From Pseudomonas sp. LS44 (GTDB taxonomy: Bacteria; Pseudomonadota; Gammaproteobacteria; Pseudomonadales; Pseudomonadaceae), in assembly GCF_024730785.1 (NCBI RefSeq), contig NZ_CP102830.1, positions 3,286,001 through 3,350,000 of the forward strand: 64,000 bases of DNA, in the 5' to 3' direction. The position numbers were made by a program, and so were the translations under genes. This document shows, in pieces, positions 1 to 64,000 of the stretch; the stretch's first letter is position 1; each line of letters starts with the position of its first letter. Below the pieces are notes generated by a model. It ran no database searches. It saw nothing but the letters and a program-made list of their open reading frames with translations, and was not told the DNA's origin.

Positions 1-155
1 GGGCAGCGCCAACCGCGAATACCCCACGCCTACTCCAGCACGTAGGACTCGGAGCGAAGCGAACAGTCCGCCGCGCCCGCTGACGCGTCGAGGGCCATCG
101 GCGGGTTTCACCCGCCCTACGTAGCTCGCGTAGGGCGGGTGAAACCCGCGTCGCC
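1..155. repeat. Intergenic region with perfect 20-bp inverted repeat
   Basis: This non-coding stretch lies downstream of the aapP stop codon. Positions 101–120 and 130–149 are perfect reverse complements around a 9-base loop, giving a strong hairpin (GTAGGGCGGGTGAAACCCGC type). It has the look of a Pseudomonas extragenic palindrome. It could stabilise or end the aap transcript, but no clear T-run follows on the minus strand. Nothing else was seen in the first 155 bases. Confidence 0.7.
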
Positions 156-923
156 TCAGTGCAGGATCTGCCCGAGGAACAGTTTGGTCCGCTCATTCTG
201 TGGATTGTCGAAGAAGGAAGTGGGTTCGTTTTCTTCGACGATCTCGCCCTTGTCCATGAAAATCACCCGGTCCGCCACGGTGCGGGCAAAACCCATTTCA
301 TGGGTCACACAGAGCATGGTCATGCCATCGTGCGCCAGGCCGACCATGGTATCCAACACTTCCTTGACCATTTCCGGATCGAGCGCCGAGGTCGGCTCGT
401 CGAACAGCATGATCTTCGGCTTCATGCACAGCGCGCGGGCAATCGCCACGCGCTGCTGCTGGCCGCCGGAGAGCTGGCCCGGGAACTTCAGCGCCTGCTC
501 AGGAATGCGCACCCGCTCCAGATAATGCATGGCAATTTCCTCGGCCTTGCGCTTGGGTAGCTGGCGCACCCACATCGGCGCCAAGGTGCAGTTCTGCAGC
601 ACGGTGAGGTGCGGGAACAGGTTGAAATGCTGGAACACCATGCCGACTTCACGACGGATCGCCTCGATCTGCTTGAGGTCGCTGGTCAACTCGGTGCCAT
701 CGACCACGATACGCCCCTGCTGGTGTTCTTCCAGGCGATTGATGCAGCGGATGGTGGTCGACTTGCCTGAACCGGACGGCCCGCACAGCACAATGCGCTC
801 ACCCTGGCGGACGTTTAGGTTGATGTCCTTGAGCACGTGGAACTGGCCATACCATTTGTTCACGCCCTGGAGCTGGATGATCGGCTCACCGGTGGCGGGT
901 TGCTTCTGAATCGCTTCGCTCAT
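156..923 (-). CDS. aapP: General L-amino-acid ABC transporter, ATP-binding protein AapP
   Basis: ATPase subunit of a polar-amino-acid importer; it sits on the cytoplasmic face of the AapQ/AapM permeases. Visible motifs: Walker [10 protein letters not shown] near residues 48–56, the [15 protein letters not shown] signature, Walker B with the following D-loop ([14 protein letters not shown]), and the switch His in CVTHEMG. The length of 255 residues is normal for the GlnQ/GltL/AapP family. I take the ATG at 923 rather than the GTG three bases upstream because an AGGAG lies seven bases before the ATG. It is the last gene of aapJ-aapQ-aapM-aapP, ten bases after aapM, so translation is probably coupled. 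The specificity name rests on the four-gene order with two large permeases. Confidence 0.93.
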
Positions 924-933
924 CACTTCACTC

Positions 934-2028
934 CTAACGCTTGTGGCCGGTGTCCAGCTTGTGCTCCAGATGCATGGAGTAGCGGGACATGCTGAAACAG
1001 AACACCCAATAAATCAGCGCGGCGAATACATAACCCTCGGTGGACATGCCCAGCCATTTCGGATCGGTAGCCGCCTGTTTGATGCTGTTGAGCAGGTCGA
1101 ACAGGCCGATGATGATGACCAGACTGGTGTCCTTGAACAGCGCGATGAAGGTGTTGACGATCCCCGGAATCACCAGCTTCAGCGCCTGCGGGAGGATCAC
1201 CAGTCCGGTGCTGCGCCAGTAACCAAGGCCGAGCGCACTGGCGGCCTCGTACTGGCCCTTGGGAATCGCCTGCAGACCGCCGCGCACCACTTCGGCGACG
1301 TACGCGGCCTCGAACAGAATCACCATGATCAGCGCCCGCAGCAGCTTATCCAGGCCCATGCCTTCGGGAAGGAACAGCGGCAGCATCACCGACGACATGA
1401 ACAGCACGGTGATCAGCGGCACCCCGCGCCAGAACTCGATGGTGGTGACGCAGATGACCTTGATCGCCGGCATGTCCGAACGCCGCCCGAGGGCCAGCAG
1501 GATGCCCAGCGGCAAGGCGCCGGTGATGCCGACATAGGCGATCACCAGGGTCAGCATCAGGCCGCCCCAGCGGCTGGTCGGCACCTCTTCCAGGCCCGGC
1601 CCGCCATGCAGCAGCCAGTAGGCCAGCAGCGGGTAGATCACCAGAAAACCGATGCCGTACCAGGCCTTGTGCCGCAGCATCGGCAGGAACAGCGGCGCCG
1701 CGCCGATAATCGCCACCCACACAGTGAGATCGACGCGCCAGCGTTGCTCGCTGGGGTAGAAGCCGTACATGAACTGGCCGAAACGTTCCTTGACGAACAC
1801 CCAGCAGGCGCCCTCGCCCGTACAGTCGGCACGGGTGCTACCGACCCAGTCGGCCTGCAGGAACGCCCAGTTGATGATTGGCGGCACGATCAGCCACAGC
1901 AGATACAGCGCCAATGCAGTCAGCAACACATGCAGCGGGCTGGCGAACAGGTTGTCGCGCAGCCAAGCCATGGGGCCGAAGACGGTACGCGGTGCCGGCC
2001 GGTCGGGTTTAAATGTATGTGTCGTCAT
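934..2028 (-). CDS. aapM: General L-amino-acid ABC transporter permease AapM
   Basis: Inner-membrane permease of the HisM/GlnP type, 364 residues, longer than simple permeases as is usual for AapM. It has several hydrophobic segments, a periplasmic Cys-containing loop in the first third, and the C-terminal EAA loop that contacts the ATPase ([15 protein letters not shown]). The ATG at 2028 has AAGGAG five bases upstream; a longer reading from a GTG at 2052 lacks such a site. It pairs with AapQ as a heterodimeric channel. A repeat element fills the short gap between it and aapQ. Confidence 0.92.
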
Positions 2029-2176
2029 ACCAGCTCCTTTGAGCCTACCCACAACCTGCTGTGCGTCGGCGATTCGGCGTTAAAACCAACCTCGGAATGC
2101 TCATTTACAGTCGTAAATTCCGCTTCCTCGGTTGTTTTTGCCTTGCCTCGCCTAGCTCGCAAGGTCATGACCAGGC
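2029..2176. repeat. Degenerate MITE-like element in the aapQ–aapM gap
   Basis: Roughly positions 2055–2165 match, with many substitutions, the reverse complement of the 146-bp element inside algL copy 1 (24754–24899). The shared parts are the GCGTTAAAA and AATGCTCATTTACAG blocks and the GTTTTTGCCTTG…CTCG block. The element lies inside the aap transcription unit, so it is probably transcribed and may add a hairpin between the permease genes. Confidence 0.65.
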
Positions 2177-3361
2177 TCATCGCTCGACCAGCGCGATGCG
2201 CTTGTTGTACCAGTTCATCAATATGGAAATGCTGATGCTGATGGCCAGGTACACGCTCATGGTGATGGCCATGACCTCGATGGCCTGGCCGGTCTGGTTG
2301 AGCACCGTACCGGCGAACAACGAGACCATGTCGGGATAGCCGATACCGGCGGCCAGCGAGGAGTTCTTCGCCAGGTTCAGGTATTGGCTGGTCAGCGGCG
2401 GAATGATCACCCGCAAGGCCTGCGGCACGATGACCAGGCGCAAGATCTGCCCCGGCCGCAGTCCCACCGAGCGTGCCGCCTCGGTCTGCCCGTGGCTGAC
2501 CGCCTGAATGCCGGCGCGCACGGTCTCGCCGATGAACGCCGCGGTGTAGATCGACAGCGCCATCAACAGTGCCACCAGCTCGGGAATCACCACCCAACCG
2601 CCGCGGAAGTTGAAGCCGGTCAGTTGCGGGACTTCCCAGTGAAATGGGCTGCCGAACGTGAGGATGCTCAGGGCCGGCAGACCGATCAGCAAGCCCAGCG
2701 ACGACCACAACACCGGGAACCGCGCACCGGTATCCTCGCGCCGTGCTTTGGCCCAGCGGTAAATGATGACGATCGCCACGATGGCGATGAACAGCGCAAT
2801 CAGGAACGGCCACAAACCATCGGCGCGGGTCGGCGATGGCATGTACAGCCCGCGGTTGTTGACATAGAACATGTCCGCCAGGCTCAGGCTATTGCGTGGC
2901 CCGGGCATCGGCAGCATCACCGCGAAATACCAGAAGAATATCTGCAGCAGCGGTGGAATGTTGCGGAAGGTCTCGATATAGACAGTCGCCAGCTTGCGGA
3001 TCAGCCAGTTCGGCGAGAGCCGCGCCACGCCGAGGATGAAGCCAATGATGGTCGCCAGGATGATGCCGATCACCGAGACCAGCAGGGTGTTGAGCAGACC
3101 GATGACGAACACCCGGCCATAGGTGTCGCGCTCGGTGTAGTCGATCAGATGCTGGGAGATGCCGAAGCCGGCGCTCTGATCGAGAAAGTCGAAGCCGGAG
3201 ACGATGCCGCGCTTCTCCAGGTTGACTTGGGTGTTGTGAAACAGGAACCAACCAAACGCCACGACGATCGCCACGGCGATGAGCTGGAAGACCCATGCGC
3301 GCGCCTTCGGGTCGGTCCAGATCGAACCTCGCGGGCGCGGAACCTCAGCAGTGCTTTGCAT
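2177..3361 (-). CDS. aapQ: General L-amino-acid ABC transporter permease AapQ
   Basis: Second permease of the Aap importer, 394 residues, with about eight hydrophobic segments and a long periplasmic insert after the first one. The C-terminal EAA motif is clear (EAARSVGLRPGQILRLV). The protein starts MQSTAEVPRPRG. Its length and gene order (substrate-binding protein, large permease Q, permease M, ATPase) fit AapQ/BztB better than the short GltJ/GltK permeases. It follows aapJ after about 90 bp, which is typical where a strongly expressed binding-protein gene precedes the membrane genes. Confidence 0.92.
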   Translation of the reverse strand: MQSTAEVPRPRGSIWTDPKARAWVFQLIAVAIVVAFGWFLFHNTQVNLEKRGIVSGFDFLDQSAGFGISQHLIDYTERDTYGRVFVIGLLNTLLVSVIGIILATIIGFILGVARLSPNWLIRKLATVYIETFRNIPPLLQIFFWYFAVMLPMPGPRNSLSLADMFYVNNRGLYMPSPTRADGLWPFLIALFIAIVAIVIIYRWAKARREDTGARFPVLWSSLGLLIGLPALSILTFGSPFHWEVPQLTGFNFRGGWVVIPELVALLMALSIYTAAFIGETVRAGIQAVSHGQTEAARSVGLRPGQILRLVIVPQALRVIIPPLTSQYLNLAKNSSLAAGIGYPDMVSLFAGTVLNQTGQAIEVMAITMSVYLAISISISILMNWYNKRIALVER

Positions 3362-3452
3362 AAGAGCCCTCTGCGAATCCGCGCCCTTGAGTGCAGGGCG
3401 CGATTCAGCGAATCAGAACGACCAGCGCCGCGAAGCAGCGCTGGCTTGAGGG

Positions 3453-4481
3453 TCAACGCACCGGCGGCGCGTACTGCAGACCACCCTTGTTCCACAGGGC
3501 ATTCAGGCCACGTTCGATTTTCAGTTCGCTACCGGCGCCGATATTGCGATCGAACACTTCGCCGTAGTTACCGACTTGCTTGACGATCTGCACCGCCCAA
3601 TCCTTCGGCAGTTTCAGATCCTTGCCGAAGTCACCTTCGCCGCCCAGCAGACGAGCGATATCCGGGTTTTTGGTGGTTTTCGCGGTGTCGACGACATTCT
3701 TCGAATCAAGGCCCAACTCCTCGGCATTGACCAGGGCGAACAGCGTCCAGCGCACGATATCGAACCATTCCTCATCGCCTTGGCGGACTGCCGGGCCAAG
3801 CGGCTCTTTGGAGATCACTTCCGGGAGCACCACGTAGTCACCCGGCGCGCCCAGCTTGATGCGCTGGGCGTACAACTGCGACTGGTCGGACGTCAGTACG
3901 TCGCAGCGCCCGGCTTCCAGCGACTTGGCGCTTTCGTCGGAGGTGTCATAGGTGATCGGGGTGTACTTCAGGCCATTGGCGCGGAAGTAGTCGGAGAGGT
4001 TCAGCTCGGTGGTGGTGCCCGCCTGGATACACACGGTGGCGCCATCGAGTTCCTTGGCGCTGGATACGCCAAGCTTCTTGTTGACCAGAAAACCTTGGCC
4101 GTCGTAATAGGTCACACCGGTGAAGTTCAGGCCCATCGCCGCATCACGCGAGCTGGTCCAGGTACTGTTGCGCGAAAGGATGTCGACCTCGCCGGACTGC
4201 AGCGCGGTGAAGCGCTCCTTGGCGGTCAGCGGACTGTACTTGACCTTGTTGGCGTCGCCAAAAACAGCGGCTGCGACGGCCCGGCAGATATCCACATCGA
4301 TACCCAGGTAGTTACCCTTGGCGTCGGCGTAAGAAAAGCCCGGCAAACCGTCACTGATTCCGCACTGCACGAAGCCTTTCTTTTTCACTGAGTCCAGGGT
4401 AGCGCCCGCCTGGGCGAAGCTGCTGACGCCTAGTACCGCTGCAGCGGTCAGTACAGCCAGGGTGGATTTCACCATCTTCAT
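3453..4481 (-). CDS. aapJ: General L-amino-acid ABC transporter, periplasmic binding protein AapJ
   Basis: Periplasmic solute-binding protein (SBP family 3) that captures L-amino acids for AapQMP. It opens with a Sec signal peptide (MKMVKSTLAVLTAAAVLG, cleavage after SSFAQA), and the mature protein begins GATLDSVKKKGFVQCG. Family 3 features include the GIDVDICRAVAAAVFGD segment and an Arg/Asp-containing ligand site (FTALQSGEVDILSRNSTWT). The total of 342 residues is usual for AapJ. I place the start at the ATG at 4481, five bases after GGAGG; the GTG at 4484 is too close to that site. It is first in the minus-strand operon, so its promoter should lie in 4482–4900. Confidence 0.94.
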   Translation of the reverse strand: MKMVKSTLAVLTAAAVLGVSSFAQAGATLDSVKKKGFVQCGISDGLPGFSYADAKGNYLGIDVDICRAVAAAVFGDANKVKYSPLTAKERFTALQSGEVDILSRNSTWTSSRDAAMGLNFTGVTYYDGQGFLVNKKLGVSSAKELDGATVCIQAGTTTELNLSDYFRANGLKYTPITYDTSDESAKSLEAGRCDVLTSDQSQLYAQRIKLGAPGDYVVLPEVISKEPLGPAVRQGDEEWFDIVRWTLFALVNAEELGLDSKNVVDTAKTTKNPDIARLLGGEGDFGKDLKLPKDWAVQIVKQVGNYGEVFDRNIGAGSELKIERGLNALWNKGGLQYAPPVR

Positions 4482-5569
<1,088 letters not shown>

Positions 5570-5861
5570 GCCATTAACAGAGCGGGTGTTGGAATATGCC
5601 CCCCCTGACAGGTGATACCTGAAACAGGCTGGTCCGGGTGGGTTAACAAGCCGCTTTAACGCCGTATCGACAACGTAGGTAATTTTTCAACGGCCTGTTA
5701 GCCGAAGGCGTAACCCGCCAACCCTGCCGGACATCGGTGTCCGGTTTACTGAAACAGGTTCAGCCAAAGCGCTGGCGGGTTACGCCGCGGTGCGGAAAAC
5801 CCGCCCTACACAAACTGAATCAACCGATAACAGTCGCGCCATTCATACAAGGACCTCGCAG
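5570..5861. repeat. Intergenic repeats: MITE remnant and REP-type inverted repeat
   Basis: Positions about 5657–5697 match the right end of the MITE-like family seen in algL copy 1 (CGCCGTATC…AATTTTT…AACGGCCTG). Positions 5707–5720 and 5773–5786 form an exact 14-bp inverted repeat (GGCGTAACCCGCCA and complement). Such extragenic palindromes are common in Pseudomonas gaps. No gene seen. Confidence 0.6.
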
Positions 5862-7769
5862 ATGGACCAGACCGCCATTCCCGCCATCGCTTCGCTGCGC
5901 GATACCGAGTCGATCGAACGCATTTCCTTGCCGGATCGCGACATGCCGGCCAGCACCTACGAGCTGCTGCGTCGCAGCGCACGGGAGCATGCCGAGGCCA
6001 CGGCGCTGACCTTCCTGCTGCAGGGCGATGGCCAGGAACACCCCTGGCAGCTGAGCTACGCCGAGTTGTTCGGCAAGATCACCCAGACCGCCAATGCCTT
6101 CCATCGTCTCGGGGTGCGGCCGGACAACGCCGTGTCATTCCTGCTGCCCAATCTGCCGCACACCCACTTCACCCTGTGGGGTGGCGAGGCGGCGGGCATC
6201 GTCAATGCGATCAACCCGCTACTGGATGCCGAGCACATCGCCGAGCTGATTCACGCCTCCAATTCCAAAGTGCTGGTGACCCTGGCGCCCTTCCCCGGCA
6301 CCGACCTGTGGGCCAAGGTCGAGAGCCTGCGTGGCCAGCTGCCGGAGTTGAACGCGGTGATCGTGGTGGACATGGCCAACTATCTGCCCGAACCGCAGCG
6401 CAGTGCGCTCAAGGCGCAGCGCGGGCCGCTGCCGGAAGGCGTGCTGGACTTCGACGAGCTGATCGCCCAGTGCCCGGCCGATCACCTGGAAAGCGGCCGC
6501 GAAATTCAGGCCGACGACATCGCCAGCTACTTCCACACCGGCGGCACTACCGGCACGCCGAAACTGGCCCCGCATACCCACCGCAACGAAGTGGCGATGG
6601 CGATGGTGCTGTCCTATGCGATCAATTTCAGCGAGCGCGACATCACCCTCTGCGGCCTGCCGCTGTTTCACGTCAACGGCGTGATGGTCACCGGCTTGGC
6701 GCCCTTCTGCGTCGGCGCCCAGGTGCTGCTCGCCACGCCCCAGGGCTACCGCAGTACGGCCTTGATTCAGAACTTCTGGAAAATTATCGAGCGCTACAAG
6801 GTCACGTTCTTCAGCGGTGTGCCGACCATTTATGCCGGGCTGCTGCAAGTGCCGAGCGACGGCCACGACCTGTCCAGTCTGCGCTACGCGCTGTGCGGCG
6901 CCACGCCGATGCCGGTGGAACTGATCCGCCAGTTCGAGACCAAGACCGGGGTGAAAATCATCGAGGGCTACGGCCTCACCGAAGGTACCTGCGGCAGTTG
7001 CGGCAATCCGCCGGCGGGCGAGCGGCGTGCCGGCTCGATTGGCATCCGTATGCCGTACTGCGAGGTAAAGATCGCCGTACTCGACGAGCAAGGTGGCTAT
7101 CGGCGCGATGCCCAGCAAAACGAGATCGGCAACCTGTGCCTGCGCGGTATAACCGTATTCAACGGCTATCTGCAGGCCGACAAGAACAAGGGCATCTGGA
7201 TCGATGGCGACTGGTTCAACACCGGCGATCTGGGGCGCATCGATGCCGATGGCTACATCTGGCTGACCGGGCGCAGCAAGGATCTGATCATCCGCGGCGG
7301 CCACAACATCGACCCACAGATGATCGAAGAGGCGCTGCACAAGCATCCGGCGGTGGCCATGGCCGCGGCGGTCGGCAAACCCGACGAGAAAGCCGGCGAG
7401 CTACCGGTGGCGTATGTGCAGCTCAAGCCGGGCGCACAGGTCAGCGAGGCGGAACTGATCGCGCATGCCGCGGCGCATGTCGCCGAACCACCCGCGGTGC
7501 CCAAGGATGTGTGGATCGTCGAGAGTCTTCCGCTCACCGCAGTCGGCAAGACGTTCAAACCGGCGCTGCGCTTCGATGCCATTCGTCGCACATTCGAAGC
7601 GCGCTTGCAGCCACTTGCCGCAGGTATTCGCGTCGAAGTGGTCGCCGATGATTGCTACGGGCAGCTCGCTCGCATATACGTGCCGCAGTTGACTGATGCC
7701 CTGCACGCGAGCGTCAAGCAGACGCTTGCCGGCTTCTCGGTGAGAGCGGAAATCATCGCAATCGATTGA
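5862..7769 (+). CDS. Acyl-CoA synthetase / AMP-dependent ligase
   Basis: ANL-superfamily adenylate-forming enzyme of 635 residues, predicted to activate a carboxylic acid to its acyl-AMP and CoA thioester. Motifs in order: phosphate loop HTGGTTGTPK, adenine-binding GYGLTEGT, NTGDLGRI with the ribose-binding Asp, hinge GRSKDLIIRGGHNI, and a C-terminal Lys in TAVGKTFKPALR. About 80 extra C-terminal residues follow that lysine, longer than minimal ligases. The ATG at 5862 follows AAGGA; the upstream in-frame start at 5790 reads through non-coding repeats. Synteny with the esterase and rhlB resembles PA3860. The acid substrate cannot be told from sequence. Confidence 0.9.
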   Translation: MDQTAIPAIASLRDTESIERISLPDRDMPASTYELLRRSAREHAEATALTFLLQGDGQEHPWQLSYAELFGKITQTANAFHRLGVRPDNAVSFLLPNLPHTHFTLWGGEAAGIVNAINPLLDAEHIAELIHASNSKVLVTLAPFPGTDLWAKVESLRGQLPELNAVIVVDMANYLPEPQRSALKAQRGPLPEGVLDFDELIAQCPADHLESGREIQADDIASYFHTGGTTGTPKLAPHTHRNEVAMAMVLSYAINFSERDITLCGLPLFHVNGVMVTGLAPFCVGAQVLLATPQGYRSTALIQNFWKIIERYKVTFFSGVPTIYAGLLQVPSDGHDLSSLRYALCGATPMPVELIRQFETKTGVKIIEGYGLTEGTCGSCGNPPAGERRAGSIGIRMPYCEVKIAVLDEQGGYRRDAQQNEIGNLCLRGITVFNGYLQADKNKGIWIDGDWFNTGDLGRIDADGYIWLTGRSKDLIIRGGHNIDPQMIEEALHKHPAVAMAAAVGKPDEKAGELPVAYVQLKPGAQVSEAELIAHAAAHVAEPPAVPKDVWIVESLPLTAVGKTFKPALRFDAIRRTFEARLQPLAAGIRVEVVADDCYGQLARIYVPQLTDALHASVKQTLAGFSVRAEIIAID

Positions 7770-7979
7770 GCGCCGCGCGACACGCAAGGCCTGTGGTAAG
7801 CCGCGGCCGACCTGGTTTCCGCGGCGCCACCGGCGAGACCGCCGGTCGGTTGGCTTACAGCAAAGGATTGCCGGCTAACTAGTGGCGGAATAACGTCACG
7901 GCAGGTACGCGTATTAACGACAGGGAGCGTTTGCGATGCCCGCGGCTAACCGACACCAGTCATTGAACTGTTTCCTGCC

Positions 7980-8918
7980 ATGAAGCCCACTATCTGGCAG
8001 GAAAATCTTCAACAGCTCAGCCATGTGCGGCTGTTCAATAAAGTTGCCTCCAGCATCCTTACCCAGCTGCTCAAGGAGTTCCACGCCTGCACGCTGGACA
8101 GCGGGGAAGTGCTCCTCACCCCGTTCAATCGCAATCAGCATCTTTATCTGCTCCTCGAAGGCGAGCTCAAGGTCTATCTCGGCTCACTGGATAACCAGCC
8201 GATCAGCACGCTGAAGCGTGGCGACTGCGCCGGGGAAATCAGCTTCATCGACAACGATCATCCGTCCGCCTACGTGGTCGCCACCGAAGCTTCCACAGTG
8301 CTGCGCCTGCATCGCGAATCGCTGCTCAAGCTGTTCAGCCAATCGCCGCAAATCATGCAAAACCTGCTCGAACTGCTCTGCAATCGGGTGCGCCAGGGCA
8401 ACCAGATCATTCTCGACAGTGAGCAGAACGCCAATATCGACACCCTGACCGGGTGCTTCAACCGGCGCTGGCTCGAACATGTCTTCGAACGGGAAAACAC
8501 CCGCTGCGCGTTCAACGAGCAGCCGATGTGCATGCTGATGATCGATGTCGATCACTTCAAGCCGTACAACGACCAGCATGGCCACCTGGCCGGCGACTAT
8601 GCCCTGTGCCTGGTCGCGCACACCTTGCGCAATCAGCTACGGCCCAAGGACAGCATGGTCCGCTACGGCGGTGAGGAATTCCTCATCGTGCTGCCGGAGC
8701 TGGCCGCCGACGAAGCCCGCAGCATCGGCGAGCGCCTGCGCCAGAGCCTCGAGCTAATCCCCAACTTCTACTCGCCGGTCGGCATTTTACCGGGCGTCAC
8801 GGTATCGATTGGCCTGGCGCAGATGCGTCCCAAAGACAGTCTGCAAAGCCTCATCGCCCGCGCCGACTGCGCGCTCTATCAAGCCAAGCAGCAAGGTCGC
8901 AACTGTCTCTCCGGCTGA
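7980..8918 (+). CDS. Diguanylate cyclase with N-terminal cyclic-nucleotide-binding domain
   Basis: A 312-residue soluble protein. Residues about 15–130 are a Crp-like cyclic-nucleotide-binding fold (LLEGELKVYLG, GDCAGEISFID, STVLRLHRESLLKL), and residues about 150–312 form a GGDEF domain. The active-site motif is GGEEF within RYGGEEFLIVLPE. An RPKD inhibitory-site (RxxD) motif lies five residues upstream, so product feedback by c-di-GMP is expected. There is no EAL domain, so it should synthesise c-di-GMP. The effector of the N-terminal domain is unknown. It lies about 6 kb from the alginate operons, whose polymerase is c-di-GMP dependent; a functional link is inference only. Confidence 0.92.
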   Translation: MKPTIWQENLQQLSHVRLFNKVASSILTQLLKEFHACTLDSGEVLLTPFNRNQHLYLLLEGELKVYLGSLDNQPISTLKRGDCAGEISFIDNDHPSAYVVATEASTVLRLHRESLLKLFSQSPQIMQNLLELLCNRVRQGNQIILDSEQNANIDTLTGCFNRRWLEHVFERENTRCAFNEQPMCMLMIDVDHFKPYNDQHGHLAGDYALCLVAHTLRNQLRPKDSMVRYGGEEFLIVLPELAADEARSIGERLRQSLELIPNFYSPVGILPGVTVSIGLAQMRPKDSLQSLIARADCALYQAKQQGRNCLSG

Positions 8919-9212
8919 AACCTGAGCTGGCAGCGGCTGCGCCACGCCGATACTGCGTCGCGTGGTGCTCAAAATCCTCATGAACAGCAGTTCATTGCGG
9001 TTTCTGCGCGCCAGGCTCCTTGTCTCGACGCGGCTCGCTCGCTGCCAATCTCAGGTTTTATTCCAGGCAAATACAACAAGCCCATAGGATCTGGCGAGGA
9101 GCGCAGCGACGATACCCAGCGTGGCGAATCAGGCGTTCGTTGCTGGCCGTTTCCGCCAGGCCGCCCGCTGCGCTAGAGTCCCGAGTCTAATAACAACAAC
9201 ACGGACGCAATC
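8919..9212. other. Intergenic region, no gene recognised
   Basis: About 290 bp between the diguanylate cyclase and the dipeptidase gene. I found no coding sequence, RNA gene or clear terminator. It should contain the promoter of the dipeptidase gene. Confidence 0.4.
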
Positions 9213-10376
9213 ATGCGCAAACTGCCTATCGCCCTGCTGCTATTGGTCGTCATCGGTCTGGGCGTGTTCTTCAGCCTGCCCAGCGTGCTTGACCGGCGGA
9301 TGAATACCGTCGAGTCGCCGGCGCCCTATCCCGCCAGTCCGGCGGCCGAACAGCTGCACAAGACCCTGTTTATCGCGGACCTGCACGACGATGCGCTGTT
9401 GTGGGAGCGCGATGTGCTCAAGCACTTGAACTATGGACACTCCGATATCCCGCGGATGCTGGACGGAGGGGTCGCCCTGCAGGTGTTTTCCACCGTCACC
9501 AAGACCCCGCGTGATCTCAACTACGATCGCAACGCCAGCGACAGCGACAACATCACCCTGCTGATCATGGCCCAGCGCTGGCCGCCAGCGACCTGGGACA
9601 GCCTGCTCGAACGGGCGCTGTATCAGAGCCAAAAACTGCACAAGGCTGCAGCCGCCAGTGATGGCCGCCTGGTACTGGTCAACAACCGCCAGGAGCTGCG
9701 CGAGTTCATCACCGCCTGGCAACGCGACCCACAGCGCCTGGCCGGGATTCTCGCCACCGAAGGCCTGCACCCGCTGGAAGGCCGCCTGGAGAACGTCGAC
9801 CGGCTGTACAACGCCGGCTTTCGCATCACCGGCCTGACCCACTTCTTCGACAACGAGGTTGGCGGCTCCGCCCATGGCGTGGATAAAGGTGGTCTGACTC
9901 CATTCGGCCGGCGAGTGGTCGCCCGCCTGGAAAAGAAACGCATGCTGATCGACCTCGCCCACGCATCGCGGCCATTGATCGATGACGTGCTGGCCATCGC
10001 CACTCGCCCGGTGCTGGTCTCGCACACCGGTGTCGAGGGCACGTGCCCCGGGCCGCGCAACCTCAGCGACGAGCACTTGCGGCGCATCGCCGCCACCGGC
10101 GGAGTGATCGGCATCGGCTATTGGGATACCGCGGTGTGCGCCACCTCGGTCGCCGCCATCGTCAAGGCGATCCGTTACACCGCCGACAAGATCGGCGTCG
10201 AGCATGTCGGCCTCGGCTCGGACTTCAACGGCACCATCCATGCGCCATTCGACGCCACGGGCCTGGCGCAACTCACCGAAGGCCTGCAGCAGGCCGGCTT
10301 CAGTCCCGAGCAGATCGCCGCGATCATGGGCGGCAATGTGCAGCGCCTGCTGCTCGCCGCCCTGCCAGAGGCCTGA
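9213..10376 (+). CDS. Membrane dipeptidase (renal dipeptidase family, M19)
   Basis: Zinc hydrolase of 387 residues that should cleave dipeptides, possibly with D-residues at the C-terminus. An N-terminal hydrophobic anchor or uncleaved signal (residues about 4–22) places it in the periplasm or on the inner membrane. Metal-ligand motifs of M19 are visible: IADLHDDALLW (HxD), ATEGLHPLEG (bridging Glu), LAHAS and VSHTGVEG (His ligands), and GLGSDFNG (Asp). Length is normal. It stands alone between the diguanylate cyclase and rhlB. Confidence 0.92.
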   Translation: MRKLPIALLLLVVIGLGVFFSLPSVLDRRMNTVESPAPYPASPAAEQLHKTLFIADLHDDALLWERDVLKHLNYGHSDIPRMLDGGVALQVFSTVTKTPRDLNYDRNASDSDNITLLIMAQRWPPATWDSLLERALYQSQKLHKAAAASDGRLVLVNNRQELREFITAWQRDPQRLAGILATEGLHPLEGRLENVDRLYNAGFRITGLTHFFDNEVGGSAHGVDKGGLTPFGRRVVARLEKKRMLIDLAHASRPLIDDVLAIATRPVLVSHTGVEGTCPGPRNLSDEHLRRIAATGGVIGIGYWDTAVCATSVAAIVKAIRYTADKIGVEHVGLGSDFNGTIHAPFDATGLAQLTEGLQQAGFSPEQIAAIMGGNVQRLLLAALPEA

Positions 10377-10478
10377 ATCTCGCCCTAGGCAAGATGCCCG
10401 GTGCGCGGCGCTTCGCCGCACTGGCATCTTGCTTTACACTGGCGGCCGTTCATTCCTTAACCAATTGAAGAGATCGCC

Positions 10479-11945
10479 GTGCTCAAAGCACTCAAGAAAA
10501 TGTTTGGCAAGGGCGAAGGCGAACAGCCGGCGTCCGCCCCGGTTTCCGGCTCTTCCGCATCTGCTAGCGTCGACAGCAGCGAAACCCGCTCCCGCAAGCC
10601 GCGAGCCGACAAGCCGGCCCGCGTGGCCAAGCCACGCGAAGCGACCAGCGAGCTCGAGCAGACGGAGCCTAGCGAATCCGCCCCAGCCGCCAAACCGCGT
10701 CGCGAGCGCCTGGCCAAACCGCCGGTCAGCACCTGGAAGCTGGAAGACTTCGCGATCGAACCGCAGGAAGGCAAAACGCGTTTCCACGATTTCCGCCTCG
10801 CTCCCGAGTTGATGCATGCCCTGCACGACCTGGGTTTCCCCTACTGCACGCCGATCCAGGCCGGGGTCCTCGGCTTCACCCTCAAGGGCCAGGACGCCAT
10901 TGGTCGCGCCCAGACCGGCACCGGCAAGACGGCCGCGTTCCTCATTTCGATCATCACCCAGCTGCTGCAAACCCCGCCGCCGAAAGAGCGCTACATGGGC
11001 GAGCCGCGTGCACTGATCATCGCGCCAACCCGCGAACTGGTGGTGCAGATCGCCAAAGACGCCGAAACGCTGACCAAGTACACCGGCCTCAACGTGATGA
11101 GCTTCGTCGGCGGTATGGATTTCGATAAACAGCTGCGCCAGCTCGAAACGCGCTTCTGCGACATCCTCGTGGCCACGCCTGGCCGTCTGCTCGACTTCAA
11201 TCAGCGCGGCGAAGTGCACTTGGACATGGTCGAAGTGATGGTCCTCGACGAAGCCGACCGCATGCTCGACATGGGCTTCATCCCGCAGGTTCGGCAGATC
11301 ATTCGCCAGACCCCGCCGAAGAGCGAGCGCCAGACGCTGCTGTTCTCCGCGACCTTCACCGAAGACGTGATGAACCTCGCCAAGCAATGGACCACCGACC
11401 CGGCCATTGTCGAAATCGAGCCGGAAAACGTCGCCAGCGATACCGTCGAACAGCATGTCTATGCGGTCGCCGGCAGCGACAAGTACAAGCTGCTGTACAA
11501 CCTGATCACCCAGAACGACTGGACCCGGGTAATGGTCTTCGCCAACCGCAAGGATGAAGTGCGGCGCATCGAAGAGCGCCTGGTGCGCGACGGCGTGAGC
11601 GCCGCGCAGATGTCTGGCGATGTGCCGCAGCACAAACGAATCAAGACCCTCGAAGGCTTCCGGGAAGGCAAGATTCGCGTGTTGGTGGCCACCGATGTTG
11701 CCGGTCGCGGCATCCACATCGACGGCATCAGCCACGTGATCAACTTCACCCTGCCGGAAGTGCCGGACGACTATGTGCACCGCATCGGCCGTACCGGTCG
11801 CGCGGGCGCCAGCGGCACCTCGATCAGCTTCGCCGGCGAGGACGATGCCTTCGCCCTGCCGCCGATCGAAGCGCTGCTCGGGCGCAAGATCAACTGCGAG
11901 TACCCGTCAGTCGAACTGCTCCAGGCCGTGCCGCACAAGCGCTGA
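10479..11945 (+). CDS. rhlB: DEAD-box ATP-dependent RNA helicase RhlB
   Basis: RNA helicase of 488 residues that unwinds structured RNA and in many proteobacteria works with the RNA-degradation machinery. A low-complexity Ala/Ser/Lys/Arg/Pro-rich extension fills residues 1–85. The helicase core then shows the Q motif (GFPYCTPIQ), motif [31 protein letters not shown], and motif [10 protein letters not shown]. The start is GTG at 10479 ([11 protein letters not shown] follows). The extended N-terminus and position after the esterase/ligase genes match Pseudomonas RhlB (PA3861-like). Confidence 0.93.
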
Positions 11946-11963
11946 TCGGCAAGTGAGAAAGAG

Positions 11964-11996
11964 AAAAGGCGAAGCCACTGGGCTTCGCCTTTTTTG
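11964..11996 (+). terminator. Rho-independent terminator of rhlB
   Basis: A 13-bp GC-rich stem (AAAAGGCGAAGCC paired with its complement) with loop ACTG runs directly into six T residues, 20 bases after the rhlB stop. This is a textbook intrinsic terminator. Confidence 0.92.
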
Positions 11997-12277
11997 TTGG
12001 GCTGGCGATCATCGGGGTATCGCCAGGCTCAAGCTGTAGGGCGTACTCGCGCAGCAGTACGCCGCGATGTCGGCCCTGACAATTCGGCGGACTGTTCGCT
12101 GCGCTCCTGAGCCGCCGGCGCTCCGGTCCGCCCTACGCTGCTGAGCACCGCGATACCCATCGGCATACATTGATGGGTATCGTCGCTGCGCTCCTCGACC
12201 CTTCCTACAAATCCATCCATTCTAGGAATAACCGTTAGCGCCAGAATCTCCTATCACCCTGGGCAATGGAGGCCCGT
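11997..12277. other. Intergenic region with short repeats
   Basis: About 280 bp between the rhlB terminator and the next gene. It contains fragments of the GATGGGTATCG…CGCTCGACCC-type repeat (near 12172–12200) and other palindromic pieces that recur in the window. No gene was seen; the promoter of the membrane-protein gene is presumably here. Confidence 0.4.
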
Positions 12278-13318
12278 ATGACCCTGAAACTCGACGCCCA
12301 AGACTTCGCCCGCGCCGTCAGCGCCGGCGTGCTGCAACCCGGCCAAGACCGCACCCTGTTGGAGTTCTTCAGCCAGCAACCAGAGACCCGCGCCAGCTTC
12401 CAGCTCGCGCATATCGCCTACTATTTCGGCGCGCTGCTGATCATGGGCGCCATGGGCTGGTTGCTCACCGAAGCCTGGATGGATATCGGCGAACTCGCCC
12501 TGCTGGCGATCGCGCTCATCTACATGCTGCTGTTTACCGTCACCGGGGTAAGTCTGTGGAAACGCGGCCAGAGGATTCCCGGCGGCTTGCTCGGCGCCGT
12601 GGCGGTCAGCCTGACGCCGCTGGCGGTATTCGCCGTCGAGCGACTGACCGGCTTATGGCCGCTGGACGATGGCCAGCAGGATTTCCACGACTACTACGTC
12701 TACGTGCGCGGCGGCTGGCTGGCGATGGAGGTCGCCACCGTACTGGTCGGCCTGCTGATGCTGCGGTTGCTGCCCTTCCCGTTCATCGTCATGCCGATCG
12801 CTATAGCGCTGTGGTTCATGTCCATGGACCTCACCGAGCTGGTGTATGGCGGTATCTTCGATTGGGATCAGCGGCGCTGGATCTCCCTGTGGTTCGGCCT
12901 AGCCCTGCTGCTGGTCAGCCTGCTGGTGGATGGCCGCAGCCGCCAGGATTTCGCCTTCTGGGGCTACTTCGCCGGCCTGCTGGCGTTCTGGGGCGGATTG
13001 AGCCTGATGGACAGCGGCAGCGAGCTGGGCAAAGCACTGTATTGCCTGATCAATCTCGGCCTAATGGCGATTGCGGTGTTGCTACGCCGGCCGCTGTTCA
13101 TGGTCTTCGGCGCACTCGGCGTGGCCGGCTACCTGGGCCATCTTTCTTACACGGTGTTCCGTGATTCGCTGCTGTTTCCGATTGTGCTGACCCTCATCGG
13201 TTTGGCCTTGATTGGCCTCGGACTGGTCTACCAGAAACGTCGGGATGCCCTCACTCAAGGCCTGCGCGCACGTCTGCCCAACAGTTTGCTGAACTATCTG
13301 CCGGCCCTGCGTCGTTAA
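12278..13318 (+). CDS. Polytopic membrane protein, DUF2157-like
   Basis: Integral inner-membrane protein of 346 residues with about nine to ten hydrophobic segments and a short cytoplasmic N-terminus (TLKLDAQDFARAVSAGVLQPGQ) resembling the membrane proteins called DUF2157. No catalytic motif is visible and the function is unknown. The ATG at 12278 is five bases after a GGAGG, so I prefer it to the ATG at 12266, which overlaps that site. It is the last gene before the alginate promoter region and reads in the same direction. Confidence 0.7.
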   Translation: MTLKLDAQDFARAVSAGVLQPGQDRTLLEFFSQQPETRASFQLAHIAYYFGALLIMGAMGWLLTEAWMDIGELALLAIALIYMLLFTVTGVSLWKRGQRIPGGLLGAVAVSLTPLAVFAVERLTGLWPLDDGQQDFHDYYVYVRGGWLAMEVATVLVGLLMLRLLPFPFIVMPIAIALWFMSMDLTELVYGGIFDWDQRRWISLWFGLALLLVSLLVDGRSRQDFAFWGYFAGLLAFWGGLSLMDSGSELGKALYCLINLGLMAIAVLLRRPLFMVFGALGVAGYLGHLSYTVFRDSLLFPIVLTLIGLALIGLGLVYQKRRDALTQGLRARLPNSLLNYLPALRR

Positions 13319-13651
13319 CGCACCTAAACCAGGCAGCCGATAACGGGCCAGGTTGCCTGCTTAAACCTGCGCTTCACGCCAAAAAACCGGTGAAGCGCCA
13401 GCCTGAAATCGGCAATAAGCCGGTGCAATCACACACCGGTTGTCCCCGATTCATCTGTGCGCCTCTCAAACCCGCCTCGCACTCTGGCAAATTTGCCAAT
13501 TATTTATCGGAAAACTTTTTCGCGCCGCCAATACTGGCAAATAGTCACCACGCGCAAACTAAGCCTGTTGTCATACGGCCTCCAGCGCAATGGCCATTAA
13601 TATGAAATTACTTATTCCATTAAATTTTTACCGGTAGCGCCTAGCAAGTCT

Positions 13652-13660
13652 GACGAACGG
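13652..13660 (-). promoter_or_regulatory. Putative AlgR binding site, copy 1
   Basis: GACGAACGG is the exact reverse complement of the AlgR core CCGTTCGTC known from P. aeruginosa algD. It ends four bases before the putative AlgU −35 box, similar to the promoter-proximal AlgR site of P. aeruginosa algD. A 9-mer can occur by chance, but its placement is persuasive. No equivalent was found in front of algD copy 2. Confidence 0.55.
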
Positions 13661-13664
13661 TTAG

Positions 13665-13692
13665 GAACTATCGTTTAAAAAACCCGCTCATA
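13665..13692 (+). promoter_or_regulatory. Putative AlgU (sigma-22/RpoE-type) promoter, copy 1
   Basis: GAACTA at 13665–13670 and TCATA at 13688–13692 are separated by 17 bases. This follows the AlgU pattern GAACTT-N16/17-TCtgA, and the P. aeruginosa algD promoter uses the same spacing. The match is imperfect at the last −35 base. Confidence 0.5.
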
Positions 13693-14090
13693 GCCCCGTA
13701 ACAAGTTTCAACAGCGGCAAACAAAGTGTCATTGCCAAACTTCTGAAGCCAACCTTAGAAGTCCCCAGGATTGGTTACTGAATCTGCTCCAGGTAATAGC
13801 ACTTTGATAAGGCAGATAGTCTTCTGGATATCTGTAGAAGTTCGGTATCAATGCACCAAAGCAGCACCACAAGCAGGATATACGCGGCATTACGCCCAGT
13901 ACCGGGCCGCTCTGCCGCTTTTCGGGGCAACTCTCCTAATAACATGCCCAATTTGAGCGCCACAATTCATGGCACTCCAAAATTATTATGCCTGCGCTCG
14001 GCCAATTAATATGGAGCCGAGTGCCACCAAGGCGCCGGAAAGTATAAATCCGGCATATTTAGCGGCGTGATAAACGAACAGGTGAATACA

Positions 14091-15401
14091 ATGCGTATTA
14101 GCATTTTTGGTCTTGGCTATGTCGGTGCAGTATGTGCCGGTTGCCTCTCTGCACGTGGTCATGATGTGGTCGGCGTGGATATATCCGCGGCCAAGATCGA
14201 CCTGATCAACAGTGGCAAATCGCCAATCGTTGAACCGGGTCTGGAAGAACTTCTGCAACAGGGTATCGCCAACGGAAAACTGCGCGGCACCACCGATGTC
14301 GCCGAGGCGATCCGCGATAGCGAACTGTCGATGCTCTGCGTCGGCACGCCGAGCAAGAAGAACGGCGATCTGGAACTCGATTACATCGAATCGGTATGCC
14401 GCCAGATCGGTCTGGTTCTGCGCAGCAAGACCGAACGCCACACCGTCGTGGTGCGCAGCACCGTGTTGCCGGGCACCGTGAAGAACGTGGTAATCCCGAT
14501 TCTCGAAGACTGCTCGGGCAAGAAAGCCGGGGTCGATTTCGGCGTCGCGGTCAACCCGGAATTCCTCCGTGAAAGCACCGCGATCCAGGACTACGACTTC
14601 CCGCCGATGACCGTCATCGGCGAGCTGGATAGCCGTTCGGGCGACGCCCTGGAATCCCTCTACGCAGAACTCGACGCACCGATCATCCGCAAGGACATCG
14701 AAGTCGCCGAGATGATCAAGTACACCTGCAACGTCTGGCACGCCACCAAGGTGACCTTCGCCAACGAGATCGGCAACATCGCCAAGGCGGTCGGTGTCGA
14801 TGGTCGCGAAGTGATGGACGTGGTCTGCCAGGACCACAAGCTCAATCTCTCCAAGTACTACATGCGCCCCGGCTTCGCCTTCGGCGGCTCGTGCCTGCCC
14901 AAGGACGTGCGCGCCCTCAACTACCGGGCCAGCCAGCTGGACGTCGAAGCGCCGCTGATCGGCTCGCTGATGCGTAGCAACGTCGCCCAGGTGCAGAACG
15001 CTTTCGAGCTGATTTCCAGCCACGACAAGCGCCGCGTCGCCCTGCTCGGCCTGAGCTTCAAGGCCGGCACCGACGACCTGCGCGAAAGCCCGCTGGTAGA
15101 GCTGGCCGAGATGCTCATCGGCAAGGGCTTCGACCTGCGCATCTACGATCGCAACGTCGAATACGCCCGGGTCCACGGCGCCAACAAGGACTACATCGAA
15201 TCGAAGATTCCACATGTGTCGTCCTTACTCGACAGCGATCTGGACGGCGTGATCGAGCGCTCCGACATCATCGTGCTAGGCAATGGCGACGAACGCTTCC
15301 GCGCCCTCGCCGATCAGGTGCCGGCCGGCAAACAGATCGTCGATCTGGTCGGTTTCATGGCCCACACCACTCGTAGCGGAAGTGAAGGCATCTGCTGGTA
15401 G
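14091..15401 (+). CDS. algD: GDP-mannose 6-dehydrogenase AlgD, alginate operon copy 1
   Basis: Cytosolic NAD-dependent enzyme that oxidises GDP-mannose twice to GDP-mannuronic acid, the committed alginate precursor. 436 residues, the exact family length. The N-terminus has the Rossmann motif GLGYVGAVCAG. The catalytic Cys falls at residue 268 in GFAFGGSCLPKD, the same number as in P. aeruginosa AlgD, which confirms the ATG at 14091 over an upstream in-frame start at 14067. A 226-bp gap separates it from alg8. Compared with copy 2 the protein is about 90% identical by eye, with most changes clustered around residues 95–120. Confidence 0.97.
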   Translation: MRISIFGLGYVGAVCAGCLSARGHDVVGVDISAAKIDLINSGKSPIVEPGLEELLQQGIANGKLRGTTDVAEAIRDSELSMLCVGTPSKKNGDLELDYIESVCRQIGLVLRSKTERHTVVVRSTVLPGTVKNVVIPILEDCSGKKAGVDFGVAVNPEFLRESTAIQDYDFPPMTVIGELDSRSGDALESLYAELDAPIIRKDIEVAEMIKYTCNVWHATKVTFANEIGNIAKAVGVDGREVMDVVCQDHKLNLSKYYMRPGFAFGGSCLPKDVRALNYRASQLDVEAPLIGSLMRSNVAQVQNAFELISSHDKRRVALLGLSFKAGTDDLRESPLVELAEMLIGKGFDLRIYDRNVEYARVHGANKDYIESKIPHVSSLLDSDLDGVIERSDIIVLGNGDERFRALADQVPAGKQIVDLVGFMAHTTRSGSEGICW

Positions 15402-15627
15402 CAGCCGATGACCGACTAGAAAGACCCCGGTCCGTCGCCTGGCACCGCCAGGCAGCATCGACAGGCCGTTAGTTCCGCCGACGCCCGTGGCGCACCGCAA
15501 CGCTCGGATCACGCCGGCGGAACCTTGGATTACCTGCCTTATACCTGCGCACAGCCGTAGCCATGTGGGCGCTTATCGCGCCCCACCGCCACAGGTTTGT
15601 CCGCATTTGCTGATGGATTGGAGACGA

Positions 15628-17109
15628 ATGGATAGGCTCAAGCAGGCGTTTGCCGAAACTGCCGGATGGCTGTTCTACCTCAGCGTGCTGATGGTGCTCG
15701 CCCTGGCATTGCCTCGCACGCTCTTCGACCCGGATTCGAAAGACTTCATCTTGCTAATCGGCGCGGTCGGCATCTGGCGCTATTCCATGGGCGCCGCCCA
15801 TTTCCTGCGCGGCGTGTTGTTCCTCTACATCGTCTACCCGCACTACCGCCGCAAGGTACGAAAACTCGGCAGGGATGCCGACCCTTCTCACGTATTCCTG
15901 ATGGTCACCAGCTTTCGCATCGACGCACTGACCACCGCCATGGTCTATCGCTCGGTGATCGAGGAAGCCATCGACTGCGGCTTCCCGACCACCGTGGTGT
16001 GCTCGATCGTCGAGCGCTCCGATGAGCTGCTGGTGAAGTCCCTGTGGGCCAAGTACCAACCGCCAGAACGGGTCAAGCTGGACTTCGTGCGCATCGCCGG
16101 CACCGGCAAGCGCGATGGTCTGGCCAACGGTTTCCGCGCCATCTCCCGGCACATGCCGGATGAAAACGCTGTGGTCGCGGTTATCGACGGCGACAGCGTG
16201 CTCGAGCGGCATACCGTCAAGCGCACCGTGCCGTGGTTCAAGCTGTTCCCGAATGTCGGCGGGCTGACCACCAACGAGTTCTGCGAGGTGCGCGGCAGCT
16301 ACGTCATGAGCGAATGGCACAAGCTGCGCTTCGCCCAGCGGCACCTGAACATGTGCTCGATGGCCCTCTCCAAGCGGGTGCTGACCATGACCGGGCGCAT
16401 GTCGGTATTCCGCGCCAGCGTGGTAACCAACCCCGAGTTCATCGCCGATGTCGAAAGCGATCACCTCGAACACTGGCGTCTGGGGCGTTTCCGCTTCCTC
16501 ACCGGCGACGACAAGTCCAGCTGGTTCAGCCTGATGCGCCTGGGCTACGACACCTTCTACGTGCCGGACGCCGCGATCAACACGGTCGAGCATCCGCCGG
16601 AGAAAAGCTTCATCAAGGCCAGCCGCAAGCTGATGTTCCGCTGGTACGGCAACAACCTGCGGCAGAACTCGCGGGCCATGAAACTCGGCCCGAAACGCCT
16701 CGGCGCGTTCACCAGCGTGGTGTTGTTCGACCAGCGCGTGTCGATGTGGACCTGCCTGCTCGGCCTGACCGTGGCGATCATCGCCAGCATCAAATACAGC
16801 ATTGCGTATTTGCTGATCTACCTGCTGTGGATCGGCATCACCCGGTTGGTCCTGACCCTGCTGCTGTCGGTCACCGGCCACCGCATCGGACCGGCCTACC
16901 CGGTCATCCTCTATTACAACCAGATCGTCGGCGCCTTGGTGAAGATCTACGTGTTCTTCCGCCTCGACCAGCAGTCCTGGACGCGCCAGCCGACCAAGCT
17001 CACCCGCGACCTCGCCAGCTTCCAACGCTGGTTCAACACCTGGTCGTCACGCTCCATGACCTTCTCGGCTGCCAGCGTGTTTATCGCCACGCTGCTGCTC
17101 GTGGTCTGA
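15628..17109 (+). CDS. alg8: Alginate polymerase glycosyltransferase Alg8, copy 1
   Basis: Inner-membrane family-2 glycosyltransferase that polymerises GDP-mannuronate to polymannuronate and passes it to the periplasm together with Alg44. 493 residues, with paired N-terminal hydrophobic segments, a cytosolic GT domain ([37 protein letters not shown] as the RW of QxxRW) and further C-terminal membrane segments. The ATG at 15628 follows GGAGACGA. Upstream in-frame codons from 15487 read into the algD–alg8 gap and are not used. Confidence 0.95.
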
Positions 17110-17143
17110 GCCAACCCGAATGGAATTGAGTAGGAAAACCGCC

Positions 17144-18310
17144 ATGAATACAGCTCTGAACGTCAATGTCGTGCATGAATCGGAAACCCAGCGCCAACAC
17201 GCCCGGGTAAAAATCCCGGCCAAGATCCGCTTTGCCGGACGCAACCGTGAAGTGGTCGAACAGACCCTGCTGGATATCTCTGCCGGTGGCTTCGGCTACG
17301 CCGCGCCGAAGATTCCCGTGCAGGTCGGCGACTACCATCGCGGCAAGCTGATGTTCTCCATCGACAACCTCAGCCTGGGCCTGGAAATCGAATTCCAGGT
17401 CCGCTCGGTCGACCAGCAGAACGGCCGGATCGGCTGCCAATTCCACAATCTGCAGGGGCGGGAAATCGCCACCCTGCGCCAGTTGATCACCGCGCACCTG
17501 TCCGGTGAGCTGGTCAGCGTCGGCGAATTGCTCAGCACCCTGCAGCGCGACAACTTCACCAAACCGCGCAAGGACAAGGCCGGTGGCGGCATGGGCGTGA
17601 TGTCGCGCCTGCGCGCCGTGACCGTGAGCTTCGGGGTGCTGTTGATCGGCGCCGGCGCTTTCGCCTTCATTAGCAAATCTTTGTACGACGTGTACTTCGT
17701 CAGCCACGCCCAGTCGGCGCTGGTCAGCATGCCCGGGATGCAGGTCAGCATGCCGCGCGAAGGCACCGTGCAAAGCCTGATCGGCGCAGACGGCGTAGTC
17801 AGCAAGGGCGCGCCGATCGCCACCTTCAGCGCCTCGATGCTGGAAATGCTCAAGGGTCATCTGCAAGACAGCGACCTGCAGCCCGCCAAGCTCGAAGAGC
17901 TGTTCGACAAACAAATGAAGGGCACCCTGACCAGCCCGTGCGACTGCACGCTGATACGCCAGGTGGTTGCCGACGGCCAGTACGCCAGCAAGGGCGACGT
18001 GATCTTCCAGCTCGCCACGCGCGGCAGCCAGGCAACCATCGAAGCGCGCTTCCCCTACGCCAAATTCAACGACATCCAGCCCGGCACCCGGGTCAGCTTC
18101 GTGGTCGCCGGTGATGGCCAGAGCCGCGACGGCAAGATCGTCAGCAGCAGCCTGAACGACAACGCCGCCCTGTCGACCGACGTGCGCGTGCAGATCAAGC
18201 CCGACCAGCCGCTGGACAACGCCCTCGCCGGCCGCCCGGTGGAAGTCAGCGCCAGCCGTGGCCCGTCCCTCAACTGGCTGATCGACAAAGCCGTGGCAGC
18301 GGGGCTCTAA
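17144..18310 (+). CDS. alg44: Alginate co-polymerase Alg44 with PilZ c-di-GMP receptor domain, copy 1
   Basis: Inner-membrane co-polymerase of 388 residues: N-terminal cytosolic PilZ domain, one central membrane segment (about residues 163–183), and a periplasmic membrane-fusion-protein-like domain. The PilZ c-di-GMP contacts are intact: Arg17 and Arg21 in RQHAR, and Asp44/Ser46 in DISAGG. These numbers equal those reported for P. aeruginosa Alg44, which supports the ATG at 17144 rather than 17120. It should activate Alg8 when c-di-GMP is high. Confidence 0.95.
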   Translation: MNTALNVNVVHESETQRQHARVKIPAKIRFAGRNREVVEQTLLDISAGGFGYAAPKIPVQVGDYHRGKLMFSIDNLSLGLEIEFQVRSVDQQNGRIGCQFHNLQGREIATLRQLITAHLSGELVSVGELLSTLQRDNFTKPRKDKAGGGMGVMSRLRAVTVSFGVLLIGAGAFAFISKSLYDVYFVSHAQSALVSMPGMQVSMPREGTVQSLIGADGVVSKGAPIATFSASMLEMLKGHLQDSDLQPAKLEELFDKQMKGTLTSPCDCTLIRQVVADGQYASKGDVIFQLATRGSQATIEARFPYAKFNDIQPGTRVSFVVAGDGQSRDGKIVSSSLNDNAALSTDVRVQIKPDQPLDNALAGRPVEVSASRGPSLNWLIDKAVAAGL

Positions 18311-18312
18311 GC

Positions 18313-19755
18313 ATGACTGCGCAACCGCATTGCCTACTGCTACTCAGCGTCGCCGTAGCCATCGGCCTGACCGGTTGCGCCGGTCTGCCTGACCAACGCC
18401 TGGCCCAACAGGCCATGGCCCGTGGCGATACCGCGACCGCCGAGCAGAACTATCAGCAACTCGCCGACCTCGGCTACACCGAGGCGCAGGTCGGCATGGC
18501 CGATATCTATGTGGAAAGCGGCGATCCGGCGCAGTTGAACAAAGCCGAAGCCACCTATCGCCAGGCTGCCGAGCAGTCGCCACGCGCCGCCGCGCGCCTC
18601 GGCCGCCTGCTGGCCAGCAAACCGGGCGCCAGCGCCGCCGAGCATCAGGAAGCCGAAACGCTGCTCAAGCGCGCCGGAGCCGCCGGTGAGCTGAACACCC
18701 TGCTACCGCTGGCCCTGCTCTATCTGCAATACCCGCAGAGCTTTCCGCAGGTGAACGCGCAGCAACAGATCAGCCAGTGGCGCGCCGCCGGCCAGCCGCA
18801 GGCGGAGTTGGCGCAAGTGCTGCTGTATCGCAGCCAGGGCACCTACGACCAGCATCTCAACGAAATCGCCACGATCTGTCAGGCCGAGTTGGCGACCAAC
18901 GATTTCTGCTATGTCGAGCTGGCCACGGTGTTCCAGAAACGTGGCCAGACCGAGCCGCAGAAAGCCTTGATCGAGCGTCTGCATAGCGGCTGGAAGGCTG
19001 GCGCGATTGCACCGCAGCGACTCGATTCAGTGGCCGCGGTATTGGCCGACCCAGCTATTGGTACGCCCGATGCGAAAACCGCCCAGGGCCTGCTCGAAGA
19101 CATCGCCCCGAATTATCCGGCCGCCTGGGTGAGCCTCGCCCGCCTGCTCTACGACAACCCGGAGCTGGGCGACACCGAGCAGTTGATGGGTTATCTGGAC
19201 AAAGGCCGCACCGCCGCCCAGCCGCGCGCCGACCTGTTGCTCGGCAAGCTGTATTACGAAGGCAAGCTGGTCCCGCAGGACCCGTTCCAAGCCGAGAAAT
19301 ACCTGCTCAAGGCCGCAGCCGCCGGCGAGAGCGCCGCCGACTACTACCTCGGCCAGATCTACCGCCGCGGCTTCCTCGGCCAGGTCTATCCGGACAAAGC
19401 CCTGCAGCGCCTGCTGACCTCCGCCCGCGGTGGTCAGCCGAATGCCGACCTGGCCCTGGCCCAGCTGTACAGCCAGGGCCGCGGCATCCAGCCCGACCCG
19501 GTCAACGCCTACGTATTCAGCCAGCTCGCGCTGCTGAGCGGCAAACCCGAGGCCACGACCCTCGCCGCGCAGCTCACCGCGCAATTGCCGGCCGCCCAGC
19601 GCAGTCGAGCCGACAGCCTGTTGCAGGCTGAACGGCAGTTCCGAGGCACCCAGCCGAGCACTGCGCAAACCGCCGCGGTAGCCGCGGTTATCGATGCCGA
19701 CGACAGCGCTGAAGACGCGACTCCAGCGCCCAGCTCAGCCGCTTTGAAACCTTGA
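18313..19755 (+). CDS. algK: Alginate secretion TPR lipoprotein AlgK, copy 1
   Basis: Outer-membrane lipoprotein of 480 residues built of TPR/Sel1-like helical repeats. It helps AlgE insert and links it to the periplasmic complex. The lipobox is LTGC followed by AGLPDQRL after a hydrophobic signal. Repeat-like units include [21 protein letters not shown] and [15 protein letters not shown]. The tail (last ~35 residues) is Ala/Thr/Asp-rich and poorly conserved with copy 2. It begins two bases after alg44 ends, so translation is likely coupled. Confidence 0.95.
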
Positions 19756-19766
19756 AGGACGATCTG

Positions 19767-21272
19767 ATGAAACTGATGGACATGCCTATGAAACGCCCCT
19801 CCCCGCTCGGTAAGCATTTGCTAGGCAAGAGCGTGCTCGGCAAAACCCTGCTCGGCAGCACGCTGACCTTGCCGCTGCTCGCCAGCTCGGCCTGGGCCGT
19901 GCAGATGACCGACGACAGCTGGGGCCTGGATGTGAAGATCACCGCGCAGTCCGAAGACGACCGCGACCTCGGCACCCGCGACGGCGGCGACGTCAACGGC
20001 CTGGGCCTCGACGTGCGTCCGTGGGGCTACCTCAAGCGTGGCGACTGGAGTGCCTTCGCCATGGGCCAGGCGGTCACCGCCACCGACATCATCGAAACCG
20101 ACACCCTGCAATCCGACGATCTCAGCGCCGACGACAGCAGCGACAACGGCCGCCAGCCGGACAAGAGCTACCTGGCGCTGCGCGAGTTCTGGGTCGGCTA
20201 TTCCGGCCTTACCGCCTACCCCGGCGAAGAACTGCGTTTCGGCCGCCAGCGCCTGCGCAGCGACGACGGCATGTGGCGCGACAGCAACATCGAGGCACTC
20301 AACTGGAGCTTCGACACCACCTTGCTGCGCGCCCATCTTGGCGCGGCGCAACGCTTCAGCGAGTACCGCACCGACATCGACGACCTGGCCCCGGAAGACG
20401 AGGATCGCCTGCACCTGTTCGGCGATATCGCCACGCAATGGACGCCGGGCCACTGGGCCGGCCTCAACCTGCACCACAGCCGCGACGACGGCAACCTCGA
20501 CCAGCCCGGTGAAGTCGTCGACCCGCTCGACAAGACCAGCACCGGCGATCTCACCTGGCTCGGCCTACAAGCCAATAGCGACGCCTACAACTCGCGCAAC
20601 ACCCAGCAACTCAACTACTGGGCCAGCGCGACCTGGCTGACCGGCGACCGCGAGCGCCTGACCAGCACCACCATCGGCGACGAGCGGATCGCCACCGGCA
20701 AGCAAAGCGGCGACGTCAACGCCTGGGGTACCGACCTTGGTCTGCGCTGGCGCTTCGACCCGAGCTGGCAGGCCGGTGTGGCCTATGCGCGCGGCAGTGG
20801 CGGCGGTGGCGATGACGGCGACGAGAACTTCCAGCAGACCGGCCTGGAGAGCAACCGCTCGACCTACACCGGCACCCGATCGCGCGTGCACCGTTTCGGC
20901 GAGGCATTCCGCGGCGAGCTGAGCAATCTGCAGAGCGCCACGCTGTTCGGCTCCTGGCAGCTGCGCGACGAGTACGACGCCAGCCTGGTTTACCACCGCT
21001 TCTGGCGGGTCGATGGCGACCAGCCGATCGGCGACAGCGGCATCACCGCGGCGATGCCCAACAACGACAAAGACGTGGGTCAGGAAGTCGACCTGATCGT
21101 CACCAAATACTTCAAAGAAGGCCTGCTGCCGGCGGCCATGAGCCAGGCGATCGACGAGCCGTCGGCGCTGGTGCGTTTCCGCGGCGGCGTGTTCAAGCCC
21201 GGCGACGCCTATGGCAGCCAGGCTGACTCGACGATGCATCGTGCCTTCGTCGACGTGATCTGGCGCTTCTGA
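19767..21272 (+). CDS. algE: Alginate outer-membrane porin AlgE, copy 1
   Basis: Outer-membrane beta-barrel (18 strands in the P. aeruginosa structure) through which alginate leaves the cell. 501 residues ending in an aromatic C-terminus (DVIWRF), the usual barrel-assembly signal. The signal region is unusually long and contains a short repeated pattern ([17 protein letters not shown]) before the cleavage site near SSAWA. I use the ATG at 19767, six bases after AAGGA; the ATG at 19788 would give a more standard signal peptide. The stop codon overlaps an ATG at 21272. Confidence 0.95.
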
Positions 21273-21289
21273 TGCGGAGGACCGGCGAG

Positions 21290-23305
21290 ATGAAACAGCC
21301 CAGTGATAGAGCCAAGACCGCGATGGGTATCGCTGCGCTCGACCCATCCTACGGCGAACAGAGCTGCGCACACCGCCAGCCCTGCTCCCCAAGCCCATCC
21401 CGTAGCCCGGATGCAATCCGGGAGGCCGGTAACTCCGTTTCCCGGATTGCATCCGGGCTACCCCGGCCCCTCTCCCCCGGCCCCTCTCCCGCGTGCGTGA
21501 GAGGGGAGACAAGCTGCACCGCGCCTGATCCAGCTGGCGCGCATTCATCTATCTCACCGGCAACTCCGATCGGCCCCCTCTCCCATTTATGGGAGAGGGC
21601 TGGGGAGAGGGCCCGCATTAGGGAGAAGGCCAGCCTTCGCGAAAGCGCCAGTGCTCAGGCCACCACCCGTAGCCCGGATGCAATCCGAGAGGCCGGCAAC
21701 TCCGTTTCCCGGATTACATCCGGGCTACCTCAGCCGAGCGGTCGTGGTGCGTCGCTGCTCGCCGCGGCTCTTCTATTGCTAACCGGCAGCACCACCGCTC
21801 TGGCCAACCAGCCGAGCGTGGCGCCGGTCGCCGGGGCGACCAAGGAGCTGCGCCAGGCCAAGACTTATACCGTCAACAGCGCTCCGATCAAACCGCTGTA
21901 CCTGGCGAAGCCGAAGTTGCCGGACCTGTCCGGCTACACCGCCGAAGCGGTGAACGCCAAGCTCGACCGTAGCAAGCGCGGCACTGTGACGGTACGGCGC
22001 ATGCTCCAGCAGGACGCTCTCAAGGAGTTCGTCGGCGGCAACAACCGCCTGGCCGAATGGGTCAAGCGCCAGCAGAGTATGCCGCAGGCGATCTTCGTCG
22101 AAGGTGGTTACGTCAATCTCAGCGAGCTGGCGAAAAAACTGCCCAAGCAGTACTTCAGCGAAACCGCGGAAGGCGTCTATCTGGCGCGCCTGCCGATCGT
22201 CGTCGGCCACGATGCGACCCTGCACGTCGATGCCCAGACCCGCGAACTGCGCCTGTCCCAGGAACGCGGCGCGTTTCTGATCAACGACGGCAAGTTGTTC
22301 ATCACCGACAGCAAACTCAGCGCCTGGCGCGAGGCCGACAACGGCCCGGCGACCCTCCGCGACCCCAAAGAATTCCGCCCGTTCCTGCTGTCCTGGGGCG
22401 GCACCGAGACCTACATCGTCAACAGCACGGTGACCAGCTTGGGCTACGACGAGAGCAAGTCCTATGGCCTGAGCATCTCGCAGTACACGCCGAACATGAG
22501 CAAGCAGATGGGCCGCAAAGAACCCACCGGCTGGCTGCTCGGCTCGGACTTCATCGACATGTGGTACGGCTTCTACTGCTATGAAGCGCAAGACATCGTG
22601 GTCAAGGGCAACACCTACCGCGACAACATCATCTACGGCATCGACCCGCACGATCGCTCGCATCGTCTGATCATCGCCGAGAACACCGTCTACGGGACCA
22701 AGAAGAAGCACGGCATCATCGTCTCCCGCGAGGTCAACGACAGCTGGATCTTCAACAACAAGAGCTACGACAACAAGCTCTCCGGCATCGTCATCGACCG
22801 TAACAGCGTGAACAACCTGGTCGCCTATAACGACGTGCATGGCAACCAGTCCGACGGCATCACCATTTACGAAAGCTCCAACAACCTGCTGTGGGGCAAC
22901 CGCGTGGTCGACAACGCGCGTCACGGCATTCGCCTGCGCAACAGCGTGAACATCCGCCTGTACGAGAACCTCGCCGCCCACAACAAGCTGGTCGGCGTTT
23001 ACGGGCACACCAAAGACCTTTCCGACACCGACCGCAACATCGACCTCGACCCCTTCGACACCAAGGTGTCGATGATCGTGGTCGGCGGCCAGCTCGCCGG
23101 CAACGGCACCAGCCCACTGGCCATCGACTCACCGCTGTCGGTGGAGCTGTACCAGGTGGACATGCTGATGCCGAGCAAGGCCTCAGGCATCACCTTCAGC
23201 GGCATTCTCGGCGAGCGCCAGGAAGAGATTCTCGACCTGCTGGTGCGCCAGAACAAAGCCGTGCTGATCGACCCGGTGGAAAGCCAGGCAGAGCTCCAGA
23301 ACTGA
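21290..23305 (+). CDS. algG: Mannuronan C5-epimerase AlgG, copy 1, with repeat-derived N-terminal extension
   Basis: Periplasmic epimerase that converts mannuronate to guluronate in the nascent polymer and forms part of the secretion scaffold. The catalytic right-handed beta-helix is complete, with YGIDPHDRS, GIIVSREVNDSW and NNLLWGNRVVDNARHGIRL. The anomaly is at the front: after a good GGAGG site and MKQPSD, about 150 codons read through REP-type repeats before the export hydrophobic segment (LLAAALLLLTGSTTALA, from about 21755). The frame stays open for 671 residues, but a signal buried 155 residues in should not work normally. The only nearby internal in-frame alternatives are CTG at 21755 or TTG at 21776. 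Export may be impaired or depend on a non-standard start. Confidence 0.85.
   Translation: MKQPSDRAKTAMGIAALDPSYGEQSCAHRQPCSPSPSRSPDAIREAGNSVSRIASGLPRPLSPGPSPACVRGETSCTAPDPAGAHSSISPATPIGPLSHLWERAGERARIREKASLRESASAQATTRSPDAIREAGNSVSRITSGLPQPSGRGASLLAAALLLLTGSTTALANQPSVAPVAGATKELRQAKTYTVNSAPIKPLYLAKPKLPDLSGYTAEAVNAKLDRSKRGTVTVRRMLQQDALKEFVGGNNRLAEWVKRQQSMPQAIFVEGGYVNLSELAKKLPKQYFSETAEGVYLARLPIVVGHDATLHVDAQTRELRLSQERGAFLINDGKLFITDSKLSAWREADNGPATLRDPKEFRPFLLSWGGTETYIVNSTVTSLGYDESKSYGLSISQYTPNMSKQMGRKEPTGWLLGSDFIDMWYGFYCYEAQDIVVKGNTYRDNIIYGIDPHDRSHRLIIAENTVYGTKKKHGIIVSREVNDSWIFNNKSYDNKLSGIVIDRNSVNNLVAYNDVHGNQSDGITIYESSNNLLWGNRVVDNARHGIRLRNSVNIRLYENLAAHNKLVGVYGHTKDLSDTDRNIDLDPFDTKVSMIVVGGQLAGNGTSPLAIDSPLSVELYQVDMLMPSKASGITFSGILGERQEEILDLLVRQNKAVLIDPVESQAELQN
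21300..21740. repeat. REP-type repeat cluster inside the 5' end of algG copy 1
   Basis: Composite of recurring palindromes: a hairpin of type GATGGGT…ACCCATC at 21322–21352; GTAGCCCGGATGCAATCCGG…GGATTGCATCCGGGCTAC at 21402–21461; CCCCTCTCCC/GGGAGAGGG hairpins within 21470–21612; and a second GTAGCCCGG…CCGGGCTAC unit at 21669–21728. The same families occur elsewhere in the window in gaps. It separates the algG ribosome-binding site and first codons from the export-signal core. Confidence 0.85.
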
Positions 23306-23312
23306 GGACCCC

Positions 23313-24740
23313 ATGATGAAAAAACACCTGAAACTGCGCAGCTGGATCGCTCTGTCGCCCATCGCCCTGGCCCTGGCCGCCGCAGGCCAAGTGCGCGCCG
23401 AAGATCTGCCCGCCGCGCCGAACTTTCAGGCCGCGCCATGCTGCCAGCTATGCCCGGCGGTGCATGACGCCAGCCGCTACACCACCGACTACCAGAAGAA
23501 CTTCATCACCCTGGTACAGGCCCAGGGCGACTGGCTGTTCCGCAGCCAGGAAGACCTGCGCACCGAGTTCGACACCAGCGCCATCGGCTACCAGCGCATG
23601 CAGCAGCTGCACGACGCCTTCGCACGGCGCGGCATCGAGCTGGTACTGGTCTACCAGCCGACCCGCGGCCTGGTGAACCGCGACAAACTCAACCCGGCGG
23701 AGAAGGCGCGCTTCGATTACCAGCGCGCACGCGGCAACTACCAGGCCATGCTCGGGCGCTTCGAGAAGATGGGCTACAACGTCCCGGACCTCTCGCCACT
23801 GACCGACGAGCACGCCGAGCAGGCCTTCTACTTCCGCGGCGACCAGCACTGGACGCCCTACGGCGCGCAGCGCACCGCGCAGATCGTGGCCGAAACCGTG
23901 CATCAGATGCCCGCGTTCAAGGACATTCCGCGCCGCGAATTCGTCAGCAAGGTGATCGGCCGGATGGGCAAACGCGGCACCCTGCACAACGTCGCCGGGC
24001 AGCTCTGCGGCACCAGCTACGCCACCGAATACATCAACCAGTTCGCCACCGAACCGAAGGATTCCAGCGGCAGCGACGACATGTTCGGCGACGGCGGCAA
24101 TCCCGAGATCGTCCTGGTCGGCACCAGCCACAGTGGCCAGAACTACAACTTCGCCGGCTTCCTGCAGGAAAGCATCGGCGCCGATGTACTCAACGTGGCC
24201 TTCCCCGGCGGCGGCCTGGAAGGCTCGATGATCGAGTACCTGAGCAGCCCGGAGTTCCGCGACAACCCGCCGAAGATCCTCATCTGGGAGTTCTCGCCGC
24301 TCTACAACCTCGATCAGGAAACCATCTACCGCCAGTTGTTCGCCCTGCTCGACGATGGCTGCGACAGCAAGCCGGTGGTGCTCGCCAATAAGACCCAGCT
24401 GCGCCCGGGCAGCCAGGAGGTACTGATCAATAGCGGCGCCAAGACAATCGCCAACCGCAACGGGCGCATCGAGCTGGACTTCGCCGACACCTCGGTGAAA
24501 ACCGTCAAGGCCAAGCTCTGGTACCTCAACGGCCGTCACGAGTCGCTGAAACTGGAGAAGCCGACGACCGCCGACACCAACGGCCGCTTCGTATTCAACC
24601 TGCGCGAGGACAAGGACTGGGCCGGCCAGAACCTGCTGGCCATGGAAATCGAAGGTCCGGAAGCCGGCGGTCAGCCGCTCGAAGTCGAGGCCAAGCTCTG
24701 TCAACGCAAAACCGCCGGCAATGACGTGGCCGGACTGTGA
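23313..24740 (+). CDS. algX: Alginate O-acetyltransferase AlgX, copy 1
   Basis: Periplasmic enzyme of 475 residues that transfers acetyl groups to mannuronate. It has an N-terminal SGNH-like acetyltransferase domain and a C-terminal carbohydrate-binding module, and belongs to the trans-envelope complex. A cleavable signal ends near GQVRAED. Catalytic Asp and His lie in [12 protein letters not shown], the Ser in LVGTSHSG. Cys residues near the mature N-terminus (CCQLC) and in QLCGTSYA are likely disulfides. The start is ATG 23313 (a second ATG follows directly), after GAGGA. Its stop overlaps the region upstream of algL. Confidence 0.95.
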
Positions 24741-24748
24741 GGTTACCC

Positions 24749-25996
24749 ATGACTAGCAGACCGTTGAAAAATGTAGGCGAGGCAGCCGAGACAAGGCAAA
24801 AACGGCCGAAAAAGCGCAGTTTACGTGCTGTAAATGAGCATTTTGAGGCCGTTTTTAACGCCGTATCGGCAACGCAGGTAATTTTTAAACGGCCTGCTAT
24901 ATCCCCGCTATTGCTGCCGGCCCTGCTCGGCCTATCGCTGCTCGCCGGCGCCGTCCAGGCTGCCGGTCTGAAGCCGCCGCAAGGCTATTACGCGGCAATC
25001 GAGAAAGTCGCCTCTGGCGAGCCGCAGAAATGCTCGGCGGCACCGACGCCGTATACCGCCAAGCTGGTGTTCCGCAGCAAATACGAGGGCTCGGACTCGG
25101 CCCGCGCCACGCTCAATCGGGAGTCCGAGAAGGCATTCCGCGAGAAGACCGAGGACATCACCACACTCGAACGCGGCATCAGCAAACAGGTGATGCGCTA
25201 CATGCGCGACGGCCAGCAGCAGGACTTGCAGTGCACCATCCAGTGGCTGAGCGCCTGGGCGCAAGCCGATGCGCTGCTGTCCACCGACTACAACCACACC
25301 GGCAAATCGATGCGCAAATGGGCACTGGGCAGTTTGTCGTCGGCCTGGCTGCGTCTGAAGTTCAGCGAATCGCAGCCGCTCGCACCCTATGCACAGCAGA
25401 GCCAGCTGATCGAGTCGTGGTTCGCCAAGCTCGCCGAACAGACGGTGAAGGACTGGAGCAACCTGCCGCTCAAGCAGATCAACAACCACTCCTACTGGGC
25501 CGCCTGGTCGGTGATGGCCACCGCGGTAGTGACTGATCGCCGCGACCTGTTCGACTGGTCGGTGCAGCAGTTCCAGGTGGCGGCCGGCCAGGTCGACGCA
25601 GGCGGTTACCTGCCCAACGAGATGAAACGCGAGCAGCGCGCGCTGGCTTATCACAACTATGCCCTGCCGCCGCTGGCGATGATCGCCGCGTTCGCCCAAG
25701 CCAACGGCGTGGACCTGCGTGAAGACCACGACCATGCGCTACGCCGCCTGGCCGAACGGGTCATGGCCGGGGTCGACGACCCGGATGAGTTCGCAGACAA
25801 GAGCGGCGAAGACCAGGACATGACCGACTTGAAGAAAGACTCCAAGTTCTCCTGGCTGGAGCCCTATTGCACCTTGTACCGCTGCAGCGCCGAGACGCTG
25901 AAGTGGAAGCAGTCGATGCAACCGTTCAAAACCTTCCGCCTCGGTGGCGACGTGACCCGGGTGTTCGATCCCAAAGCGGAGGCGAAGAAAGGTTGA
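24749..25996 (+). CDS. algL: Alginate lyase AlgL, copy 1, with MITE-encoded segment in its N-terminus
   Basis: Periplasmic family-5 polysaccharide lyase that degrades misrouted alginate in the periplasm. The mature enzyme is complete, with the substrate-binding motif NNHSYWAAW and [11 protein letters not shown] carrying the catalytic Tyr region. As called it has 415 residues, about 45 more than copy 2, because codons 3–50 are read from a 146-bp inverted-repeat element (24754–24899) placed between the start codon and the signal hydrophobic core ([18 protein letters not shown]). The start ATG 24749 follows GAGG. The extension is Arg/Lys-rich ([11 protein letters not shown]), so it may still serve as a very long n-region, or a later start (TTG near 24909) may be used. 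Confidence 0.88.
24754..24899. mobile_element. MITE-like element inserted in algL copy 1
   Basis: A 146-bp element with imperfect terminal inverted repeats: TAGCAGACCGTT at 24754–24765 and AACGGCCTGCTA at 24888–24899, extending inward through A/T tracts. It has no transposase. Degenerate relatives are seen at about 2055–2165 (reverse orientation) and 5657–5697, so this is a dispersed family. Both ends carry a TA, consistent with TA-target insertion. Confidence 0.8.
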
Positions 25997-26299
25997 GGCC
26001 TCGTAATCCGTAGCGGCGTAGCCCGGATGAAATCCGGGGGGAGTTTCGACCGCGGCCTGTGATGGGTATCGCTGCGCTCGACCCATCCTACTGACGACGA
26101 AGCGCCGTAGCCGCGTAGCCCGGATGCAATCCGGGGCATGAACGATCGGCCTCCCCGGATTGCATCCGGGCTACAGAGGCCACCTGCAACACCCCCGACT
26201 CGCACACCAGATGCGGGCGGGCGCAACACCTTGTTTGCAGCACCGGGGAGGAATAGGTGGGCCGTATGGCCCGGACAATTCTTCGATGGAGAAACGCGG
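25997..26299. repeat. REP-filled gap between algL and algI, copy 1
   Basis: Some 300 bp without a gene. It holds a partial GTAGCCCGGATGAAATCC unit (about 26019–26040), the GATGGGT…ACCCATC hairpin (26061–26091) and a full GTAGCCCGGATGCAATCC inverted repeat (26115–26174). The last ~120 bp before algI are partly similar to the same spot in copy 2, including the sequence around the algI start. Confidence 0.75.
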
Positions 26300-27832
26300 A
26301 TGGTTTTCTCATCCAACGTGTTCCTGTTCATGTTCCTGCCGATCTTCCTCGGCTTGTACTACTTGAGCGGCAACCGCTACCGCAACCTGCTCCTGCTGGT
26401 TGCCAGTTACATCTTTTACGCCTGGTGGCGGATCGACTACCTCGCCCTGTTCATCGGGGTGACGCTGTTCAACTACTGGATTGGCTTGCGAGTCGGTGCT
26501 GCCGGAGTGCGCACGCCGCTGGCCAAGCGCTGGCTGATCCTCGGCGTGAGCGTCGACTTGGCCATTCTCGGCTACTTCAAGTACACCAACTTCGGCGTCG
26601 ACAGCCTCAACGCGATCATCGCCTCGTTCGGCCTTGAGCCGTTCATCATCACCCACATCCTGTTGCCGATCGGTATCTCGTTCTACATCTTCGAGTCGAT
26701 CAGCTACATCATCGACGTGTACCGCGGCGACACCCCGGCGACCCACAACCTGATCGATTTCGCCGCCTTCGTGGCGATCTTCCCGCACTTGATCGCCGGC
26801 CCGGTGCTGCGCTTCAAGGACCTGGTCGACCAGTTCAACCATCGCACCCATACCCTCGACAAGTTCTCCGAGGGCTGCACGCGCTTCATGCAGGGCTTCA
26901 TCAAGAAGGTCTTCATCGCCGACACCCTGGCGATCGTCGCCGACCACTGCTTCGCCCTGGAAAACCCCAGTACCGGCGACGCCTGGCTCGGCGCCCTGGC
27001 CTACACCGCGCAGCTGTACTTCGACTTCTCCGGCTACAGCGACATGGCCATCGGCCTCGGCCTGATGATGGGCTTCCGCTTCATGGAGAACTTCAAGCAG
27101 CCGTACATCAGCCAGTCGATCACCGAGTTCTGGCGGCGCTGGCACATCAGCCTGTCGACCTGGCTGCGTGACTACCTGTACATCAGCCTCGGCGGCAATC
27201 GCGGCGGCACGCTCGCCACCTACCGCAACCTGTTCCTGACCATGCTGCTCGGCGGTCTGTGGCACGGCGCCAACATCACCTACGTGATCTGGGGCGCCTG
27301 GCACGGCATGTGGCTGGCCATCGAACGTGCCCTCGGCGTCAACGCCGCGACGCGCAGCTTCAACCCGCTGAAGTGGGCGGCGACCTTCCTGCTGGTGGTG
27401 ATCGGCTGGGTGATCTTCCGCGCCGAGAACCTGGACGTGGCGATGCGCATGTACCAGGCGATGTTCAGTTTCGGTGATTGGCAGCTCTCCGAGCTCGGCC
27501 GCGCCGACCTGACCACCCTGCAGATCGCCACCCTGGTCATCGCCTACGCCACCCTCGCGGTATGTGGTCTGTACGACTTCTATCGCCACCCGCTGGACGG
27601 CAGCGCGCCGAAAGCGGCGGCCACCAAAACGCCGGCTGGTGAATCCGGCTTGCTCACCGACGCTCCCGGCGAGCTGCACGTCAGCGCCGGCGGTGCGGTG
27701 GTGGCGTCGAGCGCGGCCAGCATCGACTGGACCCGCTACCTGCTGCGCGGCCTGATCCTGCTGCTGTTCTGCGCCTCGCTGCTGAAGCTCTCGGCGCAGA
27801 GCTATTCGCCCTTCCTGTACTTCCAATTCTGA
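26300..27832 (+). CDS. algI: Alginate O-acetylation MBOAT protein AlgI, copy 1
   Basis: Polytopic inner-membrane acyltransferase of the MBOAT family (510 residues). It moves acetyl groups from a cytosolic donor across the membrane for AlgJ/AlgX. The conserved MBOAT His lies in GGLWHGANITYVIWGAWHG, and HISLSTWLRDYLYISLGGN is another family landmark. The start MVFSSNVFLF at 26300 follows GGAGAA; the in-frame codons upstream encode repeat sequence. It is followed 11 bases later by algJ. Confidence 0.95.
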   Translation: MVFSSNVFLFMFLPIFLGLYYLSGNRYRNLLLLVASYIFYAWWRIDYLALFIGVTLFNYWIGLRVGAAGVRTPLAKRWLILGVSVDLAILGYFKYTNFGVDSLNAIIASFGLEPFIITHILLPIGISFYIFESISYIIDVYRGDTPATHNLIDFAAFVAIFPHLIAGPVLRFKDLVDQFNHRTHTLDKFSEGCTRFMQGFIKKVFIADTLAIVADHCFALENPSTGDAWLGALAYTAQLYFDFSGYSDMAIGLGLMMGFRFMENFKQPYISQSITEFWRRWHISLSTWLRDYLYISLGGNRGGTLATYRNLFLTMLLGGLWHGANITYVIWGAWHGMWLAIERALGVNAATRSFNPLKWAATFLLVVIGWVIFRAENLDVAMRMYQAMFSFGDWQLSELGRADLTTLQIATLVIAYATLAVCGLYDFYRHPLDGSAPKAAATKTPAGESGLLTDAPGELHVSAGGAVVASSAASIDWTRYLLRGLILLLFCASLLKLSAQSYSPFLYFQF

Positions 27833-27843
27833 GGACCGCTGCC

Positions 27844-28992
27844 ATGACCCGTTCCCTGCGCATCCTCTATATCGCCCTGTTCCTCGGCCTGTTGCTGGTG
27901 CTCGGCGGCCTGTCGCTGCGCGCCTTCCACGGCTACAGCGTGCCTCCGGGCACCAGCGTGCTCGATGGCAAGCTGAGCAAGGCGCTGGAGACTCGTTACG
28001 ACGAAGAATTCCCGCTCAAACGCCTGGGTACCAACCTCTGGGCCGCGCTGGATTTCACCCTGTTCGATGAAGGCCGTCCCGGCGTGGTGTTGGGTCGCCA
28101 GAACTGGCTGTTCAGCGACGAGGAGTTCAAGCCGATCGCCAAGGCCGAGCAGCACATCGACGACAACCTGCAGCTGATCGAGGGCGTGCGCCATGCCCTT
28201 GAGCGTCAGCAGGTGAAACTGGTGTTGGCGATCATCCCGTCCAAGGCCCGCCTGTATCCGGAGTACCTCGCCGAGCAACAGCCGGCCAGCCTGCAGCGCG
28301 ATCTCTATCAACGCTTCCACGCGAGCATGGACAACGCCGGCATCGTCGCTCCCGACCTGCTCGCCACATTGCAGAAGGAAAAAGGCAACGGCGCGCTGTT
28401 CCTGCGCACCGACACCCACTGGACGCCACACGGCGCCGAAGTGGTGGCCCAGCAACTCGGCCTGAGCGTGCAGCGCCATACGCCTCTGGACATCGAGCCG
28501 CAGCGCTTCGTCACCGAGTTCGGTGCCAGCAAACGCCATCAGGGTGACCTGCTGACCTTCCTGCCGCTCGATCCGCTATTCAGCGAATTGCTGCCGCCGG
28601 CCGATCGCCTGCAACAGCGCAGCACCCGCGCCGTCGACGCCCAACCAAGCAGCGCCGACGCGCTGTTCAGCGAAGAGCAAGTGCCGGTCGCGCTGGTCGG
28701 CACCAGCTACAGCGCCAACCCCAACTGGAACTTCCTCGGCGCGCTGCGCCAGGCGCTGGGCAGCGACATCGTCAACTTCGCCGAGGACGGTCACGGACCG
28801 CTGCAACCGATGCTCAGCTACCTGCAAAGCACCGAATTCAAGGATGCGCCGCCGCAGTTGGTGATCTGGGAATTCCCCGAACGCTACCTGCCGATGGCGA
28901 CCGACCTGAGCCAGTTCGATCCGCAGTGGATCGCCCAGCTCAAAGCTTCCGCACCAATAAACGAACGCCTGGCCAGCACGGCCGACCGATAA
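27844..28992 (+). CDS. algJ: Alginate O-acetyltransferase-like protein AlgJ, copy 1
   Basis: Periplasmic SGNH-like protein of 382 residues, held by an uncleaved or cleaved N-terminal hydrophobic segment (ILYIALFLGLLLVLGGLSLR). It has acetylesterase-type residues homologous to AlgX: Asp/His in LRTDTHWTPHGAE and Ser in LVGTSYSANPNWNF. It is thought to pass acetyl groups from AlgI to AlgX. Both alginate copies encode exactly 382 residues here. Confidence 0.95.
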   Translation: MTRSLRILYIALFLGLLLVLGGLSLRAFHGYSVPPGTSVLDGKLSKALETRYDEEFPLKRLGTNLWAALDFTLFDEGRPGVVLGRQNWLFSDEEFKPIAKAEQHIDDNLQLIEGVRHALERQQVKLVLAIIPSKARLYPEYLAEQQPASLQRDLYQRFHASMDNAGIVAPDLLATLQKEKGNGALFLRTDTHWTPHGAEVVAQQLGLSVQRHTPLDIEPQRFVTEFGASKRHQGDLLTFLPLDPLFSELLPPADRLQQRSTRAVDAQPSSADALFSEEQVPVALVGTSYSANPNWNFLGALRQALGSDIVNFAEDGHGPLQPMLSYLQSTEFKDAPPQLVIWEFPERYLPMATDLSQFDPQWIAQLKASAPINERLASTADR

Positions 28993-29013
28993 GAGCTAAT
29001 GGAGAACATGACC

Positions 29014-29673
29014 ATGAAAGCGACTCGTACCCTGCACCGCAAAACCATCGCCACCACCGGCGCCCTGCTGCTCGCCGGGCTGTTCAGCTGGCAGGCTCAG
29101 GCCGCCGGCGACGCCGCCCTGTACGGCCCGGCCGCACCGAAAGGCTCAAGCTTCGTGCGCCTGTACAACGCTGGCAGTCAGGAAGTCAGCGCCAACGTTG
29201 GCAATACCAGGCTCGACGATGTCGGCCCGCAAGGTAGCAGCGATTTCAGCTTCCTGCCCGGCGGCAGCTACAGCGCCCAGGTCGGCAGCCAGACCGTGCC
29301 CGTCAAACTCGGCCCAGACCGCTACTACACCCTGGTCAATCTGCCCGGCGACAAGCCGCAGCTGGTCGAAGAGCCGCCGTTCAAGAACAAGCAAAAAGCC
29401 CTGCTGCGCGTACAGAACCTCAGCGACACCAAGCTCACCCTGAAGACTGCCGACGGCAAAACCCCGGTCGTCGAGGGCGTCGCCCCGAACAGCCATGGCG
29501 ACCGCGAGATCAACCCGGTCAAGGTCAACCTGGCGCTGTTCGACGGCGACAAGAAGGTCAGCGACCTGAAACCGGTGGCCCTGGCCCGCGGCGAAGCGGC
29601 GTGCCTGTACGTCACCGGCAGCGCCGGCAAGCTCGCCTCGGTGTGGGTCAAGCGCCCCGCCGCAGCGAACTGA
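29014..29673 (+). CDS. algF: Alginate O-acetylation adaptor AlgF, copy 1
   Basis: Small periplasmic protein (219 residues) required for alginate acetylation; it is regarded as an adaptor between AlgJ and AlgX. The signal peptide ends near WQAQAAG. The mature protein starts DAALYGPAAPKGSSFVRLYN and is about 80% identical by eye to copy 2. Three in-frame ATGs occur at 28999, 29008 and 29014. I choose 29014 because GGAG is nine bases upstream, the same arrangement as in copy 2. Confidence 0.93.
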   Translation: MKATRTLHRKTIATTGALLLAGLFSWQAQAAGDAALYGPAAPKGSSFVRLYNAGSQEVSANVGNTRLDDVGPQGSSDFSFLPGGSYSAQVGSQTVPVKLGPDRYYTLVNLPGDKPQLVEEPPFKNKQKALLRVQNLSDTKLTLKTADGKTPVVEGVAPNSHGDREINPVKVNLALFDGDKKVSDLKPVALARGEAACLYVTGSAGKLASVWVKRPAAAN

Positions 29674-29974
29674 GGACAACCGAAGGGCTTACAAGCTACG
29701 CAAATCAGTCCCCTCTCCCTTCTGGGAGAGGGTTAGGGAGAGGGCAACGGCCTCCGCAACTCTTGACGCCCCTGCCCTCTCCCCCGGCCCCTCTCCCGTT
29801 GCACGGGAGAGGGGAGCAAAGCACGACAGCGTGAACTTAACCGTCCGCATGTATTCAACCCTCTCCCCAAAGGGGCGAGGGAATGAAAAGAAACAACAAC
29901 GCCGCCCCGCCGGAACACCGTACGGGGCGCTAGAAACGCAGCGAAAAATCTCACGGAAACTCAGGAGAAACACC
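29674..29974. repeat. Repeat-filled gap between algF and algA, copy 1
   Basis: About 300 bp with CCCTCTCCC/GGGAGAGGG-type hairpins around 29710–29816 and a further CTCTCCCC fragment near 29862. No gene was seen. The last 20 bases carry a strong ribosome-binding site (AGGAGAAA) for algA. Repeats here could separate algA mRNA from the rest of the operon transcript. Confidence 0.75.
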
Positions 29975-31414
29975 ATGATCCCAGTCATTCTTTCAGGTGG
30001 TAGCGGCTCACGACTCTGGCCCCTTTCGCGCAAGCAGTTCCCCAAGCAATTCCTCGCCCTGACCGGCGACCACACCTTGCTCCAGCAAACCCTCGAGCGC
30101 CTGACGTTCGAGGGCATGCAAGCGCCGGTAGTGGTCTGCAACAAAGACCATCGCTTCATCGTCCAGGAGCAACTCGAGGCCCTGAAGCTGGCCACCCAGG
30201 CGATCCTGCTCGAACCGTTCGGCCGCAATACCGCGCCGGCGGTGGCGATTGCCGCCATGCAACTGCTTAACGAAGGCCGCGACGAGTTGCTGCTGGTGCT
30301 ACCCGCCGACCACGTGCTGGATGACCAGAAAGCCTTCCAACGCGCCCTGGCCCTGGCCACCATCGCCGCCGAAGCCGGTGAAATGGTGCTGTTCGGCGTG
30401 CCGGCGAGCAAACCGGAAACCGGCTACGGCTACATCAAGGCGAACGCCGACGCCGGCCTGCCCGATGGCGTCAACCGGGTCGCCCAGTTCGTCGAGAAAC
30501 CCGACGAACAACGCGCCGCGCAGTTCGTCGCTTCCGGCGATTACTTCTGGAACAGCGGCATGTTCCTGTTCCGCGCCAGCCGCTTCCTTGACGAGTTGAA
30601 GAAGCACGATCCGGATATCTACGACACCTGCCTGCTGGCCCTGGAGCGCAGCGCTCGCGAAGGCGACAACATCGACATCGACGAAGCCACCTTCGCCTGC
30701 TGCCCGGACAACTCCATCGACTACGCGGTGATGGAAAAAACCTCGCGCGCCTGCGTGGTGCCGCTGGATGCCGGTTGGAGCGATGTCGGTTGCTGGTCGT
30801 CGCTCTGGGACGTGCATGAGAAAGACGCCGACGGCAACGTCACCAAGGGCGACGTGGTGGTGCAGGACAGCCACAACTGCCTGGTGCACGGCAACGGCAA
30901 GCTGGTCTCGGTAATCGGTCTGGAAAACATCGTCGTCGTGGAAACCAAGGACGCCATGATGATCGCCCACAAAGACCGCGTGCAGGAGGTCAAGCAGCTG
31001 GTCAACACCCTCAACAAGCAGGGCCGCAGCGAAACCCAGAACCACTGCGAGGTGTACCGGCCGTGGGGTTCCTACGACTCGGTGGACATGGGTGGGCGCT
31101 TCCAGGTCAAGCGCATCTCGGTCAAACCCGGCGCCCAGCTCTCCCTGCAGATGCACCACCACCGTGCCGAGCACTGGATCGTGGTCTCCGGCACCGCGCA
31201 GGTCACCTGTGACGACAAGACCTTCCTGCTCACCGAGAATCAATCGACCTACATCCCCATTGCCTCGGTGCACCGCCTGGCCAACCCCGGCAGGATTCCC
31301 CTGGAGCTCATCGAGGTACAGTCCGGCAGCTACCTCGGCGAAGACGATATCGAACGTCTGGAAGACGTCTACGGGCGTACCGCCGAAGTGCGCAACGTCA
31401 GTCACGCGCGTTAA
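29975..31414 (+). CDS. algA: Bifunctional phosphomannose isomerase / GDP-mannose pyrophosphorylase AlgA, copy 1
   Basis: Cytosolic bifunctional enzyme of 479 residues. It converts fructose-6-P to mannose-6-P and, after AlgC acts, mannose-1-P plus GTP to GDP-mannose, so it supplies AlgD. The N-terminal nucleotidyltransferase shows GGSGSRLWPLSRKQFPKQ and FVEKPDEQRA. The C-terminal cupin isomerase shows QMHHHRAEHWIVVSGTA. The start ATG 29975 follows AGGAGA; the earlier in-frame start at 29831 lies in repeats. As in other pseudomonads it closes the operon. Confidence 0.96.
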   Translation: MIPVILSGGSGSRLWPLSRKQFPKQFLALTGDHTLLQQTLERLTFEGMQAPVVVCNKDHRFIVQEQLEALKLATQAILLEPFGRNTAPAVAIAAMQLLNEGRDELLLVLPADHVLDDQKAFQRALALATIAAEAGEMVLFGVPASKPETGYGYIKANADAGLPDGVNRVAQFVEKPDEQRAAQFVASGDYFWNSGMFLFRASRFLDELKKHDPDIYDTCLLALERSAREGDNIDIDEATFACCPDNSIDYAVMEKTSRACVVPLDAGWSDVGCWSSLWDVHEKDADGNVTKGDVVVQDSHNCLVHGNGKLVSVIGLENIVVVETKDAMMIAHKDRVQEVKQLVNTLNKQGRSETQNHCEVYRPWGSYDSVDMGGRFQVKRISVKPGAQLSLQMHHHRAEHWIVVSGTAQVTCDDKTFLLTENQSTYIPIASVHRLANPGRIPLELIEVQSGSYLGEDDIERLEDVYGRTAEVRNVSHAR

Positions 31415-31432
31415 TTAAAAAGATATCCCGCG

Positions 31433-31461
31433 CCCCTCTCCCGCTCTGGGAGAGGGCTTTT
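31433..31461 (+). terminator. Putative terminator after alginate operon copy 1
   Basis: A CCCTCTCCC–GCTCT–GGGAGAGGG hairpin is followed by CTTTTG, 18 bases after the algA stop. It belongs to the same palindrome family that fills other gaps and could also act as an intrinsic terminator, though the T-run is short. If it leaks, copy 2 could be partly read from the copy 1 promoter. Confidence 0.55.
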
Positions 31462-31885
31462 GAACAGGGCATGTTATTGACGCCAAGTTCAAGTCACACC
31501 TTAACCAGTTACTTGTACTTTCCGCCTCGATTCAAAATTCCAATTTGCGATATCAGCTAGATATTAATTGCAAATAATTACACCACATTATTGGAACTCT
31601 CTTTACTGCTAGCCCCTCTCACATCTCTCATCAAGTGATTAGTGCATCAACATGCGCGGGGGATACTCACCAACTCAGCGACAGCCGCCTGCACGCCAGG
31701 CTTTGCGGGGCATTAGGCCGTTGCCCGGTCATATCGAAAAACTTTAACGACCTGAATTAGCGAGTGCTAAAACAGTTTTCACTCGGCTTTTCTCATGCCG
31801 GCGCTCGGCGGTGCAGTTATTAAGCCGAACCCGTTATATCAGCGAACTTTTTTAAAAGCTTGATAACGGAATCAGGAGAATAACA
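31462..31885 (+). promoter_or_regulatory. algD copy 2 upstream regulatory region
   Basis: About 425 bp, AT-rich, without a gene. It has little obvious similarity to the region in front of algD copy 1 apart from a promoter of the same type. I found no exact AlgR core in either orientation. A strong AGGAGA lies six bases before the algD ATG, better than in copy 1. The leader from the putative promoter would be about 260 nt, shorter than in copy 1. Confidence 0.65.
31594..31621 (+). promoter_or_regulatory. Putative AlgU-type promoter, copy 2
   Basis: GAACTC at 31594–31599 and TCTCA at 31617–31621 are separated by 17 bases, the same geometry as the candidate in front of copy 1 and close to the AlgU consensus GAACTT-N16/17-TCtgA. 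It suggests the second operon has its own envelope-stress promoter. Confidence 0.5.
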
Positions 31886-33196
31886 ATGCGGCTTAGTATT
31901 TTTGGCCTTGGTTATGTCGGCGCGGTATGCGCAGGCTGTCTCTCTTCGCGTGGTCATGAAGTTATTGGCGTGGATATATCCGCGACCAAGATCGACCTGA
32001 TCAATAACGGCAAGTCGCCGATCGTCGAACCGGGACTCGAAGAGCTCCTCCAGCAAGGTATTCGGGCCGGCCTGCTGCGCGGCACCACCGACGTCGCCGA
32101 GGCGATCCGCGATAGCGAACTGTCGATGCTCTGCGTCGGCACGCCGAGCAAGAAGAACGGCGACTTGGCGCTGCATTTCATTGAGTCGGTGTGCGCGCAA
32201 ATCGGTGTCGCCCTGCGCGAAAAGTCCGCCTGGCATGGCGTGGTGGTGCGCAGCACGGTGCTGCCGGGGACGGTGAAGAACTTCATCATCCCGATCCTGG
32301 AAGAATGCTCCGGAAAGAAGGCCGGAGTGGACTTTGGCGTCGCGGTCAACCCGGAGTTCCTCCGCGAGAGCACCGCGATCAAGGACTACAACTTCCCGCC
32401 GATGACCGTCATCGGCGAGCTGGACAGCCGCTCCGGCGACTTGTTGCAGGACCTCTACCAAGAGCTCGACGCCCCCATCGTGCGCAAGAGCATCGAGGTG
32501 GCGGAAATGATCAAGTACACCTGCAACGTCTGGCACGCCACCAAGGTGACCTTCGCCAACGAGATCGGCAACATCGCCAAGGCGGTCGGCGTCGATGGTC
32601 GCGAAGTGATGGACGTGGTCTGCCAGGACCACAAGCTCAACCTTTCCAAGTACTACATGCGCCCCGGCTTCGCCTTCGGCGGCTCATGCTTGCCCAAGGA
32701 CGTGCGCGCCCTCAACTACCGAGCCAGCCAGCTGGATGTCGAAACTCCGCTGATCGCCTCGCTGATGCACAGCAATGACGCGCAAGTGCTGCATGCCTTC
32801 GACATCATCACCAGCTATGACAAACGCAAAGTCGCCCTGCTCGGCCTGAGCTTCAAGGCCGGCACCGACGACCTGCGCGAAAGCCCGCTGGTGGAGCTGG
32901 CCGAGATGCTCATCGGCAAGGGCTTCGACCTGCGTATCTACGATCACAACGTCGAATACGCACGGGTCAACGGCGCCAACAAGGACTACATCGAATCGAA
33001 GATCCCCCACGTGTCGTCGCTGCTCGACAGCGATCTGCAGCGGGTCATCGAACACGCCGAGATCATCGTCCTGGGCAATGGCGACGAACGTTTCCGGAGC
33101 GTCGCCGAGCAGGTCCCGGACGGCAAGCAAGTCGTCGACCTGGTCGGTTTCATGGCGCACGCCAGCGAGGGCAACCGCGAAGGCATCTGTTGGTAA
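31886..33196 (+). CDS. algD: GDP-mannose 6-dehydrogenase AlgD, alginate operon copy 2
   Basis: Second GDP-mannose dehydrogenase, also 436 residues, with GLGYVGAVCAG at the nucleotide site and the catalytic Cys in GFAFGGSCLPKD at the equivalent position 268. The start has an ideal AGGAGA six bases upstream. Long stretches are identical in DNA to copy 1 (for example 32507–32589 against 14712–14794), while codons around 95–120 are strongly diverged. Nothing suggests inactivation. Confidence 0.97.
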   Translation: MRLSIFGLGYVGAVCAGCLSSRGHEVIGVDISATKIDLINNGKSPIVEPGLEELLQQGIRAGLLRGTTDVAEAIRDSELSMLCVGTPSKKNGDLALHFIESVCAQIGVALREKSAWHGVVVRSTVLPGTVKNFIIPILEECSGKKAGVDFGVAVNPEFLRESTAIKDYNFPPMTVIGELDSRSGDLLQDLYQELDAPIVRKSIEVAEMIKYTCNVWHATKVTFANEIGNIAKAVGVDGREVMDVVCQDHKLNLSKYYMRPGFAFGGSCLPKDVRALNYRASQLDVETPLIASLMHSNDAQVLHAFDIITSYDKRKVALLGLSFKAGTDDLRESPLVELAEMLIGKGFDLRIYDHNVEYARVNGANKDYIESKIPHVSSLLDSDLQRVIEHAEIIVLGNGDERFRSVAEQVPDGKQVVDLVGFMAHASEGNREGICW

Positions 33197-33406
33197 CACT
33201 TGAACCTGGCGGGCGCGGCTCGGCTGATGCCGTGTGCCGCGCTCGCCAGAAAAGCTCAGTTTTGCTGGCCGCCAAGTGACGGACCGCAACGCCGATGGCG
33301 TGGCCGCAAAACGCATTGATAGCTGAAGAACCCTTGCGGGCTGCTGGAAGCGCATTGGCGAAGCGCGAATTCGCCCTGTCCGAAACCGATGGCGGACGCA
33401 CCGACG

Positions 33407-34888
33407 ATGGAGAGATTCACGCAAGGGTTTATCGAAAGCGCTGGCTGGCTGCTCTACCTCAGCGTGCTGATGGGCATTGCCCTGGCGGTGCCGCAGACCC
33501 TGTTCGACCCACAGTCCAAACAGTTCTTACTGCTGATCGGCGCGGTCGGCATCTGGCGCTACTCCATGGGCGCCGCCCATTTCCTGCGCGGCGTGTTGTT
33601 CCTCTACGTCGTCTACCCGCACTACCGCCGCAAGGTCAGAAAACTCGGCAAGGCGGCGGACCCTTCTCATGTGTTTTTGATGGTTACCAGTTTTCGCATC
33701 GACGCGCTGACCACCGCTATGGTGTATCGCTCGGTGATTGAGGAAGCCATCGCCTGCCATTACCCCACCACCGTGATCTGCTCGATCGTCGAGTTGTCCG
33801 ATGAGTTGTTGATCAAAAGCCTGTGGGCCAAATACGACCCACCGGCGCGGGTCCGGCTGAAGTTCGTGCGGATTCCCGGTACCGGCAAGCGCGATGGCCT
33901 GGCCAATGGTTTCCGCGCCATCTCCCGTCTGCTGCCCGATGAACGAGCGGCGGCCGTGGTGATCGACGGCGACAGCGTGCTGGAGCCGGGCATCGTACGC
34001 AAAACCGTGCCGTATTTTCAGCTCTTCCCGAATGTCGGCGGGCTGACCACCAACGAGTTCTGCGAGGTGCGCGGCAGCTACATCATGAGCGAGTGGCACA
34101 AGCTGCGGTTCGCCCAGCGCCATTTGAACATGTGCTCGATGGCGCTCTCCAAGCGCGTGCTGACCATGACTGGGCGCATGTCGATGTTCCGCGCCAGCGT
34201 GGTGACCAACCCGGAGTTCATCGCCGACGTCGAGAGCGACCACCTCGAACACTGGCGCTTGGGGCGTTTCCGTTTCCTTACCGGCGACGACAAGTCCAGC
34301 TGGTTCAGCCTGATGCGCCTGGGCTACGACACCTTCTACGTGCCGGATGCGGCGATCAACACGGTCGAGCATCCGCCGGAAAAGAGCTTCTTCAAGGCCA
34401 GTCGCAAGCTGATGTTCCGCTGGTACGGCAACACCCTGCGGCAGAACTCGCGGGCCATGAAGCTTGGCCCACGGCGCCTCGGCTGGTTCAGCACCCTCGT
34501 CCTGTTCGACCAGCGCGTGTCGATGTGGACCTGCCTGCTCGGCCTGACCGTGGCGATCATCGCCAGCCTCAAATACAGCATCGTCTACCTGCTCATCTAT
34601 CTGTTGTGGATCGGCACCACCCGGCTGGTCCTCACCCTGTTACTAACCGTCACCGGCCATCCCATCGGCCCGGCTTATCCACTGATTCTTTATTACAACC
34701 AGATCGTTGGCGCGCTGGTGAAGGTGTACGTGTTCTTCCGCCTCGATCAACAGTCATGGACCCGGCAAAACACCCGGCTCAACCGCGATCTGGCCAGTTT
34801 CCAGCGCTGGTTCAACACCTGGTCGTCGCGTTCCATGACCTTCTCTGCCGCCAGTTTGTTCATCGCCACGCTGCTGCTCGTGGTCTGA
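33407..34888 (+). CDS. alg8: Alginate polymerase glycosyltransferase Alg8, copy 2
   Basis: Second polymannuronate polymerase, 493 residues from the ATG at 33407, which aligns with the copy 1 start ([14 protein letters not shown] against [14 protein letters not shown]). An ATG at 33389 would add six residues, and neither has an ideal ribosome-binding site. Catalytic motifs [15 protein letters not shown] and FRWYGN are intact. Differences from copy 1 concentrate in the first 60 residues and around the substrate-domain segment after VCSIVE/ICSIVE. A 210-bp gap follows algD. Confidence 0.94.
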
Positions 34889-34921
34889 GCAATCCACATG
34901 GATCCACGCAGGAACACCTCA

Positions 34922-36112
34922 ATGAATACTGCCGTGAACGTTGACGTTGTGCATGAATCGGAAATCCAGCGCCAGCACGCTCGCGTACGACTTCCTACCA
35001 GGATCCGTTTCGCCGGCAAGCACAAGCAGGCGAGCGAATACACCTTGCAGGAGCTATCGGCCGGCGGCTTCAGCTATGAGGCAGGCAAAGCGCCGGTTTC
35101 CGCTGGCGACTACCACCAGGGCAAACTGCTGTTCGCCATCGACAACCTGGACCTGAGCATGCCGGTGGAGTTTCAGGTGCGCTCGGTGAATGCCGCCAAC
35201 GGTCGGGTCGGCTGCCAGTTCCATAACCTCAAGCCGCGCGACATCGTCACCTTGCGGCATCTGATTACTGCGCACCTGTCCGGTGAGCTGGTCAGCGTCG
35301 GCGAACTGCTCAGTACCTTGCAACGCGACAACTTCAGCCGCCCGCGCAAGGAAAAAGCCGCCAGCCTGGGCTTTTTCGGTCGCCTGCGCGCGATGCTGAT
35401 CAGCCTCGGCGTGCTGGCGGTCGGGCTGGCCGCATTCGTGTTCATCAGCAAGTCGCTGTATGACCTGTATTTCGTCACCCACGCCCAGGCCGCGCTGGTC
35501 AGCGTTCCCAGTGTGCAAGTCAACATGCCGCGCGAGGGCACCGTGCAGAGCCTGATCGGCGCAGACGGCTTGGTCACCAAGGGCGCACCGATCGGCACCT
35601 TCAGCACCTCGATGCTGGAAATGCTCAAGGGTCACCTGAACGACAGCGACCTCAAGCCGGCGAAGATCGAGGAGCTGTTCGGCAAGCAGATGAAGGGCAC
35701 CCTGACCAGCCCCTGCGACTGCACCCTGGTGCGCCAACTGGTGGCCGACGGTCAATACGCGAGCCGGGGCGAGGTGATCTTCGAGCTCGCCCCGCGTGGC
35801 AGTCAGGCAAGCATTCAGGCGCGCTTTCCCTACACCAAGTTCAACGAAGTGGGACCGGGCACGCGGGTCAGCTTCGTGGTCGCCGGAGAGCATGAATCGC
35901 ACAGTGGCAAAATCGTCAGCAGCAACCTCGACCTGGATAGGAACAACGATCTGGCCGGTGAAATTCACGTGCAGATCCTCCCCGATGAGCCGCTCGACAA
36001 TGCCTTGGCCGGGCGCCCGGTGGAGGTCAGCGCGGGCAGTGGCCCCTCATTTAACTGGCTGATTGAGAAAGCCAAGGCCATGGAGCTTTTCGGAGGATCG
36101 CCTCGTGGTTAA
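34922..36112 (+). CDS. alg44: Alginate co-polymerase Alg44, copy 2, with altered PilZ motif
   Basis: Second co-polymerase, 396 residues: PilZ domain, central membrane segment and periplasmic fusion-protein-like domain. Arg17 and Arg21 in RQHAR and Ser46 are conserved, but the [D/N]xSxxG motif reads ELSAGG, so the position-44 Asp of copy 1 and of P. aeruginosa is Glu here. That residue is reported to matter for c-di-GMP binding. The C-terminus is eight residues longer (tail ELFGGSPRG) and runs over the ribosome-binding site and start of algK. Start ATG 34922 chosen by the residue numbering and AGGA upstream. Confidence 0.94.
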   Translation: MNTAVNVDVVHESEIQRQHARVRLPTRIRFAGKHKQASEYTLQELSAGGFSYEAGKAPVSAGDYHQGKLLFAIDNLDLSMPVEFQVRSVNAANGRVGCQFHNLKPRDIVTLRHLITAHLSGELVSVGELLSTLQRDNFSRPRKEKAASLGFFGRLRAMLISLGVLAVGLAAFVFISKSLYDLYFVTHAQAALVSVPSVQVNMPREGTVQSLIGADGLVTKGAPIGTFSTSMLEMLKGHLNDSDLKPAKIEELFGKQMKGTLTSPCDCTLVRQLVADGQYASRGEVIFELAPRGSQASIQARFPYTKFNEVGPGTRVSFVVAGEHESHSGKIVSSNLDLDRNNDLAGEIHVQILPDEPLDNALAGRPVEVSAGSGPSFNWLIEKAKAMELFGGSPRG

Positions 36113-37517
36113 TCGCGCCGCGCAACCTTTATTCCTCCTCTTCGCCACGCTGGGCCTGGCCAGTTGCGCTGGCCTGCCCGACCAGCGCCTGGCTCAGGAA
36201 GCCATGGCGCGCGGCGACACCGCCGTTGCCGAGCAGAACTACCAGCAGCTTGCCGACATGGGCTACACCGAAGCGCAGGTCGGCATGGCCGATATCTATG
36301 TGGAAAGCGGCGACCCCGCGCAGCTGCGCAAGGCCGAGGCGACCTACCGCCTGGCCGCCAGCGACTCGCCGCGCGCCGCCGCGCGCCTCGGGCGGCTGCT
36401 GGCCAGCAAGCCGGGGGCCAGCGATGCCGAGCTGCACGAAGCCGAAACCCTGCTCAAGCAAGCCATGGCCGCTGGCGAGCAGAGCACCCTGATGCCGCTG
36501 GCGCTGCTCTATTTGCAACATCCGCAGAGCTTTCCGCAGGTGAACGCGCAGCAGCAGATCAGCCAATGGCTCGCCGCCGGCCAGCCGCAGGCAGAGCTCG
36601 CGCAAATCCTCCTGTATCGCAGCCAGGGTACCTACGAGCAGCATCTGGCCGACGTCGAACGGATCTGCACAGCGGCGCTGGCGACTCAGGATGTCTGCTA
36701 CGTCGAGCTGGCCACGGTGTACCAGAAGCGCGGTCAAACCGAGCAGCAACAAGCTCTGGTCACGCAGCTGCAAAGCGCCTATCAGAGCGGCGCGGTGCCC
36801 CCGCAACGGGTCGACGCGGTCGCCCAGGTGCTGGCCGATCCAGACCTCGGCGCGCCCGACTTCCCCACCGCCAAGGCGTTGCTGGAAAGCATCGCGCCGA
36901 GCTACCCGGCGGCCTGGGTGAGCCTCGCCCAGTTGATCTACGACGCACCCGACCAGGGTAGTGTCGACGAGCTGCTCGGCTACCTGCAGAAGGGTCGCGA
37001 TGCCGCCCAACCGCGCGCCGAGCTGCTCCTCGGCCGGCTGTATTACGAAGGCAAGTTGATCCCGCCGGACCCATACAAGGCCGAACAGCATCTGCTCAAG
37101 GCGGCGCCCAGCGAGCCGAGTGCCAACTACTACCTTGGGCAGATCTACCGCCGCGGCTATCTCGGCCAGGTCTACCCGGACAAGGCCCTCGACTACCTGC
37201 TCAGCGCCGCCCGCAGCGGCCAGAACAGCGCCGATTACGCCCTCGCCCAATTGTTCACCCAAGGTCGCGGTATCCAGCCCGACCCGGTCAACGCCTATGT
37301 GTTCAGCCAACTCGCCGTGCAGGGTGGAAAACCCGAGGCATCGGCGCTCGCCGCGCAGGTCGAACAACAACTGACACCCGCCCAGCGTGACCAAGCGCAA
37401 CAACGTTTGCACGCCGAGCGGCAGTTCCGGGGTGATAGCACTATGCTGCCTGCTGCTGGCACTAACGTTCTGCATATCGAGCCGTCCGTCAGCAGCACCG
37501 TCGACCTTCGCCCATAA
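36105..37517 (+). CDS. algK: Alginate secretion TPR lipoprotein AlgK, copy 2
   Basis: Second AlgK, 470 residues from a GTG at 36105 that is eight bases after GGAGG and overlaps the end of alg44 by eight bases. Lipobox LASC then [20 protein letters not shown]/Sel1 units match copy 1 through most of the length, and the C-terminal ~35 residues are unrelated in sequence to the tail of copy 1. The overlap implies tight translational coupling, unlike copy 1 where the genes are just separate. Confidence 0.94.
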
Positions 37518-37528
37518 CGGAATTGACT

Positions 37529-38974
37529 ATGAAACGACACCAATGGATTCGCGCTAGTTTGACTCTTCCCCTGCTGTGCAGCGCCCCGGTCTGGGCCGCC
37601 GCACCTTCGGCTGACAAGCCGTACGGTCTGGACATCAAAATCACCGCTCAATCCGAGGACGACCGCGACCTCGGCACGCGCGATGGTGGCGACGTCAACG
37701 GCATCGGTATCGATCTGCGTCCGTGGGCCTACTTTCAGAGCGGCAACTGGAGCGCCTATGGCATGGCCCAAGCGGTCAGCGCCACCGACATCATCGAAAC
37801 CGACACCCTGCAGAACGATGATCTGGGCACCGAGGACAGCGCCAACGACAGCCGCGAGCCGGACAAGAGTTACCTGGCCCTGCGCGAATTCTGGATCGGT
37901 TACTCCGGCCTCACCGCCTACCCGGGCGAAGAACTGCGTCTGGGCCGGCAACGCCTGCGCAATGACGACAGCCTGTGGCGCGACACCAATATCGAGGCCC
38001 TGAACTGGACCTTCGATACCACCCTGCTGCGCGCCCATGCCGGGGTCGCCCAACGCTTCAGTGACTACCGCACCGATATCGACGATCTGGCTCCCGACGA
38101 TGAGGATCGCCTGCATGTCTACGGCGATATCGCCACGCAATGGATGCCGGGCCACTGGGCGGGCCTCAACCTTCATCACAGCCGCGACGACGGCGACCTG
38201 GCGAGCCCCGGCGAACCCGTCGACGACCTGGACAAAGACACTACCGGCGACCTCACCTGGGTCGGCCTGCAAGCCAACAGCGACGCCTTCAACCCGCGCA
38301 ACGAACAGCAACTCAATTACTGGGGCAGCCTGATCTGGCTGACCGGTGACCGCGACCAGCTGCTCACCGGCACCGCGCCCACCGGCCAACGCATCGCACT
38401 TGGCAAAGAGAGCGGCGACGTCAATGCCTGGGGTACCGACCTCGGTCTGCGTTGGAGCTTCGACCAGAACTGGCAAGCCGGCGTGGCCTATGCACGCGGT
38501 AGCGGCGGTGGCGATGACGGCAAGGAAAACTTCCAGCAGACCGGCCTGGAGAGCAATCGCTCCAGCTACACCGGCACTCGCTCGCGCGTGCACCGCTTCG
38601 GCGAGGCGTTCCGCGGCGAGCTGAGCAATCTGCAAACGGCGACCCTGTTCGGCTCCTGGCAACTGCGCGACGAGTACGACGCCAGCCTGGTATTTCACCA
38701 GTTCTGGCGCGTCGATGGCGACCAGGACGTGGGCAGCAATGGAATCAACGCGGCGCTGGCCAGCAACGACAAGGACATCGGCCAGGAAGTCGACCTGGTG
38801 CTCACCAAGTACTTCAAGGAAGGCTTGCTGCCGGCCTCGATGAGCCAGGCGATCGACGAACCCTCGGCGCTGCTGCGTTTTCGCGGCGGGATGTTCTTCT
38901 CGGGCGATGCCTATGGCAGCGGCGTCGACTCGAAGATGCACCGCGCCTTCGTCGACGCGATCTGGCGCTTCTGA
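37529..38974 (+). CDS. algE: Alginate outer-membrane porin AlgE, copy 2
   Basis: Second alginate export barrel, 481 residues, with a conventional signal peptide ([17 protein letters not shown], cleavage near VWAAA) and terminal DAIWRF. The barrel begins [21 protein letters not shown] as in copy 1 and is mostly identical, with substitutions and small indels in putative loops (for example the segment before [16 protein letters not shown]). The start ATG 37529 is preceded by an in-frame TTG at 37523, which I do not use. Confidence 0.95.
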
Positions 38975-39295
38975 TGCGGAGGATCGGGATATGAAGCGGT
39001 ATGGCGGGGAGCCCCGGCAAACACCGACCGTAGGCTGGGTTAGCGGCGAGGAGCACGAGTTCGCTGGTCAGTGCCAATCTGTCGCGCCGCGTAACCCGTC
39101 GCGGCACGGTTCGATGGGTATCGCTGCGCTCGACCCATCCTACGGGGCAGGCACCTCGGATCGCCCCCTCCCCCACCGGAGATGTCTGGGGTGAGGGGCT
39201 CAGCCGCTAGCCTGGCTGCGGACCGCGTTGGGGAGAGGGCTGGCGTCCGGCAACCCACCCTATGCCCCGGCCCCTCTCCCGTAAACGGGAGAGGG
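38975..39295. repeat. Repeat cluster between original algG start and algG coding sequence, copy 2
   Basis: A GGAGG at 38978–38982 and an ATG at 38991 (MKRYGGEPRQTP) sit exactly where algG should start, but this frame ends at 39194 after 67 codons in a different phase from algG. The stretch contains the GATGGGT…ACCCATC hairpin (39113–39143) and CCCCTCTCCC/GGGAGAGGGG palindromes up to 39296. This parallels the insertion at the same place in copy 1 but with different repeats and length. Confidence 0.8.
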
Positions 39296-40840
39296 GTGAC
39301 TCTGCTCGCCGCCTTGCTGCTGCTCGGCAGCACCGCCGCTCTGGCCAGGCCGCCGGACGCGGCGCTGGTCCCCAGCACGACCCAAGAACTGCGCGAAGCC
39401 AAGACCTATACCGTTACCAGTGCACCGATCGAACCCTTGCACCTGGCCAAGCCCAAGCTGCCCGATCTGTCCGGCTACAGCGCCGCGGCGGTGCAGGCCA
39501 AGATCCAGCGCAGCAAGCCCGGCCGGATAACGCTGCGGCGCATGCTGAGGCAGGACGCGTTGAAGGAGTTCGTCGGCGGCAACAACCGCCTGGCCGAATG
39601 GGTCAGGCGCCAGCGCGGCATGCCGCAGGCAATCTTCATCGAGGGCGGTTACGTCAACCTCGCCGAGCTGGCGCAGAATTTGTCCAAGCAGTACTTCAGC
39701 CAGACCGCCAAGGGTGTGTATCTGGCGCGCCTGCCGATCGTGGTGGCGCAGGGCGCGACCCTGCATATCGACCGCCAGACCCTGCGCCTGTCGCAGGAGC
39801 GCGGCGCCTTCCTGGTCAATGACGGCAAGCTGTTCATCGAAGGCAGCCAGATCATCGGCTGGCGCGAGGCGGCCAACGCCGCGGCGAGCTTCCGCACGGC
39901 CAAGGAATTCCGTCCGTTCCTGCTGTCCTGGGGTGGCACCGAGACCTACATCGTCAACAGCACGGTGACCAGCCTTGGCTACGACGAGAGCAAGTCCTAC
40001 GGCCTGAATATCTCGCAGTACTCGCCGGACATGCGCAAGCGCATGGGCCGCGCCGCGCCACGCGGCTGGCTGATCGACTCGGAGTTCGTCGACCTGTGGT
40101 ACGGCTTCTATTGCTACGAAGCGCAGGACATCGTGGTCAAGGGCAACACCTACCGCGACAGCCTGATCTACGGCATCGACCCGCACGACCGTTCGCAGCG
40201 CCTGATCATCGCCGGCAACACCGTGCACGGCACCAAGAAAAAGCACGGCATCATCGTCTCCCGCGAGGTCAACGACAGCTGGATCTTCAACAACAAGAGC
40301 TACGACAACCAGCTCTCCGGCATCGTTCTCGACCGCAACAGCAGCAACAACCTGGTGGCCTACAACGAGGTGTACCAGAACCGTGCCGACGGCATCACCC
40401 TCTACGAAAGCTCGAACAACCTGCTGTGGGGCAATCGCGTCGTCGACAACGCGCGACACGGCATCCGCCTGCGCAACAGCGTGAACATCCGCCTGTACGA
40501 GAACCTCGCCGCCGGCAATGGGCTGAGCGGCATCTACGGGCACACCAAGGACCTCTCCGACACCGACCGCGACATCGCTCTCGACCCCTTCGACACCAAG
40601 GTGTCGATGATCGTGGTCGGCGGCAAGCTCGCCGGCAACGGCTCAAGCCCCTTGGCCATCGACTCGCCGCTGAGCGTCGAGCTGTATCGGGTCGACATGC
40701 TGATGCCGAGCAAGACCTCGGGCATCAGCCTCAGCGGCATCCTCGGCGAGCGCCAGGAAGAAATTCTCGACCTGCTGGTACGCCAGCAGAAAGCCGTGCT
40801 GATCGACCCGGTGGAAAGCCAGGCCGAACTCCAGCAGTGA
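39296..40840 (+). CDS. algG: Mannuronan C5-epimerase AlgG, copy 2, start re-created at repeat edge
   Basis: Second periplasmic epimerase. The beta-helix domain is complete, with YGIDPHDRS, GIIVSREVNDSW and the C-terminal region ending QAELQQ. The native ribosome-binding site and ATG at 38991 are out of frame behind repeats. The most plausible start is GTG at 39296, where the inserted palindrome itself supplies GGGAGAGGG just upstream. That gives 514 residues beginning with a short signal (TLLAALLLLGSTAALA) that lacks the usual basic n-region. A longer in-frame reading from 39182 adds 38 residues of repeat-encoded sequence. Expression or export may be reduced. Confidence 0.85.
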   Translation: MTLLAALLLLGSTAALARPPDAALVPSTTQELREAKTYTVTSAPIEPLHLAKPKLPDLSGYSAAAVQAKIQRSKPGRITLRRMLRQDALKEFVGGNNRLAEWVRRQRGMPQAIFIEGGYVNLAELAQNLSKQYFSQTAKGVYLARLPIVVAQGATLHIDRQTLRLSQERGAFLVNDGKLFIEGSQIIGWREAANAAASFRTAKEFRPFLLSWGGTETYIVNSTVTSLGYDESKSYGLNISQYSPDMRKRMGRAAPRGWLIDSEFVDLWYGFYCYEAQDIVVKGNTYRDSLIYGIDPHDRSQRLIIAGNTVHGTKKKHGIIVSREVNDSWIFNNKSYDNQLSGIVLDRNSSNNLVAYNEVYQNRADGITLYESSNNLLWGNRVVDNARHGIRLRNSVNIRLYENLAAGNGLSGIYGHTKDLSDTDRDIALDPFDTKVSMIVVGGKLAGNGSSPLAIDSPLSVELYRVDMLMPSKTSGISLSGILGERQEEILDLLVRQQKAVLIDPVESQAELQQ

Positions 40841-40851
40841 GGACAATCGCC

Positions 40852-42297
40852 ATGCAAGCACACAACCGAATGGGTCACTGGATACGCCTGGCGCCGCTGG
40901 CCCTGACTTTGTTCGCCGCCAACGCAGTGCTGGCGGAAAACCCGCCGCTGGCCCCGGCCTACCAGGCCAAGCCCTGCTGCAACCTATGCCCAGCGGCGCA
41001 CGATGCCAGCCGCTACACCAGCAACTACCAGAAGAACTTCATCACCCTGGTGCAGGCCCAGGGCGACTGGCTGTTCCGCACCCGCGAAGATCTGCGCACC
41101 GAGTTCGACACCACCCCGGCCGGCTACCGCCGCTTGCAACAGCTGCACGATGCCTTCCAGAGCAAGGGCATCGAACTGGTGCTGGTCTATCAACCGACCC
41201 GCGGCCTGGTCAATCGCGACAAGCTCAACCCGGCACAGATGGCCAGCTTCAACTATCAACGGGCGCTGACCAACTACCAGGCCATGCTCGGCCGCTTCGC
41301 GAAGATGGGCTACCACGTGCCGGACCTCTCGCCGCTGGCCGACGAGCAGGAAGAACACGCCTTCTACTTCCGCGGCGATCAGCACTGGACCCCTTACGGC
41401 GCGCAGCGCGTGGCCAAGCGCGTGGCCGCGACGATCAAGCAGCTGCCCGTCTACCAGGGCATCCCCAAGCGCGAGTTCGTCAGCGAGGTGATCGGCCGCA
41501 TGGGCAAGCGCGGCACCCTGCACAACGTCGCCGGCCAGCTGTGCGGCACCAGCTATGCCATCGAATACATAGACCAGTTCGCCACCGAACCGAAGGACGC
41601 GAGCGGCAGCGACGAGCTGTTCGGCGATACCGGCAACCCGCAAATCACCCTGCTCGGCACCAGCCAGAGCGGGCCGGACTACAACTTCGCCGGCTTCCTG
41701 CAGGAGTACATCGGTGCCGATGTGTTCAACGCCGCCGTCCCCGGTGGCGGCCTGGAAGGCGCGATGATCGAATACCTGGGCAGCCAGGAATTTCGCGACC
41801 ACCCACCGAAGATCCTGATCTGGGAACTCTCCCCGCTCTATCCCCTCGATCAGGACAGCAGCTACCGCCAGCTGTTCGCCTTGCTCGACAACGGCTGCGC
41901 CGACAAGCCAGCCGTGCTATCGGCCAAGACCAAGCTGCGCCCCGGCAGCAACGAGGTGCTGGTCAACGGCAGCAACGGCCTCAAGGACGTGCGCAACGGC
42001 CAATACCAGATGGACATCCGCTTCGCCGACACCTCGGTGAAGACCCTGCAGGCCACCCTCTGGTACCTCAACGGCCGGCGCGAGACGTTGAAGATCGAGA
42101 AGCCGAAAACCACCGAAACCGACGGCCGCTTCGCCTTCGAACTGCGCGCGGACCAGGACTGGGCCGACCAGACCCTGCTCTCCCTCGAGTTGCAAGGCCC
42201 GCCAGCGGGCAGCAAGCCGCTCGCGGTCGAGGCCAAGGTGTGTCAGCGCAACCGCTTCTCCGCCCCGGCGCAGCACACCGCCCAGGCCGAGCCATGA
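40852..42297 (+). CDS. algX: Alginate O-acetyltransferase AlgX, copy 2
   Basis: Second AlgX, 481 residues from ATG 40852, after GAGGA. The signal peptide ends near AVLAE, and the mature start carries the CCNLC cysteines. Asp/His are in [12 protein letters not shown] and the Ser motif is LLGTSQSG, where copy 1 has GTSHSG. The C-terminal carbohydrate-binding module is present, and the last ~12 residues differ from copy 1. A much longer in-frame reading that starts inside algG is an artefact of GC-rich codon use. Confidence 0.94.
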
Positions 42298-42307
42298 GGA
42301 CGCCGTG

Positions 42308-43420
42308 ATGCGTGCCCAACGCCTGCTGCTCAGCCTCCTGACTTGCACCCTGTTCGCTACCGGCACGGTGCAAGCCGCCGGGCTGGTGCCGCCGCCCGGC
42401 TATTACGCCGCGATCGAGCAGGACAAAAAAGCCGAGCCCCAGGCCTGTGCGCTGGCGACGCCGACGCCCTATACCGACGCCCTGGTGTTCCGCAGCAAGT
42501 ACGAAGGCTCGGGCCAGGCGCGCGCCACCCTCAACCGCGAAGCCGAAAAGGACTTTCGCGAGAAGACCAAAGCCATCAACGAACTCGAGCGCGGGGTCAA
42601 CAAGCAGGTGATGCGCTACATGCAGGACAGTCACCCGCAAAGCCTGCAATGCACCCTGCAATGGCTTACGGCCTGGGCGCAGGCCAACGCGCTGCTGTCC
42701 ACCGACTACAACCACACCGGCAAATCGATGCGCAAATGGGCGTTGGGCAGTCTCTCGTCGGCCTGGCTGCGCCTCAAGTTCAGCGAATCGCAACCGCTTA
42801 CGCCGTACGCGCCGCAGAGCCAGCAGATCGAAGCCTGGTTCGCCGAAGTGGCCGAACAGACGGTCAAGGACTGGAGCGACCTGCCGCTCCAGCAGATCAA
42901 CAACCACTCCTACTGGGCCGCCTGGTCGGTGATGGCCACAGCGGTGGTGACTGACCGCCGCGATCTGTTCGATTGGTCGGTGCAGCAATTCCAGGTAGCC
43001 GCCGGCCAGGTCGACAGCGACGGCTTTCTGCCCAACGAATTGAAGCGCCAGAAACGCGCGCTCGACTACCACAACTATGCCCTGCCGCCGCTGGCGATGA
43101 TCGCCGCGTTCGCCCAAGCCAACGGCGTGGACCTGCGCGACGACCACGACCAAGCGCTGCGCCGCGTGGCCGAGCGGGTCATGCAGGGCATTGCCGATCC
43201 GCAAGCCTTCGTCACCAAAGTCGGCAAGAGCCAGAAAATTCCCGACCTCGACGAAGCCGGCAAATTCGCCTGGCTGGAGCCGTACTGCACGCTGTACCGC
43301 TGCAGTGCCGAGACGTTGAAGTGGAAGCAGTCGATGCAACCGCTGAAAAACTTTCGCCTCGGTGGCGACCTCACCCAGCTGTTCGAGCCCAAGGCGGAGG
43401 AGAAGGAAAAGAAAGGCTGA
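42308..43420 (+). CDS. algL: Alginate lyase AlgL, copy 2
   Basis: Second periplasmic family-5 lyase, 370 residues, with a normal signal peptide ([19 protein letters not shown], cleavage near TVQAAG) and no inserted element. The mature start [24 protein letters not shown] and [11 protein letters not shown] match copy 1. ATG 42308 has GAGGA upstream; the adjacent GTG at 42305 is in frame but less likely. This copy shows what the N-terminus of copy 1 should look like. Confidence 0.95.
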
Positions 43421-43913
43421 ACGGTGGATCGCCACCCGGTGGATAACGTTTCGCGGTCATCCACCGGGTGGCGATCGATCCTCATGAATTGGATGAACCG
43501 TTCGTAGCGCGTAGCCCGGATGAAATCCGGGGAAAGTCATCACCAGCCTTCCCGGATTTCATCCGGGCTACGAAGCTACCGAGATCAGTCCCCTCTCCCA
43601 CGGGTGGGAGAGGGTTAGGGCGGCCCGCGTAGGGAGAGGGAAAAGGCTCAAGCGCAACTCGCCAACCCAACCCTCTCCCCCAGCCCCTCTCCACTAGGCG
43701 TGCCCCCGTAACGGGAGAGGGGAGCAAAGCGGCGCCGTAAGTATGTCCGAGCGATGTACGTTCCGGCCTCCGAGATCAGGCCGTACCGGATGAAATCCGG
43801 GAGCACCACCCCACCCGCACAGCAGATGCGAACGGGCGCCACATCCTTAGCGACAACCGGGGAGAAACAGCTGGGCCTGCGGGCCCTGACAGTTCTTCAG
43901 CGGAGAAACGCGG
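43421..43913. repeat. Repeat-filled gap between algL and algI, copy 2
   Basis: About 490 bp without a gene. It includes a GGATCGCCACCCGGTGGAT…ATCCACCGGGTGGCGATC inverted repeat (about 43425–43478), a GTAGCCCGGATGAAATCC…GGATTTCATCCGGGCTAC unit (43511–43571), CCCTCTCCC/GGGAGAGGG hairpins (43590–43724) and a further half unit near 43788. The final stretch before algI resembles copy 1. The repeats use the GATGAAATCC variant, whereas copy 1 mostly has GATGCAATCC. Confidence 0.8.
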
Positions 43914-45422
43914 ATGGTTTTCTCATCCAACGTGTTCCTGTTCCTGTTCTTGCCGACCTTTCTCGGCTTGTACTACTTGAGCGGGCCACGTTTTCACAAT
44001 CTGCTACTGCTGATCGCCAGCTACGTCTTCTACGCCTGGTGGCGGATCGACTTTCTCGCCCTGTTCGCCCTCGTCACCCTGTGGAATTTCTGGATCGGCC
44101 TCAAAGTTGGCGCCGCCGGGGTGCGCACGCCGCTGGCCAAGCGTTGGCTGATCCTCGGCGTAAGCTTCGATCTGGCCATCCTCGGCTATTTCAAATACGC
44201 CAACTTCGGCGTCGACAGCCTCAATACGCTGATTACCTCAATCGGCCTCGAGCCATTCATCATTACCCACGTGCTGCTGCCGATCGGGATCTCGTTCTAC
44301 ATCTTCGAATCGATCAGCTACATCATCGACGTCTACCGCGGCGACACCCCGGCTACCCACAAGCTGATCGACTTCGCAGCCTTCGTGGCGATCTTCCCGC
44401 ACCTGATCGCCGGCCCGGTGCTGCGCTTTCGCGATCTGGCCGGGCAATTCAACAACCGTACCCACACCCTCGATAAGTTCTCCGAGGGCTGCATGCGCTT
44501 CATGCAGGGCTTCATCAAGAAGGTCTTTATCGCCGACAGCCTGGCGCCGCTGGTCAGCCATTGCTTCGCCCTGGAAAACCCCAGCGCCGGCGACGCCTGG
44601 CTCGGCACCCTGGCCTACACCGCGCAGCTGTATTTCGACTTTTCCGGCTACAGCGACATGGCCATCGGTCTCGGCCTGATGATGGGCTTCCGCTTTCTGG
44701 AAAACTTCAAACAGCCTTATATCAGCCAGTCGATCACCGAATTCTGGCGGCGCTGGCATATCAGCCTGTCGACCTGGCTGCGCGATTACCTGTACGTCAG
44801 CCTCGGCGGCAATCGCGGTGGCACGTTCGCCACCTACCGCAACCTGTTCCTGACCATGCTGCTCGGCGGCCTGTGGCACGGCGCCAACATCACCTTCGTG
44901 TTGTGGGGCGCCTGGCACGGCATGTGGCTGGCCATCGAGCGGGCGTTGGGCGTGGATGCGGCGCCGCGGCGCTTCAATCCGTTGAAATGGGCGGCGACCT
45001 TCCTGATGGTGATTCTCGGCTGGGTGTTGTTCCGCGCCGAGAACCTGCATGTGGCCGCGCGCATGTACCAGGCGATGTTCAGCTTCGACTGGCAACTCTC
45101 CGAGCTGGGCAGCGCCGCCCTCAGCGATCTGCAAGTGGCGACGATGCTGATCGCCTACCTCAGCCTGGCCTTTTTCGGACTGCGCGACTTCTACACCAAG
45201 CCGCTCGCCAATGCGGCGCCCAAGGCCGCGGTCGACGACATCGCCAGCAACCCTGCCCCGGGTATTGCCGAGAGCCTGCCGGCGGCTTCCAGCACGGCAG
45301 TCCGCCTCGCCTCAAGCTGGACGGCCTACCTGCACTGGCCGCTGTTGCTCCTGCTGTTCGGCGCCTCGCTGTTGAAACTCTCGGCGCAGAGTTATTCGCC
45401 CTTCCTGTACTTCCAGTTCTGA
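43914..45422 (+). CDS. algI: Alginate O-acetylation MBOAT protein AlgI, copy 2
   Basis: Second MBOAT acetyl carrier, 502 residues, starting MVFSSNVFLFLFLP like copy 1. The active-site His is in GGLWHGANITFVLWGAWHG. Identity with copy 1 is very high through residues 1–400; the cytosolic/periplasmic loop before the last membrane segment (after YTKPLANAAPKAA) is shorter and diverged. The same GGAGAAACGCGG sequence precedes both starts. Confidence 0.95.
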   Translation: MVFSSNVFLFLFLPTFLGLYYLSGPRFHNLLLLIASYVFYAWWRIDFLALFALVTLWNFWIGLKVGAAGVRTPLAKRWLILGVSFDLAILGYFKYANFGVDSLNTLITSIGLEPFIITHVLLPIGISFYIFESISYIIDVYRGDTPATHKLIDFAAFVAIFPHLIAGPVLRFRDLAGQFNNRTHTLDKFSEGCMRFMQGFIKKVFIADSLAPLVSHCFALENPSAGDAWLGTLAYTAQLYFDFSGYSDMAIGLGLMMGFRFLENFKQPYISQSITEFWRRWHISLSTWLRDYLYVSLGGNRGGTFATYRNLFLTMLLGGLWHGANITFVLWGAWHGMWLAIERALGVDAAPRRFNPLKWAATFLMVILGWVLFRAENLHVAARMYQAMFSFDWQLSELGSAALSDLQVATMLIAYLSLAFFGLRDFYTKPLANAAPKAAVDDIASNPAPGIAESLPAASSTAVRLASSWTAYLHWPLLLLLFGASLLKLSAQSYSPFLYFQF

Positions 45423-45432
45423 GGGCGAACAC

Positions 45433-46581
45433 ATGAACCGATCCCTGCGCATTTTCTACTCCGCCCTGTTCCTCGCCCTGCTCCTGGTGCTCGGCGGCCT
45501 GTCGCTGCGCGCCTTCAGCGACTACAGCGTGCCGCCGGGCACCACCTGGCTCGACGGCAAATGGGCCAAGGCACTGGAAACCCGCTACGACGCGGAATTC
45601 CCGCTCAAGCGCCTGGGCACTAACCTGTGGGCCGCACTGGATTACACGCTGTTCGAGGAGGGCCGGCCGGGGGTGATTCTGGGGCGCCAGGACTGGCTGT
45701 TCAGTGACGAGGAATTCAAACCGGTGGCGCGCGGCGAGCAGCATATCGAGGACAACCTCAGGCTGATCCGCGGCGTCCAGCAGACCCTTGAGCAACGCGG
45801 CATCGAACTGCTGCTGGTCATCGTTCCGGCCAAGGCGCGGGTGTATCCGGAATACCTCGCCGAAGAACAGCCGGCCAGGCTGCAACGCGGGCTGTATCGA
45901 CGCTTCCACGCCGATCTGGCCAAGGCCGACATCGCCGCGCCCGACCTGCTCGCCATGCTGCAGCAGGGCAAAGCCAACACCGCGCTGTTCCTGCGCACCG
46001 ACACGCACTGGACCCCGCAAGGTGCCGAGTTGGTGGCCGCCCATCTGGCCCGCATCATTCAGCGGGAGGCGCCACTGTCCGGCGCGGCGCAGCAGTTCGT
46101 CACCGACATCGACGCGTCCCGGCCGTACCACGGTGACCTGACCCGCTTCCTGCCGCTCGACCCATTGTTCAGCAAGCTGCTGCCGCCGCCCGATCCGCTG
46201 CAAGTGCGCAGCACCCGCGCCGTCGACAGCGGACAGGCCGACGAAGCCGCGGCGCTGTTCGCCGACCTGCGCATTCCCCTCGTGTTGGTGGGTACCAGCT
46301 ACAGCGCCAATCCCAACTGGAACTTCCTCGGCGCGCTGCGCCAGGCGTTGGGCAGCGACCTGCTCAGCTATGCCGAGGACGGGCACGGACCGCTGTTACC
46401 GATGCTCAAGTACCTGCAAACCGATGCCTTCAAAGACTCGCCGCCACAGTTGGTGATCTGGGAATTTCCCGAGCGTTACCTGCCGATGGCGACTGACCTG
46501 AGCCAACTCGACCCACAGTCGGTCGAGCAGCTCAAAGCCGCCGCCGCGCCAGGTCAACGCCTGACTGCCACGGCCAAATGA
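45433..46581 (+). CDS. algJ: Alginate O-acetyltransferase-like protein AlgJ, copy 2
   Basis: Second AlgJ, 382 residues, with N-terminal membrane segment, Asp/His in LRTDTHWTPQGAE and Ser in LVGTSYSANPNWNF. It begins 10 bases after algI. Its C-terminal ~20 residues differ from copy 1. It should act with AlgI, AlgF and AlgX, and cross-pairing of parts between the two operons is likely since the interfaces look conserved. Confidence 0.95.
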   Translation: MNRSLRIFYSALFLALLLVLGGLSLRAFSDYSVPPGTTWLDGKWAKALETRYDAEFPLKRLGTNLWAALDYTLFEEGRPGVILGRQDWLFSDEEFKPVARGEQHIEDNLRLIRGVQQTLEQRGIELLLVIVPAKARVYPEYLAEEQPARLQRGLYRRFHADLAKADIAAPDLLAMLQQGKANTALFLRTDTHWTPQGAELVAAHLARIIQREAPLSGAAQQFVTDIDASRPYHGDLTRFLPLDPLFSKLLPPPDPLQVRSTRAVDSGQADEAAALFADLRIPLVLVGTSYSANPNWNFLGALRQALGSDLLSYAEDGHGPLLPMLKYLQTDAFKDSPPQLVIWEFPERYLPMATDLSQLDPQSVEQLKAAAAPGQRLTATAK

Positions 46582-46604
46582 TCCGCGCTAAGGAGAAACC
46601 ACCC

Positions 46605-47273
46605 ATGAAGAACTCCCCGCTGGCCAACTCATTCAATCGTCACCGCGCCATCGCCATCTGCACTTGGCTACTTGTCGGACTGTTCAGCTGGCAGGCCCAG
46701 GCCGCCGTCGACGCCGCGCTCTATGGGCCGTCTGCGCCAAAGGGGTCGACCTTCGTGCGCCTGTACAACGCCAGCAATCAGGAGGTCAGCGCCAACGTCG
46801 GCAACACCAAGCTCGATGACGTCGGCCCGCTGGCCAGCAGCGACTTCAGCTTCATGCCGGGCGGCAGTTATAGCGCGCAGGTCGGTGGCCAGACCGTGCC
46901 GGTCCAGCTCGATTCCGGACGCTATTACACCTTGGTCAGTCTGCCGGCCGGCCAGCCACGCCTGGTGGAGGAGAAACCCTACACCAACAAGCAAAAAGCC
47001 CTGCTGCGCGTGCAGAACCTCAGCAACACGCCACTCAGTCTGAAGACCGCCGACGGCAAGACCGCGGTGGTGGATAACGTCGCGCCGCAGGGTTCCGGCG
47101 ACCGCGAGATCAACCCGGTCAAGGTCAACCTGGCGCTGTACGACGGCGACAAGAAAGTCAGCGATCTCAAACCGGTGACGCTGGAACGCGGCGAGGTGGT
47201 GTGCCTGTACGTCACCGGCAGCACCGGCAAGCTCGCCCCGGTCTGGGTCAAGCGCCCGCGGGCGTCCAATTGA
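46605..47273 (+). CDS. algF: Alginate O-acetylation adaptor AlgF, copy 2
   Basis: Second AlgF, 222 residues from ATG 46605, with GGAG nine bases upstream. The signal peptide ends near WQAQAAV and the mature protein begins DAALYGPSAPKGSTFVRLYN. About 80% identical by eye to copy 1, among the most diverged pairs, with changes spread over the whole length. An in-frame ATG at 46578 overlaps the end of algJ and is not used. Confidence 0.93.
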   Translation: MKNSPLANSFNRHRAIAICTWLLVGLFSWQAQAAVDAALYGPSAPKGSTFVRLYNASNQEVSANVGNTKLDDVGPLASSDFSFMPGGSYSAQVGGQTVPVQLDSGRYYTLVSLPAGQPRLVEEKPYTNKQKALLRVQNLSNTPLSLKTADGKTAVVDNVAPQGSGDREINPVKVNLALYDGDKKVSDLKPVTLERGEVVCLYVTGSTGKLAPVWVKRPRASN

Positions 47274-47555
47274 ACATTCACAACGGTAGCGCCGTAGCCC
47301 GGATGAAATCTGGGGAAGTCATCACCGGCCCTCCCGGATTTCATCCGGGCTACGAGGCTGGCGGTTTGCACAAATCAGTCCCCTCGCCCTTCAGGGAGAG
47401 GGTTAGGGAGAGGGCAACGGCCGGTCGGAATTGTGGCCCCCGCCCTCTCCCCCGGCCCCTCTCCCTGAAGTGAGAGGGGAGAAAAAGCACCACAACACCG
47501 TCCCGCCGAATGCCGTGCGGGAGACTCTAAACCCACTGAAATCAGGAGAACCATC
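47274..47555. repeat. Repeat-filled gap between algF and algA, copy 2
   Basis: About 280 bp. It contains a GTAGCCCGGATGAAATC…GATTTCATCCGGGCTAC inverted repeat (47294–47353) followed by CCCTCTCCC/GAGAGGG hairpins (47380–47482). Copy 1 has only the second family at this junction. The last 20 bases carry CAGGAGAACC for algA, as in copy 1. Confidence 0.8.
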
Positions 47556-49001
47556 ATGATCCCGGTCATTCTTTCAGGCGGCAGCGGCTCACGGCTCTGG
47601 CCGCTCTCGCGCCGGCAGTTTCCCAAGCAGTTCCTCGCCCTCACCGGCGAGCACACCCTGTTCCAGCAGACCCTCGAACGCCTGGTCTTCGACGGCATGC
47701 AGGCGCCGCTGCTGGTCTGCAACAAGGATCACCGGTTCATCGTGCAGGACCAGCTCGCTGAGCTGAAACTCTCGATCCAAGGCATTTTGCTCGAACCGTT
47801 CGGTCGCAATACCGCGCCGGCGGTGGCCATCGCCGCCTTGCAACTGCTCAACGAGGGCCGTGACGCGCTGTTGCTGGTGCTGCCGTCCGATCATGTTTTG
47901 GAAGACCAGCAAGCGTTCAAACGCGCCCTGGCGCTGGCCACCATCGCCGCCGAAAACGGCGAGATGGTGCTGTTCGGCGTGCCGGCGAACAAACCGGAAA
48001 CCGGTTACGGCTATATCAAGGCGCATGCCGATCCCGGCTTGCCGAAGGGCATCAACCGGGTCGCCCAGTTCATCGAGAAGCCTGACGAGCAACGTGCCGC
48101 CCAGTTCGTCGCGTCCGGCGACTACTTCTGGAACAGCGGCATGTTTTTGTTCCGCGCCAGCCGCTTCCTCGATGAACTGAAGAAACACGAACCGGATATC
48201 TACGACACCTGCGTGCTGGCCCTGGAGCGCAGCAAGCGCAACGGCACGCACATCGATATCGACGAATCGACCTTTGCCTGCTGCCCGGAAAACTCCATCG
48301 ACTACGCGGTGATGGAGAAAACCTCGCGCGCTTGCGTGGTGCCGCTGGATGCCGGCTGGAGCGACGTCGGCTGCTGGTCATCGATCTGGGATGTGCACGA
48401 CAAGGATGCCGACGGCAACGTCACCATAGGCGATGTGATCGTCCAGGACAGCCACAACTGCCTGCTCCACGGTAACGGCAAGCTGGTCTCGGTGATCGGC
48501 CTGGAAAACATCGTGGTGGTGGAAACCAAGGACGCCATCATGATCGCCCGCAAGGACCGCGTGCAGGAGGTCAAACAGTTGGTCGAGAAGCTCCGCTCGC
48601 TCGACCGCAGCGAAGCGGAAAATCACTGTCAGGTCTTCCGCCCGTGGGGCTTTTACGACTCGGTGGATACCGGCGGGCGCTTTCAGGTCAAACACATCAC
48701 CGTCAACCCGGGCGCGCAGCTGTCGCTGCAGATGCACCATCACCGCTCGGAACACTGGATCGTGGTCTCCGGAACCGCCCAGGTGACCTGCGACGACCAG
48801 GTATTTTTGCTCACCGAAAACCAGTCGACCTACATCCCTATCGCCTCGGTGCACCGCCTGGCCAACCCCGGCAAGATCCCACTGGTGCTGATCGAGGTGC
48901 AGACCGGCAGTTATCTTGGCGAGGACGACATCACCCGCCTGGACGACGTCTACGGCCGCGGCGCGGAGATCGCCAAATCCGAGCTGCCCGGTTCGCGATG
49001 A
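47556..49001 (+). CDS. algA: Bifunctional phosphomannose isomerase / GDP-mannose pyrophosphorylase AlgA, copy 2
   Basis: Second AlgA, 481 residues, starting MIPVILSGGSGSRLWPLSRR. Pyrophosphorylase landmarks (FIEKPDEQRAAQF, NSGMFLFRASRFLDELKKH) and the cupin isomerase motif QMHHHRSEHWIVVSGTA are intact. It closes the second operon. Since one AlgA would be enough catalytically, its retention fits preservation of the operon as a unit or a dosage effect. Confidence 0.96.
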   Translation: MIPVILSGGSGSRLWPLSRRQFPKQFLALTGEHTLFQQTLERLVFDGMQAPLLVCNKDHRFIVQDQLAELKLSIQGILLEPFGRNTAPAVAIAALQLLNEGRDALLLVLPSDHVLEDQQAFKRALALATIAAENGEMVLFGVPANKPETGYGYIKAHADPGLPKGINRVAQFIEKPDEQRAAQFVASGDYFWNSGMFLFRASRFLDELKKHEPDIYDTCVLALERSKRNGTHIDIDESTFACCPENSIDYAVMEKTSRACVVPLDAGWSDVGCWSSIWDVHDKDADGNVTIGDVIVQDSHNCLLHGNGKLVSVIGLENIVVVETKDAIMIARKDRVQEVKQLVEKLRSLDRSEAENHCQVFRPWGFYDSVDTGGRFQVKHITVNPGAQLSLQMHHHRSEHWIVVSGTAQVTCDDQVFLLTENQSTYIPIASVHRLANPGKIPLVLIEVQTGSYLGEDDITRLDDVYGRGAEIAKSELPGSR

Positions 49002-49033
49002 GGGTGGCGTGTGCACTTACCTTGCTTTTTTCT

Positions 49034-49059
49034 CCCCTCTCCCATTCATGGGAGAGGGG
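49034..49059. terminator. Hairpin downstream of alginate operon copy 2
   Basis: A perfect 11-bp stem CCCCTCTCCCA/TGGGAGAGGGG with a TTCA loop lies 32 bases after the algA stop. There is no T-run on the plus-strand 3' side, so it is a weak intrinsic terminator but a strong hairpin. It is the same palindrome family as that found after copy 1. Confidence 0.45.
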
Positions 49060-49243
49060 CTGGGGGAGAGGGTACTGCTGTGACGCTGTCTCTCCCACTC
49101 CCTCATTCATCTTTAGCGCATTGCAGCCCAGGGCTTTCCACGCCTCACCAGCCCCTCTAGGATGAAAAACCCATCCAGGTAGGAGGCCCGCCCATGCAAC
49201 CGCTCGTTTCTGCGCCCGATAGCCGCAAGCCCGGCGGCCGCTC

Positions 49244-49708
49244 ATGCTGATCGGCGCCCTACTGATACTCACCTGGCTGATCCTGTTGATCCGCTACCCG
49301 GCCAAGGCGCTGCCGGTGTCCGGCGCGGCGCTGATCGGTCTGCTGCTGGTCGGAGCCTGGATGTACTGGCTCGACACCCGCGAAGCCCGCCAGCTGGCCC
49401 ATCTCGAACTGCGCCTCGACTACGCCCCCACGCGCTGCCCAGCGGATCGCCCCCTGGCGCTGACCCTGAAAAACGGCGGCGGTAGCCCGTTGCAAGAGTT
49501 GCGCTGGCGGATCGCCGCGTACGCCCCCGGCGACAGCGTCAACCTGGTCGAAACCCTCTACGATGCCCCGCGCTACCGTGGCCCTGGCGAGCTACTGCCC
49601 GGCGACACCTGGCACGACTGCCTGCCGCTGCCGCCCTTTCGCCCGGGCTATCGCCCGGACACCCTGGAGTTTCGCGCCGAACGCCTGCAAGGCAGCTTCG
49701 CCGACTAA
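49244..49708 (+). CDS. Conserved hypothetical membrane protein, multidrug-transporter-like annotation class
   Basis: Protein of 154 residues with two N-terminal membrane segments (about residues 2–17 and 25–42) and a C-terminal soluble domain rich in Pro/Arg that probably faces the periplasm (LDYAPTRCPADRPLALTLKN). The soluble part reads like a small beta-sandwich (alternating hydrophobic strands), but I recognise no family with confidence. It lies 240 bp after algA copy 2 in the same direction; no counterpart follows copy 1. Confidence 0.6.
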   Translation: MLIGALLILTWLILLIRYPAKALPVSGAALIGLLLVGAWMYWLDTREARQLAHLELRLDYAPTRCPADRPLALTLKNGGGSPLQELRWRIAAYAPGDSVNLVETLYDAPRYRGPGELLPGDTWHDCLPLPPFRPGYRPDTLEFRAERLQGSFAD

Positions 49709-49756
49709 TCCCACCCTACACAGCTGGCCTGGCGTTGCACTTGAGTGTTTCAACGC

Positions 49757-49814
49757 GTAGGAGCGAATTCATTCGCGATGGTGTTGGGGCAATCGCGAAT
49801 GAATTCGCTCCTAC
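49757..49814. repeat. Perfect 23-bp inverted repeat centred on GAATTC arms
   Basis: GTAGGAGCGAATTCATTCGC at 49757 onward pairs perfectly over 23 bases with 49792–49814. A near-identical palindrome is at 56709–56767. It is a typical extragenic palindrome of pseudomonads and may also cap the upstream transcript. Confidence 0.8.
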
Positions 49815-49964
49815 GAAGATCCCGCTTAGCGTCGTTCGTAGGACGGGGGTGCCCAGGTGGAGCGCCCCGACCCACTCGGCACCCGTTCGACCCGCTCAGC
49901 CTCTTGCCCCTACCGCGACGTGCCCGCAAGCTGGCGCCTTTCGCTCATCACAAGGAAGCGCCTC

Positions 49965-50795
49965 ATGTCCCAGCCCATCGCCCTGATCACCGGCTGCTCC
50001 AGCGGTATCGGCCGCGCCCTCGCCGATGCGTTCATCAGCACCGGTTATCAAGTCTGGGCCACCGCGCGTAAACCCGAAGACGTCGCCGCCTTGAGCGCTG
50101 CCGGCTTCGTCGGCGTGCAGCTGGACGTCAACGATGCCGACGCCGTCGCCAGCCTCGGCGAGCGCCTGCAGCGGGAAACCGATGGCCTCGACGTGCTGAT
50201 CAACAACGCCGGCTACGGCGCCATGGGCCCGCTGCTCGATGGCGGCAGCGAGGCCCTGCGCCGGCAGTTCGAAACCAACGTGTTCGCGGTGATCGATATT
50301 ACCCGCGCGCTGTTCCCGGCGCTGCGCAAGAAGCGCGGCGTGGTGGTGAATATCGGCAGCGTTTCTGGCGTACTGGTGACCCCCTTCGCCGGCGCCTACT
50401 GCGCCTCGAAAGCCGCGGTCCACGCCCTCTCCGACGCCCTGCGCCTGGAACTGGCACCGTTCGCCATCGACGTCATGGAAGTCCAACCCGGCGCCATCGC
50501 CTCCAGCTTCGGCAACCACGCCAGCCGCGAGGCGGAACAACTGATCCAGGAAGGTTCGCCCTGGTGGCCCTTCCGCGACGGCATCCGCGCCCGCGCCACC
50601 GCCTCGCAAGACCACCCCACCCCCGCCAGCGACCTCGCCCGCGACCTGCTCGCCGCCATCCAGAAGCGCAAACGCCCGCGCCTGCTGCGCCTGGGCAACG
50701 GCAGCCGCGCCTTGCCATTGCTCGCCGCGCTGGTACCGAAAGGGTTGTTGGAAGCGGTGTTGAAGAGGCGGTTTGGATTGAACCGAGCGGTGTGA
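49965..50795 (+). CDS. Short-chain dehydrogenase/reductase
   Basis: Classical SDR of 276 residues that should use NAD(P)H. It shows the cofactor motif TGCSSGIG, LINNAGYGAMG, catalytic Ser in NIGSVSG, and YCASKAA with the catalytic Tyr/Lys. The Lys/Arg-rich C-terminus may be membrane-associated. The substrate is unknown. The ATG at 49965 follows AAGGAAG; the in-frame extension back to 49857 crosses repeats. Confidence 0.9.
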   Translation: MSQPIALITGCSSGIGRALADAFISTGYQVWATARKPEDVAALSAAGFVGVQLDVNDADAVASLGERLQRETDGLDVLINNAGYGAMGPLLDGGSEALRRQFETNVFAVIDITRALFPALRKKRGVVVNIGSVSGVLVTPFAGAYCASKAAVHALSDALRLELAPFAIDVMEVQPGAIASSFGNHASREAEQLIQEGSPWWPFRDGIRARATASQDHPTPASDLARDLLAAIQKRKRPRLLRLGNGSRALPLLAALVPKGLLEAVLKRRFGLNRAV

Positions 50796-50930
50796 ATTCG
50801 AAGCAGACAGAGGGGAGCTGGACGGGGTAATGGCGAAATAGTAGTGCCTGAACTAGAAGCCGGCGGTTAGCCGACACCGGCGGGCTGTTATCGCACCATT
50901 TGGCGTCGATTAAGAGTGAGAGCGCACAAC

Positions 50931-51596
50931 ATGACAGAGCAAGATGAATTCGAGGCTGCTATTTCAGATCTGACGCCCCCCCTCAATGGGCAATTCCCGC
51001 GCCCCTGGATGACCGATCTTACTGACCCGCAAAAAGCGAATGTTCTTATCGTCGGGAAGAATCAAGCCAAGGGATACAGCACGGAAAATGTTACGCATGA
51101 GCGGCACATCAACGCGCTGTTTAACCGAGAAAATGAGTCTTGTCGCAGACTCTACGACGAACTCACGGGGCACTCTCCATCGCCCACGAGACTAAACACA
51201 AATATGTTTCGCTCCATTCTCGCGCAGGCCGGAATTGATAGGGTTCTTGAAACCAATGTTGTTTGCTATTCCACGCCTATGAGCAGTCATCTTTGCTTGC
51301 CACGTCATAGCGGCGGGACGCTACGCGGTACCGAAATATTCCGCACGCTGCTTCACTTCGTAAAGCCAAAGGTCATCATCGCTCACGGATCGGGAACAAG
51401 AGACGCCTTGAGCGCATTAGTGGGAAAGCCGCTGCTTGCCCCGCCATCGTCCCTATCGCCACCTCAATCTACGGAGGTTAGCGGTATCAGAGTGTTCGTA
51501 ATTCCAAGCCTTGCACCACCACAATGGAATAAGTGGTCGCGCTGGGCCGAGGCCTACCTAGCGAAAGTTGCCGAGGCCGCAGCAAGTGCGCTCTAA
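50931..51596 (+). CDS. Hypothetical protein resembling the uracil-DNA glycosylase superfamily
   Basis: Protein of 221 residues. ANVLIVGKNQAKGY, ETNVVCYSTPMSSH and PKVIIAHGSGTRDALSAL recall the order of motifs in uracil-DNA glycosylase-like proteins, but no canonical catalytic motif is certain, so the assignment is tentative. By eye its codon use is markedly more AT-rich than its neighbours (AATGTTACGCATGAG style codons), suggesting recent transfer. The ATG at 50931 is taken over the GTG at 50916. Confidence 0.55.
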   Translation: MTEQDEFEAAISDLTPPLNGQFPRPWMTDLTDPQKANVLIVGKNQAKGYSTENVTHERHINALFNRENESCRRLYDELTGHSPSPTRLNTNMFRSILAQAGIDRVLETNVVCYSTPMSSHLCLPRHSGGTLRGTEIFRTLLHFVKPKVIIAHGSGTRDALSALVGKPLLAPPSSLSPPQSTEVSGIRVFVIPSLAPPQWNKWSRWAEAYLAKVAEAAASAL

Positions 51597-51774
51597 CAAG
51601 GGGCTCCAGTGTGTAGGCCAGGTACAACTTCCAGCATGCGGGCTTCACCCGCCCTACGATGAATCCTCTTTCTGGCCTGCGAACTACACTTGCGTCTCCC
51701 GGTGAGCGCCGTCACCCGGCGCTGTCGACCAGTCCCGCACACGGACGTGTCTTCCTTCGTCGAGGAGATAGGTC

Positions 51775-52209
51775 ATGAGCAACGCAAATACCTACAAGGG
51801 CAGCTGCTTCTGCGGCGCGGTGCAGTTCACCGTGACCGGTGAGCCGGTGGCGATGGGTTATTGCCACTGCGAGTCGTGTCGGCATTGGTCGGCCGGGCCG
51901 GTCAATGCGTTCAGTCTGTGGCAGCCCGATGCGCTGCAGATCACTCAGGGCGCGGACAACATCGGCACCTACAACAAGACCCCGAATAGCTTCCGCAAGT
52001 GGTGCAAGACCTGCGGCGGGCACCTGTTCAGCGAGCATCCGGGGATGGGTTTCACCGACGTGTATGCCGCGGTGATTCCGGGCTTCGCGCACCAGCCGGC
52101 GGTGCACGTGAACTATCAGGAGACGGTGCTGCACATCAAGGACGGCCTGCCGAAGATGAAGGACTTCCCCGCGGAAATGGGTGGCTCGGGCATCAATCTG
52201 CCGGAGTAG
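51775..52209 (+). CDS. GFA-family zinc-binding protein (glutathione-dependent formaldehyde-activating enzyme-like)
   Basis: Small cytosolic protein of 144 residues with the zinc-binding Cys pattern of the GFA/CENP-V family: GSCFCGAV, GYCHCESC and CKTCGGHLF. The family name comes from a formaldehyde-glutathione protein, but most members have unknown function. GAGGAGA lies upstream of the start. It is followed by a glutathione S-transferase gene in the same direction. Confidence 0.85.
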   Translation: MSNANTYKGSCFCGAVQFTVTGEPVAMGYCHCESCRHWSAGPVNAFSLWQPDALQITQGADNIGTYNKTPNSFRKWCKTCGGHLFSEHPGMGFTDVYAAVIPGFAHQPAVHVNYQETVLHIKDGLPKMKDFPAEMGGSGINLPE

Positions 52210-52313
52210 CCGCGCGTTCGGTGGACTGGCGAGTGCGGCCTTCCCTAGTGCGCTTGTCGATTTCGACGACGGCCAGCCGACTAGTCGATAGACCGCCCAG
52301 GAGATGCCCCGTC

Positions 52314-52967
52314 ATGAAGCTCTACGCCCACCCGTTCTCGTCCTACTGCCAGAAGGCCCTGATTGCCTTCTACGAAAACCACACCTCGTTCGAGTTACGC
52401 CTGCTTGGCCCCGACGACGACACGGCGGCAGCCGAGCATGCGGCGCTGTGGCCGCTCAAGCGGATGCCGCTGCTGGTCGATGGGCAGCGCACGGTGCCGG
52501 AGTCGAGCATCATCATCGAGTACCTCGATCTGCATTACCCCGGCGCGGTACGCATGGTTCCGCAGGAGGCCGAGGCTGCGCTGGAGGTGCGCCTGCTGGA
52601 CCGCTTCTTCGACAACTACGTGATGACGCCGATGATGAAGATGGTGTTCGACAGCATGCGCAGTGAGGAGAATCGCGACCACCAGGGGACGACCGAAGCC
52701 ATCGAGTTGCTCAATACCGCCTATCGCTGGCTCGATGAGCGCATGGTCGAGCGCCAATGGGCGGCGGGTGGCGCCTTCAGCCTGGCCGACTGCGCCGCCG
52801 CGCCGGCGTTGTTCTATGCCGACTGGGTGCATCAGATCGATCCGACGTTTGCGCATCTGCGCACCTATCGCCAGCGCCTGCTCGCCCGCCCGTCGTACGC
52901 CCGGCTGGTGGAGGAAGCGCGGCCGTATCGCGCATGGTTTCCACTTGGCGCGCCCGACCGGGACTGA
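52314..52967 (+). CDS. Glutathione S-transferase family protein
   Basis: Cytosolic GST-fold protein of 217 residues. The thioredoxin-like N-terminal domain begins MKLYAHPFSSYCQKALIAFYE and contains the glutathione-binding cis-Pro segment RMPLLV and VPESSIIIEYL. The helical C-terminal domain follows, with AAGGAFSLADCAAAPAL typical of GSTs. Substrate unknown. ATG 52314 follows AGGAG. Confidence 0.9.
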   Translation: MKLYAHPFSSYCQKALIAFYENHTSFELRLLGPDDDTAAAEHAALWPLKRMPLLVDGQRTVPESSIIIEYLDLHYPGAVRMVPQEAEAALEVRLLDRFFDNYVMTPMMKMVFDSMRSEENRDHQGTTEAIELLNTAYRWLDERMVERQWAAGGAFSLADCAAAPALFYADWVHQIDPTFAHLRTYRQRLLARPSYARLVEEARPYRAWFPLGAPDRD

Positions 52968-53111
52968 CTCGCGACTGACTCGCAAAAACGCCCCGCCTGG
53001 CTTAGCAGCTGGCTGCTCATGGGCCGGTGCGAGCCTGCTGCGCTGACGTCTGCCGGCACGAAAGGTTAGGCTTGCGCTCCATAACAGCAATAAATATTCA
53101 GAGGCGGACAC

Positions 53112-53762
53112 ATGAGCAGACTCTACGGCGACCAGCATCGCGCCCTGCAGGAGGCCTTCGGCACGCGCAACATGGCTGATCGCATCGAGCGGCTGGCGTG
53201 CAAGACGGAGTTCGATGAGGCGGCGAAGGGTTTTATCGAAAGCATGGACATGTTCTTCCTGTCGACCATCGACCATCTGGGCCGACCAACCGTGTCCTAC
53301 AAAGGCGGCGATCCGGGCTTTGTGCGGATCGTCGATAGCACCACCCTGGTGTTCCCGAGCTACGACGGCAACGGCATGCACCTGTCGATGGGCAATGCCA
53401 CGCAGAACCCGCAGGTCGGCCTGTTGTTCATCTCCTTTGAACGCCCGCATCGCCTGCGCGTGCAGGGCACCGCCAGCGTCTCGCGGGATGACCCGCTGAT
53501 GGCCGATTACAAGGAGGCGGACTGCATCGTCCGCGTGCAGCTCAGCGAGCTGTGGCAGAACTGCCCGCGCTACGTCCATCGTTATCAGAAGGTCGAGCCC
53601 TCCCCTTACGTGCCGCGCGAGGTCTGCGAAACGCCACTGGCCGAATGGAAGCGCGTGGATCTGTTCCAGGATGTGCTGCGCGCCGACGATGTGGCCAAGG
53701 CCCAGGCCGCCGGCATCGTTAGCATCGCCGAGTTGATCGCCAAAGCGAAGGCCGGCGCTTGA
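53112..53762 (+). CDS. Pyridoxamine 5'-phosphate oxidase-family FMN-binding protein
   Basis: Protein of 216 residues with a split-barrel flavin-binding fold. Signs are STIDHLGRPTVSYKGGDPGFV, the strand pair NPQVGLLFISF and RLRVQGTASVS. Such proteins bind FMN or related cofactors; true PdxH activity is unlikely given the divergent C-terminus. AGAGGCG lies upstream of the ATG. Monocistronic or loosely linked to the GST gene. Confidence 0.85.
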   Translation: MSRLYGDQHRALQEAFGTRNMADRIERLACKTEFDEAAKGFIESMDMFFLSTIDHLGRPTVSYKGGDPGFVRIVDSTTLVFPSYDGNGMHLSMGNATQNPQVGLLFISFERPHRLRVQGTASVSRDDPLMADYKEADCIVRVQLSELWQNCPRYVHRYQKVEPSPYVPREVCETPLAEWKRVDLFQDVLRADDVAKAQAAGIVSIAELIAKAKAGA

Positions 53763-53826
53763 TGGTTACGCCGCCCGCGTCTGGAGTGCCAAGATGCAGG
53801 AAAGACCATTACCCAGGTAGTACCCG

Positions 53827-54216
53827 ATGAACCCCAGCGATTCCCTCGCCACCCGCCATTACGCCCTCGCCGGGGTGATCGCGGTAGTGCTGCTCAATCT
53901 GCTGCTGCGCAGTTTCATCAAGGTCGGCGGCATTGCCGCGACCTTGTGCGTGGCCGTGCTGGTCGCGGGGGCGTTGGCGATCGGCTTCGCCCTGCTGGTC
54001 AAACGCGCGCCCAGCCTGGCCGAACGCTGGCGTTTGACGCTGCTCTACGGCGCCGCACTGGGGCTGCTGTATCTCGGTCTGCTGCTGATGATCTACCTGC
54101 AAGACCAGCCCAGCCCGATGGGCCTGCTGCTGTTTTTCCTGCACTACCTGGTGTATCCGCTGAGCCTCTGGCTGTGTTTGTCGCCACGCCTGTTCAGCCG
54201 CTTCGGCGTGGTGTGA
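53827..54216 (+). CDS. Small integral membrane protein, unknown function
   Basis: Protein of 129 residues with four hydrophobic segments (about 14–33, 37–58, 70–92 and 96–120), ending in FSRFGVV. No recognisable catalytic motif. Codon use matches the neighbours. The start at 53827 is supported by coding composition, but the ribosome-binding site is weak. Confidence 0.65.
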   Translation: MNPSDSLATRHYALAGVIAVVLLNLLLRSFIKVGGIAATLCVAVLVAGALAIGFALLVKRAPSLAERWRLTLLYGAALGLLYLGLLLMIYLQDQPSPMGLLLFFLHYLVYPLSLWLCLSPRLFSRFGVV

Positions 54217-54294
54217 ATGCGGGTCGATTAACGGAACCGTCGGCGTCGTTATCGCTCACTAGAAGATCGACAGCGGATTGATCAGGACCTGCCC

Positions 54295-54525
54295 ATGGAC
54301 TATCTGGATTGGCTGCAATGGCCGGCGATGCTGGTGACCGTCGCCGCCGCCTGGCTGATCGGCTCGCAACACAAACAGCGGCGCAATCTGGGTTTCTGGG
54401 TATTCCTCGCCAGCAATGTGCTGTGGATCGCCTGGGGCCTGTACGCCCATGCCTACGCGCTGATTCTGCTGCAGTTCTGCCTCGCGGCGATGAACATCCG
54501 CGGGGCGCGCAAGACGCTCGCCTAA
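54295..54525 (+). CDS. Small membrane protein, unknown function
   Basis: Protein of 76 residues with about three hydrophobic segments (MLVTVAAAWLIG, FWVFLASNVLWIAWGLY, ALILLQFCLAAM) separated by a basic loop (SQHKQRRN). It resembles small Pseudomonas inner-membrane proteins of the kind with an ASNVLWIAWGLY-like helix. It ends just before the convergent EamA gene. Confidence 0.7.
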   Translation: MDYLDWLQWPAMLVTVAAAWLIGSQHKQRRNLGFWVFLASNVLWIAWGLYAHAYALILLQFCLAAMNIRGARKTLA

Positions 54526-54533
54526 CCGACAAT

Positions 54534-55445
54534 CTATGGTCGGCTAGGGGCGAGACCTGGGTCCGCCAGCGGCGCGGCTTTGGGCTTGCGAAACACCAGC
54601 ACGTTGCCGAGCATGACCAGCAGCAAGCCGGCCAGCGCGGGCGCCGTCCACTGGTAGCCCTCGACGAACGCCGAGATATTCAGCGCCACCACCGGGAACA
54701 GCACCGTGCAATAGGCGGCGCGCTCCGGGCCCATGCGCCCGACCAGGGTCAGGTAGGCGGTAAAGCCGATCACCGAGCCAGGAATCGCCAGGTACAACAG
54801 CGAGCCGACATAGCCGCTGGTCCACTGGAAGGCGAACGGCGTGCCGCTGACCCAGCAATAGCCGGCGAGCATCAGCGCGCCATACAGCATGCCCCAGGCG
54901 TTGGTGGTCAACGGTTTGAGACCGGCTTTCTGCTGCAGGCTGGAGAGCAGGTTACCGGCGGAAAAACACAGCGTGCCGAACAGCGCCAAGCCCAGGCCGA
55001 TCAGAGTCTGCTGGCTGGGTCGGTGGCCGCCCAGCTCCGGCCAGAACAGCAAGCCGAGTCCGCCCAAGCCCAACGCCCCGCCAGCGAGGACGTTGGCGGC
55101 GATCCGCTGCTTGAAGAAAATCCGTGCGTTCATGGCGTTCCACAGCGTGGCGGTGGAAAACACCACGGCGATCAGTCCGCTGGGGATCCACTGGCTGGCG
55201 GTGTAGAAGCACATGAAGTTCACGCAGAACAGGCACAGGCCCTGCGCCAGACAGATCAATTGCCCGCGCCCATCGAGGCGCTGCAACCGGCGACTGGCGA
55301 GCAGCACGACGAACAACACCAGCGCCGCCAGGGCAAAGCGGTAGGCGATGGACGCCGGAATGGCGACCACCTCGAGTTGCAGCTTGATGGCAATCCAGGT
55401 GGTGCCCCAGATCAGGACGGTGAGCAAATACAGCGCAAGGTTCAT
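54534..55445 (-). CDS. EamA-family drug/metabolite exporter
   Basis: Inner-membrane transporter of 303 residues with ten predicted helices in two EamA halves. It begins NLALYLLTVLIWGTTWIAIK, the classic first helix with WGTTW, and the second half starts near LYGALMLAGYCW. Export substrate unknown. It reads toward the 76-residue gene on the other strand and shares a repeat-rich divergent gap with the AraC-type regulator, which may control it. Confidence 0.9.
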   Translation of the reverse strand: MNLALYLLTVLIWGTTWIAIKLQLEVVAIPASIAYRFALAALVLFVVLLASRRLQRLDGRGQLICLAQGLCLFCVNFMCFYTASQWIPSGLIAVVFSTATLWNAMNARIFFKQRIAANVLAGGALGLGGLGLLFWPELGGHRPSQQTLIGLGLALFGTLCFSAGNLLSSLQQKAGLKPLTTNAWGMLYGALMLAGYCWVSGTPFAFQWTSGYVGSLLYLAIPGSVIGFTAYLTLVGRMGPERAAYCTVLFPVVALNISAFVEGYQWTAPALAGLLLVMLGNVLVFRKPKAAPLADPGLAPSRP

Positions 55446-55772
55446 GGCAGGCTCCGCTAGCGATAGGCGAAAGTCTGCGCGGCGCTGGGCAATCCGGCTT
55501 GCACGAACTTGCGCTTTTTCGCCCCGCCGGGCTGGCGCTCGCGCCTGTGCGCGGTAGCATGACTATTGATCCGGCCCTTTGATGCCCTGATTTTCGTAGG
55601 GTGGGTTAGGCCACAGGCCGTAACCCACCAGCCGGCCACAGGGGTGCCTGCCGACATCCATGGCGGGTTACGCCGCTACGCGGCTAACCCGCCCTACGAC
55701 TGCGGAGTGCCGGCTGAGAGTTCAAACTTCAGCTGGCCTGATCAATAACCCCGAACACGCGCAGATCCCGAC
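55446..55772. repeat. Divergent gap with large inverted repeat
   Basis: About 330 bp between the EamA gene and the AraC gene. GTAGGGTGGGTTAG at 55596–55609 pairs with CTAACCCGCCCTAC at 55684–55697 with one mismatch, forming a REP-type palindrome. Promoters for both genes should lie here, but none could be named. Confidence 0.6.
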
Positions 55773-56648
55773 ATGTCGCAACTCGAACAGAACCAGGTCT
55801 TCCAATCGCTGAGCAGCTCGCCGCACGCCCGCCTCGAGGCGGTCGCCGAGCTGGGCGATGGCCTGGGCGCGGCGCTGTGGAGCAATCATCACGACGCCCG
55901 CGAATATCAGGGGCCCAGCCAGCACACCTTGTCCTGCTACCTGGAAGGCGGTACCGGCACCTTTCGCCGCGAGCGCCCGGACAGCAAGGGCGCGCCGGAC
56001 AAGCTGTGCATCCTGCCGGCTGGCCATGAGTCGGCCTGGGTGATCAATGGCGAGATCCGCCTGGCGCATGTGTACATCGACCCGGAACGCTTCGCCCTCG
56101 CTGCGGTGCAGTTGCTCGACAGCGAACCGCGCGAGTTGCAGCTGCGCGAAGGCACCTTCCTCGACGACCCGCAGCAGGCCCAGCGCTTCCGCCAGTTGGT
56201 CGCGCTGAACTGGCACGAGCCGGGCGAACGCCTGCTGACCAGCAGCCTGGCCCACGAGCTGCTCAGCCATACTCTGCTCACCCAGGTTGGCCGCCGCGAG
56301 GGTTTGCGCTTGAAGGGTGGTCTTGCGCCGCGCCTGCGCAGGCTGCTGGTCGACTACATCGAGCAGCATCTGGCCGAACCGATCAGCCTCGGCGAACTGG
56401 CGGCCTTGGCAGCGCTTTCCGAATATCACTTCGCTCGCATGTTTCGCGAAAGCTTCGGTCTGCCTCCGCATCGCTACCTGCTGGCGCGCCGCCTCGAGCG
56501 AGCCCGCCAGCTGCTCCGTAGCAGCCGCCTGGCGCTCGGCGAAATCGCCCTGGCCTGCGGCTTCGCCAGCGCCAGCCACTTCAGCAACCGCTTTCGCGCG
56601 GCGCTCGGCGCCACCCCGGGCGAATACCGCAGCGCGTTCGGCGGCTGA
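55773..56648 (+). CDS. AraC-family transcriptional regulator
   Basis: Transcription factor of 291 residues. The N-terminal part is a cupin-like sensing domain (LSCYLEGGTGTFRRERPD). The C-terminal ~100 residues form the double helix-turn-helix AraC domain: ISLGELAALAALSEYHFARM and IALACGFASASHFSNRFRAA. It faces away from an EamA exporter, a common regulator/exporter pairing. The effector is unknown. Confidence 0.92.
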   Translation: MSQLEQNQVFQSLSSSPHARLEAVAELGDGLGAALWSNHHDAREYQGPSQHTLSCYLEGGTGTFRRERPDSKGAPDKLCILPAGHESAWVINGEIRLAHVYIDPERFALAAVQLLDSEPRELQLREGTFLDDPQQAQRFRQLVALNWHEPGERLLTSSLAHELLSHTLLTQVGRREGLRLKGGLAPRLRRLLVDYIEQHLAEPISLGELAALAALSEYHFARMFRESFGLPPHRYLLARRLERARQLLRSSRLALGEIALACGFASASHFSNRFRAALGATPGEYRSAFGG

Positions 56649-56708
56649 GTCCCCTGGCCACGATACCCGTCGCCAGCCCGTCATCGCGCGGGGTTCACCG
56701 GTGCTTTT

Positions 56709-56767
56709 GTAGGAGCGAATTCATTCGCGATTTGCGGGAGCGCTTTCGCGAATGAATTCGCTCCTAC
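56709..56767. repeat. Perfect 22-bp inverted repeat, same family as 49757–49814
   Basis: Arms GTAGGAGCGAATTCATTCGC… and complement pair perfectly over 22 bases around a short loop, 60 bp after the AraC stop. It is nearly identical in its arms to the palindrome after the hypothetical gene at 49.7 kb. Confidence 0.8.
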
Positions 56768-56898
56768 AAGGCGATCCGCGCGAGCGCAGCGATACCCATC
56801 GCCGCACCTGCCAGATACAAAAAGTTGCACAGCCACACCTCGCAGTGGTGCAAGAATCCGGACACCTCCAGCAATAACAACAAATCAGAGAGGACCGA

Positions 56899-58488
56899 AT
56901 GTTCACGCATCAACCCTGTAATCCTTTCGCCGGCCAGGACTTCAACGGGCTACTCGAAACCCAGGCACAAGCCTTCGCCGACAAGCCGCTGCTGATCTGG
57001 GAACCCTTCGACCGCCCCGCCGAAACCTATAGCTACGCGCAGTTCCACACGGCCGTCGGACGGGTCGCCGCCGCCCTTCAGGCCCTCGGCGTACGCACTG
57101 GCGACCGGGTGCTGATCCACCTGGAAAACTGCCCCGAATTCCTTTTCACCTGGGCCGCCTGCGGCGAGTTGGGCGCGATTGCGGTGAACACCAATACCCG
57201 CTCCTCGGCCGAGGAAATGCACTACTACGTCAGCCACAGCAACTGCCGCGTAGCCATCACCCAGCCGAACCTGCTGCCTAGCCTGAGCCGTGTACGCGAG
57301 CAGCTGCGTTGGGTCGCCTGCACAGCGCACAACGCTGGCGAACTCGCCGAATTGCCGGTCGGCGTGTTGCCATTTGCCGAGCTGCTGGCTGCCGAACCGG
57401 CCGCCGAACGTCGCCGTGTACCGGCCGACCCGCTGCGCCCGATGTACGTGCAGTACACCTCCGGCACCACCTCGCGCCCCAAGGGCGTGGTGCTGACCCA
57501 TGGCAACGCGTTGTGGTCCGCGCGGGTCAACGCGTTGCATATGGAACTGCGCAGCGACGACGTGCAGCTGGCGGCGATGCCGCTGTTCCACACCAACGCG
57601 CTGGGCTATTCGTTCCTCGGTTCACTGTGGGTCGGCGGCACCCTGGTGCTGATGCCGCGCTTCTCGGCCAGCCGCTTCTGGGACATCGCTCTGCGCAACC
57701 GCTGCACCTGGCACTCGACCCTGCCGTTCTTCATGCGCGCGTTGCTCGCCCAGCCAATCCCCGAGCGCCACTACTTCCGCCTGTGGGGCACGGCGATGTG
57801 CGACCCGGCGCCAGCGCAGCCGTTTGGCGTCAAGGTGATCGGCTGGTGGGGCATGACCGAGACCATCTCGCACCCGATTGTCGGGCTCTGCGCAATGCCC
57901 AACACCGCCATGAGCATCGGCCGCCCGGCGGTCAGCTACCAGGTGTGCGTGATCAACGAGGCGGGGCAGTCGGCGACACTCGGTGAAAGCGGCGAGCTGC
58001 GCGTGCTGGGCGTGCGCGGGGTGTCGCTGTTCCTCGAATACCTGAACAATCCCGAAGCCACCGCCGCGGCGTTCGACGAGCAGGGCTGGTTTGTCAGTGG
58101 CGACCGGGTCAAGTTGCTCGAGGACGGCACGATCCAGTTTGGCGACCGCGACAAGGACATGCTCAAGGTCGGCGGTGAGAACGTCGCCGCCTCGGAAGTC
58201 GAGCGCGTATTGATGGGCTTGCCGGGCGTGGTCGAGGTGGCGGTGGTGGCCCAGCCGCACGAGATGCTCAGCGAGGTGCCGTTCGCCTTCGTGCGCCTGG
58301 CCGACGACATCGCCGCCGAGCGCCACGGTGAATTCATCGAACGCTTACAAGGTTTGTGTCGTGAGCATCTGGCGGATTTCAAGGTGCCGACTGGCTGGCG
58401 CATCGTCGATGATTTCCCCCGCGTGACCCTGGAGAAGATCGCCAAGGCCGAGTTGCGCAAGCAGTTGGCGGCGCAAAACCCTACGTAA
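56899..58488 (+). CDS. Acyl-CoA ligase (AMP-binding, CaiC-like group)
   Basis: ANL-family ligase of 529 residues. Motifs: YTSGTTSRPKGVVLTHGN for ATP phosphates, GWWGMTETI for adenine, SGDRVKLLEDG and GDRDKDMLKVGGENV in the hinge, and VTLEKIAKAELRK near the C-terminal catalytic Lys. The overall pattern resembles carnitine/crotonobetaine-CoA ligase-like enzymes, but the substrate is not determinable. AGAGAGG precedes the ATG. Confidence 0.9.
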   Translation: MFTHQPCNPFAGQDFNGLLETQAQAFADKPLLIWEPFDRPAETYSYAQFHTAVGRVAAALQALGVRTGDRVLIHLENCPEFLFTWAACGELGAIAVNTNTRSSAEEMHYYVSHSNCRVAITQPNLLPSLSRVREQLRWVACTAHNAGELAELPVGVLPFAELLAAEPAAERRRVPADPLRPMYVQYTSGTTSRPKGVVLTHGNALWSARVNALHMELRSDDVQLAAMPLFHTNALGYSFLGSLWVGGTLVLMPRFSASRFWDIALRNRCTWHSTLPFFMRALLAQPIPERHYFRLWGTAMCDPAPAQPFGVKVIGWWGMTETISHPIVGLCAMPNTAMSIGRPAVSYQVCVINEAGQSATLGESGELRVLGVRGVSLFLEYLNNPEATAAAFDEQGWFVSGDRVKLLEDGTIQFGDRDKDMLKVGGENVAASEVERVLMGLPGVVEVAVVAQPHEMLSEVPFAFVRLADDIAAERHGEFIERLQGLCREHLADFKVPTGWRIVDDFPRVTLEKIAKAELRKQLAAQNPT

Positions 58489-58555
58489 GACGGATCAGCA
58501 GTCCGCCGCACGGATGACGTGGCGGACTGCTAGACGAGTCCGCCGCACGTCACCA

Positions 58556-59521
58556 TTAACGCAGCGGACAGGCCGGCACTGCCTCGCACCGACCGGCGCC
58601 TTTACCAACAGCCTCCAGCGGCGTGGCGAGCCGCTTGTCGTCGGGCGCCAATTGCTGCGCGCAGGCGCGGGCAGCGCTGGCTTGCTTGACGCAGCCCTGT
58701 TCGTTGAGCACTTCAGACAGGTTGAACCAGCCGATGGCGAACCCCGGCTGACGCTGCACGCTGTCGCGCAGCGCCTGCTCCGCACCATTGCGATCGCCTT
58801 CGGCATAGCGGGCGTTGCCCAGGGCGAACACTGGCATCGACTCTTGCCGCCAATGCGCAGCCGCGGTGCGATAGGCGCGTTCGGCCACCCGGCGCTGACC
58901 GGTTTCTTCCAGATCGCTGGCCGCCTGCAGCCAGGGCGCCAGCTCGGCCTCGGCCGGCAGACGCTCGGCCGGCAGGGTCACCACCGCCCAGCGCTCGGCG
59001 CGCCGCCAGGTGTTGTCGAAGGTTTTGAAATCCGTCCGCCAGCGCTTGGTGGTCGCCGAACGCAGGATTAGCTCTTGTTTGCTGCGGTCGTAGCCAACCA
59101 GCACCGCGAAGTGCCATTGCGGCCACCAGTCGTAGCCCAGGTTCTGCATCACCAACACCGGATTGTCGGCGGCCACCTGAGCCAGCAAGGCATCCAGATT
59201 CGGCTCCAGCGGATAGACCAGCATGCCGTGCTGACGCGCCGCGGCGACCAGCTCGAGCTTCAGGCTGCCCTTGCGCTGCGGTAGATACACCTGCGGTTTG
59301 AGTTGCCCCGGTGTGGTCGCGATACCGCGCTGGCCAAGCATGGTGGCCAGCGCGGCCGGGCCGCATTGGTAGGCGTCCTGGGCAAAGAACGGCACCTCGG
59401 TGAGTTCCACCGCTTGTGGCAGCCGATCACTCTGCGCAGGCATCTGCAGCTGCCCCGCGCAGCCGGCCAGCAACCCCAGCACAGCCAGGGTTGCGATGCG
59501 CAGCGCGGTTAGCGGATGCAC
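58556..59521 (-). CDS. PA2778-type lipoprotein cysteine peptidase with TPR tail
   Basis: Protein of 321 residues with a lipobox LLAGC near residue 21, so it is probably a lipoprotein. A C39-like papain-fold domain follows, with the Cys in DAYQCGPAALATML and the His in WHFAVLVGYD. The C-terminal third holds tetratricopeptide-like repeats (RAYRTAAAHWRQESMPVFAL). It overlaps the small gene 59509–59901 by 13 bases, giving the conserved PA2779–PA2778 pair. The substrate is unknown. Confidence 0.85.
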   Translation of the reverse strand: MHPLTALRIATLAVLGLLAGCAGQLQMPAQSDRLPQAVELTEVPFFAQDAYQCGPAALATMLGQRGIATTPGQLKPQVYLPQRKGSLKLELVAAARQHGMLVYPLEPNLDALLAQVAADNPVLVMQNLGYDWWPQWHFAVLVGYDRSKQELILRSATTKRWRTDFKTFDNTWRRAERWAVVTLPAERLPAEAELAPWLQAASDLEETGQRRVAERAYRTAAAHWRQESMPVFALGNARYAEGDRNGAEQALRDSVQRQPGFAIGWFNLSEVLNEQGCVKQASAARACAQQLAPDDKRLATPLEAVGKGAGRCEAVPACPLR

Positions 59522-59901
59522 TTGATGAAACTGAAGATGTCGGTGGCGCAGAGCATGTCGGTGATGATGAAGATCACCAGAAACAGCACGATGATGCCCA
59601 CCACGCCGGCGCCTACCGGCTCTTCTTGCAGCTGCTGGTTGAACTGCGCCAGCTCGCCAGGCGTCAGGCTGTTGATGCGCGCCTCGACTTGGCTGCGCTC
59701 AACGCCCATCGACTCGAGCTTCTTCTGCACCTGCTGATCGTCGAGCATGCCGAGCAATTGCTGGCGGTCGACCTGTTGCTGTTGCTCGTGCAGCACTTGC
59801 GGCGTGCCAAGCATGGCCGCCTGGGCCAAGGGAATTTGGGCGAACAACATGAAATGCACGGCAGCCATCACAGCAGCAAGACGACGCATAAATGCAGGCA
59901 T
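59509..59901 (-). CDS. PA2779-type small membrane protein
   Basis: Protein of 130 residues with a signal-like N-terminus (cleavage near LAQAAM), a Gln-rich helical middle (HEQQQQVDRQQLLGMLDDQQ) and a C-terminal membrane segment (GVVGIIVLFLVIFIITDML) followed by a Cys-containing tail. It is translated just before the peptidase gene and overlaps it, and is probably its partner or substrate. AAGGAG lies nine bases before the ATG at 59901. Confidence 0.85.
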   Translation of the reverse strand: MPAFMRRLAAVMAAVHFMLFAQIPLAQAAMLGTPQVLHEQQQQVDRQQLLGMLDDQQVQKKLESMGVERSQVEARINSLTPGELAQFNQQLQEEPVGAGVVGIIVLFLVIFIITDMLCATDIFSFIKCIR

Positions 59902-59991
59902 GGGGTGTTTCTCCTTATTTATTGATGCAGCCTAGACCCTGGCCAGCAAGCGGTGGTTCCCTGGCCAAGCGTTGCCGGCCCCCTGTGCTCA

Positions 59992-60015
59992 CGATTAGAA
60001 TGAGAACAATTCTAC
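59992..60015 (+). promoter_or_regulatory. Putative Fur box upstream of the FecI-type sigma factor gene
   Basis: The stretch GATTAGAATGAGAACAATTC has the interrupted AAT/ATT dyad character of Fur boxes (consensus GATAATGATAATCATTATC) and lies about 40 bp before the sigma factor gene of an iron-uptake locus. The match is partial. Confidence 0.5.
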
Positions 60016-60053
60016 TTTAAGGCACAGCGCTTCGCGCCAACAGGGGATGGGCC

Positions 60054-60557
60054 ATGGGGGATGCCACGCCAGATCAGGCGTTGCAGCGGCTGTACAGTCA
60101 GCATCAGAGCTGGCTCTACCACTGGTTGCAACGCAAGCTTGGCTGTCCGCACAACGCGGCCGACCTGACCCAAGACACCTTTATACGCGTGCTCGCCGCC
60201 CGCCAGGCGCCGAGCATCCTCGAACCCCGCGCGTTCCTGACCACCCTGGCAAAACGCGTGCTGGCCAATCATTACCGGCGCCAGCAGGTCGAACGCGCGT
60301 ACCTGGAAGCGCTCGCCCAGTTGCCAGAGAGCCAAGTGCCCTGCGAGGAAAGCCGCGCGATTCTGCTGGAAACCCTGGTGGAGCTGGATCGCCTGCTGGA
60401 TAGCCTGCCGGCGCTGGCGAAGCGGGCGTTCCTGCTGGCCCAGATCGACGGCCTCACCTACCCACAAATCGCCCAGCAATTGAATATTTCCTTGGCCAGC
60501 GTGAAGCGCTACATGGTCAAGGCCGCGCATTGCTGTTATTTCGCCGATTGCCAGTGA
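60054..60557 (+). CDS. FecI-type ECF sigma factor
   Basis: ECF sigma-70 factor of 167 residues. Region 2 contains LTQDTFIRVLAAR, and region 4 reads LTYPQIAQQLNISLASVKRYM. It should direct transcription of the downstream receptor when the ferri-siderophore binds. It is followed nine bases later by a FecR-type anti-sigma gene. The ATG at 60054 is chosen for length and the upstream AGGGGATGG; the region before it carries a likely Fur box. Confidence 0.93.
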   Translation: MGDATPDQALQRLYSQHQSWLYHWLQRKLGCPHNAADLTQDTFIRVLAARQAPSILEPRAFLTTLAKRVLANHYRRQQVERAYLEALAQLPESQVPCEESRAILLETLVELDRLLDSLPALAKRAFLLAQIDGLTYPQIAQQLNISLASVKRYMVKAAHCCYFADCQ

Positions 60558-60566
60558 GCAGCTGAC

Positions 60567-61526
60567 ATGCCTATGCCACCAGCGGAAAAAATCTCCCCGG
60601 CCGTCAGCGCCCAGGCCGTGCAGTGGCTGGTCGAATTGCAAGCCAGCGGTTACGAGCCACAGCGCGTACAGGCGTGGCAGCAGTGGCGCGATGCCGACCC
60701 GCAGCACGCCCGCGCCTGGCGCCGCATCGAAGCCATCAACCACAGCTTGCGCGGCCTGCCGGCACCGCTGGTGCAAGCCAGTCTCGGCCAACCGAGCTCA
60801 CCGCAACGCCGCCACGCGCTCAAGCTGCTGCTGCTCGGCGCCGGAAGCGTGGCCGCCCTGGGCGTTGGCCGCGGTATCGATTGGCAACCACTGCTCGCCG
60901 ACCAGAGCACAGCCATCGGCGAACGCCGCGAGCTGACGCTGGCCGATGGATCGCAGCTGACGCTGAACAGCGACAGCGCGGTGGACATCCGCTTCGATGC
61001 GCAGCAACGCCTGATCCAATTGCGCCGCGGCGAAATATTCCTCGCCAGCCAAGCCGACCCGCGCCCGCTGCGCGTCAGCACCCCGAACGGCGAGCTGCTC
61101 GCTGGCCTCGGACGTTTCAACGTGCGCATGGACGCCGAGCAGATGCAGGTGCAGGTCCTCGACGGCGAGCTCCAGCTGCAGCAACCCATGCTTAAACCGC
61201 TGCTCCTGCAAGGCGGCGAACAGCTCGGCTTCACCAGCGACAGCCGCAGCCCGATTCGCCCGGCGGAACCCACCAGCAACGCCTGGACCGCCGGCATGCT
61301 GATTGCCAGCGGCATGCGTCTGGACCGCTTTATCGGCGAACTCGCTCGCTATCGCCATGGCCACCTGAGCTGCGCGGCGGAAGTCGCCGCGTTGCAGCTG
61401 TCCGGTACCTACCCGCTGGATGACAGCGAGCAAATCCTCGCCCTGCTGCCGCAAACCCTGCCCGTCCAGGTACAGCGTCTGACCCGCTATTGGGTGCGCA
61501 TTCAGCCGCTTCAGGCGGTGAGCTGA
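60567..61526 (+). CDS. FecR-type anti-sigma/signal-transducing regulator
   Basis: Protein of 319 residues with an N-terminal cytosolic sigma-binding DUF4880 domain (AVQWLVELQASGYEPQRVQA and WRRIEAINHS), one membrane segment (LLLLGAGSVAALGVG, about residues 90–104) and a periplasmic FecR domain (TLADGSQLTLNSDSAVDI). It relays siderophore occupancy from the receptor's signalling domain to the sigma factor. Confidence 0.93.
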   Translation: MPMPPAEKISPAVSAQAVQWLVELQASGYEPQRVQAWQQWRDADPQHARAWRRIEAINHSLRGLPAPLVQASLGQPSSPQRRHALKLLLLGAGSVAALGVGRGIDWQPLLADQSTAIGERRELTLADGSQLTLNSDSAVDIRFDAQQRLIQLRRGEIFLASQADPRPLRVSTPNGELLAGLGRFNVRMDAEQMQVQVLDGELQLQQPMLKPLLLQGGEQLGFTSDSRSPIRPAEPTSNAWTAGMLIASGMRLDRFIGELARYRHGHLSCAAEVAALQLSGTYPLDDSEQILALLPQTLPVQVQRLTRYWVRIQPLQAVS

Positions 61527-61535
61527 GCGCCCTGC

Positions 61536-61566
61536 GAAAATATTTTTGCGCCGGGCTGAGCCTTTT
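61536..61566 (+). promoter_or_regulatory. Putative ECF-sigma promoter of the receptor gene
   Basis: GAAAAT at 61536–61541, followed by a T-tract and a GC-rich spacer ending at CCTTTTT, resembles promoters read by FecI-like sigma factors in Pseudomonas. It lies in the 97-bp gap between the anti-sigma gene and the receptor. Assigned by pattern only. Confidence 0.4.
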
Positions 61567-61623
61567 TGCCGGGCTCGCGTGACAGAGAAGAAAACCTTTC
61601 TGTCACCTTTCAAGAGAAACCTC

Positions 61624-64000
61624 ATGTCACAGCTTTCACGCCCTTCCCGCTTGCGTCGCACGCCGCTGGCTCACGCCCTGTGCATTGCCCTCAGCCTCGG
61701 CGGCAGCAGCCTGCTGGTCAGCCCCGCAGTACAGGCCGGCGAATCGCAGAGCGAGATCCGCCGTGATTTCCAGATTGCCGCCGGCCCGCTGGAGGCTGCG
61801 CTCAATCAGTTCGGACGTCAGGCCAACGTGTTGCTGTCGTTCCGCCCGGAACAAACCGCCGACCGCCAAAGCCCTGGCCTGCAGGGCAATTACAGCGTCA
61901 ACGAAGGACTCGCCGCATTGCTCGTCGGAAGCGGCCTGCAGGCCTCTCCAGCCGCTGGCGGTGGCTTCACGCTGGTCAGCGGTGCGGCGCTGGAAATCGA
62001 TCGCCAAGTGGTGATCGGCTCACGCGCACCGACCAGCATCAGTGAGCTGCCGGGCACCGTCTGGGTGATCGACCAACAACAACTGGCCGAGCAGACCCGT
62101 GGTGGCGTGCCGTTCAAAGAGGCGCTCGGACAACTGATTCCCGGCCTCGACATCGGCCCGCAAGGCCGCACCAACTACGGCCAGAACATGCGTGGCCGCA
62201 GCGCCCTGGTGATGATCGATGGCGTATCGCTGAACAGCTCGCGCGGCATCAGCCGGCAATTCGATTCGATTGATCCGTTCAACATCCAGCGCATCGAGGT
62301 GCTCTCCGGCGCCAGCGCGGTGTACGGCGGCGGCGCGACCGGCGGGATCATCAACATCGTGACCAAGAAAGGCGCGGCCGGTGCGGCTCAATACAACACC
62401 GAAGTCGGCGTGCGCAGTGGTCTCAAACACAGTGACGATCACGACTGGCGCGCCGCCCAGTCGATCAGCGGCGGCAGCGACACCGTCAACGGCCGCCTGG
62501 CCGTGGCCTATCAGAAAAACGGCGCGGCCTATGACGGCAACGACGATCAGGTGCTGCTCGATATCACCCAGACCGACCTGCAATACAACCAGGCGGTGGA
62601 CGTGATGGGCAGCGCCGATTTCGCCTTCGCCAACGGCCACAGCCTGACCCTCGGCGCCCAGTGGTACGACTCCGGCTACGACGGCGAGAAAGGCCTGTAT
62701 CTCGGGCAGAGCTTCCAGGCACTACGGGGCGCGGCGCCGTTCGGGGTCGAAGGCGGCGCGGATTACGACCGCGAACCGGAAACCGAGCGTCAGCAGTTCA
62801 ACGCCACCTATCACGCTCCGGAAGTGCTCGGCCAGGATCTCTATGTTCAGGCCTATTACCGCAGCGAGAACATGGCCTTCCAACCCTTCCCCAATGTGCG
62901 TTTCAGCCCGTCCGGGGCGATCTTGCCGAGCAGCTCGTACTATTCCGCCTCGCAGCAGGACACCGACTACTACGGCCTGAAGACCGTGCTGGTGAAAGAG
63001 TGGGATCGGGTCAGCCTCAACTACGGCGTGGACATGGAGTGGGAAAGCTTCGAGTCCGATCAGGCGCTGTTCGACATCCCCACCGCCGCGCAAACCGGCG
63101 GCCTGGTTGCCGATCAGATCGCCAAGGTCGGCCGTTATCCCGGCATCGACACGGACAGCCGCTCGCTGTTCGGCCAGCTGAGCTGGAAAGCCACCGACGA
63201 CCTGACCCTGTCCGGCGGCATCCGTCGCCAGAAAGCCACTACCGAGGTCGACGATTTCGTCGCCGCCACCCAGCAGATTTCGATCGCCAATGGACTGGGG
63301 GCTAGCGCCGACGCGATTCCCGGCGGCAGCAAGGACTATGAGGTGGACCTGTACAACGCCGGCGCCGTATTCAAGCTGAGCAAGGCCCAGCAGATCTGGA
63401 CCAACTACTCGGAAGGCTTCGAGATTCCTGACCCGGCCAAATACTACGGCCAGGGCGTGTATGCCGCGCCGACCAGCGCCGCTGGACGCTGGACCTTGCT
63501 GCGCAGCGTGAATGTCGCCGACTCGGCGCTCGATGGGATCAAAACCAAGCAGGTCGAGCTCGGCTGGCGTCATTACGACAGCAGCCTGGACGCGCAGATC
63601 GCCGCGTTCTACTCGTGGTCGGACAAGAGCATCACCTACAACCGCACGACGCTGTTGGTCGAGCAACTGGCTGACAAGAAGCGCAACTATGGCCTGGAAG
63701 GCCAAGTCAGCTACTGGCTCAACGATCAATGGCAGGTCGGCACCAGCGCCCTGGCCATTCGCTCGCAGCAGAAGGCCAACGACCACTGGGAAAAGCAGGA
63801 CGTCACCGCCGCCAGCCCATCCAAGCTGACCGCCTTCGCCGGCTGGCAGAACGGCGTCACCAGCGTGCGTCTGCAGGGCGTGCGTACCTTCAACCTGAGC
63901 GACGATGGCAACCTGGTCAACGGTAGCTTCGACGGCAAAGACCACAAGATCGACGGCTACGCCACCTTTGACCTGTTGGCCAGCCAGCAGCTACCGGTAG
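61624..64000 (+). CDS. iutA: TonB-dependent siderophore receptor, aerobactin IutA/ChtA type with STN signalling domain (partial, runs off window)
   Basis: Outer-membrane receptor; 792 codons are present and the end is cut by the window. A signal peptide ends near SPAVQAGE. Residues about 45–125 form a secretin/TonB N-terminal signalling domain (FQIAAGPLEAALNQFGRQAN), which E. coli IutA lacks. The plug and barrel closely follow E. coli IutA from memory: LIPGLDIGPQGRTNYGQNMR, DSIDPFNIQRIEVLSGAS, YGGGATGGIINIVTKKG, SADAIPGGS and the final YATFDLLASQQLPV, which sits roughly 70 residues before the IutA C-terminus. Its own FecI/FecR pair precedes it, so expression should be ligand-inducible. No siderophore synthesis genes are seen here. 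Confidence 0.9.
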   Translation, partial: MSQLSRPSRLRRTPLAHALCIALSLGGSSLLVSPAVQAGESQSEIRRDFQIAAGPLEAALNQFGRQANVLLSFRPEQTADRQSPGLQGNYSVNEGLAALLVGSGLQASPAAGGGFTLVSGAALEIDRQVVIGSRAPTSISELPGTVWVIDQQQLAEQTRGGVPFKEALGQLIPGLDIGPQGRTNYGQNMRGRSALVMIDGVSLNSSRGISRQFDSIDPFNIQRIEVLSGASAVYGGGATGGIINIVTKKGAAGAAQYNTEVGVRSGLKHSDDHDWRAAQSISGGSDTVNGRLAVAYQKNGAAYDGNDDQVLLDITQTDLQYNQAVDVMGSADFAFANGHSLTLGAQWYDSGYDGEKGLYLGQSFQALRGAAPFGVEGGADYDREPETERQQFNATYHAPEVLGQDLYVQAYYRSENMAFQPFPNVRFSPSGAILPSSSYYSASQQDTDYYGLKTVLVKEWDRVSLNYGVDMEWESFESDQALFDIPTAAQTGGLVADQIAKVGRYPGIDTDSRSLFGQLSWKATDDLTLSGGIRRQKATTEVDDFVAATQQISIANGLGASADAIPGGSKDYEVDLYNAGAVFKLSKAQQIWTNYSEGFEIPDPAKYYGQGVYAAPTSAAGRWTLLRSVNVADSALDGIKTKQVELGWRHYDSSLDAQIAAFYSWSDKSITYNRTTLLVEQLADKKRNYGLEGQVSYWLNDQWQVGTSALAIRSQQKANDHWEKQDVTAASPSKLTAFAGWQNGVTSVRLQGVRTFNLSDDGNLVNGSFDGKDHKIDGYATFDLLASQQLPV

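What the first reader, a model, noticed from the sequence alone, without database searches (positions are those of the whole stretch)
13319..49001. Two complete alginate operons in direct tandem
All twelve genes algD-8-44-K-E-G-X-L-I-J-F-A occur twice, in the same order and orientation, with algD-to-algD spacing of about 17.8 kb. Every pair keeps its key catalytic residues. Known alginate producers such as P. aeruginosa carry one such operon, and I know of no described tandem pair. A direct repeat of this size should be lost easily by recombination, so retention suggests selection (dosage, separate regulation, or two polymer types).
Basis: partly seen in the sequence, partly recalled or inferred. 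Interest (0 to 1): 0.95.

Follow-up and report, generated by a model that had tools for sequence, protein, structure and literature searches.

The report
Ancient tandem pair of alginate operons
This Pseudomonas carries two complete sets of alginate (slime) genes side by side, an arrangement shared with a cave Pseudomonas and likely an old duplication, and the second set has a changed residue in its c-di-GMP sensor that would let it make slime in response to different signals.

Summary
Two full 12-gene alginate operons (algD-8-44-K-E-G-X-L-I-J-F-A) stand head to tail at about 14.1-31.4 and 31.9-49.0 kb of a single-contig 4.46 Mb genome. The copies are 71-87% identical as proteins and 81% as DNA, so this is no assembly duplicate. 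Pseudomonas cavernae has the same tandem; it was the only other one found among 398 sampled genomes. The concatenated tree puts the split of the copies before the split from P. insulae, which has one operon at the same site. Both copies look under purifying selection (omega about 0.22). They differ in control. Copy 2 Alg44 has Glu for the c-di-GMP-binding Asp44, as in 10 of 137 proteins, one clade that reaches Metapseudomonas. The copy 2 promoter has an AlgU-like core but no AlgR core beside it, unlike copy 1. Most likely reading: an old duplicate kept as a separately switched alginate machine. Expression, c-di-GMP affinity and polymer were not testable. My searches of open-licence papers showed no tandem whole alginate operon.

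The parts
13320..14090 (+). Upstream region and leader of operon 1: AlgR core GACGAACGG at 13652 (439 nt before algD), four bases before an AlgU-like promoter GAACTA-N17-TCATA at 13665 (426 nt before algD)
   Evidence: blocks of 57 and 60 bp conserved with P. insulae (88%) and P. cavernae (82%)
14091..15401 (+). algD copy 1, GDP-mannose dehydrogenase
15628..17109 (+). alg8 copy 1, glycosyltransferase family 2 polymerase
17144..18310 (+). alg44 copy 1, PilZ + HlyD; Asp44 kept
18313..19755 (+). algK copy 1
   Evidence: over NCBIfam cut-off
19752..21272 (+). algE copy 1, outer-membrane export (start uncertain)
21272..23305 (+). algG copy 1, mannuronan epimerase; about 160 codons, largely repeat-derived, precede the AlgG match; start uncertain
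23313..24740 (+). algX copy 1
24737..25996 (+). algL copy 1, alginate lyase (start uncertain)
26300..27832 (+). algI copy 1, MBOAT acetyltransferase
27844..28992 (+). algJ copy 1
28999..29673 (+). algF copy 1
29975..31414 (+). algA copy 1, PMI/GMP
31415..31885 (+). Inter-operon region (471 bp): 9-bp GC hairpin after algA1, then AlgU-like promoter GAACTC-N17-TCTCA at 31594 (292 nt before algD2); no AlgR core within one mismatch in the 700 nt before algD2
   Evidence: the terminator scan found no T-tailed site
31886..33196 (+). algD copy 2
33389..34888 (+). alg8 copy 2
34898..36112 (+). alg44 copy 2, PilZ + HlyD; Asp44 replaced by Glu; R17, R21, S46 and R95 kept
36063..37517 (+). algK copy 2 (start uncertain)
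   Evidence: over NCBIfam cut-off
37529..38974 (+). algE copy 2 (ATG start read from the sequence)
39296..40840 (+). algG copy 2 (GTG start suggested by the sequence)
40852..42297 (+). algX copy 2 (corrected frame)
42305..43420 (+). algL copy 2
43914..45422 (+). algI copy 2
45433..46581 (+). algJ copy 2
46578..47273 (+). algF copy 2
47556..49001 (+). algA copy 2
49244..50795 (+). Downstream neighbours (154-aa protein and short-chain dehydrogenase) that also follow the tandem in P. cavernae and the single operon in G027, G060, G260 and G012 (5 of the 12 other regions examined): marks the native site

Best explanation
The window holds two complete alginate operons in direct tandem, likely one old duplication at the native alginate site, and the second operon is predicted to work as a separately switched alginate machine with a retuned c-di-GMP gate. 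Shown: both gene sets are complete and diverged, with omega well below 1; a second species has the same tandem; copy 2 Alg44 has Glu at position 44, where the Asp of P. aeruginosa Alg44 is needed for c-di-GMP binding; the two algD upstream regions of this genome no longer align with each other, and only copy 1 has an AlgR core beside its AlgU-like promoter. Inferred: AlgU opens both operons under envelope stress, AlgR adds to copy 1 only, and the E44 form of Alg44 activates its Alg8 partner at a different c-di-GMP level, so the cell can make alginate in two regulatory settings. Also inferred: P. insulae lost copy 2, and E44-type alg44 reached other Pseudomonadaceae by horizontal transfer.
For: Completeness and order. 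The same tandem in G266, which is P. cavernae: its contig has the length given for two P. cavernae Alg44 records (4,949,615) and encodes both proteins letter for letter after the start. The 12-gene concatenated test of 105 in-group topologies (nine taxa, outgroup fixed) prefers (((G000_1,P. insulae),G266_1),(G000_2,G266_2)) with AU 0.98; a single duplication after the P. insulae split has AU 2.7e-52 and two separate duplications 9.6e-81. The copy 2 pair is together in the best tree of 12 of 12 genes. Omega is 0.221 and 0.218 for the two orthologous pairs. 42 copy-2-specific against 5 copy-1-specific changes at 2515 outgroup-invariant columns. E at position 44: 1 of 128 held loci with this genome's own copies left out (the one is P. 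cavernae copy 2), and 10 of 137 proteins, this genome's copy 2 included, one clade at 99.9/100. D44A loses c-di-GMP binding and alginate in P. aeruginosa (passage of PMC12564702). AlgU consensus GAACTT-N16/17-TCtgA, with A. vinelandii algD at GAACTA-N16-TCttA (passages of PMC10651043). AlgR core CCGTTCGTC (passages of PMC4064291). G000 has one LytTR-domain match (the AlgR type, a label from recall) and one RpoE/AlgU-type sigma factor over cut-off.
Against: No expression, binding or polymer data. Asp to Glu is conservative and may leave binding nearly unchanged. P. cavernae copy 2 keeps GACGCACGG, the reverse complement of the algC-ABS3 AlgR site named in PMC4064291, so AlgR-core loss is shown for this genome only. 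The AlgU-like pattern occurs in 146 of 3000 shuffled 700-nt stretches, so the copy 2 promoter alone is weak evidence. The duplication-before-P. insulae class is best for only 6 of 12 genes and disfavoured (AU below 0.05) by algD, algL and algA; five single genes (alg8, algG, algI, algF, algA) do not reject a duplication after the P. insulae split. Without algG and algX the best tree has AU 0.66 and a tree with P. cavernae copy 1 beside the copy 2 pair is not rejected (0.35). The rpoB region groups G000 with G266, whereas copy 1 groups G000 with P. insulae. Third codon positions favour orthologs only weakly (244 to 204). Recombination thus blurs the history, and entry of copy 2 from a sister lineage is not excluded. 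The start of algG copy 1 is unclear.
Confidence: 0.6

Rival explanations
1. Import beside the native operon: copy 2 came from a sister lineage by homologous recombination (for example single-crossover entry of a circular intermediate), not from a local tandem duplication.
For: E44-type Alg44 also occurs under the names Metapseudomonas resinovorans and Pseudomonas sp. GCM10022186, whose D44-type Alg44s sit in another clade, so these genes likely move between species. The copy 2 algG-algX-early algL tract is about 97% identical between this genome and P. cavernae (pS 0.05-0.06 in algG and algX, against 0.30 overall), likely a recent exchange.
Against: In the Alg44 tree, the E44 forms and the copy 1 clade stand together against all other sequences in the tree at 100/100, as a local duplicate would. 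The tandem sits at the native site with conserved downstream neighbours.
Confidence: 0.25
2. Simple dosage: both operons make the same polymer under the same control and two copies just give more of it.
For: The catalytic motif patterns searched match in both copies here, and omega is well below 1 in both orthologous pairs.
Against: Copy 2 carries D44E and 41 further type-specific changes, and its upstream region has no detectable similarity to that of copy 1 in this genome.
Confidence: 0.2
3. Two polymer types: AlgG, AlgX, AlgI, AlgJ, AlgF or AlgL changes in copy 2 give a different alginate (G content, acetylation or length).
For: Copy 2 has type-specific changes in AlgG (6), AlgX (2), AlgI (4), AlgF (2) and AlgL (2); none in AlgJ.
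Against: The searched catalytic motif patterns match in both copies; none of the changed sites is tied to specificity here.
Confidence: 0.12
4. Assembly artefact or mixed culture.
For: Large direct repeats can be misassembled.
Against: Copies 81% identical in DNA, single contig, 0.76% contamination, same tandem in a second single-contig genome.
Confidence: 0.01

Closest known systems
Canonical algD-algA alginate operon of Pseudomonas and Azotobacter
   Same: Twelve genes, order, strand, searched catalytic motif patterns, AlgU-type promoter pattern.
   Different: Present twice in tandem; copy 2 has Alg44 E44 and a diverged promoter.
Whole and partial alginate operon duplications in Pseudomonas reported in PMC7112194 (passages read)
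   Same: More than one alginate operon per genome; P. resinovorans 136 named as having a partial duplication that lost the acetylation genes.
   Different: That survey of 1733 genomes (64 alginate operons) says all duplicated exopolysaccharide operons lay at least 10 kb apart and took this to suggest transfer rather than tandem duplication. Here two complete operons stand 471 bp apart.
Two alginate gene clusters in the draft genome of P. alcaliphila 34 (PMC3587930, passage read)
   Same: Two clusters in one genome.
   Different: Relative position and completeness are not given in the passage.
Unlinked second alginate operon of a distant clade (AlgK 46-54% identical), as in P. insulae
   Same: Second alginate gene set in a genome.
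   Different: On another contig or far away, and much more diverged; in P. insulae no algI, algJ or algF match (E 1e-20) lay in the 20-kb stretch around it.

Membership tests
Alginate biosynthetic operon (algD to algA), copy 1 | All twelve genes in canonical order | tested here: met
Alginate biosynthetic operon (algD to algA), copy 2 | All twelve genes in canonical order | tested here: met
Alginate biosynthetic operon, both copies | Catalytic motifs of AlgD, Alg8, AlgG, AlgX, AlgL, AlgI, AlgJ and AlgA (patterns from recall, then searched) | tested here: met
   both copies of this genome; in P. cavernae copy 2 two of the patterns (one AlgL, one AlgA) did not match
Alginate biosynthetic operon, copy 1 | Alg44 PilZ residues R17, R21, D44, S46, R95 | tested here: met
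Alginate biosynthetic operon, copy 2 | Alg44 PilZ residues R17, R21, D44, S46, R95 | tested here: not met
   four of five kept, D44 is E; it is an alginate operon by content, but its c-di-GMP gate may differ
Alginate biosynthetic operon, both copies | AlgU-type promoter before algD | tested here: inconclusive
   pattern present before both; chance about 5% per 700 nt
Alginate biosynthetic operon, both copies | AlgR site near the promoter (not universal: P. syringae algD lacks one per a PMC4064291 passage) | tested here: inconclusive
   exact core in copy 1, none within one mismatch in copy 2; exact core in 6 and one-mismatch core in 16 of 91 other upstream regions (some loci overlap)
Alginate biosynthetic operon, both copies | Makes and exports alginate | not testable with these tools
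   needs deletion strains and polymer analysis
Tandem (in situ) duplication | Copies adjacent, same orientation, at the ancestral site | tested here: met
   downstream neighbours shared with five other regions; the upstream genes of this window were not matched there
Tandem (in situ) duplication | Copies are each other's nearest relatives at the duplication node | tested here: inconclusive
   Alg44: copy 1 clade plus E44 clade against the rest at 100/100, but the copy 1 clade itself only 51.8/85; import from a sister lineage not excluded

The most novel reading that the evidence does not exclude
Copy 2 founds a distinct class of alginate operon, the E44 type, born by tandem duplication in the P. 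cavernae/P. insulae lineage: its Alg44 gates the polymerase at a different c-di-GMP level, and it has since spread horizontally into Metapseudomonas as a second alginate system, so that one cell runs two c-di-GMP-tuned alginate machines.
Probability: 0.3. Interest if true: 0.75.

Novelty: new variant of a known kind. Interest (0 to 1): 0.6.

Why it matters
To my knowledge (recall), alginate control by c-di-GMP has been worked out on one operon per cell. Here one chromosome offers two full machines that differ at a residue known to be needed for c-di-GMP binding, and another species has the same pair. If the reading is right, the question of why Alg44 needs c-di-GMP, and what a shifted threshold does, becomes testable by deleting one operon at a time. 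It would also show that a 17.8-kb, 12-gene direct duplicate can persist through speciation while exchanging tracts by gene conversion and transfer.

Tried and rejected
Assembly artefact: rejected (copies 81% identical in DNA; second species with the tandem). Two separate duplications in G000 and P. cavernae: rejected by the concatenated data (AU 9.6e-81) and by 10 of 12 single genes at AU below 0.05; algD (0.050) and algJ (0.37) do not reject it. I first read the AlgR site as lost in both copy 2 promoters; the P. cavernae copy 2 has a one-mismatch site equal to a reported algC site, so I dropped that. I first took D44E as private to the two tandem species; the protein searches showed eight more E44 proteins. 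Synonymous divergence between copies is lower within P. cavernae (pS 0.22) than between species (0.30), which at first suggested a recent duplication; high GC3 (0.90-0.93) and conversion patches may explain it, but I did not model this. A run centred on G266 (397 genomes), one more genus draw (348) and an E44-type Alg44 query (348) brought no further tandem; these draws seem to overlap the first 398. The survey looks for AlgK, so a tandem whose second algK is lost, or one collapsed in a draft, would be missed. A plasmid search gave eight Rhizobium records below 60% identity. The terminator scan found no T-tailed terminator between the operons; a 9-bp GC hairpin is there. Structure prediction was not used: I judged that it would not tell D44 from E44 affinity.
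Full report
Observation. The window is G000:C1:3286001-3350000 of a one-contig genome of 4,461,138 bases. Twelve alginate genes occur twice, all on the + strand, in the order D-8-44-K-E-G-X-L-I-J-F-A. Both AlgK, both AlgG and both AlgL copies pass NCBIfam cut-offs; the others match the expected Pfam families in both copies, and the two algD products match the nucleotide-sugar dehydrogenase subfamily. Protein identity between copies runs from 71% (alg44, algJ, algX, algK) to 87% (alg8); codon-aligned DNA identity is 81.1% over 5141 codons. One correction: algX2 lies at 40852-42297, not in the 40986 frame.

Who else has it. In 398 genomes drawn from the genus, this one included, 355 have an AlgK match at E 1e-60 or better. 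Nineteen show two matches; I looked up the places for these 19 plus three single-copy genomes. Two of the 19 have both genes about 17.7 kb apart on one contig: this genome and G266. Fifteen have a second AlgK of a distant clade (46-54% identity to copy 2), on another contig or far away. G204 has its second (65%) on another contig, and G329 (790 contigs) is too broken to tell. G266 is P. cavernae: its contig length equals that of two P. cavernae Alg44 records, and both proteins are encoded in it letter for letter after the start. Both G266 operons hold all twelve genes. P. insulae UL073 (G027, locus L035) has one operon at the same site, recognised by the 154-aa protein and the short-chain dehydrogenase that follow it. 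These neighbours were found in 5 of the 12 other regions examined (G266, G027, G060, G260, G012); some of the misses are short stretches, and the upstream genes of this window were not matched there. Between algA and these neighbours P. insulae has a solute-binding/ligand-gated-channel-like gene instead of a second operon. P. cavernae, P. insulae, P. carbonaria and P. thermotolerans form the Thermotolerans clade, proposed as Zestomonas (passages of PMC10797017). The rpoB region joins this genome to P. cavernae (99.8/100), so the window's host is likely a member of that clade.

History. Over all 105 rooted topologies of the five in-group operons (four outgroup genomes, fixed), the concatenated proteins (5093 columns) favour copy 2 of both species as sister to copy 1 of both species plus P. 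insulae (AU 0.98); one duplication after the P. insulae split and two separate duplications are rejected (AU 2.7e-52 and 9.6e-81). Without algG and algX the same tree is best (AU 0.66), a tree with P. cavernae copy 1 beside the copy 2 pair is not rejected (0.35), and the two rejected histories stay rejected (2.7e-5, 1.4e-6). Single genes are less clear. That class of topology is best for 6 of 12 (alg8, alg44, algE, algX, algI, algJ); algD, algL and algA disfavour it (AU 0.003, 0.03, 0.01). Five genes (alg8, algG, algI, algF, algA) do not reject a duplication after the P. insulae split. In all 12 best trees the two copy 2 genes are together. Sites informative at codon positions 1 and 2 split 431 ortholog-type, 118 paralog-type and 35 crossed; third positions split 244, 204 and 44. 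The paralog excess over crossed sites, and stretches such as algL codons 100-300 of P. cavernae at 92-99% between its own copies, point to gene conversion (inference). A separate tract, algG to the first 100 codons of algL, is about 97% identical in copy 2 of the two species (pS 0.05-0.06 in algG and algX, 0.30 overall), which points to recent transfer between species.

Selection and divergence. Omega (Nei-Gojobori) is 0.221 for the copy 1 pair and 0.218 for the copy 2 pair, so both copies seem to be kept by selection. At 2515 columns invariant in the outgroups, copy 2 has 42 shared changes of its own and copy 1 (with P. insulae) has 5: copy 1 stays near the ancestral state, copy 2 has moved.

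The c-di-GMP gate. One of the 42 is Asp44 to Glu in Alg44, the D of the PilZ DxSxxG motif. R17, R21, S46 and R95 are kept. The aligned P. aeruginosa Alg44 PilZ structures shown (4rt0, 4xrn) carry D at this position. A 2025 review passage reports that D44A and the Arg mutants lose c-di-GMP binding and alginate (PMC12564702). Another review passage prints E44 for the essential P. aeruginosa residue (PMC8461298), which disagrees with the 4rt0 sequence. Among held loci with this genome's own left out, 127 of 128 have D and one has E, the P. cavernae copy 2 (one hit per locus, some loci overlap). Among 137 proteins listed by two searches, 127 have D and 10 have E; each search listed only its best 120 hits. 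In a tree of 40 of these 137 (all ten E forms included) plus five others, the E forms are one clade (99.9/100), and E forms plus the copy 1 clade stand apart from all others (100/100); the copy 1 clade itself has 51.8/85. The E clade includes proteins named for M. resinovorans and Pseudomonas sp. GCM10022186, names that each also label a D form in a different clade; transfer is the simplest reading (inference). PMC7112194 reports a partial alginate operon duplication in P. resinovorans 136 (passage), which may be this type; I could not fetch its neighbourhood.

Promoters. The AlgU pattern GAACT(A/C)-N17-TCNNA is present before both algD genes and before algD in P. cavernae (both copies), P. 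insulae and four others, 9 of 9 regions examined. The published consensus is GAACTT-N16/17-TCtgA and A. vinelandii algD uses GAACTA (PMC10651043 passages). The pattern appears by chance in 146 of 3000 shuffled 700-nt stretches. Copy 1 has the exact AlgR core, reversed, four bases before the -35 box; P. cavernae copy 1, P. insulae, G229 and G120 have it at the same place. Copy 2 of this genome has none within one mismatch, nor does G060; G260 has only displaced one-mismatch sites; P. cavernae copy 2 has GACGCACGG, the reverse complement of the algC-ABS3 site (PMC4064291 passages). Copy 1 upstream DNA still aligns with P. cavernae and P. insulae around the promoter, while copy 1 and copy 2 upstream DNA of this genome do not align with each other; those of P. 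cavernae still do over 145 bp.

Mechanism. I take copy 2 to be a second alginate machine opened by AlgU but not, in this genome, helped by AlgR, and gated by an Alg44 with a shifted c-di-GMP response. The gene content, the omega values, the promoter differences and the D44E change are shown; the sigma factor use, the shifted response and the resulting two-setting control are inferred.

Known work. Searches for tandem, duplicated or second alginate operons (listings seen) found PMC7112194, which states that duplicated exopolysaccharide operons lay at least 10 kb apart, and a draft-genome note with two alginate clusters (PMC3587930). I read passages of these, not the whole texts. The one P. cavernae paper opened (PMC10797017) was read in taxonomy passages only. 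None of the passages describes a tandem complete pair.

Noticed in passing
21402-21728, 26018-26174, 43510-43572, 47279-47368: REP-like palindromes (GTAGCCCGGATGNAATCCGGG) sit in four of the six E-G, L-I and F-A junctions of the two operons; a CCCTCTCCC/GGGAGAGGG repeat is in five of the six, the other two junctions among them. The genome has 158 exact half-sites against 29 in P. cavernae and 1 in P. insulae.
   Followed up: partly
21272-21760: The 5' end of algG copy 1 is filled with repeat-derived sequence in frame; I saw no ATG, GTG or TTG start just before its signal-peptide core, so it may depend on a distant start or on the AlgG of copy 2.
   Followed up: partly
7980-8918: A GGDEF protein with a cyclic-nucleotide-binding domain, a possible diguanylate cyclase, lies about 5 kb upstream of operon 1.
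   Followed up: no
60054-61526: ECF sigma factor and FecR-type regulator pair downstream of the operons.
   Followed up: no
L127:12679-13791: In P. insulae a family 3 solute-binding protein with ligand-gated ion-channel signatures sits where the second operon is in the two tandem species.
   Followed up: partly
L128 (G027:C1:362001-382000): P. insulae has a second, distant alginate operon with no algI, algJ or algF match in this stretch.
   Followed up: no
39050-42620: The copy 2 tract algG to early algL is about 97% identical to that of P. cavernae while the other copy 2 genes are 77-88%: likely a recent transfer tract.
   Followed up: yes
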